Shown here: positions 1-38,145 of the stretch, in pieces
How positions within the stretch are numbered: position 1 is the first letter of the stretch
Layout of the letters: every line of letters starts with the position of its first letter
Assembly (NCBI GenBank): GCA_003140935.1
Contig: PLLJ01000038.1
Span: 70,858-109,002, forward strand
Origin: Candidatus Omnitrophota bacterium
GTDB taxonomy: Bacteria > Omnitrophota > Omnitrophia > Omnitrophales > Aquincolibacteriaceae
Direction: 5' to 3'
Length of the DNA: 38,145 bases
Translations under genes and position numbers: made by a program
The notes under the pieces: generated by a model
What the model saw: only the letters and a program-made list of their open reading frames with translations
The model's database searches: none
What the model was told of the DNA's origin: nothing

Positions 1-559
1 CGGTTTTATGAACCAGCAATAATCCATCCAGTGATGTTTCGAAGGCCCTACGAAAACGCTCCTCGGATTCTTTCAATTCTTTTTGTATACGCTTACGCTC
101 AGTGACATCTTGAATGGCCAATAGGATCAACTCTTCTTCGCCTGTTTCTCCTCCCGCCTCTCCTTCTGCCGCTGCTATGACCTCTGACGATATGATCGCA
201 GCGACTTGCCTTGGAATGCGCAATTGACGGGCATTCAGGATCATGACTCGCTGGCCAATTTGCTCAAATCTATGTTCGAGTTCATAATCTTTCACAACTT
301 TTTTTTCCGGTATAATTTCTTTTAACAGCTGAAGCAATTTAGGGATATCCCATTGTTTATTGCCCAGATCGGGAAGCGGTTGGCCTATCGTTTCTTTTTC
401 TGTAACCTCAAACACGGCACAAAAAGCTTGGTTGGTAGAAATAACTCTTAGGTTTTTATCCAAAACCAAAAATGGCTCTCTGAGCGTGTCAATGATGCTA
501 TTGGCATACCCTAAGAGCGCTTCGATCCTTGGCTCGTCTCTCTGCTTTTTATTTTCCAT
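1..559 (-). CDS. PAS-domain sensor protein, N-terminal part (runs off the left edge)
   Basis: Open reading frame of 186 codons starting at ATG 559 and continuing past base 1. The start has a strong ribosome site (AGGAGGG, 8 nt upstream). Residues about 20-90 look like a PAS fold (REPFLVLDKNLRVISTN, then a sensor-like region). A PAC-like end follows around residue 150 (LLAIQDVTERKR). A second PAS begins with SEERFRRAFETSLDGLLLV, the usual opening of PAS repeats in sensor kinases. The kinase or other output domain lies outside the window, so histidine kinase is likely but unproven. It has no transmembrane segment in the visible part, suggesting a cytoplasmic sensor. The dyad promoter at 871-916 points at it but leaves a leader of about 305 nt. 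Confidence 0.8.
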   Translation of the reverse strand, partial: MENKKQRDEPRIEALLGYANSIIDTLREPFLVLDKNLRVISTNQAFCAVFEVTEKETIGQPLPDLGNKQWDIPKLLQLLKEIIPEKKVVKDYELEHRFEQIGQRVMILNARQLRIPRQVAAIISSEVIAAAEGEAGGETGEEELILLAIQDVTERKRIQKELKESEERFRRAFETSLDGLLLVHKT

Positions 560-734
560 TTTTTAAGCCCTCCTAAAACTCACGGCCTGCTCAATGATCG
601 CAGAATCCTTGGTCTGATCATTTCTTCGTTGAGCTCTTCTTTGACCTTGTCCGCCCTTTTGTTCAAATTATTTCCAAAAGCATAAAATCTCCCGCCTATT
701 CGAGCGAAGGTTTAATCCTTCTTTCAAGGAAAGC

Positions 735-833
735 CTATAGATGAGAACCGCGTGGGAGGAATTCATCGTAGTTGAGAGTGATCGAGTGATGGCATGCATA
801 GCGCTTTTTCCCGGCCCCTAGGAACTCGGGCAT
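735..833 (-). CDS. possible 32-residue leader ORF
   Basis: ATG at 833, stop TAG at 735-737. The product begins MPEFLGAGKKRY and contains a Cys-His-His cluster (residues 14-16). It is the first ATG frame after the start site predicted from the promoter at 871-916 (+1 near 864). The ribosome site is weak (AAAGGATC, about 17 nt upstream). I recognise no family. It may be chance. It is listed because the 300-nt leader before the PAS gene contains no other credible gene. Confidence 0.2.
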   Translation of the reverse strand: MPEFLGAGKKRYACHHSITLNYDEFLPRGSHL

Positions 834-870
834 CTTGAAACCGATTTGATCCTTTTCTGCTGATAGGCTT

Positions 871-916
871 ATTCTAGGCGTATTCGAGCGGGGATGTTAT
901 GGGGTATTGACCCCAT
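871..916 (-). promoter_or_regulatory. dyad promoter 1 (PAS sensor unit)
   Basis: Perfect dyad ATGGGGT-N4-ACCCCAT at 899-916, centre 907.5. The -10-like hexamer TAGAAT (876 down to 871) starts 31.5 nt from the centre. Predicted +1 is near 864. In gene orientation the proximal half reads ACCCCATAA, one of two copies lacking the final G. Confidence 0.7.
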
Positions 917-1023
917 CAAGCTTTAAAGCCACACATGATGAGAAATATCGACTTTTCTTCCCGTGCGGAAGCGAAGAAAGGAGGATGACAGAGGGTTTCT
1001 ATAAAAAAAGTTTCAGCTATCCC

Positions 1024-1122
1024 AAAATAAAAAGGCGCTACATTGCTCTCGAACTTCGATGGCTTTTTATCGCCCTGAGGAACGAAAGCGACGTGAGGAT
1101 TTCATTTGTTTCTATAGCGCCT
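1024..1122 (-). terminator. structured element ending in a T tract (terminator or small RNA)
   Basis: Perfect 8-bp inverted repeat AGGCGCTA (1115-1122) and TAGCGCCT (1033-1040), written on the minus strand. It is followed immediately by TTTTTATTTT. The enclosed 74 nt hold further short complementary pairs (TCGC/GCGA, CGAT/ATCG). It lies about 200 bp beyond the acyltransferase stop in the same direction. It may be the terminator of that operon or a small structured RNA. The large loop is unusual for a plain terminator. Confidence 0.4.
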
Positions 1123-1135
1123 ATATTGATTTTTT

Positions 1136-1156
1136 AAAAACTCCCCCGCCCGGGGG
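1136..1156 (-). terminator. GC hairpin followed by TTTTT
   Basis: On the minus strand, a CCCCC/GGGGG stem (1143-1156) with a 4-nt loop is followed by AGTTTTT. It lies downstream of the acyltransferase gene, in the right direction to end that operon. The adjacent 14-bp perfect palindrome at 1171-1184 (GGACGGATCCGTCC) may belong to the same REP-like element. Confidence 0.4.
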
Positions 1157-1170
1157 ACTTTCCCGCCAGA

Positions 1171-1184
1171 GGACGGATCCGTCC
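1171..1184. repeat. 14-bp perfect palindrome GGACGGATCCGTCC
   Basis: Self-complementary 14-mer flanked by GGCGGAC and GGCGGGAA-type sequence. Similar CCGCC/GGCGG-rich pieces occur at about 3913-3935 and 19421-19445. This suggests a dispersed intergenic palindromic repeat, but only fragments are visible here. Confidence 0.3.
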
Positions 1185-1272
1185 GAGATGTTTGGCGGAC
1201 GCAACTGGCTTTTAACCTCGGGAGTGGTGGAAATCCTCAAGATCTTGAAGAGACTGCCGGTTGCTATTGTAT

Positions 1273-1314
1273 AATAAAGACGGTATTGGATTCACCACTG
1301 CCAGGGTCTTTATT
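1273..1314 (-). terminator. AT-rich inverted repeat just after the acyltransferase stop
   Basis: Inverted repeat AATAAAGAC (1273-1281) and GTCTTTATT (1306-1314), 9 bp with a 24-nt loop, directly downstream of the stop at 1317. It is followed by ATACAATAG with no good T tract, so it is a weak terminator or processing hairpin. Together with the elements at 1024-1156 it fills the 400-bp stretch 917-1316, which has no convincing gene. Confidence 0.3.
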
Positions 1315-1316
1315 GT

Positions 1317-2954
1317 TTAATTAGCGAGATGCTCCTGACAGCATTCCCTTAAAGAATGTCCCGAAACACTGCTAAAGTCGCGAACGACTTGAGCCACGGC
1401 GGCCAGGTATTGCGTGACTTTGTCTTTGGTGCTTTTGGCACTGACCAGCCCTGCCATTGCTTGATCCTCCGTCGGTATGGAATAATTCCCGAAGGCAATA
1501 AAACCATCGAGCATCATGTCGCTGAAGGGTGCGATAAAAAAATCGGCGTCTTTAATCATCGTGACCACGACGGAACCTACGACGGTGGCATAAAGTTTTT
1601 TCATGAATTTCTGTACGAACCAATACACGATCGGAGGCAATAGAGCCGAGATTTCAAACAACTTGTAAATGCCGCTGATCCGGGCGTTCACCCTTGAGAG
1701 TTTGCGGTGGAATTCCTGCTGATAGGATAAAAAAGCGTCTTGATAACGGGGGTTGTTCATATAACGCGAGGGACGGATGCTCACGAAGCCAAGAGTCCGT
1801 TCGCCCTGGCGCGTGGAGGGTAAATCGACCGGAAACAGAAACCTTCGCCCGGAGAGAACAGGGTGATGGGCAAGCCCCCAACCCAACATACTGATCACCG
1901 TGATGGGCATCCGTAATTGATCCGCATAGTGTTTATTCAGTTCTTCTCTTGCTTTCAGCAAAGGGCGAAAATCGATGATCTGGTCCGCGTAATACCGGGC
2001 ATTTTCTCCGCTTTCGGTCGTACATTGCACCGGGACGACCTCGGCGGGATGATGTGCGGTCGATGGAAAAACGAGGTCTCCGCAGGTTTTCCATTGTGCT
2101 TTCAGGGAGTTCAGAATGTCCTGCATGGGGACCCCGTCGATCGCCACGTGAGAGATCTGGAACCAAAGGTCCGCTTCTGAAAAATCCGCTGTCAACCGGC
2201 AAAGGATGTTCAGCACCCCAAAACCGGGATGCTTACGCCGGAGAAAATCAGGGTATTTGAAACGGTGCAGGTCAAGACAGGCCTCCCGGGGAGGCAATAT
2301 TTCAAAATGGATAAAGGTACTGTTTAAAATTCTCTCTAAATAAGAGAGGCTCTCTTGCATTTCTTTTTTTGGCATCCCCCCCACCGCACGGACTTTTTTC
2401 TTTAACACATGTTTTAAACGCCGGGGACGCCGGTCATCCTTGACAGAAAGCAGCTGATTATAAACATCGATCATAAGATCATCTAATCGCTTCGCACTTT
2501 CGTCATGAATGCATTCAAACTTGCCCCGGCTTTCATCGAGGCAAGGCATGATCCTTTTTAACGTCCCGTCATCATTAAAATCTGCGCAAACGATATCCTG
2601 AGGACCTTTTGTCTTTCCTTGCGTTGAAAACTTACCCCAGAGGAGCTGGCCGTAGGTGAGCGGATGGTGTTTGAAGAACAGGACCAGTCTTTCGCGGATA
2701 TGTTTTTGGGCGGAAAAAAAGTCCTTGTCCTTTTGGGAAGGAACATCCGACCAGAAATCCAGTCTGAAAGCGGCCAAGACAAACTTCGTATGTTCTCTTC
2801 TGAGATAGGCCTGCGTGACTGTCCGCCACCCGTCTTCTTTGGGCAGGAGCTTCAGGCTCTTCAGCTTTTCGATCATACGAGCGAAGGAGAAACGCCGAAG
2901 AATGGCCGCTGTCCAGTGACCTGACCGTTGATTTTTTTTATGTTGTTTTTCCAT
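1317..2954 (-). CDS. CoA-dependent acyltransferase-like protein with HxxxDG motif
   Basis: 545 residues, no signal peptide. The motif SHVAIDGVP puts H269-x3-D273-G274 in the position of the catalytic HxxxDG of the CoA-dependent acyltransferase superfamily (condensation domains, WS/DGAT wax-ester synthases, chloramphenicol acetyltransferase). It has one His before the motif, not the HH typical of condensation and WS/DGAT enzymes. A hydrophobic stretch near residue 440 (LLPPIVYWFVQKF) could touch the membrane. The start ATG 2954 has GGA 5 nt upstream. It is the last gene of the unit starting at 5245 and lies 32 bp after a hydrolase. Transfer of an acyl group to a lipid or small molecule is inferred; donor and acceptor are unknown. 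Confidence 0.6.
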   Translation of the reverse strand: MEKQHKKNQRSGHWTAAILRRFSFARMIEKLKSLKLLPKEDGWRTVTQAYLRREHTKFVLAAFRLDFWSDVPSQKDKDFFSAQKHIRERLVLFFKHHPLTYGQLLWGKFSTQGKTKGPQDIVCADFNDDGTLKRIMPCLDESRGKFECIHDESAKRLDDLMIDVYNQLLSVKDDRRPRRLKHVLKKKVRAVGGMPKKEMQESLSYLERILNSTFIHFEILPPREACLDLHRFKYPDFLRRKHPGFGVLNILCRLTADFSEADLWFQISHVAIDGVPMQDILNSLKAQWKTCGDLVFPSTAHHPAEVVPVQCTTESGENARYYADQIIDFRPLLKAREELNKHYADQLRMPITVISMLGWGLAHHPVLSGRRFLFPVDLPSTRQGERTLGFVSIRPSRYMNNPRYQDAFLSYQQEFHRKLSRVNARISGIYKLFEISALLPPIVYWFVQKFMKKLYATVVGSVVVTMIKDADFFIAPFSDMMLDGFIAFGNYSIPTEDQAMAGLVSAKSTKDKVTQYLAAVAQVVRDFSSVSGHSLRECCQEHLAN

Positions 2955-2986
2955 AAAGATCCGGCTTTCCCAATGTTAAAAAACTC

Positions 2987-3814
2987 TCAGACCTTTGCCA
3001 GAAATTCGGATATGAACGCCGCTGTTTCTTCCGGACACTCCTCTTGCGGAGAATGACCGCACATCGGGATCGTTTTAAGTTCCGCTTGGGGCAGATCCCG
3101 TTTCAGAGAATAGGATTCTTCAATAGGGATGACGCGGTCATCAGCTCCGCTCAGGATGAGCACCGGAATACGGATCTGGTCAAATTTTATGTGTGGGTGT
3201 TTCAGGTCTTTGGCCACAAATTGGGCCGCGCTGGCGACAAGGCTCTTCTGAGCTTCGAAAGAACGCAGGTTCTCCGAATAGGCGTTTATCAACTCCTCAG
3301 TAATTTTGGAAGGATCATAAAAAACTTCTCCCAAAACCTGGCGTACTAAAACGCGCTGTACCGGAAACGCCAATGACAAAAAACTCCCTAGCGGGGGTCT
3401 CAGAGCTTTGATAAAATCCGGGACATTTTTAAAGTAGGCTACAGTATTGATCAGAATCAGGCCGGCAGCGGGTTTCTTGATCTGATCCAACAACAATGTG
3501 AGAATGCTAACGATCCCTCCAAAGGAGTGGCCAACTAAGACTGGCTTGTCCAGCTTGAGTTCGTTGATAAATGCGATGAGGATCCTCGCTTGATCATAAG
3601 CAGAATATTTATTGTCTTCAGGTTTACCGGAATGCCCATACCCTTTCAGATCCAGGGCGATGTATCTTGGACCCACGGGCAATAGTTTCATGAGGGAGAA
3701 CCACGTGTGAGAGGATGAAGCAAAACCATGAACGAACAGAACCGGTCGTCCTTGGCCCTGTTCGCGATAGGCTATATTGATATGATCTATGGTAACCGAC
3801 TTAGACTCAAGCAT
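2987..3814 (-). CDS. alpha/beta-fold hydrolase
   Basis: About 275 residues, typical for single-domain alpha/beta hydrolases. Counting from the GTG one codon upstream, it shows the oxyanion HG (H30-G31), nucleophile elbow G96-H-S98-F-G-G, acid GADD (D226/D227) and catalytic H255 in MCGHSPQ. ATG 3814 is preferred over GTG 3817 because GGCAGG is better spaced to it. No signal peptide, so cytoplasmic. Esterase, lipase or C-C hydrolase activity cannot be separated from sequence. It lies between a chloroperoxidase-like hydrolase and the HxxxDG acyltransferase, so it may act on the acyltransferase's ester product or donor. The 130 bp upstream hold no dyad promoter, so it probably depends on the promoter at 5323-5367. 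Confidence 0.85.
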   Translation of the reverse strand: MLESKSVTIDHINIAYREQGQGRPVLFVHGFASSSHTWFSLMKLLPVGPRYIALDLKGYGHSGKPEDNKYSAYDQARILIAFINELKLDKPVLVGHSFGGIVSILTLLLDQIKKPAAGLILINTVAYFKNVPDFIKALRPPLGSFLSLAFPVQRVLVRQVLGEVFYDPSKITEELINAYSENLRSFEAQKSLVASAAQFVAKDLKHPHIKFDQIRIPVLILSGADDRVIPIEESYSLKRDLPQAELKTIPMCGHSPQEECPEETAAFISEFLAKV

Positions 3815-3948
3815 CACAACACCTGCCTTCCGCTGAACGACCCCGCAGTACCCTCCTGTTAAATTTGCAGGGGCCTATCAGACGGCCGACCCGTACATTC
3901 TAAGAGAGGTTCCGATGCCACCCGTCAGGCGGGATCGGCAAAACGATC

Positions 3949-4773
3949 TCACGTCTTAAGAAATGCCAACAGGTCGATGTTGAGTCGATCTTTGTGCGTG
4001 TCGATGAGACCGTGAGGTGCGCCTTTGTAGATTTTTAGGATCGCGTTTTTGACCAGTTTTGATGATCGAAGAGCCGCGGCGCCGATCGGCACGATCTGGT
4101 CATCGTCTCCGTGAATAATCAGCGTGGGCACATCGAACTTTTTGAGGTCCTCGGTAAAGTCCGTCTCGGAGAACGCCTTGATGCAATCGAAGGTGTTCTT
4201 GTGACCCGCCTGCATCCCCTGAAGCCAGAACGAGTCGATCACGCCCTGCGAGACCTCGGCATTCGGCCTGTTAGCTCCGAAGAACGGACCGCTGGCAAGA
4301 TCCTTATAGAACTGCGAACGGTCGGCGATGGAGCCTGCGCGGATCCCGTCGAACACCTTCATCGGCAATCCGCCGGGATTGGCCGCTGTTTTCAACATCA
4401 GCGGCGGAACGGCCGAGATCAGCACGACCTTGGCCACACGTTTCGTTCCATGACGTCCGATATAGCGCGCGACTTCGCCGCCGCCCATGGAGAAGCCGAT
4501 CAGGACGGCATTTTTCAGATCGAGTGCTTCGATGAGTTCCGATAGATCGTCGGCAAAGGTGTCCATTTCATTGCCATTCCAGGGCTGACTGGACCGGCCG
4601 TGACCGCGACGGTCATGAGCAATGCAACGATAACCGTTGGAGGCCAGGAACATCATTTGAGTCTCCCAACTATCCGCACTGAGAGGCCACCCGTGGCTGA
4701 ACACCACGGGCTGTCCGGTTCCCCAGTCCTTGTAATAGATCTGTGTGCCGTCTTTGGTCGTGAACATGCTCAT
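3949..4773 (-). CDS. cofactor-free chloroperoxidase/arylesterase-family alpha/beta hydrolase
   Basis: 274 residues, the usual length for the non-heme haloperoxidase/arylesterase group. The start [18 protein letters not shown] is characteristic. Other features are SHGWPLSAD with the oxyanion [13 protein letters not shown], nucleophile G93-F-S95-M-G-G-G, acid in HGDDD (223-225) and H254 in APHGL. Members hydrolyse esters and show perhydrolase activity; halogenation is usually a side reaction. It reads as richer in GC than its neighbours, and close relatives are common in Proteobacteria, which hints at transfer. It begins 2 bp after the lipoprotein gene stop, with GGGAGT upstream. Confidence 0.9.
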
Positions 4774-4775
4774 GA

Positions 4776-5054
4776 TTAAAAAAGACTCCCGATGGCTTTG
4801 AACGGCCAGATCAGAACTTGGCCGATCGTGTAAAAAAGGCCCCCGATCACACCGCGGGGATGCGCACTGGTTTCTTTTTGGGTCGTCACAGAAGTCGTAT
4901 TACTATCGCCCGACGCGCCGGTCGTAGTCTGCGTTGTCACTGTTGAAGTTTTAGTGCTTCCTGCACAACCTGCCATCGATACTGCGCCCAAACTGATAAG
5001 GCACATCATGGCCATTAAAAGCCAGCCGCTCTTCAGTCCCATTATTTTTCTCAT
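4776..5054 (-). CDS. small Thr-rich lipoprotein
   Basis: 92 residues. Signal peptide with lipobox SMAGC (Cys30), then a Thr/Ser-rich linker (about 31-65). The C-terminal hydrophobic segment [22 protein letters not shown] could be amphipathic or membrane-seated. The start overlaps the previous stop (ATGA), so translation is coupled to the coiled-coil gene. I know no family name. Location at the outer or inner membrane is inferred from the lipobox; residues +2/+3 are Ala-Gly, which does not suggest inner-membrane retention in the E. coli sense. Confidence 0.75.
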
Positions 5055-5245
5055 CTTGCGATTCTTTCTGTTTTGCTTGTTCGTATCTGATCATTTTGAA
5101 AATTGAGATTGTTTATTTTCGAACTCATTGATTGCAATCTCTGATTGTTTCGCATCATGACCGCCAGATGCCGTTCCAGATACGTGTTTTCATCTGTTAA
5201 TGCTCGAAGTTTTTGTGCAAGGCCGAGCATTTCCGCCTCGTTCAT
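5051..5245 (-). CDS. small coiled-coil protein
   Basis: 64 residues from ATG 5245 (MNEAEMLGLAQKLRALTDEN). It is charged and helical with heptad-like leucines, and probably forms a short coiled coil. The frame is open upstream to a GTG at 5317. However, the promoter at 5323-5367 predicts +1 at 5316, so GTG 5317 would lie outside the transcript; ATG 5245 is therefore preferred. It is the first gene of the unit and overlaps the lipoprotein start by 4 nt. Function is unknown. Confidence 0.6.
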   Translation of the reverse strand: MNEAEMLGLAQKLRALTDENTYLERHLAVMMRNNQRLQSMSSKINNLNFQNDQIRTSKTERIAR

Positions 5246-5322
5246 CCTACGCCGTTCGCTTCTTTTTTCAAGCAACAGGCGACTTTCCTTTTCACCCCTA
5301 AGACCTATATTCCTCACGCCTT

Positions 5323-5367
5323 ATGATGGCTGGGGCTCGGTTCAAATTCTATGGGGTGTTCACCCCA
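5323..5367 (-). promoter_or_regulatory. dyad promoter 2 (hydrolase/acyltransferase unit)
   Basis: CTATGGGGTGTTCACCCCA at 5349-5367, a near-perfect dyad with centre 5359.5. The -10-like CATCAT (5328-5323) starts 31.5 nt away. Predicted +1 is 5316. The same CATCAT hexamer at the same spacing is seen at the promoter at 36747. Confidence 0.75.
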
Positions 5368-5413
5368 AACGGCCAGAGAGGCCATTTATTTTCTTCCCGC
5401 CTCACTGCTCCCG

Positions 5414-7477
5414 TTACCAAGAGTGTTTTGAAATGCTAAGAAAAAATTGTGAAAAGAGAACAATTTCACGCAATCCGGTGAAAGCGACCCGAACTGGGCG
5501 AATGCGCTCTAGCTTGCCCTGTTTTAAATGTTGGCGAACATTTCCCCAAAACTCATCAAGCGGACGACGAGAGGAAGTCAACGAATCCGAAAAAACATCC
5601 CGTTTTTTTAACCATAATTGAAACCGGGAAGGGATCCGGACCGATGAAGTAATACCCCCTTGGTAGGAACGTTCGAGATACGCTGCTGCTTTTCGATAAA
5701 AGACCTGCAATTCTCGAACGCGAAGATTTCTCCAATCTGAAATTCGTTTTTGGCGCCGGGACAATTCCAGGACGACCCGTTCCTCCAAAGCGCCTCGCGT
5801 GCGGGTCTCAAGCCACACTTCCTCCATTTCCATTGCAAGTTTGATCCATCCGATCAAAGTCCTCCGCATATCCCCCGCGCGGCGCTTGAAATACGTCCAT
5901 CGACTTTCCATCGGGTAGATTTTCCGGCGTTCTTTCCTGGATTTCACCCTGAAAAATCCATCCAGCATCGGATGACCGCCTTCGACCTCTATGGAATTTT
6001 TAAACCAGACAAATTTCAGGAAGATGTCCCAGTATCTTTTCGCCGGAACTTGCTTCAGGATCCGGATCATATGAGAGACGCCATAAAAATTTCTCCATGC
6101 AGATCCGTAGGCTAGCGCCCAGGCCCCGGACGACATCTGTTCATGACGGAACGTTTCGTGAAACGAATCAAAGTTGTTCAGGTCCGCATCCATGACCCTC
6201 CCTTGTGAAAGCGCCGCTTGATGATCCAGCGAACCCGGCAGCGGCGTGAGCATAAAAAAAGAGGCCATCGGAGCACTGAGTTCCTCTCGAAGTCGCGCCA
6301 TATCCAACGCCACGGATCCTTCGGAATCAAAAGGAAAACCGATAATGTAGGCCAAGTGGGCGATAATGCCGGCTTCATGGTACATGGCGATCATATTTTG
6401 AAAATCATGCACTTTATTTTGTTTTTTCTCAGCCGCTTCAAGATTTTTCTCGTTCAGGCTTTCAAGTCCGATGAATACCTGGGAGCATCCCGCTTCGGCA
6501 GCTTTGGACACGAAGCCCGGAAGGCGGTGAGATTGCGTATCCACCTGGATCATGAAGCTGATCGGGATATTTTCCTCGCGACGCAGCCGGATCAGACCCT
6601 CAAAAATGGCGTTCCAATTCTTATTCCGTGAAAAATTGTCGTCCGTAAAAAAGTAAGCCGATATTTTTTGTCGCACATAATTATCACGAATCATTTTGAG
6701 GATCGGATCCACCGGTCGAAAACGCATCGTTCGTCCCTGAACGTTGATCACGGTGCAGAAGCTGCAGGCAAAGGGGCACCCGCGACTGCAGTCGATCGTT
6801 CCAAAATGCGAAACCGCATAAGAGTTTCGAAGATTCTTTGGGAAAACAGGCATGGGAGCCGGCGAAAGATCGGGCTTTTCTTGTAAAAAATTGTAAACGG
6901 GCTTGAGTTGCCCTTCGAGAGCATCCTTGAGGATCATTTCCCAACGGCCTTCTACTTCCCCTGCTACGAGGGTCACCCCGGCGTCTTGAAGCTTCTGCAC
7001 TTCCGGGGATAACTCGGGGAGCATGGCAAAAACACCACTGACGTGGAAACCACCGATCAGGACATCGATACCCATTTCCCGGAATGCCCGAGCGAGATCC
7101 GATGCGCGTGGGAACTGGTTTGACTGGACCCCCACAAGACACACAACGGTTCTATTCCCTTTTATTCCATTCTTTCGAGCAATTTTTTGTATGTCGATGT
7201 GCTCGACCGTTTCATCAATGTTCCGGATGTTAAATTTAAGATCTTTGCCAAGGACACCACGCTTCCGGACGTCTTCACTTAGACCGTTCAGACAGGCCAG
7301 CGTATTACTGGGACACACGCCCTTCCAGTAACGGATCACGTATCCGTCGTCATCATATTTGGACGGCTTGATCAGGTAGAGATCGAGCCTTTTAGGCGCA
7401 GAGGGGTTGAACTGTGGATATTTTTCCATCTTTTTTTCGGGCGGATCTTTGCTTTCGGGCGGTGTCTCTCCCTGCAT
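5414..7477 (-). CDS. B12-binding-type radical SAM protein
   Basis: 687 residues. The N-terminal third resembles a cobalamin-binding domain (IGGFHVSGV near residue 141, GEVEGRWE near 173). The radical SAM cluster is C234-x3-C238-x2-C241, with an extra C230 before it. GLESLN and the TPLPGS-type segments typical of the BchE/HpnJ-like class follow. The last 200 residues are Arg-rich and not recognised. Such enzymes catalyse methylation, cyclisation or C-C chemistry on lipids, pigments and natural products; the substrate here is unknown. The start is uncertain: ATG 7477 overlaps the SDR gene by 86 bp, and Met17 (7429) still overlaps by 38 bp. Neither has a good ribosome site, so coupling to the SDR gene is likely. 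Confidence 0.85.
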   Translation of the reverse strand: MQGETPPESKDPPEKKMEKYPQFNPSAPKRLDLYLIKPSKYDDDGYVIRYWKGVCPSNTLACLNGLSEDVRKRGVLGKDLKFNIRNIDETVEHIDIQKIARKNGIKGNRTVVCLVGVQSNQFPRASDLARAFREMGIDVLIGGFHVSGVFAMLPELSPEVQKLQDAGVTLVAGEVEGRWEMILKDALEGQLKPVYNFLQEKPDLSPAPMPVFPKNLRNSYAVSHFGTIDCSRGCPFACSFCTVINVQGRTMRFRPVDPILKMIRDNYVRQKISAYFFTDDNFSRNKNWNAIFEGLIRLRREENIPISFMIQVDTQSHRLPGFVSKAAEAGCSQVFIGLESLNEKNLEAAEKKQNKVHDFQNMIAMYHEAGIIAHLAYIIGFPFDSEGSVALDMARLREELSAPMASFFMLTPLPGSLDHQAALSQGRVMDADLNNFDSFHETFRHEQMSSGAWALAYGSAWRNFYGVSHMIRILKQVPAKRYWDIFLKFVWFKNSIEVEGGHPMLDGFFRVKSRKERRKIYPMESRWTYFKRRAGDMRRTLIGWIKLAMEMEEVWLETRTRGALEERVVLELSRRQKRISDWRNLRVRELQVFYRKAAAYLERSYQGGITSSVRIPSRFQLWLKKRDVFSDSLTSSRRPLDEFWGNVRQHLKQGKLERIRPVRVAFTGLREIVLFSQFFLSISKHSW

Positions 7478-8633
7478 ATTTTGCTTGTATGAACTTCACC
7501 ATCCGGTCGACCGTTTCTTGAGACATCTGATCGAAGACCGGCAACCGGACCCCCAATACCGATTTCAGCTGACTTTGATCGAAAAAGGCCTCTTGCCAAA
7601 AATACTTTTCATAAATTTTAATGGACCGAAAGAACCGCCTCTCCAGCAGAGAAAGCTCCTTGATGTCTTCCTTGGGACACCAAACGAGATCCGGCCAATC
7701 CAAGGCCGTCCGCACATAAAGGTTAAGCATCTCGAGCCGGATCGGCGCGGGATCGGTTAAATGAAAGGCTTTTCCCCAGGCTTCATCCGTTTCGAGCAAC
7801 AGTGAGATAAGCTTTGCCACATAATCCACAGGGATAAAATTCTTCGTCGCGTTAGGGTCCCCGGGAATGCGGAAGCGGCCATCGTCTGTCTTGTCCCGGA
7901 TCATCCGGCGGATCGTAAGGAGTCGGAATATCAGATCGAAAAAATGGTGATTGGGGCACATATACCCGCTCCGGGAATCCCCGACAATAATGCTGGGCCG
8001 AACGATCAAAAAGCGGATCCGTCCTGAGGCTGCCGCATCCCTGACTTCATTTTCAGCGATCGCTTTGCTTCGTTCATATCCGTTCCGGAACCCTTCCGTC
8101 ATCAGAAGTTCATCTTCGCGCACAACACCCGTACGCTCGCCGGCGACATAAGCGGAGCTCACATGGACAAGCGCCTTCGCGTGCGTATGCGAAGCAAACT
8201 CGATCGCCTCACGTGTTCCTCCGATATTGATCGCCTCTAAGCTTTTCCAATCCGTTTCAAGCGCGGTACACGCGGCATTATGGATCACCACATCCGTCGA
8301 GGCCGCATACTCGTCATAAAGCCTCTTACCTATACCAAAAAAGAGCTGGGTCGTATCTCCCTCGACAGCGAATAAATTCCGCTCGCTGAATTGATCCCAC
8401 GGAAACTCGGGATCATAATCCAATAAACGATTCTTCAAACGATCGCCTGCGCTTAAACCCTTCTGCGCACGTACGAGTGCCGTCACAGTATGTCCTCTCT
8501 TGAGCAAGTCGCACAAGAGAACGGTCCCTAAAAATCCGGTTGCCCCCGTCAAAAAAATACGCTTTGTTTCTTCCTTTGGCACCTGTCCGTGCGGACTAAC
8601 CGCATCCCGTGGCTCCTGCTCTTGATTTTTCAT
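7392..8633 (-). CDS. extended SDR/fatty-acyl-CoA-reductase-like NAD(P)-binding protein
   Basis: 413 residues from ATG 8633. The GATGFLG nucleotide-binding motif is near the N-terminus. HNAA and SSAYVAGE follow, then catalytic YERSK (YxxxK), then the IVRPSIIVGDSRSG segment of the NAD_binding_4 (thioester reductase/male-sterility) group. Members reduce acyl thioesters or modify lipid precursors, but a sugar-nucleotide epimerase role cannot be excluded. ATG 8633 is chosen because GGAAAAAGG precedes it and the predicted transcript starts near 8656, which excludes the longer in-frame start at 8672. It forms a two-gene unit with the radical SAM gene. Confidence 0.8.
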   Translation of the reverse strand: MKNQEQEPRDAVSPHGQVPKEETKRIFLTGATGFLGTVLLCDLLKRGHTVTALVRAQKGLSAGDRLKNRLLDYDPEFPWDQFSERNLFAVEGDTTQLFFGIGKRLYDEYAASTDVVIHNAACTALETDWKSLEAINIGGTREAIEFASHTHAKALVHVSSAYVAGERTGVVREDELLMTEGFRNGYERSKAIAENEVRDAAASGRIRFLIVRPSIIVGDSRSGYMCPNHHFFDLIFRLLTIRRMIRDKTDDGRFRIPGDPNATKNFIPVDYVAKLISLLLETDEAWGKAFHLTDPAPIRLEMLNLYVRTALDWPDLVWCPKEDIKELSLLERRFFRSIKIYEKYFWQEAFFDQSQLKSVLGVRLPVFDQMSQETVDRMVKFIQAKYAGRDTARKQRSARKKDGKISTVQPLCA

Positions 8634-8662
8634 GGCCTTTTTCCTTTTGTAAATGTGACTAT

Positions 8663-8707
8663 AAGCTCGCACAAAAACCAGAAGGGTAATATGGGGTCTT
8701 TACCCCA
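8663..8707 (-). promoter_or_regulatory. dyad promoter 3 (SDR/radical SAM unit)
   Basis: ATGGGGT-CTTT-ACCCCA at 8691-8707, centre 8699.5. At the standard 31.5-nt spacing the hexamer is GAGCTT (8668-8663), the weakest of the ten. A better TATAGT lies 5 nt further downstream. In gene orientation the proximal half is ACCCCATAT. The 8708-8968 stretch upstream holds no gene; it contains an 8-bp inverted repeat (AGGTTATT/AATAACCT, 8741-8770). Confidence 0.65.
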
Positions 8708-8968
8708 GGAGCTATCCCTGTCATGAGCTATCATCTTTAGAGGTTATTCTCCTTAGTTTTTTAATAACCTTTATTGCTCGCGTGAATTCTAAAAAATTTC
8801 CGGGGGCTGGTAAATGGCCTGCATCCTCTTCCTTCTGACATTTTTCCACCTCAGATGGGGGCAATGGGGTTCATACTCTCCCAGGGGAAAACTCCCCCAT
8901 CAATCTGCTTGGAAGAGACATCGTGTTTGTCGCCCATAGAATGGTTTTCGAAATAGTCTCTTAGGGGC

Positions 8969-9616
8969 CTATTTACTTTTAGGCTTCTCTGCCAAGGTTC
9001 TTAAATCCCCTTCAAATTCGGACAGGATCTTGACCAAAGCCTGATTCCATCCTTCCACTAACCGTTGCGGTGAAGTCTCCGGAATAGAAATGGCTTCCGG
9101 ATAAACTTTCTGGAAAAGCACCTTGACCCCTTCAAGGTCGGACTTACTGACGGTCCATTCCATTTTTAAAACGGCTTTGGGTTCATCGCTCCTCCGATAG
9201 TCCCCGTAGAATTCGAGCACTTTCCCGTCGATCAAATAGTAGGGATTGGCCGTAACATCCGCCGGCAAAACAAAGGCAATGGCGGGAGATCCCTTGAGCC
9301 AACCCTGCGCTTGATCTTGGATCATCACCGCCGGAGAGGCCATGAGTTGATGATAGAAATCAGATTCATAACGGATCTCATCGGCGCGGTAAGTCAAATA
9401 CCTGTCTGCGAACTGAGGCACCACTGAAAAAGGCTTGAGCCGGACGGAAATGACCGCACCGGTATAAGCAGCGTAGTCCCCCGGACCGGCATCGAGGCAA
9501 TAGGTTTTGATGTCCGGAAAACTTTTTCGCAAATGCACACATCCGGGCCATAACATACCCATAACTGCCAGGAAAAGTAAAAGGGCCGTGCACTTGGATG
9601 GCTTTAAAATATTCAT
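8969..9616 (-). CDS. PqiC-like ABC-transport auxiliary lipoprotein
   Basis: 215 residues. Lipoprotein signal with box LWPGC (Cys26). The body matches the ABC-type transport auxiliary lipoprotein group (PqiC/YmbA-like): RLKPFSVVPQFADRYLTYR followed by DEIRYESDFYHQLMASP, the usual start of this fold. These outer-membrane lipoproteins work with MCE-protein tunnels in lipid transport. It is last in the SYLF-MlaE-MlaF-MCE operon, with its ATG overlapping the MCE stop by 4 nt. That context makes it the likely outer-membrane partner of this system. Confidence 0.85.
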   Translation of the reverse strand: MNILKPSKCTALLLFLAVMGMLWPGCVHLRKSFPDIKTYCLDAGPGDYAAYTGAVISVRLKPFSVVPQFADRYLTYRADEIRYESDFYHQLMASPAVMIQDQAQGWLKGSPAIAFVLPADVTANPYYLIDGKVLEFYGDYRRSDEPKAVLKMEWTVSKSDLEGVKVLFQKVYPEAISIPETSPQRLVEGWNQALVKILSEFEGDLRTLAEKPKSK

Positions 9617-10383
9617 CGGTCATACCTCGATTTTGGCGGCGCCTCGCCGAAGATCATTTGCGAGGGATATTTCTTGCCGGTTGACGTAATGTCCTCGATA
9701 TTTTTGGAGATCACTTCGAGATGAGGTAAAATTCCGTCGAGCCTCGTCAGCAAGGCCGGAAAATCGGCGGACGCCTGGTTCAGGTTGCCCAAAAGCGGGT
9801 AGACATCGCTATCAAGTTTATTTAAAAATTTTTCTACCGAATCCCTAAAGCGGGTCGTCATGCTCGGCGCCGAGGGAATGTAGAGATAATCGGGCTTCCA
9901 ATCCATTTCGTCCAGGGGAGGTACTTCGTTCGGGTCCTGGAACCCCAATTCAAGATAAACCAGCCCCGTGATCCCGATCCCCACCATTTTGACCCGCAAA
10001 GCATGCTCCTCGACCAGGTAATTCACCGAAGCCTGCTTTCTTTTAAGATTTTTATTCTTAATGCCCAAAAAATATTTTGCCTCCAATTCGAAGACCACGA
10101 TCACCTTCTTGTAATGCTCCGCTAAGTCTTTTAAAGATATTTCATGTTTGTACTCATCCTTGATGAACCGGATATTTTTGACTTTTCCGACTTGTACGCC
10201 GCTGAATTTTACCGGAGCCCCGACATCCAACCCCTGAACGGATTGTAAAAAATAAGTCTCGGCGAGGATCGGCGGTTCATCAAAAATAGAGCGTGATCCG
10301 AAAATGATGAGTCCAACGCAGAGAAGCCCCAGGGCCCCGAGGGTAAAGAGTCCGATCTTAAAATAACGCGCTTTTTCGCTCAT
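9613..10383 (-). CDS. mlaD: MCE-domain protein (MlaD-type)
   Basis: 256 residues. One N-terminal membrane helix (about 9-30). The MCE domain follows at about 39-125 (TYFLQSVQGLDVGAPVKFSG, then VGKVKNIRFI). The C-terminal half is helical, as in MlaD/PqiB relatives, and would extend into the periplasm. It is the lipid-binding subunit of a MlaE/MlaF-type importer or exporter. The start has AGGAGA 9 nt upstream. It sits 15 bp after the ATPase gene and is coupled to the auxiliary lipoprotein gene. Confidence 0.9.
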   Translation of the reverse strand: MSEKARYFKIGLFTLGALGLLCVGLIIFGSRSIFDEPPILAETYFLQSVQGLDVGAPVKFSGVQVGKVKNIRFIKDEYKHEISLKDLAEHYKKVIVVFELEAKYFLGIKNKNLKRKQASVNYLVEEHALRVKMVGIGITGLVYLELGFQDPNEVPPLDEMDWKPDYLYIPSAPSMTTRFRDSVEKFLNKLDSDVYPLLGNLNQASADFPALLTRLDGILPHLEVISKNIEDITSTGKKYPSQMIFGEAPPKSRYDR

Positions 10384-10398
10384 ATCATTTCTCCTGTC

Positions 10399-11172
10399 TC
10401 AGAACTCGTCATGGGATATTTTGCGATTAAAAAAATTACGGACATTTTCGTTTTCGGCATGTTCCTTTAAGTAGGCCGGGGTTCCTTCCGCGATGATTTT
10501 TTTTGTTTTTTTATCAAGCATAATGACACGGCCGGCGATCGTATAAGTGCTGTCAAGTTCGTGGCTCACCACCACAAAAGTAACTCCGAGCGCTTGTGAA
10601 AGCTTCAGGATCAGCTTATCAAGCTTCACGGAGGTAATGGGGTCAAGGCCCGACGAGGGTTCGTCTAAGAACAAGATGTTCGGGTCGAGGGCCATGGCCC
10701 GGGCAATGGCGGCCCTTCTCTGCATGCCTCCGGAGATCTCAGCCGGCATGTGGCTTTCAAATCCCTGCAGCCCGACGAGCATGAGTTTTAGAGCCGCGAC
10801 CGACTTCCGAGCCGGCTCCTCGAGTTCCGTGAATTCCTCCAGTGGCAGCATCATATTCTCAAGAAGCGTCATGGACCCGAACAGAGCCCCGCTTTGGTAC
10901 ATGACCCCGATGCGGTTGAGAAGCTCGAGCCTGTCCTTGCCATCCGCCTTCACCATATCGGTACCTTCATATAAAATTTCGCCGGTCATCGGTTTTAAAA
11001 GCCCGATCATGTGTTTAAACAAGGTGCTTTTTCCGCACCCGGACTCTCCGAGGATCACGAACACTTCGCCTTTTTTGACATCGAACGAAATATCATCAAT
11101 GACAGACTCTCCGTCATAGCCGGCGGTAAGATTTTTCACTTCGATGATCTTTTCTTTTTCCGTTTCTGCCAT
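10399..11172 (-). CDS. mlaF: MlaF-type ABC ATPase
   Basis: 257 residues. Walker A G42-ESGCGKST50. ABC signature SGGMQRR at 147. Walker B ILFLDEP 166-172, followed by SSGLDP. The switch His is in VVSHEL. The Q-loop region MYQSGALFGSMTLLENMMLP is diagnostic of the MlaF (Ttg2A) family. It powers lipid movement by the MlaE permease encoded 3 bp upstream. It acts on the cytoplasmic face of the inner membrane. Confidence 0.95.
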   Translation of the reverse strand: MAETEKEKIIEVKNLTAGYDGESVIDDISFDVKKGEVFVILGESGCGKSTLFKHMIGLLKPMTGEILYEGTDMVKADGKDRLELLNRIGVMYQSGALFGSMTLLENMMLPLEEFTELEEPARKSVAALKLMLVGLQGFESHMPAEISGGMQRRAAIARAMALDPNILFLDEPSSGLDPITSVKLDKLILKLSQALGVTFVVVSHELDSTYTIAGRVIMLDKKTKKIIAEGTPAYLKEHAENENVRNFFNRKISHDEF

Positions 11173-11175
11173 GGC

Positions 11176-12306
11176 TTAAATCCCCAACACGTAATAAATG
11201 GCCGAGATCACACCATCTAAAATAATGATCGTTAACATCCCCGTTACGACTGAAGACGTGGTGGACTCGCCTACCGCCGAGGCACCCGCCTTGGTCCTCA
11301 ACCCATGCAAGCACCCAATACCGCCCACAGCGATCGCGAACGGATAGGCCTTGAGGAGGCCGCCGAAAATATCCCGCAATGTCACCACGGTCACAATTTG
11401 ATGCATATAGGTCGTGAGGGAATACCCCAAAGTTCGGAATACGACGGCGCCGCCGACCATTCCGAAAAAATCGCAAACGATCGTCAGAAGCGGCGCCAAA
11501 AACAGGATGCCCAATATCCGGCTGACGACCAGAAAACGAACAGGCTCGAACCCCATGGTGGTCAGGGCGTCGATCTCTTCATTGATCTTCATCGTTCCGA
11601 TTTCCGCCGCGATGGCCGAGCCTGTCCTGCCGGCCAAAATAATGGCGGTGATCAAAGGTCCAAGTTCCCTCAATACTGTGAAGGCCACCACATTGGCGAC
11701 AAATAAGTCTGAACCCGTTTGTCTTAAGGGAAGCGCGGATTGAAACGCCATGATGACCCCGATCAAGAAGCCTGTCAGGCTCACCAAGGGTACGGCATCC
11801 ACACCCGCCTTCTCGATGAACACCCAAACATCCTTCCATCGGATCGACCGGGGATGGGAAAGGGCCTTTACCAAATGACTTAATGCTTCGCCGATAAAAG
11901 CAATTTGGTCATAGAGATCGCTCAAATAATGTTCGGCGGTTCGTCCTAAGGCTTCTATGAAATGGACTTTGGGAATCTCTTTTTTAGCGGTTGCTTTGTC
12001 ATGACGCTGGCTGACGATCTCGAAGAGATTTTTGATGTCGGCGCTGAGTCCCTCCACCTGGAAAGTTCCGCCCGAGGAATCCTGACGGTTTTTAAGTTCC
12101 TGAAAAAAACAGACCCCTGTCATATCACAATATTCCAAAGGGGCGGCATCCAATAACAACTGGGAAGGATGACTTTTTTCAAGAAGCTCTTCGGCTTCCC
12201 GCCAGACATTTCCCGCCGTCTTAGCGCTCAAGCGGCCGGAGATCCGCAGAGAGAGCTTTTGATCTTTCTTATCAAGAACTTCGAGCTTAGGACCTTGATC
12301 TGACAT
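11176..12306 (-). CDS. mlaE: MlaE-type permease with N-terminal STAS domain
   Basis: 376 residues, longer than E. coli MlaE (about 260). The extra N-terminal 100 residues form a STAS-like domain (LRISGRLSAKTAGNVW, LLLDAAPLEYCDMTG). In E. coli this domain is a separate protein, MlaB. The C-terminal part carries the permease signature (GPLITAIILAGRTGSAIAAE, TMKINEEIDALTTMG). The STAS-permease fusion is common outside gamma-proteobacteria. It follows the SYLF gene after 27 bp and lies in one operon with mlaF, the MCE gene and the auxiliary lipoprotein gene. Confidence 0.92.
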   Translation of the reverse strand: MSDQGPKLEVLDKKDQKLSLRISGRLSAKTAGNVWREAEELLEKSHPSQLLLDAAPLEYCDMTGVCFFQELKNRQDSSGGTFQVEGLSADIKNLFEIVSQRHDKATAKKEIPKVHFIEALGRTAEHYLSDLYDQIAFIGEALSHLVKALSHPRSIRWKDVWVFIEKAGVDAVPLVSLTGFLIGVIMAFQSALPLRQTGSDLFVANVVAFTVLRELGPLITAIILAGRTGSAIAAEIGTMKINEEIDALTTMGFEPVRFLVVSRILGILFLAPLLTIVCDFFGMVGGAVVFRTLGYSLTTYMHQIVTVVTLRDIFGGLLKAYPFAIAVGGIGCLHGLRTKAGASAVGESTTSSVVTGMLTIIILDGVISAIYYVLGI

Positions 12307-12333
12307 ATTCCGCCAGTAGAAGAAAATGAACCA

Positions 12334-12888
12334 TCAATCCGGTTTGATCTTGTTGAATTTCGACCCCTCGATGTTAAGGTTATACATTAGCCCCTTTTGC
12401 CCCAGCACATAGGCAATGATGGGCGCATTCGTTTTGGTGGTATCGACGGATCCGTCCGCGCCGATCGTAATCAGAGCGACGGAACCATCCACGCCGGCTT
12501 TCCATCCGTCACTTGACCGGAAATTCTTCAAGGCCGTATCCTCCATAAAAAGGAGGTAAACGCTTTTCACCTGGCCTCCGAGCTGAAAGCCTATGGAACC
12601 TGTGATCGTGTTGTAATAATCCACAGTCCTGCCGTTGATCCGAAGTGCGCCGGTGCCGTATTCCCCTCCGAGACCGATTCCAGCCTTGATCACACTCGGG
12701 AACACCAGAACCCCTTTCGCTTTCGAAACCATCTTTCCCCCATCAAAGACTTCTTTCTTAAAACGCTCTAAAGCTGTATCCACACTCGCATCGATCTCTC
12801 GTGCGGATTTAGCATAGGAAATAGGGACCAAAAGCGTCAGGGTGAGAAAAACAAATGCGGCAGTTCGTGCAAAAGATTGTAATTTCAT
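12334..12888 (-). CDS. SYLF-domain (Ysc84-like) lipid-binding secreted protein
   Basis: 184 residues. Sec signal peptide to about residue 26 (cleavage after SYA). The body is a SYLF domain: helical start AREIDASVDTALERFKKEV, then AKGVLVFPSVIKAGIGLGGEYGTGAL, then GSIGFQLGGQVKSVYLLFM. The family binds phosphoinositides in eukaryotes; bacterial members are periplasmic and often stress-linked. As first gene before mlaEFD it may handle lipids for the transporter (inference). Ribosome site AAAGGGG. It is driven by the dyad promoter at 12968-13013. Confidence 0.88.
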   Translation of the reverse strand: MKLQSFARTAAFVFLTLTLLVPISYAKSAREIDASVDTALERFKKEVFDGGKMVSKAKGVLVFPSVIKAGIGLGGEYGTGALRINGRTVDYYNTITGSIGFQLGGQVKSVYLLFMEDTALKNFRSSDGWKAGVDGSVALITIGADGSVDTTKTNAPIIAYVLGQKGLMYNLNIEGSKFNKIKPD

Positions 12889-12967
12889 AGTGAAACCCCT
12901 TTCGTGGAGGTTTTTACTTCTGCATACTGTTCATAGAATCGTTTATATGACTCACTTTCCTCATTAG

Positions 12968-13013
12968 AGGGTAAGCGAAACCCTCCTGAGAAAGCTATGG
13001 GGTATTCACCCCA
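12968..13013 (-). promoter_or_regulatory. dyad promoter 4 (SYLF-Mla unit)
   Basis: CTATGGGGTATTCACCCCA at 12995-13013, centre 13005.5. The best -10-like hexamer TACCCT (12973-12968) starts 32.5 nt away, one more than most sites. Predicted +1 is near 12961, giving a leader of about 73 nt. Confidence 0.7.
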
Positions 13014-13102
13014 ACGGGAGCTTTAAGCCTTTGAAAGCAACGAGAGTTTGAGGTCCAAAAAGGTCCCGTAAATATGCCTAGCCCGGCGTTTGTCCTCTGC
13101 GG

Positions 13103-14563
13103 CTAGGTTACGGAACTTCCAGGATTGTCGAGGAAGAGCGTATAGAGCATGTTGCTCACAAAAACAGGATCGTTGGTAATTCCCATATGCGCCGCGAATA
13201 AAATAGTGACTGAAGACCAATGGATAGGCGATTTCATGAACGGCCACGGAGCTCCTACACCGCGTTCGTTGAAGAGGGCGCTACTCGCGGTGACCTTGCC
13301 ATCTCCCGGAAGCTGCTTGATCACTTTTAACTTCCTTGTCTTCTCGTCGAAAGAGGCAATGGCATTAGTCAAAATGGACTCTCCAAGAAAAAGGTGCAGC
13401 GTCGTTCCCTGAAGAGGAGCGGCATCGACCCGCATCGCATCCGTAAATTGATGGGCCCGTTTCAAACACTTTTTCAGATGGTCGATGGCGATCTCACGGC
13501 GCTTTTCAGTGCTTTTGACACCTGGCAGTAGTTTTTCCAAGACTTTGTCCTGCTTGGGATCCGTCAGTCCCCACTTCATGTTGAGCCAAAGCTCCGGATC
13601 ATAAAGGTCCATTTTTTCATTCCCGTTTCTAGCCTTGACGACCATCCCGGAATCCGGAAGCGGCATCATTTCGTAAAGCGACGGGAATGTCCCCAGAACA
13701 GCGGGCTGGATCTTTGGAGCGCCCGGAGCAAAAACCATCCCCTCCACCAACTCAGTGAACGCATCCAAATATCCGGCATTGGGCGTGCCGACAATGACCG
13801 CCTTATGGACGTTTTTGGCTCCCCTCCACGTCAACGGGGGAAGCGAGCCGTCTTGCGGCAAATCCTCACCCCCGTACCTTAGGTAATAACGCGCTATCAG
13901 TCCCCCCATCGAATGAGCGACAATGTCGAATTTGACGTCGTAATCTTTGACCCCATAGAGTTCTTTGTACTTTTTTTGAAGATATTTTTTCTTCTCTTGA
14001 ATAAAAGCGTCGAGCTTTTGGGCGGTGTCGACGATGTCTCTGCGCCAGTCATATCCAAAGGTAAAACAGGTCTCGTATTCTTTATCAGCGCTATTTTCAG
14101 ATGTTTCACAGTGATAACCGGCAAATTCAAGGGCATTGATCATATCTTTGTAGCCGTTCATATGGATCGGAAGGCCGAGCAATCTTACTTTGACCGTTTC
14201 GAGTACCCCGGCAGGAAGAACGGTATCCCGAAGTTCGTTCAGGCTTTTCCCTTCCGTCATCGGCAGGCTCAGTAACCGCATTTGATTTGTCGAGAAGTTT
14301 TCGATCATCTCTTTACCGGTAAACAATCCCCAAACTATTCTTTGGGATGCTGAATCGACAAGCCTGGAGCCGAAGATCCCGGGGATGACGATGACGGGAT
14401 GCCTTTCAAGTCCCTCGTACTGAAAAGCTCTACGGGCCTGGTCGCTAATGAGTATTTTTCGGTCCGTCTTGAAGGAATTGTAAGAGCCCGTGGCGGAGCA
14501 TCCACTGAAGACGAATGTGACGATCGAAAGCGCGTAGCAGAATATTTTTTTAGATTTTAGCAT
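13103..14563 (-). CDS. LCAT-like alpha/beta-hydrolase lipoprotein
   Basis: 486 residues. Lipobox FSGC (Cys22). The N-terminal VIVIPGIFGSRL is the lid/oxyanion start of lecithin:cholesterol acyltransferase-type enzymes. FGYDWRRD and the elbow A-H-S218-M-G-G follow. The catalytic Asp/His are probably in the GDGKV (near 425) and IHWSSV (near 457) segments. LCAT-family proteins cleave or transfer acyl groups of phospholipids, so a lipid-anchored phospholipase or acyltransferase at the envelope is likely. It is last in the DUF3309-YihY unit. A CCTAGCC/GGCTAGG inverted repeat (13077-13107) spans its stop codon and may be a weak terminator. Confidence 0.85.
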   Translation of the reverse strand: MLKSKKIFCYALSIVTFVFSGCSATGSYNSFKTDRKILISDQARRAFQYEGLERHPVIVIPGIFGSRLVDSASQRIVWGLFTGKEMIENFSTNQMRLLSLPMTEGKSLNELRDTVLPAGVLETVKVRLLGLPIHMNGYKDMINALEFAGYHCETSENSADKEYETCFTFGYDWRRDIVDTAQKLDAFIQEKKKYLQKKYKELYGVKDYDVKFDIVAHSMGGLIARYYLRYGGEDLPQDGSLPPLTWRGAKNVHKAVIVGTPNAGYLDAFTELVEGMVFAPGAPKIQPAVLGTFPSLYEMMPLPDSGMVVKARNGNEKMDLYDPELWLNMKWGLTDPKQDKVLEKLLPGVKSTEKRREIAIDHLKKCLKRAHQFTDAMRVDAAPLQGTTLHLFLGESILTNAIASFDEKTRKLKVIKQLPGDGKVTASSALFNERGVGAPWPFMKSPIHWSSVTILFAAHMGITNDPVFVSNMLYTLFLDNPGSSVT

Positions 14564-14605
14564 CGCTAACCCTGAGAACCCTTTCTGGGACTAACCGCAC
14601 GCCAC

Positions 14606-14833
14606 CTAGGTTGATTCAACCTTTTGTTGGCCAGCAGAAATAACGGCAACGTAAATGAACCCTTTTTTGGGATTTGAAATCCGGCCAAAGGCTGCATGAG
14701 TCAGATCCACTTTCCGATGCAGACGTTTATTCGGACCGCGATCGTTGACACGGCAAATCACCCATTTCCCGGTCAACGCATTGATCACGACAAGTCGTTC
14801 CCCAAAAGGATAATCCCATGAGGCGCAGGTCAT
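14606..14833 (-). CDS. RlpA-like double-psi beta-barrel, C-terminal part (split gene)
   Basis: 75 residues starting MTCASWDYPFGERLVV. It continues with VICRVNDRGPNKRLHRKVDLTHAAF, the conserved core of RlpA (NDRGP and DLS/TxAA). RlpA proteins bind or cleave septal peptidoglycan. By itself it lacks the signal and the GIASWY start, which are in the overlapping upstream frame. Its ATG overlaps the upstream TGA (ATGA). Read together after a -1 shift at the A6 run (14833-14838), the two frames make one complete RlpA-like protein of about 149 residues. Confidence 0.75.
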   Translation of the reverse strand: MTCASWDYPFGERLVVINALTGKWVICRVNDRGPNKRLHRKVDLTHAAFGRISNPKKGFIYVAVISAGQQKVEST

Positions 14834-15048
14834 TTTTTATCACTAAACTTTTCGTCGTTCGCTGTCTCAGGTTTAATTTTCGCGTCTTTTTTATTATACC
14901 AAGAAGCAATTCCGAAACGCGCTCTTGAAAGATCCAAATCCGAAAATTGGGTCTTTATATCATGAGCAAGAACCCAAACCGCTATCGCCATATCCGCCAG
15001 AAGGACAAAGGCGATCAACCCAATGATCTTTTTCTTGAATGTGGACAT
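14830..15048 (-). CDS. RlpA-like protein, N-terminal part (split gene)
   Basis: 72 residues from ATG 15048 (a GTG two codons upstream is also possible). One membrane or signal segment (about 6-28), then ARFGIASWYNKKDAKIKPETANDEKFSDKK. This matches the RlpA opening (GxASWYG...TANGE.F) but stops just before the MTCAHRTLPFG-type continuation. That continuation is found one frame away. Causes to consider are a mutation, an assembly error in the A6 run, or slippage. Confidence 0.7.
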   Translation of the reverse strand: MSTFKKKIIGLIAFVLLADMAIAVWVLAHDIKTQFSDLDLSRARFGIASWYNKKDAKIKPETANDEKFSDKK

Positions 15049-15182
15049 GCTCACCGGGAATTATGAAAAATGATCGTGGTTTGCTCCGGGTTCCGATCTT
15101 TGGCATCCAAACTACAACCCCGCGGAGAAACCCCCGCATCTGTTTTCCCATCGGTCGGAATTTGTCCCCTCTGTCCGATTCT

Positions 15183-15443
15183 TTAAAACTGGATTAGATG
15201 ATTGCGCTTAAGCGAATCTTTTTCTATCGCCGCCTCAGTGGAAGTGGAATCTCCGTTCGCTTCCTGACGTTCGATCACAGCGGCCGAATCCCTGTCTTGA
15301 CGGCTTAGGGTCTCCGGACTCTTATGCTTGAGAGAGGAACAACCCGAAAGGATAAGCCCCGCGGCAACGACCCCCAGCATCAACATGGCTAAAGTTATCT
15401 TTCGCATTGAGTTCATGAAGGGCACCCGTGTTGACATTTCCAT
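15183..15443 (-). CDS. small lipoprotein
   Basis: Up to 86 residues. In-frame starts at 15443, 15416 (Met10) and 15407 (Met13); the last gives the cleaner signal MRKITLAMLMLGVVAAGLILSGC with lipobox LSGC. The mature part is about 50 polar residues, rich in Ser, Glu and Asp. No family recognised. The first start lies 3 nt after the AsmA-like gene stop, so it belongs to the same unit. No start has a clear ribosome site. Confidence 0.6.
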   Translation of the reverse strand: MEMSTRVPFMNSMRKITLAMLMLGVVAAGLILSGCSSLKHKSPETLSRQDRDSAAVIERQEANGDSTSTEAAIEKDSLKRNHLIQF

Positions 15444-15446
15444 GGA

Positions 15447-16151
15447 TTAGTTTTTTAGCAATTTCTGAAAATTGGATCGCACTTCTCCCCCGACGCCTTT
15501 CAGCAAAATATCAAAGTTCGAGGTGAGCGAAGAAAGCCCAACTTTACGGAGAATGAGAAAAACGATGTCTTTGACAAGGCCCCGAGTGTCCGTAACGTTT
15601 TTAAAAGTTTCACCATGAACGCCGAGATCATATTCCTTCACGGTGGGTGGCTGAGCTGCGGAATCCACATAGCGCGTCTTGCCGATATTCACAAACACCT
15701 CATCCATCTGAAGAACAGGTCCTTTTTGAACGCCCGGCTTTCCGGGTTTGGCCTTTCCCCCGCCTGACCCCATTCCTTTCGTGATCCCTTTCACGGCGCC
15801 CAGCTCAAGCAGATTGACCTGGCTGCCACTTTTTTCGATTGTCACATCTCCGAAATCGAGCCGTACCGCTTTAAGATGGACCTTGCCGAGAAAAAAAGCT
15901 GGCAGATCATATTTCGCCGAAATTTCATGAATATCAGCGAGTGTTTTCTCGCTGAATCCCTTCGGGTTACTGATTTTAACATTGTAAAGGCCGACACTTG
16001 AGGAGAGGATCCCCACATGAAGCCTTCCCACGCTCACGGGAGCGCCAATCGCATTTTCAAGAATGTGCCTAACCGCCATGGCTCCAAATAAATTCACACC
16101 CGCAAATAGCACCACCGCTGACACCACCAGCCCAAGAATAATCTTTTTCAC
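15447..16151 (-). CDS. AsmA-like envelope protein
   Basis: 234 residues from GTG 16151 (GGGGGCGAAGT upstream). N-terminal membrane anchor (3-25), then VRHILENAIGAPVSVGRLHVGILSSSVGLYNVKISNPKGF. This is the chorein-like opening of AsmA-family proteins, which span the periplasm and are linked to phospholipid transport. It is much shorter than AsmA/TamB (600 residues or more). A Gly/Lys-rich linker is at about 130-145. Its last 37 residues are closely similar to the remnant at 34010-34135. It is placed 30 bp after yihY. Confidence 0.7.
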   Translation of the reverse strand: MKKIILGLVVSAVVLFAGVNLFGAMAVRHILENAIGAPVSVGRLHVGILSSSVGLYNVKISNPKGFSEKTLADIHEISAKYDLPAFFLGKVHLKAVRLDFGDVTIEKSGSQVNLLELGAVKGITKGMGSGGGKAKPGKPGVQKGPVLQMDEVFVNIGKTRYVDSAAQPPTVKEYDLGVHGETFKNVTDTRGLVKDIVFLILRKVGLSSLTSNFDILLKGVGGEVRSNFQKLLKN

Positions 16152-16181
16152 ACTTCGCCCCCTTTCCTAAGAAATGACTAA

Positions 16182-17534
16182 TTACGGTTTTTGCCCTACG
16201 GGCGCAGAAAGCACGCCTAGATCTTTCAGAAGCATATTTTCAGGAAGATTCCGGAGGGTCTTGTCAAAAGCCTTCAAAGAAGCGCGCAGATTTTCAAGCT
16301 CCGGTGTTGCCGCGACCGGGATATCCTGGGTCCCGGCTTTTTCCATTTCTCGGATCACAAACTGGAGCGTCATTTCATGGATATCCCGCGCCGGCTGATA
16401 ATGTCTTTCGCGCTCATCCTCCCTTTGCGTCATATTCAGTAGTTTGGCTCTGGCCAAGCGCTCCAAGAGTTCATTCGTGAGACGCAGCGGCATTTCCAAC
16501 TTCGCCGCAATTTCTTCCGAAGAAAGAGGCTCGAGACCGGCTGCAAAACGGTTCACGCAGACTTGTGCGATACGCAAGGCGCAGAGTTTTTTGAATTCTT
16601 CACTTGCATTCAGGCAGTCAGGCTCAAATTCAAACCTGGCTTCATTCTGATGCGCAAAAGCAAGCTCCGCGCCGTAAAGAACGATCAACCAACTTGTCTG
16701 CAGCCATATTAAAAACAATGGGAGCGCTGCAAAAGTTCCGTAAACCGCGCCCGCATTGGAAGCCCCTAATTGGAAGGAAATATAGGCCCATTGCACCGCC
16801 TGATACGCGACCCCGCCCACAAATCCCCCTAAAAGAGCGGAGCGGAACTGGATCTTGCCGTTGGGTAAAAACATATAAAGGTAGGTTAAGAGACCCCAAA
16901 ATACCGCGAAGGGAAGAAGCTGAAGTCCGAAGAAAAAAACCGGCCCAATAAATTCAAGCCCTTTGACTTCCTGGGTGATCATCCGGACCCGGCTTATAAC
17001 AAACACCGAAACACTGCTCGCTGTCACAAAAAGCACCGGTGCCACAAGCATCAGCGCTAGATAATCGGTGAACTTCTGCCCCATGCTCCGTGCCTTCTTG
17101 ATGGCCCAAATGTCATTAAAGGAACTTTCAATATTAGAAAGGACCTGGATCACACTCCAAAAAAGAAGCACGAGGCCCATGCCCGCAATGATCCCGACAT
17201 GGGTGCTTTGTAAAAGATTTTCCGAAAATTGAATAATACGCGTCATCACCTCCTGTTGACCTTGCGTATGTTCGAGAAGTTTTGATTTCAGGATCTTTTC
17301 CATTCCAAAACCTTTCGCCACACCAAAAGCCATTGCAAAGACGGGAACAACAGAAAGAAGAGAATAAAAAGTCAAGGCGGAAGCGCGAAGTGAACATTGA
17401 TCACTTGCAAACTCACGAAAGGACAGAACAAATATTCTAAGCACACGAAGACCTAGACCCTGTTCCTTCCGGTGCGAAGCCACGCGGAAACGCCAAATAT
17501 CGCGCTTTATAAAATTTAACAGTCTTTTAACCAT
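16182..17534 (-). CDS. YihY/BrkB-family membrane protein with C-terminal cytoplasmic domain
   Basis: 450 residues. The first 300 hold about six membrane helices with the family signature SLRASALTFYSLLSVVPVFAMAFG and WLIVLYGAELAFAHQ. The family is of uncertain function (old name ribonuclease BN; it is not an RNase). The remaining 140 residues are soluble and contain a winged-helix-like stretch (LSSEEIAAKLEMPLRLTNELLERLARAKLL). This extension is found in a subset of the family. Start ATG 17534 has GAGGAG 4 nt upstream. It lies 39 bp after the DUF3309 gene. Confidence 0.88.
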   Translation of the reverse strand: MVKRLLNFIKRDIWRFRVASHRKEQGLGLRVLRIFVLSFREFASDQCSLRASALTFYSLLSVVPVFAMAFGVAKGFGMEKILKSKLLEHTQGQQEVMTRIIQFSENLLQSTHVGIIAGMGLVLLFWSVIQVLSNIESSFNDIWAIKKARSMGQKFTDYLALMLVAPVLFVTASSVSVFVISRVRMITQEVKGLEFIGPVFFFGLQLLPFAVFWGLLTYLYMFLPNGKIQFRSALLGGFVGGVAYQAVQWAYISFQLGASNAGAVYGTFAALPLFLIWLQTSWLIVLYGAELAFAHQNEARFEFEPDCLNASEEFKKLCALRIAQVCVNRFAAGLEPLSSEEIAAKLEMPLRLTNELLERLARAKLLNMTQREDERERHYQPARDIHEMTLQFVIREMEKAGTQDIPVAATPELENLRASLKAFDKTLRNLPENMLLKDLGVLSAPVGQKP

Positions 17535-17573
17535 GGCACTCCTCTGGTCTTGCAGCTTCTCCCTCGTGGCTAT

Positions 17574-17732
17574 TTAAAGGCGTCCCGTCAGCAATAAAAG
17601 AATGAGGATCACAACGAGCAAACCTGAAATGCTGCTCGGAGCGTATCCCCAAGATCTGCTGTGCGGCCAAGTGGGCAACGCACCCACAAGAAACAAAACG
17701 AGTATGACGAGCAATACAGTTGAAATTGTCAT
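17574..17732 (-). CDS. DUF3309-family small membrane protein
   Basis: 52 residues. MTISTVLLVILVLFLVGALP is followed by TWPHSRSWGYAPS and a second hydrophobic segment (GLLVVILILLLLTGRL). The W-P-x-S-x-x-W-G-Y-x-P-S core between two short helices is the DUF3309 signature. Function unknown; relatives are often stress-induced. Ribosome site AAAGGAGA. First gene of the unit from the promoter at 17777-17820. The DNA around its start (about 20 nt either side of the ATG) resembles that around the EEP start at 19380. Confidence 0.88.
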   Translation of the reverse strand: MTISTVLLVILVLFLVGALPTWPHSRSWGYAPSSISGLLVVILILLLLTGRL

Positions 17733-17776
17733 CGGAGTTCTCCTTTGAGTGAAGTCGAACCGTTTACCGCGGACTC

Positions 17777-17820
17777 AGCCTAATACGGCCCGGATGGCTG
17801 TTCTATGGGGTGAACACCTA
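17777..17820 (-). promoter_or_regulatory. dyad promoter 5 (DUF3309/YihY unit)
   Basis: CTATGGGGTGAACACCTA at 17803-17820, centre 17813.5, with the distal half degenerate. The -10-like TAGGCT (17782-17777) starts 31.5 nt away; predicted +1 near 17770. The dyad, the hexamer and the CAGCC next to it recur almost unchanged at 26766-26807. Confidence 0.75.
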
Positions 17821-17841
17821 CTCCACAAAAGAAAAAGAGGC

Positions 17842-19380
17842 TTATGATTTCGGGGCGGACTTTTCCGAATGCATGCGGGGTTCTTGGAATGGGATATCGA
17901 CCACATTTGGGTGATGATCGGAGATCGGGGTTTTAAAATTCGTGTTCAGCTCCTCCAAAGTTTCTCCGAAATGAGGCGCAAAACGATAAGGGCCCTTCTC
18001 GAAAGGGTCTTTGAGGTAGGATTTGACAAAGACCCAGTCAAGACGTAATTTTCCGATAACCATTGCGATCGGACGCTTCACGCAAAATGTGGTCTTGAAC
18101 CCTATGATGCCCCGCTCGTTGGAATTGGCCAGAACCCCGTTCTTGCCGTTGACCGAACGTTCTGAATCGCCTCGAAAATCAAACGCTCCGCCATCGGCAA
18201 AACGATAATTCTGGATCATCGTAAAAAGTGGTTTGATAGGATTGGAAAATATGTCGGCAATATCGTCAAGCGTTCGTTCCGCAACCCGTAGTGTGGAAGT
18301 CGGACTTAGATCCTGAGGGGCACAATTGAAATCTCCCATCACAACCACGGGATGCTTGATCCCTTTCATGTACGAAAGGATCTCCGCGGTTTGGGTTTCC
18401 CGATCTTTGGGAGTGCAGTTGATCTCGAGGTGAATATTAATGATCGTCAAGGTCCCCTCAGGAAGTTCCGGCACGTCCAGATCGACCCGGAAATAAATTT
18501 GCGACCCGGCTCTTACCTGACGTGTAAATTCGGTTTGAAAAACGACCTTGCTGCCTTCCTGTCTCATTTTTTCCATAAAACTCAATGCTGCTTTTTCCCC
18601 CTCATACCAATCAAAAGGGATAAATTTTAAAGGAAACACCTGAACTTTTTTGATTGGATAACGCGAGAGCACGGCGTTACCTAAGGCTCCTTTGTAACGG
18701 GCTGGATCCGCCGCATCATCATGGGTCCGCGCTTGGTCCACCGTTTTACCATCCGAATCATATATTTTTTTAAGCCCCAAAACGACGGGATCCAGCTCAA
18801 ATTGCTCGGCTCCGTAGGCATAATTCATTTTCAAAGCTTCCCCCAATGCCCTGGCTTCATCTATATATTCTGAACGCTTGACCCCAACATTGACCTCCTG
18901 AAGCACAATGATATCGGCATTGGCAAGCCGATTTCTTTGCTGAAGGATTTCCTTGTATTCGTGAGACCCTTCCGGAGCTTTCCCTGAATTGACCAGAGAA
19001 CGGAATTGATCGGTTGAAGAAAACACCGCAATAGTGTCTTTCAGATGGAAAAGTTCTTCCTCTCCGATGTTCCAACTTGCGAGACTGAGGTAAGGGCCCA
19101 ATTTGGGATCGGTGCGGGGAGAAGGCCTTACGCCTTGATAATAAGCCTCGTTGCTGATGATGGGCGTCCTTCTGAATCTTGCCAGTTTCCATCCAAGTAA
19201 CCCGCCCGGATGCGGGTTTTTATAAAGTTTTTGAAGTTCATGAAATGTCAGAAATCTTGGCTCCTGATATCGGATAAACCGGTACGTGCGAAAGCAGAAA
19301 ACCATGAAACCAATAAAAAAAATGCTTACGATCGCTAACGCCCAGAAACGCCTGGATCTCATGAGAGTCGAAACTGTCAT
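17842..19380 (-). CDS. membrane-anchored EEP-family phosphodiesterase (copy A)
   Basis: 512 residues. N-terminal membrane anchor (about 10-30). Endonuclease/exonuclease/phosphatase motifs in order: LASWNIGEEE, ADIIVLQEVNVG (metal-binding Glu), NIHLEI, VVMGDFNCAPQDLSPT (GDFN), LDWVFVKS and ISDHHPNVVD (catalytic SDHxP). The family cleaves phosphodiesters in nucleic acids, phosphoinositides or sphingomyelin; the anchor suggests an envelope substrate. It is a clear paralogue of the + strand gene at 24197. Its first six residues (MTVSTL) do not align to that paralogue but match the DUF3309 start. It is last in the PAP2 unit. Confidence 0.85.
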   Translation of the reverse strand: MTVSTLMRSRRFWALAIVSIFFIGFMVFCFRTYRFIRYQEPRFLTFHELQKLYKNPHPGGLLGWKLARFRRTPIISNEAYYQGVRPSPRTDPKLGPYLSLASWNIGEEELFHLKDTIAVFSSTDQFRSLVNSGKAPEGSHEYKEILQQRNRLANADIIVLQEVNVGVKRSEYIDEARALGEALKMNYAYGAEQFELDPVVLGLKKIYDSDGKTVDQARTHDDAADPARYKGALGNAVLSRYPIKKVQVFPLKFIPFDWYEGEKAALSFMEKMRQEGSKVVFQTEFTRQVRAGSQIYFRVDLDVPELPEGTLTIINIHLEINCTPKDRETQTAEILSYMKGIKHPVVVMGDFNCAPQDLSPTSTLRVAERTLDDIADIFSNPIKPLFTMIQNYRFADGGAFDFRGDSERSVNGKNGVLANSNERGIIGFKTTFCVKRPIAMVIGKLRLDWVFVKSYLKDPFEKGPYRFAPHFGETLEELNTNFKTPISDHHPNVVDIPFQEPRMHSEKSAPKS

Positions 19381-19421
19381 CGGAGTTTCCCCTGCCCGCT
19401 CACCCCGAGCGAATAAGCCGG

Positions 19422-19454
19422 CCTGCCTGCCGAATGACGGGCAGGTTTTTGTTT
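19422..19454 (+). terminator. terminator-like hairpin in the opposite direction to the genes
   Basis: CCTGCC (19422-19427) pairs with GGCAGG (19440-19445), followed by TTTTTGTTT. It would work for + strand transcripts, yet both neighbours are on the minus strand. It may stop antisense transcription or be part of a dispersed GC palindrome. It occupies most of the 103-bp gap between the GH13 and EEP genes. Confidence 0.3.
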
Positions 19455-19483
19455 AAATGCGAACAAATTTCTCAGACTAAGCT

Positions 19484-21298
19484 TCATACATCCTGCGAAT
19501 AAATGACCACCGTGTAGGGCCCGATACTGATTTTTCCGGAGCAGGGTAACCCATCGATCTTTTCCTCACGGGCCTCGACATCAGGAGCGGGATGATTTGC
19601 AAAATTGGGATCGTAGCTATAAGAGTCGCTGTTAAATCGCGTTTTCCACAATCCGGCCCGCGGAAAACCAATGGTATAATCATCGCAGTTTTGATTCATC
19701 ATATTTACTACCACCACGACGCTATCGGCAGGGCCTTGTTTGTCCCAGCGATGGAAAGCGAGGATCTTGACGCTATCGTCGAAATGATAGACATGGCTAT
19801 TTTGACCGCACAATCCTCGCGTCGTCCCCGGCAGATTGCGCCGTAGGGCGATCATATCCCGGTACATCTTGAGAATACCGTGTTCGTCCTCGACTCGGGA
19901 CCAGTCGATCGGATCTTTATCCTGGAACCAGCGGTCTTCCAGTAACTCTTGCCCTTCAAAAATCATCGGGATACCGGGCGAAGTCAGAACAAGCGCGCCG
20001 CCCAACGTAGAGCGTTTCTTGGAAAACCAGCTGTCCACCTTGCCGGGCCAGATCTCTTCAGGCACGCGGGCCCGGCCATTGGCGACCTCGTCGTGCGACT
20101 CGGTAAAAATGACCCGCCGAAAGACATCGAGATCATAGCGATATTCGATGGCTTTACTGACGGCCCCCAGATCGCGGGAGGTATCCTCACGGGCAATAAC
20201 GGCCTTTCGGATCGGATTCACAAATTCGCTGTCCCATTGCGCATTGAAGCCGGCGCCACCCGCCCCGACGCCCTTGATAAGCCAGGCATTATTATGCATC
20301 CCTTCGGCGATGCTGATCTTACCGGGAAAGTGTTTTTGAATCTCTTCATTGATCCACTGCATCAGGCTCCAGCCTTCGGGGATGTCATTGGGAGGATCGG
20401 CTTCCCTGCCGTCAATATTCCGGATATAGGGTATGGCGTCCCAGCGTAAGCCGTCGGCGTGGTACTCCTCGAACCACATCAGGGCATTATCGCGCAGATA
20501 TTGGCGCACTTCATCCCGGCCATAATCGGGACGTGTCTCGCCCCAGGGTGTTTTGGAGCGGCGATCATTGTAAAAATAAATGCCTCCCTTCTCATTTTCG
20601 CTCCAACCGTCAAATTGCCACAAATCAAGATCGCCGGGACCCAAGTGGTTGTAGACGACATCAATGATGACAGCCATACCATGCTCATGGGCCGCCTTCA
20701 CAAATCGTTTGAGTGCCTCCGGACCACCGTAAATACTCGCGACGGCAAAGGGATGCGCCGGATTGTAGCCCCACGAAAAGTCGCCCGGAAACTCCGCGAT
20801 CGGCATCACTTCCACCGCATTGATGCCCAGTTCCTTGAGGTAGGGCAATTTTTCAATGGCACTTTCAAACGTCCCCGGGTGTCCTTTTTCTTTGACGTTA
20901 AAGGTGCCGATGTGCATTTCATAAATGACAAGCTCATTCCCCGTGGCCATGTGAAATTTAGTATCCCCCCAATGGAAGGCTTTAGGATCATAGATAACTC
21001 CATTGCCGATCGAGCTGGTCACCTTTCTGGCGTAAGGGTCCATGCGGGAGAGGGGGCCCTTGGGACCGTGAATCAAGTATCGGTATTCATCCCCTATTTT
21101 TGCCTCCGACACGTCAGCCGACCAGTAACCGTTCTCCTCTCGGACCATCAGTGTTGAGGTTTTGCTCCAGTCATTGAAGTTTCCGGTCACGTAAACCTTT
21201 TCGGCATGAGGCGCCCATACGCGAAAAGTTGCGCCCCTTGCCCCGGGTATCGCCCCCATGCTCGGATGTTCTATCGCCGTATTAGCTTTTTTTGCCAT
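19484..21298 (-). CDS. GH13 alpha-amylase-family enzyme, 1,4-alpha-glucan branching type
   Basis: 604 residues. The N-terminal CBM48-like domain (ATFRVWAPHAEKVYVTGNFN, about 22-100) precedes a GH13 barrel with DVVYNH (213-218), GLRWDAI (nucleophile D287), AEG (acid/base E332) and ESHDE (H402, D403). A C-terminal beta domain closes the protein. The set fits branching enzyme or the related trehalohydrolase group; length is near the GlgB minimum. No glycogen synthase gene is in the window, so the substrate may be a storage or surface glucan. Strong start (GAGGAG, ATG 21298). It lies between a phosphatase gene and EEP copy A. Confidence 0.85.
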   Translation of the reverse strand: MAKKANTAIEHPSMGAIPGARGATFRVWAPHAEKVYVTGNFNDWSKTSTLMVREENGYWSADVSEAKIGDEYRYLIHGPKGPLSRMDPYARKVTSSIGNGVIYDPKAFHWGDTKFHMATGNELVIYEMHIGTFNVKEKGHPGTFESAIEKLPYLKELGINAVEVMPIAEFPGDFSWGYNPAHPFAVASIYGGPEALKRFVKAAHEHGMAVIIDVVYNHLGPGDLDLWQFDGWSENEKGGIYFYNDRRSKTPWGETRPDYGRDEVRQYLRDNALMWFEEYHADGLRWDAIPYIRNIDGREADPPNDIPEGWSLMQWINEEIQKHFPGKISIAEGMHNNAWLIKGVGAGGAGFNAQWDSEFVNPIRKAVIAREDTSRDLGAVSKAIEYRYDLDVFRRVIFTESHDEVANGRARVPEEIWPGKVDSWFSKKRSTLGGALVLTSPGIPMIFEGQELLEDRWFQDKDPIDWSRVEDEHGILKMYRDMIALRRNLPGTTRGLCGQNSHVYHFDDSVKILAFHRWDKQGPADSVVVVVNMMNQNCDDYTIGFPRAGLWKTRFNSDSYSYDPNFANHPAPDVEAREEKIDGLPCSGKISIGPYTVVIYSQDV

Positions 21299-21333
21299 TC
21301 ATCTCCTCTAAATCGTGCCGCCTAAAGTGGTGT

Positions 21334-21996
21334 TCAATCTGTGTGCGGTGTTTGTGACATGGGTTCTCTTAGTTCCAACATCTGCCGTTTCAGTTTTTCC
21401 ACGTCAAGCCTCCGAAGGTAAGCAACAAGGTTTTGGAAGATCACATGAAAACCGAAGCCGCCTTGGGTCATTTCCGCGATGGCTTCGTCCTTCGTCCATC
21501 CCTGGATGACAATGCGGTAGATCGCGCACATCAAGCCGCTCCGGTCCGACCCAAGATGACAGTAGAAATAGAACGGCGCGCAGTTCCGGTCCGCGAGGAG
21601 CTTCAAGAAGCGGACGGCGTCCTCATCCTCCGCGTGCCAGACGTTCATCGGAACCTCTTCGTAGGCCAGGTCCGTACCGGCGATTTTATCTCTGTCACTG
21701 TGGAAGAAACGGAGGCTGATGACCGTCTTCACGCCCATCGCCTTGAGCTGGCGGAATCCCTCCGCGGTGGGTTGTCCGCCGCCGTAAAGATCGTTCGAGA
21801 CACGATGAAGATTCGGCAAGCCGGCTTTCTCGATCCGGACCGCCCAGCCGCGGGAAGACGCTGGCGGCGGATAGACCCTCTTAGCAGAGAAATAGAGGTA
21901 CAGAGGAACGAGTGCGGCCACCAGTAGCAATGAGAAAACAATCCGCTTCTTCAAGGTAAAAGGGGTCTCCCTCCGGTTAAGGACATTTGGGCCCAA
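21334..21996 (-). CDS. membrane-anchored dual-specificity/tyrosine phosphatase-like protein
   Basis: 220 residues. Membrane helix at about 18-36. A phosphatase domain follows with NLYGGGQPT-like opening (SNDLYGGGQPTAEG), KTVISLR and the P-loop YCHLGSDRSG (C-x5-R). The general acid is probably an Asp in the NVWHAEDEDA loop. Bacterial members of this DSP class act on proteins, inositol phosphates or lipid phosphates. The frame overlaps the PAP2 gene by 20 bp, consistent with coupled translation. Confidence 0.82.
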   Translation of the reverse strand: MGPNVLNRRETPFTLKKRIVFSLLLVAALVPLYLYFSAKRVYPPPASSRGWAVRIEKAGLPNLHRVSNDLYGGGQPTAEGFRQLKAMGVKTVISLRFFHSDRDKIAGTDLAYEEVPMNVWHAEDEDAVRFLKLLADRNCAPFYFYCHLGSDRSGLMCAIYRIVIQGWTKDEAIAEMTQGGFGFHVIFQNLVAYLRRLDVEKLKRQMLELREPMSQTPHTD

Positions 21997-22609
21997 GATC
22001 TTTTAAATAAAATTTAAGGACAATCCCCAGGTAAGCAAATCCGAATAAATATCCTCCGATCACATCCGTGGCCCAATGGGCGCCGAGATAGATCCGGGAG
22101 ATTGAAACAGTAAAGATCAAGAAGATGGAAAGAATGCCGACAAAAATTTTCCAAAACAAGGAAATATTTTTATTCACGATCATGACCGCAAAAAGAAAAC
22201 CAAAAAATACAACATAATGGACAACATGCCCGCTGGGGAAACCGTATTGGGTAAATTTTGATAATATTTTGGCATCTTCCAATGTTGGCCGGGGGCGGTG
22301 GATCCATATTTTGATCAAAACATTGAACAGATCGGGAAGAGCAACCGCAAGAGTAAAACAAGCTTCCCGCCGGTGATAGGTTAGAAAGAAAAACAAGGAA
22401 GCGATGATAACCGTAAGAGGCGCAATGCCGGGGTCACCAAAAAGACTAACGAATTTCATCAAGGGTGTAAGATCCCAAGCCCTTTGTTCCTGGATCTCTC
22501 GGGTCATGTGGAGATCAAAGCTGGATATGGGATAATTCTGGACAAGAAGAATCAATCCGATAATACTGATCGCGACCAACGCGTAAAAAGCTAACAGGTG
22601 TTTATTCAA
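21977..22609 (-). CDS. PAP2-family membrane phosphatase
   Basis: 210 residues with about five to six membrane helices. The three PAP2 motifs are visible: KIWIHRPRPT, FPSGH and SRIYLGAHWATDV. Catalytic His residues lie in the second and third motifs. These enzymes dephosphorylate lipid phosphates such as phosphatidate, PGP or undecaprenyl diphosphate on the outer face of the inner membrane. AAGGAAGG precedes the ATG. First gene of the unit from the promoter at 22694-22739, followed by another phosphatase. Confidence 0.9.
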   Translation of the reverse strand: MNKHLLAFYALVAISIIGLILLVQNYPISSFDLHMTREIQEQRAWDLTPLMKFVSLFGDPGIAPLTVIIASLFFFLTYHRREACFTLAVALPDLFNVLIKIWIHRPRPTLEDAKILSKFTQYGFPSGHVVHYVVFFGFLFAVMIVNKNISLFWKIFVGILSIFLIFTVSISRIYLGAHWATDVIGGYLFGFAYLGIVLKFYLKDLGPKCP

Positions 22610-22693
22610 TGCCTTCCTTTTCCTTCTTAGGGACCATGGCCTTGATCACTCCAATATCCAAAAACCCATCATTGAAGTCTGTACTCCGCTAGC

Positions 22694-22739
22694 ACTCTAG
22701 GATTGTTGCTGCGATACATCTATGGGGTAAACAACCCAT
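22694..22739 (-). promoter_or_regulatory. dyad promoter 6 (PAP2 unit, leftward)
   Basis: CTATGGGGTAAACAACCCAT at 22720-22739, centre 22730.5. The -10-like TAGAGT (22699-22694) starts 31.5 nt away; predicted +1 near 22687. It is back to back with the promoter at 22794-22838. Confidence 0.75.
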
Positions 22740-22793
22740 TCGTCCCAAAAGTTCGGTAACCCTGATGCTCATTAATTTAAAAATATTAGACAT

Positions 22794-22838
22794 AGGGTGC
22801 TTACCCCATAGTCTTTGACCTCACCCGAAGTCTAGTAT
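22794..22838 (+). promoter_or_regulatory. dyad promoter 7 (BON unit, rightward)
   Basis: AGGGTGCTTACCCCATAG at 22794-22811, centre 22800.5. TAGTAT (22833-22838) starts 32.5 nt away; predicted +1 near 22845, 27 nt before the ATG. It is the only copy facing right, and its invariant half again lies next to the -10, as expected for a directional activator site. Confidence 0.75.
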
Positions 22839-22871
22839 GCCCTCATCACAAAACAAAAAAGGATGTGTCCT

Positions 22872-23627
22872 ATGAAAACAAGTTATCAACGAATGCTCAC
22901 GGCGGCTGCCATGGTACTCCTGGCTTCCAGCACTCCGCTCCTCGCTTCCGAAACGGATGAACGCATCGAATCCTCCTTCAAGGGGTCTTATGCGTTCAAA
23001 ACCTTTCTGCAGGACGACGCGGTTAAAGTGGCGTCAAAAGAGGGTGTCGTCACCTTGTCAGGGACGGTCAACGAGGAATCCGAAAGAGGCCTGGCTCAGG
23101 AGACCGCGGCGAATCTGCCGGGCGTCAAAAGTGTGGACAACCGTTTGGAACTTAAAGCGGGATACCCGCTCGAAAAATCCAATGAGTGGCTCGCGATCGA
23201 CATCAAGACCGCGCTGTTGTTTCACCGGAACGTAAGCATGCCGGATACCCAGGTGTATGTGGAAGAAGGCATTGTCACCTTGCGTGGGGAAGCCGCCAAT
23301 GAGGCTCAAAAGGAACTGACGGCTGAATATGCGGATATCGATGGTGTCCGGGAAGTTAAAAACGAAATGACGGTCGCGGAAACTCCGAAGACGACGGATC
23401 AAACGGCGCAAGAAAAAATAGACGATGCTTCCATTACGGCTCAGGTTAAGATGGCGCTCTTGACCCACCGCGCGACCCGCGCTCTCAAAATAAAAGTTGA
23501 GACAAAGGATGGCGTGGTAACATTGAACGGCAAGACTACGAATGCCGCTGAAAAAGACCTGGCCACAAAACTCGTGAGTGACATTCACGGGGTGAATAGT
23601 GTTGTTAATAATATGACCCAAGGATAA
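22872..23627 (+). CDS. periplasmic protein with three BON domains
   Basis: 251 residues from ATG 22872 (AAAAAAGGA with 8-nt spacing; the ATG at 22863 overlaps the ribosome site). Signal peptide to about residue 26 (LLASE). Three BON repeats at about 30-97, 105-170 and 185-250, each with a VASKEGVVTLSGTV-type strand and a GVKSVDNRL-type end. BON proteins such as OsmY bind envelope components and are induced by osmotic or membrane stress. First gene of the only rightward dyad-promoter unit. Confidence 0.9.
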   Translation: MKTSYQRMLTAAAMVLLASSTPLLASETDERIESSFKGSYAFKTFLQDDAVKVASKEGVVTLSGTVNEESERGLAQETAANLPGVKSVDNRLELKAGYPLEKSNEWLAIDIKTALLFHRNVSMPDTQVYVEEGIVTLRGEAANEAQKELTAEYADIDGVREVKNEMTVAETPKTTDQTAQEKIDDASITAQVKMALLTHRATRALKIKVETKDGVVTLNGKTTNAAEKDLATKLVSDIHGVNSVVNNMTQG

Positions 23628-23671
23628 AGCGCAAGGAACCGTCTCTTAAGGGTTTTTACTAGGATCCTTCT

Positions 23672-24139
23672 ATGAATAGGAATGCCTTCTATCTCATGTG
23701 TGTGTTGGGGAGTATGCTCCTTATCAACGCGCCGGCGCTTCCTGCTGAAAAAACCCCTTCTGATTTATTCCTGATATCGAATGTTCATGATAACTCTTTC
23801 TTTGCCATAGCCTCGCGCAACCAGGATGATAAAGTTTATCTTGAAAAAATTAAAATTCGATATTTGATCGAAACCGTACAAAGGAGTTCTTTCATTTTTA
23901 TCCGCAACAATAAAACTTATCGGGGCATCGAGGCTGCCGCCCATCTTTCATGGAAATACTCCTTCGCGGGAAAGAGAGTGCAAACCCCTCATGATTTTAT
24001 CGAAAAAATCGCTTCTCAATCTATCCAGACAGGGAGCAGCTACTTCGTAAGAACCTCCGAAGATAAAACTTACCTTTTGAGAGATGTTTTATACAACGAA
24101 CTCGAGCGCTTGGAACAAGCTCTCCGGTCACAGAAATAA
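23672..24139 (+). CDS. secreted DUF5329/YfeK-like protein
   Basis: 155 residues. Signal peptide to about residue 25 (APALPAEK). The core IRYLIETVQRSSFIFIRNNK, then EAAAHLSWKY, then DFIEKIASQS and GSSYFVR resembles the DUF5329 (YfeK-like) pattern F-I-R-N-x...HL..K...FI..IAS.S..SG.xY. Function unknown, periplasmic. 44 bp after the BON gene, in the same direction. Confidence 0.65.
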   Translation: MNRNAFYLMCVLGSMLLINAPALPAEKTPSDLFLISNVHDNSFFAIASRNQDDKVYLEKIKIRYLIETVQRSSFIFIRNNKTYRGIEAAAHLSWKYSFAGKRVQTPHDFIEKIASQSIQTGSSYFVRTSEDKTYLLRDVLYNELERLEQALRSQK

Positions 24140-24196
24140 GCGCTCCGAGGAAAATACCCGCTACGGAGTACGTTTTAGAAAAACAAGAGGCGGTTT

Positions 24197-25720
24197 ATGT
24201 CTAAGATGATCGAAAGCTTAAAAGAAGCAATGAGATCGAGACGCCTCTGGATGCTAGCGAGTGCAATCATTCTTTTGATTGGTTTTACAGTCGCCTTCTT
24301 TTGTTCTCACCGGATCGTCCGGCATCAAGAACCTCATTTCCTGAGTTTTAAAGAGCTCCAAAAACTTTCCGAAAATGACCATCCGGGAGGTCTCCTCGAG
24401 AGAAAACTGGAGCGATTTTGGAAGACGCCCATGATCGATAACGAAGCTTACTACCGGGGGTCGAAACCGCATCGGCCGAAAGATCCCAACCTCGGAGATT
24501 ATCTTCGCGTGGCAAGCTGGAACATTGAAAAATCCTATCACATCAAAGAGGCCATGACTGCGTTTTCCTCCGAGAATGACTTCAAAATTTTAATCGACCC
24601 TTCGAAAGCCCCGGAGGGTTCGCCCTTGTATAAGGAGCTGCTTCGACAGAGAAAAAGACTTTCCGCCGCTGATATTATAGTTCTTCAAGAAATGGATATC
24701 GGGAACAAGCGTTCAGGTTATATTAATGCCGCAGCCGAGATCGCCAAAAAACTGGACATGAATTATGCCTATGGAGCTGAAGATCTCGAAGTGGATCCCG
24801 TCTATCTTGGATCGGAGAAAATTTATTATCATGATGGAAGCGTCGATCAGGAAGCGATGGATTATTATGCCGCAGATCCGCGAAGGTACAAGGGGGTGTT
24901 TGGCTGCGCCGTGTTATCCCGTTATCCCATCAAACACGTTGAAGTGTTTCAGCTAAAGACGAAGGCTTATGATTGGTATCGGGGCGAGAAATCCAAGACC
25001 GGTTTTCTTGAGCACGCGAGAGAGGTGGGTGCTAGGATTCTATTCAAAAATGAGCACATGCGCGAAGTCAAGGTAGGCGGAAGGATCTATTTCCGGGTCG
25101 ATCTCGAAGTGGCCGGCCTTCCGGAAGAAACACTCACCATGATCAATGTTCATCTCGAGATCAAATGTATGCCGGCGAAGCGGGAAGCTCAGATGTCGGA
25201 GATCCTTTTTTCTTATATTCAAAAGATCAAGCATCCCGTTATTCTTATGGGAGATTTTAACTCCGCTCCTCAGGATTTGAGCTCCACTTCCGTATCACGG
25301 GCTGTGGAAGGGATCCCCGAGGATATCGCCGCGCTGTTTTCCAATCCTGTCAAACCGCTCTTTACGATGATCCGGGATTATCGTTTTGACGATGGCGGGG
25401 CTTTTGATTTCCGGGGCGATAAAAACAGGTCCATCAACGGAAAAGACCAAGAGCTCGCTAATTCCAATCAGCGGGATTTAATAGGATTCAAGACCACCTT
25501 CAGCGTAAAACGCCCGCTTGCGAAGACCATCGGAAAATACCGCCTCGATTGGGTCTTTGTTAAATCCTACCTTAAAGATCCTTTTGAGAAGGGTCCCTAT
25601 CGCCTTGCCCCTCATTTTGGAGAAACTTTGGAGGAGCTGAATACAAGCCTCAAAACACCGATCTCCGACCATCACCCTAATGTCGTGGACCTTCCCTTTG
25701 AAGAACCCAAACTTTCCTGA
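24197..25720 (+). CDS. membrane-anchored EEP-family phosphodiesterase (copy B)
   Basis: 507 residues. Membrane anchor at about 17-38. Motifs VASWNIEKSY, ADIIVLQEMDIG, NVHLEI, VILMGDFNSAPQDLSST, LDWVFVKS and ISDHHPNVVD. It is similar to copy A over almost the whole length, with the C-terminal 60 residues nearly identical, so the two are duplicates in opposite directions. Ribosome site GAGGCGG. The stop is only 19 bp from the end of the convergent lipoprotein gene, with no clear terminator between them. Confidence 0.88.
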   Translation: MSKMIESLKEAMRSRRLWMLASAIILLIGFTVAFFCSHRIVRHQEPHFLSFKELQKLSENDHPGGLLERKLERFWKTPMIDNEAYYRGSKPHRPKDPNLGDYLRVASWNIEKSYHIKEAMTAFSSENDFKILIDPSKAPEGSPLYKELLRQRKRLSAADIIVLQEMDIGNKRSGYINAAAEIAKKLDMNYAYGAEDLEVDPVYLGSEKIYYHDGSVDQEAMDYYAADPRRYKGVFGCAVLSRYPIKHVEVFQLKTKAYDWYRGEKSKTGFLEHAREVGARILFKNEHMREVKVGGRIYFRVDLEVAGLPEETLTMINVHLEIKCMPAKREAQMSEILFSYIQKIKHPVILMGDFNSAPQDLSSTSVSRAVEGIPEDIAALFSNPVKPLFTMIRDYRFDDGGAFDFRGDKNRSINGKDQELANSNQRDLIGFKTTFSVKRPLAKTIGKYRLDWVFVKSYLKDPFEKGPYRLAPHFGETLEELNTSLKTPISDHHPNVVDLPFEEPKLS

Positions 25721-25739
25721 CCTGAGTTCGACAAAGCGC

Positions 25740-26141
25740 CTACGCAACTTTTTTAAGAATAGCCGTATAAATTTCCTGGGCCTCTTCGATATTCGGAAGA
25801 AGGTTTTTGCGGGCCTCAACCTTGATCTTGGTCGACCTCCACGAAACTTTGGACAGTTCGATTTTTACGGTAACACCATTCCCCACGACCCCTTCTATCT
25901 TGCCGTGCGCTTTATCCTCCGACTTGATCATTCCCTTGCTTTTCACGACATCCGCTGAAGCGTTATAAACTTTAGGGAGCCCGGTTTTGACTTCCCCTTC
26001 AATGGAATCCTTGCTGATCGCATAAGCCCCGGCGGAACCGGCCCCTACCAGAGCCATCGCAACGCATCCGCTAAACACCGGGCCCAATACCAGCATCAGC
26101 ACCACCGGAAATAATGTACGAAAAGAATGTTTGAATTCCAT
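25740..26141 (-). CDS. DUF3568-type small lipoprotein
   Basis: 133 residues. Lipobox FSGC (Cys26), then a Gly/Ala segment MALVGAGSAGAYAISKDS that may insert into membrane. A small alpha/beta domain follows (EGEVKTGLPKVYNASADVVKS, VKIELSKVSWRSTKIKVEAR). This matches the DUF3568 layout. Ribosome site AAGGGGGC. Last of three small lipoprotein genes transcribed from the promoter at 26766-26807. Confidence 0.75.
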   Translation of the reverse strand: MEFKHSFRTLFPVVLMLVLGPVFSGCVAMALVGAGSAGAYAISKDSIEGEVKTGLPKVYNASADVVKSKGMIKSEDKAHGKIEGVVGNGVTVKIELSKVSWRSTKIKVEARKNLLPNIEEAQEIYTAILKKVA

Positions 26142-26163
26142 TTTCTTGCCCCCTTTTTTTGCG

Positions 26164-26259
26164 TTAATGAGAAATTTTTTTGGCCACCCACAAAGCGCAG
26201 CCGCTAAATATCAATAAAGCTATGAGAGATAAAATCCGCAAGGGAAACTTGAATTTCAT
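26164..26259 (-). CDS. 31-residue mini-lipoprotein
   Basis: MKFKFPLRILSLIALLIFSG followed by Cys21 and ten residues (ALWVAKKISH). The lipobox IFSGC and a good ribosome site (GGGAGAG, 7 nt spacing) support a real gene despite its size. After processing only 11 residues would remain, similar in scale to small entericidin-like lipoproteins, although no homology is claimed. It lies between two larger lipoprotein genes with gaps of 22-23 bp. Confidence 0.65.
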   Translation of the reverse strand: MKFKFPLRILSLIALLIFSGCALWVAKKISH

Positions 26260-26282
26260 TTTGGGCTCTCCCTCTAACATGC

Positions 26283-26711
26283 TTAAGTTTTGTATTTGAC
26301 CATCATCCCCTGAGCAGAAACGGTGGCCTTTGAGGAAAAATTGACGTAAGCAGGGACATAGTGGTATTCCGCGCTGATAACCGCGTTGGCATCGTACGAT
26401 CTAGCTTTTGCTCCCAGCTTCTCAAAAATCATTTCTTTGTACTTTTCCCTTTTGGCATCCAAAGACGCTTTTATGTCCGGAGGGATCTGCTCTGAGATCC
26501 GCCCGTCTTTGGAAATATAGCCCGCAAGGCCTTGAACCGCATCCTCCGTACTTTCGAAGATTTGTTCGCTCACAGAGATCGGACCGACCACCTCATAAGC
26601 TCTTGGGATATCCTTCGTTTCCCAAACAACGACCTTGGGAGCAGCAGTTGTCATACAACCCGCCCCTAACATAACGAGGAACATTCCGGTAACAGCACTA
26701 AAATATTTCAT
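26283..26711 (-). CDS. lipoprotein with YbjQ-like/heavy-metal-binding-like fold (tentative)
   Basis: 142 residues from ATG 26711 (GGAAGAG upstream). An open frame continues to 26759, but the promoter predicts +1 at 26759, so the shorter start is favoured. Lipobox GAGC. The body has VVGPISVSEQ and ends AKARSYDANAVISAEYHYVPAYVNFSSKATVSAQGMMVKY. This resembles small proteins with a (G/A)-A-N-A-V-I-x-x-x-Y strand such as YbjQ, but the match is weak. First gene of the lipoprotein trio. Confidence 0.65.
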   Translation of the reverse strand: MKYFSAVTGMFLVMLGAGCMTTAAPKVVVWETKDIPRAYEVVGPISVSEQIFESTEDAVQGLAGYISKDGRISEQIPPDIKASLDAKREKYKEMIFEKLGAKARSYDANAVISAEYHYVPAYVNFSSKATVSAQGMMVKYKT

Positions 26712-26765
26712 TCGCTTCTCTTCCTTTTGCTGAATCAAAACACGCTCATGGTCTCTCACGGTGAC

Positions 26766-26807
26766 AGCCTAATGCAATCAAGACAGCCGCTCTATGGGGT
26801 GAACACC
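26766..26807 (-). promoter_or_regulatory. dyad promoter 8 (small-lipoprotein unit)
   Basis: CTATGGGGTGAACACC at 26792-26807, centre 26802.5. TAGGCT (26771-26766) starts 31.5 nt away; predicted +1 at 26759. It is almost identical to the promoter at 17777-17820, and both lie just beyond the stop of an EEP gene. Confidence 0.75.
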
Positions 26808-26830
26808 TACTATTCGAAAGAAAAGGGACC

Positions 26831-29167
26831 TTATGCTTCTTGGATCACTGGATCCACTTTCAGATCGACGACGAGCGGAAGGTGATCGGAGGCGATGCAA
26901 TCCAATTCCGTGGCAGGCACCGTGATGCTCATAACGCCGATGTCCGGGCTTATAAAAAAATGATCGATGCGGCCGAAAGGATGGGTCGCCAACCAGGTAT
27001 TATGCGGCTTGTGAGAATCAAGCAGCCGCTGAGCATCACGAAGTTTACTGCCCATACGCCTGCATGCTGGAGACCACGGGCTCGCATTAAAATCCCCGCA
27101 TAAGATAATAGGCCCCTGACAAGCGACACTGCCCGTCCAATCAGGACCGAGTAAGGCCTTGGTCTGGAGCAATCGTTCGGCAGGCCATAGACTCAAATGG
27201 CTGTTGATCAAATTAACTTTGACGCCATGCACGTCAATTTCAACCCATAGTGCAGCCCGCGGCTCGAACAGCCCGCGGGTCCTAAGCCGCGGAAGAGCAT
27301 CCTTTCGAATGATCTTCAGAGGGTAGCGGCTCAAGATCGCATTTCCATATTGGCCCTCTTTCAAAACAAAAGAAGAGTGAAAATGAACCACCATTCCTAA
27401 TTTAAGCGCAATGCTTTCCGCCTGGTCGATCTTTCCCGAACGGTTTCTTCCCACGTCGATCTCTTGCAACGCCACAACATCCACGTCTTGACGTGCGATC
27501 ACCCGTGCGACCCGCTCCGGAGAAATTTTCCCGTCTAAGCCCACACAACCGTGAACGTTATAAGTCATTACGCGTAATGTCTTTTTACCCGGCGGCAGCA
27601 GTTCGGATCCGGGGCCAGAGGTCCTTCCCAAATGCCGGAGCACTGCTTCGCGCATGTCAAGCGGCCGTAAATAGTTGCGTCCCTGTAAACTCAAAGGCAC
27701 ATCCGGAGGAAGAAGGGCGAACGCTTTCGTTTCTTCCGGACCGTAGCCGCCGTGAGAACCATTCTCTCCGGAAAAAATGATGCTCCTCTTGCCCTGGCAC
27801 CAACCTGAGATGACCATGGTTCCTGAGCTAGGATGATGACACAGATCGATAAGATCTTGGGCAGTTTCCTCTAAGAACGGATGATCTCCTCCCAATATTT
27901 CACCCGCGTTCTCAGGAAGCATGAAGTTCCCTTTCAACGTATGCGCTTCCGCTTGCCCCGTTCCTTGGGGGGTCAGAACTACGGGTATTTTTGCCGTCAT
28001 GAGTAATGCGGAAATAACACGCTCTGTTTCTGAAGGACTCAATTCCTCGGAGGGATAAATGTGAGCGATCGGCCCCATACCTAAAACGACCGCTTTCGGA
28101 CTGACGTATTCAAAGGACTTATCATGAGACAGGTCAAAACGTCTTCGCGCTTTGCCTGACACCGCGCACGTCCCAAAGATCTCCGAGATCGCCCCTTGAA
28201 TGGACTTACCGCACTCCTTCTCATAAGGAACCGCTTCTTCCTGCCCATGATCGGAGTAGATCCAGATGTCATAATCGCGCCTCTCGGCAAATCTCGCTTC
28301 TCTCCAAACACGCTTGATCCCGTCATCAATGCCCCGAAGCGACCAATGCGCGAATTTCGAGGAGGGACCGCGCCGGTGCGCTTGCTCATCGTATCCCCCA
28401 AAGTTCAAGTGAATGATGGGTAAGCCGCGGGCGATATCGATCTTGGCTCCCATGACCACCACTTCCCGGAGCAGAACGCAAACCAAGGCTCTCACCAGAA
28501 TGAATGCGAACTCGATCTCTATTTTTTTCCCTCCGAAGACTCCACGAAAGAAATCAACGATTCCTATCACTAGCTCAAGAAGAAAGAGCGCCGTCGTGCG
28601 AATAAAAATATTGAGATGAAAAATAAAAATCAGAGACCACATGAAAGGGTTGAAAACTTTAAAGAGCCGGGGCCAGCCACCGCCGTTCACGCAAAAATGA
28701 GCTTCTTCGGCGCCGCCCGAGAAAATATTGGCGTAAGAACTTCCGCCTCTCAGGAGAGGCTCGCGACCCTTGCTGAGACGGTTTTCTATTTCCTGGGCTG
28801 CCTTAGGATCAAACAGGAGAAAAGGTTGCCTGCTCTCTTTATCCAGAAAATGGAAGGCGGGCACACATCCTTTGACGCCATAAAAAAGTTCGCCCTGCAC
28901 CGCGGGTGTACTGGAAGGCATGCCGGAATAATGCGCATGATCTTTGTATTTTTGCTTTGAGAGGAGCGAACGAAGGAACGGAAGGTTCCCTTCGCGAAGC
29001 CCCCGTCGATATTGGTTGAAGGCGAGCCCGTCGATCTGGATCATCACTAAACCCGGAGCGGTGGCGGTATCTTCTGATTTGGATAAACGGAACAAACGGA
29101 CCGCCCAGTAAGAGCGGTTGAACCAATTGCTCAATTTTTTGATCCTCACCGCGATCATGGAGATCAT
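26831..29167 (-). CDS. fusion of alkaline-phosphatase-superfamily domain and EEP domain
   Basis: 778 residues. The N-terminal part (about 38-540) is an alkaline-phosphatase/phosphodiesterase-superfamily domain: IDG with D46, nucleophile SST87P, YDEQAH (D260, H264), SDHGQ (D306, H307) and a late GSHGGYG. It is interrupted by hydrophobic segments at about 174-206 and 219-240. The C-terminal part (about 545-775) is a complete EEP domain: VMTYNVHGC, VVALQEIDVG, INSHLSLWP, LCGDFNASP, RIDHFFIS and ASDHLPLVVD. Two unrelated phosphoesterases on one chain suggest stepwise cleavage of a phosphodiester, perhaps a lipid head group. Start overlaps the GT4 stop (ATGA). Not similar in its N-terminus to copies A and B. 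Confidence 0.85.
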   Translation of the reverse strand: MISMIAVRIKKLSNWFNRSYWAVRLFRLSKSEDTATAPGLVMIQIDGLAFNQYRRGLREGNLPFLRSLLSKQKYKDHAHYSGMPSSTPAVQGELFYGVKGCVPAFHFLDKESRQPFLLFDPKAAQEIENRLSKGREPLLRGGSSYANIFSGGAEEAHFCVNGGGWPRLFKVFNPFMWSLIFIFHLNIFIRTTALFLLELVIGIVDFFRGVFGGKKIEIEFAFILVRALVCVLLREVVVMGAKIDIARGLPIIHLNFGGYDEQAHRRGPSSKFAHWSLRGIDDGIKRVWREARFAERRDYDIWIYSDHGQEEAVPYEKECGKSIQGAISEIFGTCAVSGKARRRFDLSHDKSFEYVSPKAVVLGMGPIAHIYPSEELSPSETERVISALLMTAKIPVVLTPQGTGQAEAHTLKGNFMLPENAGEILGGDHPFLEETAQDLIDLCHHPSSGTMVISGWCQGKRSIIFSGENGSHGGYGPEETKAFALLPPDVPLSLQGRNYLRPLDMREAVLRHLGRTSGPGSELLPPGKKTLRVMTYNVHGCVGLDGKISPERVARVIARQDVDVVALQEIDVGRNRSGKIDQAESIALKLGMVVHFHSSFVLKEGQYGNAILSRYPLKIIRKDALPRLRTRGLFEPRAALWVEIDVHGVKVNLINSHLSLWPAERLLQTKALLGPDWTGSVACQGPIILCGDFNASPWSPACRRMGSKLRDAQRLLDSHKPHNTWLATHPFGRIDHFFISPDIGVMSITVPATELDCIASDHLPLVVDLKVDPVIQEA

Positions 29168-30459
29168 GCTTGTTTTTCGACGGCTATGGGCACAGCCTTT
29201 GTATCGTTTTCGCTGGGACCGAACGCCGCTGCCATGGTCGCTTTAGTAAAAGTGCAAAGAAGCTCCCATTCCGCTTCGGCGCGCTGCATGAACGGAAACC
29301 AATCCTTTTCTTCGGATTTCCGCTGAAAGCCTTTCCCCGCTTGTAAACTTTCGTAAAGCTGAAGCGCCTTATCCGCACACAGTTTTATGGAAAATTCTTT
29401 CGCGGTTTCTTTCGCCTCATCGATCAGTTTTTTTCTTTCAGCGGGGGACCTTTTCAGGATCCAGCTTAAAGCCTCAGAGAATTCCTCTTCACTTTCAAGG
29501 GGAACGAGTCTGCCATTGATCTTGTCTTTCACGATGTCCCGGACACCCGGTGCATCAACGCCGACCACAGGCGTTCCTGCCGCCATGGCTTCATTCAAGA
29601 CCATTCCTTGGGTTTCACTTTGAGAGGAAAACGCAAAAACATTGATCGCTTGAAAAGCCTGGATCAGTTTTTCGCCTTTTATTTCTCCCACTAAGCGCAG
29701 TTGGTCTTCTACCCCCAGCTCCTCCAAAGAACTTAAAAGCTCTGCTTCCGAGGGCCCGTTTCCCACCACTAAAAAGATGGCTTCCTTTTCTTTTTTTAAG
29801 AACGAGGCGACCGCCCGGGCGAGAAAGGGAAGATTTTTTTCCGGCGAGAGTCTCCCCACATAGCCGACCACAAAAGCGTCTTTGGGGATTTTTGATTGTT
29901 GCCTGAAATTTTCCGATGTTCCTGTATATTGACTTAGTTGAAGGCCGGTGGGGATCACCGCGACCTGGGTTTTCACGCCGCGTTCTTTGATCATCTCCGC
30001 AACGCTTTCACTCGGAGCAATGACATAATCACAGCAATTCGCAAACCCCGTGGCAATCTCCGCCACGAATTTTTTTACGGTTTCCGAATCTCCTACGTTT
30101 TCCTCATAAAGCGAATGGTGGGTGAAAACCAGCGGCACCTTGTGTTCATAAGCAAATCGAAGAGCTGTTTCCCCCATTAAAAAAGGATGATGGGTATGAA
30201 CGATGTCAGGCTTAAAGTCGCCCAACTCTTCAAGGAGAGATCCTATGGGAAGTTTCACTGAAAATTTAGACCCGTAAAAATTTTTAAGCGCGGGCACTCG
30301 AACGACATCTAATTCATTCTTGGGGCTATTCTCATATTCCGGCGTAACGATCACGACCCGATGGCCGCGCTTACGGTATTCTTTTGTGAACGATTCGATC
30401 GAACGCTCCAAGCCGCCCACCAGGGGCAAATAGGCATTAGTCATCATCAAAATATTCAT
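29164..30459 (-). CDS. GT4-family glycosyltransferase
   Basis: 431 residues. The N-terminal MNILMMTNAYLPLVGGLERS and VHTHHPFLMG are typical of GT4 enzymes related to diacylglycerol glucosyltransferases and alpha-mannosyltransferases. The donor domain has VGYVGRLSPEKNLPFL and the E-x7-E motif SETQGMVLNEA. A 60-residue C-terminal tail follows the usual end. Retaining transfer to a lipid or glycan is expected; sugar and acceptor unknown. Ribosome site AAGGAGA; ATGA overlaps on both sides tie it to the glycosidase-like and fusion genes. Confidence 0.88.
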   Translation of the reverse strand: MNILMMTNAYLPLVGGLERSIESFTKEYRKRGHRVVIVTPEYENSPKNELDVVRVPALKNFYGSKFSVKLPIGSLLEELGDFKPDIVHTHHPFLMGETALRFAYEHKVPLVFTHHSLYEENVGDSETVKKFVAEIATGFANCCDYVIAPSESVAEMIKERGVKTQVAVIPTGLQLSQYTGTSENFRQQSKIPKDAFVVGYVGRLSPEKNLPFLARAVASFLKKEKEAIFLVVGNGPSEAELLSSLEELGVEDQLRLVGEIKGEKLIQAFQAINVFAFSSQSETQGMVLNEAMAAGTPVVGVDAPGVRDIVKDKINGRLVPLESEEEFSEALSWILKRSPAERKKLIDEAKETAKEFSIKLCADKALQLYESLQAGKGFQRKSEEKDWFPFMQRAEAEWELLCTFTKATMAAAFGPSENDTKAVPIAVEKQA

Positions 30460-32750
30460 AAATTTCTCCTTGGGATCACTACGGAATTTTCACCCGGTTT
30501 TGCTTGGATCGGCGCATGGCCCGGCAGACGGATCTCGATCGCGGGCTCTTTCCCATTTTGCCAGTCGCCGGACCATTGGATGTTGATTTTTTCATCTTTC
30601 GTCTTAATGAGAACTTTCACAGGACCAAAACTTGTGGGCGTAGGGCCTAGGGCAGCTCCTTTCCCCTCCGCTATCCAGGAAATTGGAATGCCGGAACACA
30701 AAATGAGCTTCCCATCCTCTTCGTACACAAAGCAATTCCTGAGAATCAGGATCCATTCAGCCGCCGCCCAGATATGCTGTCCATCGCCCATGCATCCGCC
30801 CTTGGTCCTGGGATGGACTGCTTCCGGCCATTGGCCTGTGGGGGTTGCCAAAGAGGCCATCGCACTCATCAAGTCAAAAAAACGGGGATCGCCGGCCCGT
30901 AAAAAAACCTGGGCAATATGCAGCGTTAAATAAACATTAATTCCGGAATGGCTGATCTCTTGATAAAACCCTCCCTGGACAAAGCACTCTCGGAAAAGGA
31001 ATTCCGCCGTATCAAGAAGTCGCGGATCTTGTGCGGGAAAAATTTGAAGCGGATAGCCTGCGACCAGTGAGCCGATGGCCCCCGCATCCATTCTTCGATG
31101 AGGAGATGCGGGCATGGCATTCCTTTTTTTGGGTTCGGCGACCCTCTTCAGGCTCGCTTCAATGCAACCCAAAAGATCCTTTGCCTGGCCTGCAAATTGA
31201 ACGGCGAGATCATCATCGCCATATTTTCGGGCCAAAAAAGCACCCGCACTGAGACCCGCGACGCCCCAAAAATCATCCCAGTAATAATAATCATTGGGTC
31301 CAAGATGTTCCGCGCTGAATCCCACGGGGAGCAAACCAAAGGAGCGGCTCCCCTTCTTGAATTCCCTCTTATTTTGGATCCATTTCGCGGCCCGGTAAAT
31401 GGACCGTTGCCACTTAGGGTCCGGCTTTTGGCCCGTCCGTTCACAAAAACGGCGTATGGCCCACAAGGCTTCTCCGTTAGAATCCCATTCTCCGTCCTGC
31501 GACAAAAAATAGCCGGCAACCGTTTGACGCATAGGAAAGCGATTGACGATTTTCTTTACTCGCTCGCTCAAGCCCACGCACAACATAGCCTCCAGAATAA
31601 AGGCGGCGTCCCGAAACCAGAAACGTTTGTAGGTGTAGGGCCCCGGATAAACATCTTGCCCGGGGGAATGTAAGATCAGCGAGCGGATCGCCGCGTCATA
31701 AAGAAATTGAAAATGTTGATCGGGAATTTCCAGTTCGCAGCAACCCTTCAGATTTTCTTCCCATTTTGAGACGGTAGACTTCCCTTCCCACGCGGGCTTC
31801 GCCTCAGCACCTTTTGTGACTGGGATCGAGATCGTCACTTCACGTTTTACATTCGACTCAAGTTTAAAAAGAGCCGCGGCGGTGGCCATCCCCACATGAC
31901 AGTCCACCCCCTCCGCTTTGGAAGACAAAAGTAACTGTCCGAAAACGTCGCCGTTCCAGTAATGAGAAAAATCAGTTCTTTCAGGCGCCGCATCAAAATG
32001 GACAAAGGTGTGCCCGTCCACTTTCCATCCCATTCGGTTTTCTAATAAGGCGATTTTATGGATGAAGCTGATCCCTTCGGGGTTGCAGGGGCGAAGCGAG
32101 GCTATCAACCAGCCGCCCGTCACGGAGAGTGCGGTCAACTTGATCTGGCATATCACGATTCCGGACTGCTCATAAGCTTCAACGCATGAGCGAAGTTGCA
32201 TACCCTTATCCTCAGACGTTGTTTTGACTTGAGGATTTCCGTAAAGGCACCACTCCTGCCGCACAGAAACCAATTTAGACGGGATCAAGTGAGATCCTTT
32301 TCCGTTCATCACCCAAGCATCGATCGACCATCCGTCAAAAAAGGGAGTGACCAGTCCCCTCGGATCGACGATCGGCAGGTCAGTGAGATCAGGCACTCCC
32401 ACAGCCGTCCAATTCCTGTGAGTCAGATTTAAATGAGTGAGATTGAAGGCTCGCGGTATAAACGATTCATCCTCCGGATCGAATTGGCGTTCGACCCAAT
32501 AAGGCCAGATCCAGTCCATATTGTGCTGGATCGCCTGACTGTTGATCAGTCCGCGGGCCTGCATGATCGCGCCCGCCCGGAGGAGTTCCTTGGGGGCCAT
32601 GAGCTCCGAAGGTTGGGCAAAACGTCTGAGATTGGCCAACACTAAAATAGGATCGAGAAAACCTTCAACGCGTGCAACATGACGGATGAGAAAATCCCTG
32701 AGCGTTGAAGATAAATATCCTGAGATCCTGCTAAATAATTTTTTCCGCAT
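30456..32750 (-). CDS. six-hairpin glycosidase-like protein
   Basis: 764 residues, no signal peptide. The second half shows (alpha/alpha)6-barrel features: FWFRDAAFILEAMLCVGL, GEWDSNGEALWAIRRF, WDDFWGVAGLSAGAFLARKYG, and QWPEAVHPRTKGGCMGDGQH near the end. These resemble amylo-alpha-1,6-glucosidase, GH15 and GH63-type enzymes. The first 350 residues are probably a beta-sandwich. A catalytic acid in WDSNGE and a base near QWPE are plausible but not assigned. With the GT4 gene downstream it may trim or remodel a glucan. Confidence 0.75.
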   Translation of the reverse strand: MRKKLFSRISGYLSSTLRDFLIRHVARVEGFLDPILVLANLRRFAQPSELMAPKELLRAGAIMQARGLINSQAIQHNMDWIWPYWVERQFDPEDESFIPRAFNLTHLNLTHRNWTAVGVPDLTDLPIVDPRGLVTPFFDGWSIDAWVMNGKGSHLIPSKLVSVRQEWCLYGNPQVKTTSEDKGMQLRSCVEAYEQSGIVICQIKLTALSVTGGWLIASLRPCNPEGISFIHKIALLENRMGWKVDGHTFVHFDAAPERTDFSHYWNGDVFGQLLLSSKAEGVDCHVGMATAAALFKLESNVKREVTISIPVTKGAEAKPAWEGKSTVSKWEENLKGCCELEIPDQHFQFLYDAAIRSLILHSPGQDVYPGPYTYKRFWFRDAAFILEAMLCVGLSERVKKIVNRFPMRQTVAGYFLSQDGEWDSNGEALWAIRRFCERTGQKPDPKWQRSIYRAAKWIQNKREFKKGSRSFGLLPVGFSAEHLGPNDYYYWDDFWGVAGLSAGAFLARKYGDDDLAVQFAGQAKDLLGCIEASLKRVAEPKKRNAMPASPHRRMDAGAIGSLVAGYPLQIFPAQDPRLLDTAEFLFRECFVQGGFYQEISHSGINVYLTLHIAQVFLRAGDPRFFDLMSAMASLATPTGQWPEAVHPRTKGGCMGDGQHIWAAAEWILILRNCFVYEEDGKLILCSGIPISWIAEGKGAALGPTPTSFGPVKVLIKTKDEKINIQWSGDWQNGKEPAIEIRLPGHAPIQAKPGENSVVIPRRNL

Positions 32751-32759
32751 AGAGCTTTC

Positions 32760-33197
32760 TTAACTCAACCAGCTTTTGGCATGATTAAAGAGTCGAATTC
32801 CATAGACGCCGAGAAAACAAAACCAAAGAACGGTTAACACAGGAATAGCTATCGACCATGCGATCTTTATCCGCTTTGAAAAGACGTGGCTTTGCCATAA
32901 AAGTGGCAGCGCTGAAAAACCCGTCGTCAGCAGCAAAAGCACAATGTAAGGTTTTGATTCGCTGAACTGACTCACTCCGCCTCGTGCGAGCACATAGGTC
33001 TCGACGACGGCAGGGACCATGATCATGACGTAAATAAAACACGCCAGAAAAGGCGCTATCGGCGATTTAAAAAAGAAGATCGTGCAGATAATCCCAAGAT
33101 CGATGGCAAAAAAAGCTACGGCTTTCCCCCTCTTGCCGACCACCCAATGCCCTGCACCGGGCACAAGTGACAGACCCGCGGCAAGGAGAGGCGGCAT
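32760..33197 (-). CDS. small integral membrane protein
   Basis: 145 residues with four predicted membrane helices (about 22-42, 47-67, 82-100, 112-135). The opening LAAGLSLVPGAGHWVVGKRGKAVAFFA has the P-G-x-G-x-x-x-x-G-K pattern of TM2/DUF5683-like membrane proteins. Function unknown. It starts directly after the preceding TGA, with GGGAG 8 nt upstream, and ends 9 bp before the glycosidase-like gene. Confidence 0.75.
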   Translation of the reverse strand: MPPLLAAGLSLVPGAGHWVVGKRGKAVAFFAIDLGIICTIFFFKSPIAPFLACFIYVMIMVPAVVETYVLARGGVSQFSESKPYIVLLLLTTGFSALPLLWQSHVFSKRIKIAWSIAIPVLTVLWFCFLGVYGIRLFNHAKSWLS

Positions 33198-33389
33198 TCA
33201 GACCGCTCCCGCCATACTGTGATTTTCTTCTCCCCGGTACCAATCTTCCATTTCCCGGTACAAAACTCCCATTTCGTTTTTATCGTCTTTTCGGTTCAGA
33301 CTGCCCGCCATTTGCTCTCGCAAGCAGCTTTTGGGTCCCATGCCGTTTTCCTGTTCTTCTTGATGTCGCCTCGGTCTTAGATTTTTCAT
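33198..33389 (-). CDS. small charged protein of unknown family
   Basis: 63 residues from ATG 33389 (GAGGAGGAG, 5-nt spacing). Rich in Arg, Glu, Asp and Met; no membrane segment. An in-frame extension to 33416 is excluded because the promoter predicts +1 near 33414. It abuts the membrane protein gene (TGA followed by ATG). It is the first gene of the 6.5-kb glycan/phosphoesterase unit, but I do not recognise it. Confidence 0.6.
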   Translation of the reverse strand: MKNLRPRRHQEEQENGMGPKSCLREQMAGSLNRKDDKNEMGVLYREMEDWYRGEENHSMAGAV

Positions 33390-33420
33390 GATGCTCCTCC
33401 TCGATGTTAGAAACAACGGT

Positions 33421-33466
33421 ATAGTGACCGGAAAGCTCGCGGAACGCTATGGGGTGGTTACCCCAT
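33421..33466 (-). promoter_or_regulatory. dyad promoter 9 (GT4/glycosidase/fusion unit)
   Basis: CTATGGGGT-GGTT-ACCCCAT at 33447-33466, centre 33457.5. CACTAT (33426-33421) starts 31.5 nt away; predicted +1 near 33414, 25 nt before ATG 33389. A scan of the + strand at the same spacing shows no -10 toward the divergent receiver gene. Confidence 0.75.
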
Positions 33467-33553
33467 TCAAGTAAAATAATTCGGTGTTTGGCACCCTGTG
33501 GAGGGTAGAAAAAAGTCAAAAAAAAGCGGGGAGGGAGGATAGCATCCCAGCTA

Positions 33554-33559
33554 TATAAT
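33554..33559 (+). promoter_or_regulatory. possible -10 box of the receiver gene
   Basis: Perfect TATAAT at 33554-33559, 35 nt before ATG 33594. No -35 box is recognisable at 17-nt spacing, and no dyad is present. It is the only unit inside the window that appears to use a different promoter type. Confidence 0.35.
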
Positions 33560-33593
33560 ACGCCGGTCGTTGCCATTAATATCCGGAGCCATC

Positions 33594-34013
33594 ATGCAGA
33601 GCGAACAGGATCGGCCCTACAAAATATTAATCGTTGATGACGGAAAGGACTTCAGGGAAGCGCTCAGCGATTTCCTTACCCTTTTCGGGTATCAGGTCCA
33701 GGAAGCTTCGGACGGCAGGAAAGCCTTGGAACTGTTACGTAAGGACCGTAACGTCGATCTTGTTCTTCTGGATGTCCATATGCCGGGATTGTCCGGTATG
33801 GAGGTTCTAGCAAAAATCAAGCAAACCACCCCCCAATTAAGCGTTATCCTTTTGACAGGTGATAGCGCCCAAGATATCGCGGCATCAGTTCCCAAGGGAT
33901 ATACTCAAGATTGCATCGAGAAGACTATGGATCCCGACAAGATCAGCAGACTGATCGAGAAGGTCTTGAATAAATCTGAAGACGCACTTACCGCCGCGAT
34001 AAATCTAAATTAG
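33594..34013 (+). CDS. stand-alone CheY-like receiver domain
   Basis: 139 residues from ATG 33594 (GGAG, 5-nt spacing); an in-frame TTG upstream is less likely. ILIVDDGKDF gives the acidic pair D15-D16, LVLLDVHMPG the phospho-acceptor D60, ILLTGD the Thr switch, and IEKTMDP the Lys, with Thr replacing the usual Pro. No output domain. It may relay a phosphate between kinases such as the PAS protein at the left edge and the kinase at the right edge (inference). Divergent from the glycan unit. Its stop overlaps the AsmA-like remnant on the other strand. Confidence 0.88.
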   Translation: MQSEQDRPYKILIVDDGKDFREALSDFLTLFGYQVQEASDGRKALELLRKDRNVDLVLLDVHMPGLSGMEVLAKIKQTTPQLSVILLTGDSAQDIAASVPKGYTQDCIEKTMDPDKISRLIEKVLNKSEDALTAAINLN

Positions 34014-34135
34014 TCTGCAAGCCATTCACCCAAAGCTGATTGGATTTTTTCACCCGTGTCTTTCATTAAAATATCGAAGTTACCATTCAGCAAGGAAATC
34101 CCGCCCTTACGGAAAAACCCCTCGCGAATCTCCAT
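34010..34135 (-). pseudogene. remnant of an AsmA-like gene 3' end
   Basis: 41 codons, starting MEIREGFFRKGGISLLNGNF. They align without gaps to the last 37 residues of the AsmA-like protein at 15447-16151 (RK.G.S.L..NFDIL.K..G identities). The DNA also matches in blocks, for example ATATCGAAGTT against ATATCAAAGTT and TTACGGA in both. It starts one codon after the DUF6515 stop and in the same frame, without a ribosome site. Best read as the tail of a deleted paralogue, although a translated short peptide is possible. Confidence 0.6.
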
Positions 34136-34138
34136 CTT

Positions 34139-34717
34139 TTACTTTTTACAGTATCTCGCTTTCAGTTGATCTTCGGTCGGATGATCGGCATAAAATTCCC
34201 CTTGAGGACCCAAAAACCCTTTTTCTGTTTTCCGGAGAGTTACAACCGTGAAGCTTCCGTTACCATTGGAAATATAAGTTTCAATGGCATCGCTGGGTTC
34301 ATTAGAAACGGGTGCCACTGTTTGCTGGGAAATGGGCGCCGGTGTGGGTGCTTGGATCGGAGCAGCGATCGCCGGAGGAGCGGTCACCACATAGCCGTTC
34401 GGGGCCGCCGCATAATAGGCATTGCCGTAATAATAATACGGCATCCCGCCCATATAGACGACCGTATAGCCGGGCGGCAGGGCCGGGACGACGGCTCCCA
34501 TCGGTGCCGGCACGACCACATAGCCGGCGGGCGTCGTTCTGTAAAACATACCCGCGCTATAAAGCAACGACATTCCCGCAACCGAAAGGGCGACGATACC
34601 TAAAGCGGACGATCCCCCGCCATGGCCTCCATGCCCTCCGCGCCCGTCCGCAAAAGCCAAAGAGGGTTGTAAAAGACATGTCAGAATTAAGATCACAACC
34701 AAGATTCTTTTAAACAT
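34139..34717 (-). CDS. secreted DUF6515-like Tyr/Pro-rich protein
   Basis: 192 residues. Signal peptide cleaved after AFA (about 23). A Gly/His stretch GRGGHGGHGGG follows, then a hydrophobic segment, then YRTTPAGYVVVPAP, LPPGYTVVYMGGMPYYYYGNAYY and GYVVTAPP. The Y-x-x-x-G-x-x-Y-x-V-V-x-P-P pattern is that of DUF6515. The C-terminus is a small domain (SFTVVTLRKTEKGFLGPQGE). Periplasmic, function unknown. Ribosome site AAGGAG. Confidence 0.78.
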   Translation of the reverse strand: MFKRILVVILILTCLLQPSLAFADGRGGHGGHGGGSSALGIVALSVAGMSLLYSAGMFYRTTPAGYVVVPAPMGAVVPALPPGYTVVYMGGMPYYYYGNAYYAAAPNGYVVTAPPAIAAPIQAPTPAPISQQTVAPVSNEPSDAIETYISNGNGSFTVVTLRKTEKGFLGPQGEFYADHPTEDQLKARYCKK

Positions 34718-34821
34718 TTTTGCATCTCCTTCTCATATTTGTTAATTGTATTTTTACAAATTTATCAGTATATCGCTCACTCGTTCTCGAAAGACTGCAT
34801 GCATCAGGGTTACGCCTTTCC

Positions 34822-34995
34822 TTAACGTCTCTCGCCCTCTTTTTCAGCATGCTGTTCATCCTGGTGATCATCGTGTTGTTCATCATGACGATTATTCTCA
34901 TGATGATGCCACCAATGTTCCCTATCAGAAAAACAGCCCGTAAGAGAGGCTAAAGCAACAATCACTGCCAGAAATACGATCAGTTTGTATTTCAT
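34822..34995 (-). CDS. His-rich mini-lipoprotein
   Basis: 57 residues. MKYKLIVFLAVIVALASLTG is followed by lipobox Cys21. The mature 37 residues contain ten His plus many Asp/Glu (HWWHHHENNRHDEQHDDHQD), suggesting metal binding. The start overlaps the DUF6600-like stop (ATGA) and has AAAGGAGAG, so it is clearly coupled. Function is inferred only from composition. The 104 bp to the DUF6515 gene hold its ribosome site and no dyad. Confidence 0.75.
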   Translation of the reverse strand: MKYKLIVFLAVIVALASLTGCFSDREHWWHHHENNRHDEQHDDHQDEQHAEKEGERR

Positions 34996-36227
34996 TGAGA
35001 ACTCTCCTTTTTATCTTCCTTACCATCGCGACTTTCTTTTTTGTCTTTTTCATCTTTTGAGGAGACCGCTTTACTTTTCGCTTGAGACACCGGCGCATTG
35101 ATTTGGCGCTCACTTTTTGGAGAACGGTTTTCATTACTTTTGGATTGAGACACTTGAGACACAGGCACCGTGCTAGAGCGCTGGGGCAATGTCTTGGGAG
35201 CCTGGACCTCACGCGACTGTTGACTTTGCAAAGGTTGGCGCTCACGGGTCGCCGTTTCTTGTGTGGCATTCGGTTTAGCTTTAGGCTGTTCTGCCAATTG
35301 CGCCTTTGTCGCATCGGGCGGAGGATTCTTAGACGGTTGGCCAAGTGGCTCGTTCACTGTACGTTTGTGGTCCGTCTGCGCTTTTTGTGTTTCCAAGGCG
35401 CGCTTATTTTCCGATTGAGGTGACACCGCAGACGCTACGGGTTCTTTTTTTGCGGCCACTTCAGGGCGAAACACGCGCAATTCATTCCCGGCAACACCAT
35501 TATGTTCCGGCGATTCGGTCGAAGCTATTTTAAGACGTTCGATCGGACGTCCCGCTGTTTTTTCGATCGTGTTGTGAAAAGGAACTTGATTTTCGATGCG
35601 ACCGTTCCTGAGAGCTATTGTGTTAGCTGATAACCTTGTTTCCCCAAAAACCGCCGCATTGCGCGCAGGCATAATGAGGCGATGCCTAACATCCGGATCA
35701 GAGAAGTCGTGAGCGTGAGAAAAACTGAATGAATTCCACGGGATATGCTCCCGGTTGAAATCTCTGTCCTCAAATCCTCTCCCCTGATGCCAAACCGCCT
35801 CAGGCGGCAGAGGCGCCCAACCGATCCAATCGCCACCCGTGCGCCAGGCAACCCAGGAAGGCGCCCAAACCGTATCCGGATACCAGAGCCATCCCTGGCG
35901 ATTATCGAAAAACCAGCGCCCATAATGGAAGCAGGCCCATCCCCAAGACTGGTCGGATACCCAGGACCAGCCATAATCGGTATAGACCCAATGGCCGTCT
36001 GTATAAGGGCGCCAGTCGGCCGCCATATGATACGGCGACCACACCCACCCATACGTTCGATCCCATACCCACTCCCCATAGGGACGTAATGTTTCATGAA
36101 AATAGCTGACACGCGCATCAGCATTCCACGCCGACTGCTCCGGATAGGCTGTCCGCCCCATGGCTTGACAATTGTTAAAAGTAAATAAAGAGAAAATAAC
36201 GAACAGCCCAGCAACGGTTTTTTTCAT
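34992..36227 (-). CDS. secreted DUF6600/YXWGXW-type Trp-rich protein
   Basis: 411 residues. Signal peptide to about residue 22 (CQA-MG). Residues about 40-150 are packed with Trp/Tyr-Gly repeats (YGEWVWDRTYGWVWSPY, DGHWVYTDYGWSWVSDQSW, GWLWYPDTVWAPSWVAWR), as in DUF6600. The last 190 residues are a low-complexity Gln/Lys/Ser/Pro tail. Probably a periplasmic or surface protein; no enzymatic motif. Start has GAGGTG. Coupled to the His-rich lipoprotein gene. Confidence 0.82.
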   Translation of the reverse strand: MKKTVAGLFVIFSLFTFNNCQAMGRTAYPEQSAWNADARVSYFHETLRPYGEWVWDRTYGWVWSPYHMAADWRPYTDGHWVYTDYGWSWVSDQSWGWACFHYGRWFFDNRQGWLWYPDTVWAPSWVAWRTGGDWIGWAPLPPEAVWHQGRGFEDRDFNREHIPWNSFSFSHAHDFSDPDVRHRLIMPARNAAVFGETRLSANTIALRNGRIENQVPFHNTIEKTAGRPIERLKIASTESPEHNGVAGNELRVFRPEVAAKKEPVASAVSPQSENKRALETQKAQTDHKRTVNEPLGQPSKNPPPDATKAQLAEQPKAKPNATQETATRERQPLQSQQSREVQAPKTLPQRSSTVPVSQVSQSKSNENRSPKSERQINAPVSQAKSKAVSSKDEKDKKESRDGKEDKKESSQ

Positions 36228-36309
36228 GTGTCACCTCTTTTGTTTATTCCAACAATCCATCTGGGTTTTCCCCTATCATTTACATTTGAAGACGATGCCT
36301 TCGGAAAAA

Positions 36310-36702
36310 TCACCTTCTCGGCGGCGGGACAACAACAAGAGTGCCATCCGGCATTTGTTGATAGTAACGCGTGTTGTCGTAGTAGTAGGGAGTGTTTTGA
36401 ACGATAACGGTCGTATGTTGCGGAGGCAGGGATTCAATAAGCGCTCCGATAGCGAGAGCGGCAACAGCGATCTCATGCCCTGCGGAATCATGTTTATACC
36501 ATCTGCCATCGCGGTAGTAGTGCTTTTCTCCCCTGTTGTCTCCTCGGTTATCGTTCCTGCGATCTCCTCTGTCGTCTTCCCTGTGATCTCCTTTGTTGGC
36601 TCTCTCGTAATCTCGCGCCATCGCAGATGCGCGCGGACAAAGCACTGCGATCCCAAAAAGCAGAACCCAAAACACCCTCAACCGTATGATTTGTTTTAGC
36701 AT
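36310..36702 (-). CDS. secreted DUF6515-like protein
   Basis: 130 residues from ATG 36702 (AGGAGG, 6-nt spacing; a GTG at 36708 is in frame). Signal peptide ends near ASA-MA. A charged Asp/Arg repeat (EDDRGDRRNDNRGDNRGE) is followed by HYYRDGRWYKHD and YYYDNTRYYQQMPDGTLVVVPPP, the same Y/P end as the DUF6515 protein at 34139. First gene of the W/Y-rich unit, 82 bp before the DUF6600-like gene. Confidence 0.72.
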   Translation of the reverse strand: MLKQIIRLRVFWVLLFGIAVLCPRASAMARDYERANKGDHREDDRGDRRNDNRGDNRGEKHYYRDGRWYKHDSAGHEIAVAALAIGALIESLPPQHTTVIVQNTPYYYDNTRYYQQMPDGTLVVVPPPRR

Positions 36703-36746
36703 GTCCACCCTCCTTTTTTATTTTACTCAGCTCTTGAAACAGTTTC

Positions 36747-36791
36747 ATGATGGACCGTTATTAAATGAAGCTCTATGGGGTGTTCACCCTA
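36747..36791 (-). promoter_or_regulatory. dyad promoter 10 (DUF6515/DUF6600 unit)
   Basis: CTATGGGGTGTTCACCCTA at 36773-36791, centre 36783.5. CATCAT (36752-36747) starts 31.5 nt away; predicted +1 near 36740, 38 nt before ATG 36702. Confidence 0.75.
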
Positions 36792-36882
36792 AGCGTGAGT
36801 TTTGTAAACTTAAGAAGCAGTGCGGATTTGACGTGAGGAAATCAGAGCTATCCTTGTCTGGGATTATTTTCTAGAAGTGGTC

Positions 36883-36923
36883 GTCCAAGTCATTATTTTC
36901 TTTTCATAAAAGGTGACTTGGAC
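36883..36923. repeat. 10-bp inverted repeat with nested hairpin
   Basis: GTCCAAGTCA (36883-36892) and TGACTTGGAC (36914-36923) are perfect complements. The 21-nt loop contains a second stem CTTTT-CAT-AAAAG. No T tract on either strand. It lies in the 220-bp gap between the dyad promoter at 36747 and the response-regulator stop, a stretch with no gene. Confidence 0.45.
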
Positions 36924-36977
36924 TGTCCTGGCTACCCGTTGATCTTTTGATGAGAGCCAGGGCGACAAGGGTTGCCC

Positions 36978-37000
36978 CAATTTCATCTCTGATGAAATTG
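36978..37000 (-). terminator. hairpin after the response-regulator gene
   Basis: Perfect 10-bp stem CAATTTCATC/GATGAAATTG with a 3-nt loop, 14 nt beyond the stop of the regulator gene. No T tract follows, so it may be a transcript-end or stability hairpin, not a classic intrinsic terminator. Confidence 0.4.
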
Positions 37001-37013
37001 AAAGGTATTGGGA

Positions 37014-37697
37014 CTAGCGGATAGTGGACTGAATACTGCTCTCGATGATCCCTGAGGAAACGGCGTAACGAGTAAGTCCTGCGGTGTCGTGAATCTTCAA
37101 TTTTTCCATAAGATGCTGGCGGTGTTTTTCAACCGTTTTAATGCTGATCTCAAGTTCTGAGGCGATCTGCTTGTTGGCCATCCCTTCAGCGATCAGTTGA
37201 AGGACTTCCGACTCGCGCGCACTCAGACGGACATTTTGTTTTTTTATTTGTCCTTTTCCATTGAGCGATGTCCGGTTGCGGTCATAAAAGCGCTTCGATA
37301 TGGAAGGGCCGAAAAATGTCTTCCCTTTGTGGACTTCCCGGATAGCCTTGGACAAAATTTGCGTCGTGGATTGTTTGGTGATATATCCCGACGCACCCAT
37401 CGCGAGAAATTGGTCGACGTAGGCATCGTCGCTGTGGGCCGAGAGGGCAAGGATCTTGGTGGCGGGAGCCGTTTTAAGAATCTGCCGGGTCGCTTCCAAA
37501 CCATTCAAGACCGGCATCGCAACGTCCATGATCACCACGGCGGGAAGAAGTTTTTGGGTCATCTGTACCGCTTCGCGGCCCGTTCTTGCTTCGCCGATCA
37601 CTTTGATATCGTCTTCGAGATTGAGCAGCATCCGAAGTCCTTCCAGCACAACCTCGTGGTCGTCCGCCAGTAAAACGGTGATCCGCTTCATTTTCAC
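37014..37697 (-). CDS. NarL/LuxR-type response regulator
   Basis: 227 residues. Receiver domain at about 4-125 with ADDHEVV (D12, D13), phospho-acceptor D58 in IMDVAMP, ALSAHS and Lys in YITKQS. LuxR-type HTH at about 157-215: LSARESEVLQLIAEGMANKQIASELEISIKTVEKH is given here only by its key parts LSARE, NKQIA and KTVEKH. GTG 37697 (AAAGG, 6-nt spacing) overlaps the kinase stop by one base; ATG 37691 is the alternative. NarL-family proteins bind as dimers to short inverted repeats, which makes this the best local candidate for binding the ten dyads. Its own promoter is outside the window. Confidence 0.92.
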   Translation of the reverse strand: MKMKRITVLLADDHEVVLEGLRMLLNLEDDIKVIGEARTGREAVQMTQKLLPAVVIMDVAMPVLNGLEATRQILKTAPATKILALSAHSDDAYVDQFLAMGASGYITKQSTTQILSKAIREVHKGKTFFGPSISKRFYDRNRTSLNGKGQIKKQNVRLSARESEVLQLIAEGMANKQIASELEISIKTVEKHRQHLMEKLKIHDTAGLTRYAVSSGIIESSIQSTIR

Positions 37698-38145
37698 TAG
37701 AAACCTTTCAGGGCTAGATCGCGGTAAGATCCATGAGGCATCTTGACCGGAGCCTGTGCGCGGACGGTGGTCCCACGGCCCGGATCGGATTTTAAGGCAA
37801 AGCTGCCGCCGATCATCTCCATCCGTTCCCGCATGCCAAGCAATCCTAATCGTTTGCGCTTTTTCATGCGCATCATGCGTTCGACTGAAAAAGATTTTCC
37901 GTTATCTTTGATTTCCATACGGACAACACCATCGCATCTATGAAGGTTTATGCTCACAAGACTTGCTTTGGCATGCTTGACGACATTGTTCAGCGCTTCT
38001 TGGGCGACGCGGTAGAAGGCCGTGCGCTGGACAGTGCCCAGCCGTCCTCGGATCCTAGCGGGATTCGTCACCTTGAAACGAATGGGGATGTGCGTTCGCC
38101 GCGCGAGATCTTTGACATAGGACTGGAGGGCGGGAATGAGCCCCA
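37697..38145 (-). CDS. NarX/LiaS-type sensor histidine kinase, C-terminal part (runs off the right edge)
   Basis: At least 149 residues, open to the end of the window. The visible part starts GLIPALQSYVKDLARRTHIP, the end of a HisKA_3 region. The ATPase domain follows with N-box EALNNVVKHAKA, G1 IKDNGKSF, G2 GLLGMRERM and a final GRGTTV. This kinase class pairs with NarL-type regulators, and its gene overlaps the regulator gene. The sensing part lies beyond the window, so the signal is unknown. Confidence 0.9.
   Translation of the reverse strand, partial: GLIPALQSYVKDLARRTHIPIRFKVTNPARIRGRLGTVQRTAFYRVAQEALNNVVKHAKASLVSINLHRCDGVVRMEIKDNGKSFSVERMMRMKKRKRLGLLGMRERMEMIGGSFALKSDPGRGTTVRAQAPVKMPHGSYRDLALKGF

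Follow-up and report, generated by a model that had tools for sequence, protein, structure and literature searches.

Ten copies of a dyad in front of genes of an Omnitrophota genome are probably binding sites of a phosphorylated NarL-type response regulator (RR), a presumed class-II-type activator of at least ten predicted envelope/stress operons; we put the probability of this reading at roughly 0.8. The copies lie in the 38,145-nt stretch of DNA that was analysed as a whole and is called the window here. Since the dyad is shared by ten promoters and recurs near close relatives of the RR in other phyla, a two-component switch is likely. A probably soluble partner kinase would phosphorylate the RR, which in turn would bind the dyad as a dimer and contact RNA polymerase beside the -35 region, with ACCCCATAG, spanning about -41 to -33, taking the place of the -35 box. 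The RR would activate rather than repress and may control its own operon as well; the input could be a stress, general or of the envelope, that is sensed in the cytoplasm. Most likely, the RR activates an envelope/stress regulon that is present in Omnitrophota, Lentisphaerae and Verrucomicrobia.

Ten dyads with a common promoter geometry in the window

In the 38-kb window the octamer ACCCCATA was identical in all ten dyads and was directly followed by G in eight of them, the exceptions being the octamers at 8697 and 905. A hexamer with A at its second and T at its sixth position (A2/T6) was present at every site, starting 21 nt past the octamer in eight cases and 22 nt in two (13003 and 22803), so that the dyad centres fall at -43.5 or -44.5. 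This pattern had been described in an earlier note on this DNA and was confirmed in the window, and the recomputed +1 positions (Table 1) were the same ten. A pattern with 19-20 nt past the octamer gave a single, unrelated match; the true gap after ACCCCATA is 21-22 nt. The right arm of the dyad was much more constant across sites than the left arm, for which two recurring forms were seen, TGGGGTGAAC and GTAGGGTTAC.

Table 1. Dyad sites of the window and the candidate regulatory genes. Positions are those of the window; +1, predicted transcription start.
Feature	Position	Strand	-10 hexamer	+1	Genes downstream or remarks
Dyad, octamer 905	871..914	-	TAGAAT	864	PAS-domain gene starting at 559 and leaving the window (346 nt from site to ORF)
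Dyad, octamer 5357	5323..5366	-	CATCAT	5316	Small ORFs 5051-5317 and 4776-5054; two alpha/beta hydrolases and 1317-2954
Dyad, octamer 8697	8663..8706	-	GAGCTT	8656	Thioester-reductase-like SDR 7392-8633 (or 8672); B12-binding radical SAM protein 5414-7477
Dyad, octamer 13003	12968..13012	-	TACCCT	12961	Ysc84-like gene; Mla-type lipid transport (MlaE, ATPase, MlaD, auxiliary lipoprotein), to 8969
Dyad, octamer 17811	17777..17820	-	TAGGCT	17770	DUF3309 gene 17574-17732; YihY/BrkB 16182-17534; DUF748-like 15447-16151
Dyad, octamer 22728, distal half GGGTT	22694..22737	-	TAGAGT	22687	PAP2, DSP-like phosphatase, CBM48/alpha-amylase and EEP-family genes, 22609-17842
Dyad, octamer 22803	22794..22838	+	TAGTAT	22845	Triple-BON gene 22863-23627; DUF5329 gene; EEP-family gene
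Dyad, octamer 26800	26766..26809	-	TAGGCT	26759	26283-26711 (or 26759), without Pfam match; DUF3568 gene 25740-26141
Dyad, octamer 33455	33421..33464	-	CACTAT	33414	Small ORF 33198-33389, then 32760-33197; 764-aa protein, GT4 glycosyltransferase, 778-aa EEP-domain protein; to 26831
Dyad, octamer 36781	36747..36790	-	CATCAT	36740	DUF6515 gene 36310-36702; DUF6600 gene 34992-36227; DUF6515 gene 34139-34717
Response regulator, receiver + LuxR/GerE helix-turn-helix	37014..37697	-			Candidate dyad-binding protein
Histidine kinase, C-terminal part, HATPase_c	37697..38145	-			Start outside the window

All ten sites stand in front of genes. A clear site of their own was missing for an LCAT-like gene (13103-14563) and a receiver gene (33570-34013, + strand), and the site of the kinase-RR operon lies just beyond the window edge; by eye, the earlier statement that the site is absent from no more than two or three transcription units is a fair one. 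An eleventh octamer at 13950 (+ strand), without a distal half, was left out of the dyad count.

The ten dyads compare with a mean of 0.05 and a maximum of 2 in 100 dinucleotide shuffles of the window. In the whole genome the octamer by itself was not enriched (48 occurrences, 47 for the reversed control); 13 of these 48, the eleventh included, sit in the 38 kb, whose share of the genome is 1.6% (binomial p 4e-13). The dyad RGGTNNNNACCCCATA gave 12 matches in the whole genome and its reversed control none. Further sites of this genome are on contigs C38, C39 and C44, that on C44 without a hexamer at 21/22 nt. The locus-wide regulon proposed earlier was supported, with the corrections that it is confined neither to this locus nor to this organism and that the window itself encodes a candidate regulator.

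Promoter layout and the direction of control

Of 105 full sites elsewhere than in the window, 82 had an A2/T6 -10 hexamer 21/22 nt away, against a background of 8.75 on average and 14 at most, which bears out the conserved -10 spacing that the earlier note expected from a scan of the genome and its relatives. In the named Verrucomicrobia/Lentisphaerae loci the hexamer was found at this distance in 6 of 13 full sites; of the seven without it, three are the upstream members of tandem pairs. In the Lentisphaerae loci L006 and L007 tandem dyads lie 22-23 nt apart, the second of them 21 nt from TATAGT, TATATT or TATAAT. When the promoters were aligned, ACCCCATRG was the sole conserved element in the -35 region, and no other hexamer stood out there. 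The layout of a class-II-type activator promoter, with the operator at the -35 region, a fixed distance to the -10 hexamer and no good -35, was observed at all ten window sites, and the activator-type promoter without a good -35 proposed earlier is in good agreement with these data.

The dyad spans about -50 to -33, a position open to a repressor as well, and the RR might bind there as a repressor or switch sign, blocking RNA polymerase near -35. This appears quite unlikely, since the absence of a -35 hexamer that would be left for a default promoter, the -10 distance fixed at 21-22 nt and the geometry kept by the Lentisphaerae tandem copies are traits expected of an activator.

A promoter element of an alternative sigma factor is a very improbable reading of ACCCCATAG, either as a -35 element belonging to the A2/T6 hexamer or as a sigma 32-like -10. 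The greater constancy of the right arm would suit it, and so would the CCCCAT common to ACCCCATAG and the heat-shock (sigma 32-like) -10 consensus, CCCCATNT, which we take ACCCCATAG to resemble. As a -35 element, however, it would leave 21 nt up to the -10 hexamer, a longer distance than the usual -35 to -10 spacing of 16-17 nt. A sigma 32 -10 is expected with CTTGAAA about 13-17 nt upstream; among 115 sites at most two matches (5/7 letters) per spacing were found at these distances, no more than at other spacings, and the downstream A2/T6 hexamer would lack an explanation. Moreover, the two recurring forms of the left arm and the tracking of the sites with the RR gene argue against a sigma factor.

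A dispersed repeat, or a hairpin in RNA (GGGGT-N4-ACCCC), is a hardly credible alternative to operators. Although a short stem could form between the arms, all ten elements of the window precede the predicted transcript start, the N3 form and the GGGTT and TAGGT arms weaken the stem, the flanks differ among copies, and no Rfam family was found in the window at gathering scores.

The candidate response regulator and its kinase

The putative dyad-binding RR has the NarL/FixJ (LuxR-type) architecture (PF00072, 3.2e-26; PF00196, 1.7e-20). Its translated sequence contains the conserved receiver residues, with the acidic pair DD (12-13), the phospho-acceptor Asp 58, Ser 86 and also Lys 108, and its best match among solved structures was VraR (5hev, E 1.7e-38). 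The adjacent HATPase_c gene, with two unread codons, is taken as its kinase, and the HisKA_3 call for it comes from orthologues in loci L027 and L024, two proteins that were scanned singly and contain HisKA_3 plus HATPase_c. None of the five kinases examined, that of the window included, had a membrane-span-like stretch (highest 19-residue hydropathy 0.86; 2.3 for the YihY control).

The dyad of the own kinase lies outside the window, at G000:C14:109478, and a divergent BON gene has a site at C14:109525; at 21 nt, this kinase promoter shows TATAAG in place of a hexamer with T6. A divergent site pair between kinase and BON gene was found in this genome and in G031; in G015 and G018 a divergent pair precedes the kinase.

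Co-occurrence of regulator and dyad

Among 47 genomes of the window's order, the five with the RR (E<=1e-70) have 30 of the 37 dyad matches and the other 42 have 7 (Mann-Whitney p 5e-7); the reversed pattern gave 7 matches in all 47. The order of a Verrucomicrobia MAG was represented by 78 genomes, of which the 27 with the RR have 175 of 222 dyad matches and the 51 without it have 47 (p 9e-7); near-palindromic dyads may score on both strands in these counts. The reversed pattern gave 20 matches in all 78. Loci were also selected on the RR alone (sets of 5, 5 and 12). Where the RR was at least 58% identical, 15 of the 22 loci had sites, 33 in all (0.4 in shuffles), and where it was distant (<45% identity) or matched partly, none in 20 loci; this comparison is without full-length RRs of 45%-58% identity, and L105 (54%, partial) is in neither class. 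The seven site-free loci of the 22 are all shorter than 3.7 kb, and for two of them, G010 and G118, a longer stretch showed a site at 2.1-2.5 kb from the RR.

This co-occurrence is correlational. Another regulator, a second response regulator or a one-component factor, could bind the dyad, the RR being just another gene of the island, and linkage in an island, mobile or conserved, would likewise make genes co-occur. Good sites without a close RR point this way: G002, of the same genus, has three dyad matches, and none of its 76 candidates, all of them scored, matched the RR at E<=1e-30; G110 and G111 have five dyad matches each, and their closest RRs are 38% and 43% identical. Verrucomicrobia-order genomes also contain several RR paralogues, up to 7 per genome at E<=1e-60. 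Nevertheless, we regard this as unlikely, given the contrast between close and distant or partial RRs in loci of three phyla, the site preceding the kinase-RR genes in the own genome, G015, G018 and G031, and a helix-turn-helix stretch of the RR that is alike throughout the site-bearing group. Sites without a close RR were also seen in G114 (five dyad matches; RR match of 38% plus a C-terminal fragment 61% identical), G137 (RR match of 54% over residues 3-180) and G108, G109 and G086 (distant RR matches only). Four of the 27 RR-positive Verrucomicrobia-order genomes (G079, G087, G123 and G128) were without a dyad match.

Comparison with known systems

For Waddlia chondrophila, a member of the PVC superphylum, a published study presents mapped transcription-factor regulons, comparable in kind to the one proposed here, namely those of HrcA, PhoB and Euo (PMC4989314). 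The motifs taken from it, TAGCA-N15-TGCTAA for HrcA and A/T-rich ones for PhoB and Euo, are unlike the dyad described here (PMC4989314). Literature searches gave no description of the dyad or the regulon, and site and gene set are apparently undescribed so far, as the earlier note had supposed.

The envelope-stress systems VraSR/LiaSR of Firmicutes likewise combine a NarL-type RR, a HisKA_3-type kinase and envelope genes among the likely targets. VraS and LiaS, however, are membrane sensors, and the hydropathy of the five kinases examined speaks against a membrane-bound sensor of this kind in the present system; the dyad TGGGGTGAACACCCCATAG is presumably not a VraR/LiaR site either. NarXL, RcsB and DevR/DosR have the receiver plus GerE architecture in common with the RR of the window, and inverted-repeat operators are known in the NarL family. 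Here, in contrast, the half-site is ACCCCAT[AG]G, the genes include BON and DUF3309 genes and the hosts are Omnitrophota, Lentisphaerae and Verrucomicrobia.

The gene content of the sigma B, RpoS and EcfG-PhyR regulons may overlap with that of the site-bearing loci in the kinds of genes concerned, with BON (OsmY-like), DUF883, PRC-barrel, YflT, dodecin and SOD genes seen here. The promoters here, in contrast, look RR-activated with a -10 hexamer and not like those of an alternative sigma factor. It is possible, though tentative, that a large part of the PVC-type bacteria (Omnitrophota, Lentisphaerae, Verrucomicrobia) rely for their master general stress response on one soluble kinase and one NarL-type RR, with the operator TRGGGTN3-4ACCCCATRG at -43.5, in the role of sigma B, RpoS or EcfG, with most targets in one island in some species. 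If this were true, a general stress response would be under direct two-component control instead of that of an alternative sigma factor. In phyla known mostly from metagenomes, regulators, sites and target sets have seldom been matched, and here candidates for all three were obtained by sequence analysis alone. Because site, spacing rule, probable RR and target list agree across three phyla, functions can be guessed for genes such as those of DUF6515, DUF6600, DUF3309 and the 764-aa protein, and the stress handling of these bacteria becomes testable in a culturable Verrucomicrobia strain.

Genes downstream of the sites

First genes downstream of sites encoded BON (8/95), DUF3309 (6/95) and MlaA (3/95) proteins, each of which was found in 0/85 of the other genes of the same loci, zeros that were verified with profiles. 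The enrichment of BON (Fisher, p 0.007) and DUF3309 (p 0.03) is compatible with the envelope/stress character that had been predicted for the targets. Many genes downstream of sites have no known function. Stress-type families seen in the site-bearing loci were DUF883, PRC-barrel, YflT, dodecin and SOD. HATPase_c was equally frequent in both groups (4/85 control genes, 4/95 at sites), and the control genes include one HSP70 and one DUF6600.

Dyad sites in the window and its genome

The present analysis supported the reading of the repeated dyad as the mark of a locus-wide regulon; it added a probable regulator and showed that the site recurs in two more phyla. All ten copies were present at the positions reported in the earlier note, whereas dinucleotide shuffles gave a mean of 0.05 dyads per window. 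Each copy combines a G-rich left arm and the octamer ACCCCATA. As claimed, the octamer is invariant in 10/10 copies in gene orientation, is followed by G in 8/10, and stands upstream of a hexamer with A at position 2 and T at position 6 (A2/T6), the proposed -10 element; this lies 21 nt downstream in eight copies and 22 nt downstream in the other two (13003 and 22803). The ten transcription start positions proposed earlier were predicted again.

On its own, the octamer was not enriched genome-wide (48 matches vs. 47 for the reversed control); 13 of the 48 fall in one 38-kb stretch of the window's contig (C14:71755 to 109532; p 4e-13). The dyad RGGTNNNNACCCCATA gave 12 matches in the genome and its reversed control none. 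A scan with a gap of 19-20 nt after ACCCCATA retrieved one unrelated match only, and a gap of 20-23 nt gave 18 matches, some lacking the distal half, vs. 5 for the reversed control. Beyond the window locus, sites were found on contigs C38, C39 (two, with left arms GGGC) and C44. The C38 site is upstream of a lipoprotein-like ORF, and the C39 pair precedes a small membrane-protein-like and a small hydrophilic ORF; the second C39 site failed the left-arm rule and is outside the gene-proximity and spacing tallies. Neither a clear gene nor a -10 element was found at the C44 site.

Counted over the window, the own-genome loci and the relatives L005-L036 and L085-L104, the N4 form (GGGT or AGGT-N4-ACCCC) accounted for 31/37 sites in Omnitrophota and 27/78 in Verrucomicrobia/Lentisphaerae, and the N3 form (GGGT-N3-ACCCC) for 4/37 and 46/78, respectively. 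Both forms occur in the window's own genome, which has one match to the response regulator described below at E<=1e-40; therefore, a single regulator may accept both spacings.

Spacing to the -10 element

The spacing was also conserved elsewhere, as the regulon reading had predicted: sites outside the window were selected only on the octamer, the base after it and the left arm, and at 82 of 105 full sites an A2/T6 hexamer lay 21 or 22 nt downstream. Applied to 24 alternative spacings, this test gave a mean of 8.75 and a maximum of 14. By group, the hexamer was found at 13/15 sites of the window and its own genome, 22/22 of Omnitrophota relatives, 51/65 of the Verrucomicrobia order and 6/13 of named Verrucomicrobia/Lentisphaerae loci. 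Conservation of the octamer and the G-rich left arm in the aligned sites stems partly from selection of the sites, for which the -10 hexamer was not used. Three Lentisphaerae sites (L006:9855 and 1634, L007:1808) are tandem dyads 22-23 nt apart, in which the second copy escaped the strict pattern and stands 21 nt from a near-perfect -10 element (TATAGT, TATATT or TATAAT). The interval between dyad and -10 element contained no other conserved hexamer. Judged from the sequences, this geometry would seat an activator at the -35 region.

Testing whether CCCCATA could be a sigma 32-like element gave no support for that reading. Explanations of the dyads at the RNA level found no backing either, as there was no Rfam family at gathering scores and no tRNA.

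A two-component system accompanies the sites

At its end the window holds the gene of a NarL-type response regulator (RR) together with the 3' portion of a histidine kinase gene, the remainder of which is on the same contig (see table). A dyad precedes this kinase gene itself, and a second, divergent dyad precedes another triple-BON gene. The usual receiver residues are all present in the RR, and its best match among solved structures was VraR. Two kinase orthologues that were scanned consist of HisKA_3 and HATPase_c domains, and no membrane-span-like stretch was seen in any of five kinases examined. The RR, as the probable regulator, would bind dyads such as TGGGGTGAACACCCCATAG.

Features of the window discussed in the text
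Feature	Position	Strand	Remark
ORF	4776-5054		relative found downstream of sites in G002
B12-binding radical SAM protein and thioester-reductase-like SDR	5414-8672		adjoining, possibly under the same control
778-aa EEP-domain protein	26831-29167		neighbour of the 764-aa protein
GT4 glycosyltransferase	29164-30459		neighbour of the 764-aa protein
764-aa protein	30456-32750		conserved beside the GT4 and EEP-domain genes
Single-domain receiver (PF00072)	33460-34013	+	divergent from the 33455 site
NarL-type RR	37014-37697	-
Histidine kinase, 3' part	37697-38145

Among the 47 genomes retrieved for the window's order, five carried the RR at E<=1e-70, namely the window's own genome (G000; 12 dyad matches), G010 (1), G015 (9), G018 (3) and G031 (5), giving 30 matches in total vs. 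7 in the other 42 genomes, three of these in the congener G002; across the 47 genomes, the reversed pattern gave 7 matches. All five RR-bearing genomes have a site at most about 2.5 kb from the RR gene. A protein recorded for a Candidatus Omnitrophica bacterium (P0028) is an RR with 74% identity.

RR relatives of 59-63% were also detected in Verrucomicrobia and Lentisphaerae MAGs (5/18 loci of the RR search), surrounded by the same dyad with ACCCCATGG or ACCCCATAG. A further 78 genomes came from the order to which the Verrucomicrobia MAG G058 belongs. With an RR threshold of E<=1e-60, RGGKNNNNACCCCATRG had 175 matches in the 27 RR-positive vs. 47 in the 51 RR-negative genomes, and the reversed pattern 20 across the whole set. 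At least three matches were present in 16/27 RR-positive vs. 7/51 RR-negative genomes, though some of the latter may be false negatives, since the RR search scored 37 candidates each in most of the larger genomes; RR absence was rechecked in 7 of 20 site-bearing RR-negative genomes plus G002 (for G108, with 150 of 203 candidates). One genome, G141, had 33 dyad matches, including at least 11 on a single strand in a 45-kb stretch, which makes an island closely resembling the window.

When loci were picked by the RR alone, including 12 matches from the search in G058's order, sites were found in 15/22 loci with an RR at least 58% identical (33 sites vs. 0.4 by shuffling) and in 0/20 with a distant or partial RR; the comparison covers these two classes, with no full-length RR between 45% and 58% included.

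Exceptions were seen in both directions. G002 has three dyad matches, yet scoring all of its candidates yielded no RR at E<=1e-30; two good sites on its contig C55 (L028:8464 and 10913) lie upstream of stretches related to the Ysc84 gene and to ORF 4776-5054 of the window. G110, G111 and G114 each have five dyad matches and an RR that is only distant or partial, in G114 a C-terminal fragment (C4:73558-73938; 61% identity over residues 100-226). Conversely, G079, G087, G123 and G128 possess the RR and showed no dyad match. Incomplete assemblies, RR loss or takeover by a paralogue may lie behind these mismatches.

Two-component regulons whose activator sites adjoin the -35 region are a known kind. 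The earlier note knew of no described regulon with this site and gene set; likewise, the literature searched yielded none that combines the site, the group of regulators and the targets seen here. No paper was retrieved with the dyad written as GGGTNNNNACCC, GGGTN4ACCC, GGGT-N4-ACCC or in N3 forms, subscription literature being mostly outside the search, and judging by titles none of the listed papers that pair ACCCCATA with a regulon concerned one of this kind.

Genes downstream of the dyad

The ten operons, drawn by eye, encode BON, DUF5329, DUF3568, DUF3309, DUF6515, DUF6600, Ysc84 and YihY/BrkB proteins, and a Mla-type lipid transport system (MlaE, ATPase, MlaD and an auxiliary lipoprotein). 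They also hold genes for hydrolases, PAP2 and phosphatase proteins, a CBM48/alpha-amylase, EEP-family proteins and a GT4 glycosyltransferase. A B12 radical SAM protein occurs with its thioester-reductase-like partner, and there are a PAS-domain gene and several proteins that belong to no family. This content suggests envelope and lipid upkeep together with stress proteins.

In relatives, the first genes after sites (n=95) included BON (8), DUF3309 (6), HisKA_3 kinases (4), MlaA (3), DUF883, PRC-barrel and patatin (2 each) as well as LemA, MlaE, SOD, dodecin, a fatty-acid desaturase and cold-shock/RNB domains (one each). Families of these kinds are characteristic of general stress and envelope stress responses. 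BON, DUF3309, MlaA, DUF883 and PRC were each found in 0/85 other genes of the same loci, zeros that were confirmed with profiles from the site set; these controls included one gene each for HSP70, RNB and DUF6600, and receivers and kinases were numerous among them. Enrichment at sites was modest (BON p 0.007, DUF3309 p 0.03) and the test is conservative, because operon genes behind the first one were counted as controls. The tallies list the 25 most frequent families out of 64 and 90, respectively, and are based on crude gene calls (longest ORFs). The site set comprises 95 of 99 site-proximal ORFs (excluded: a kinase-internal fragment, a short, an RR-overlapping and a >1000-aa ORF) and the control set 85 of 100 sampled ORFs (excluded: locus-end and very long ORFs, two ORFs of the window, and L023:1158-1841, which is related to the Ysc84 gene found there). 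Scans of single ORFs, hand-picked from the site-proximal list, added YflT, DUF2934, OmpA-collagen proteins, MlaC and DUF748.

For the 764-aa protein no match was found in Pfam, NCBIfam or solved structures; G018 has counterparts of this protein (79% identical), the glycosyltransferase (75%) and the EEP-domain protein (69%). The radical SAM protein and the SDR are possibly a lipid-modifying pair of a new kind. Finally, the 33455 site is near-palindromic and forms a weaker dyad when read towards the receiver gene.
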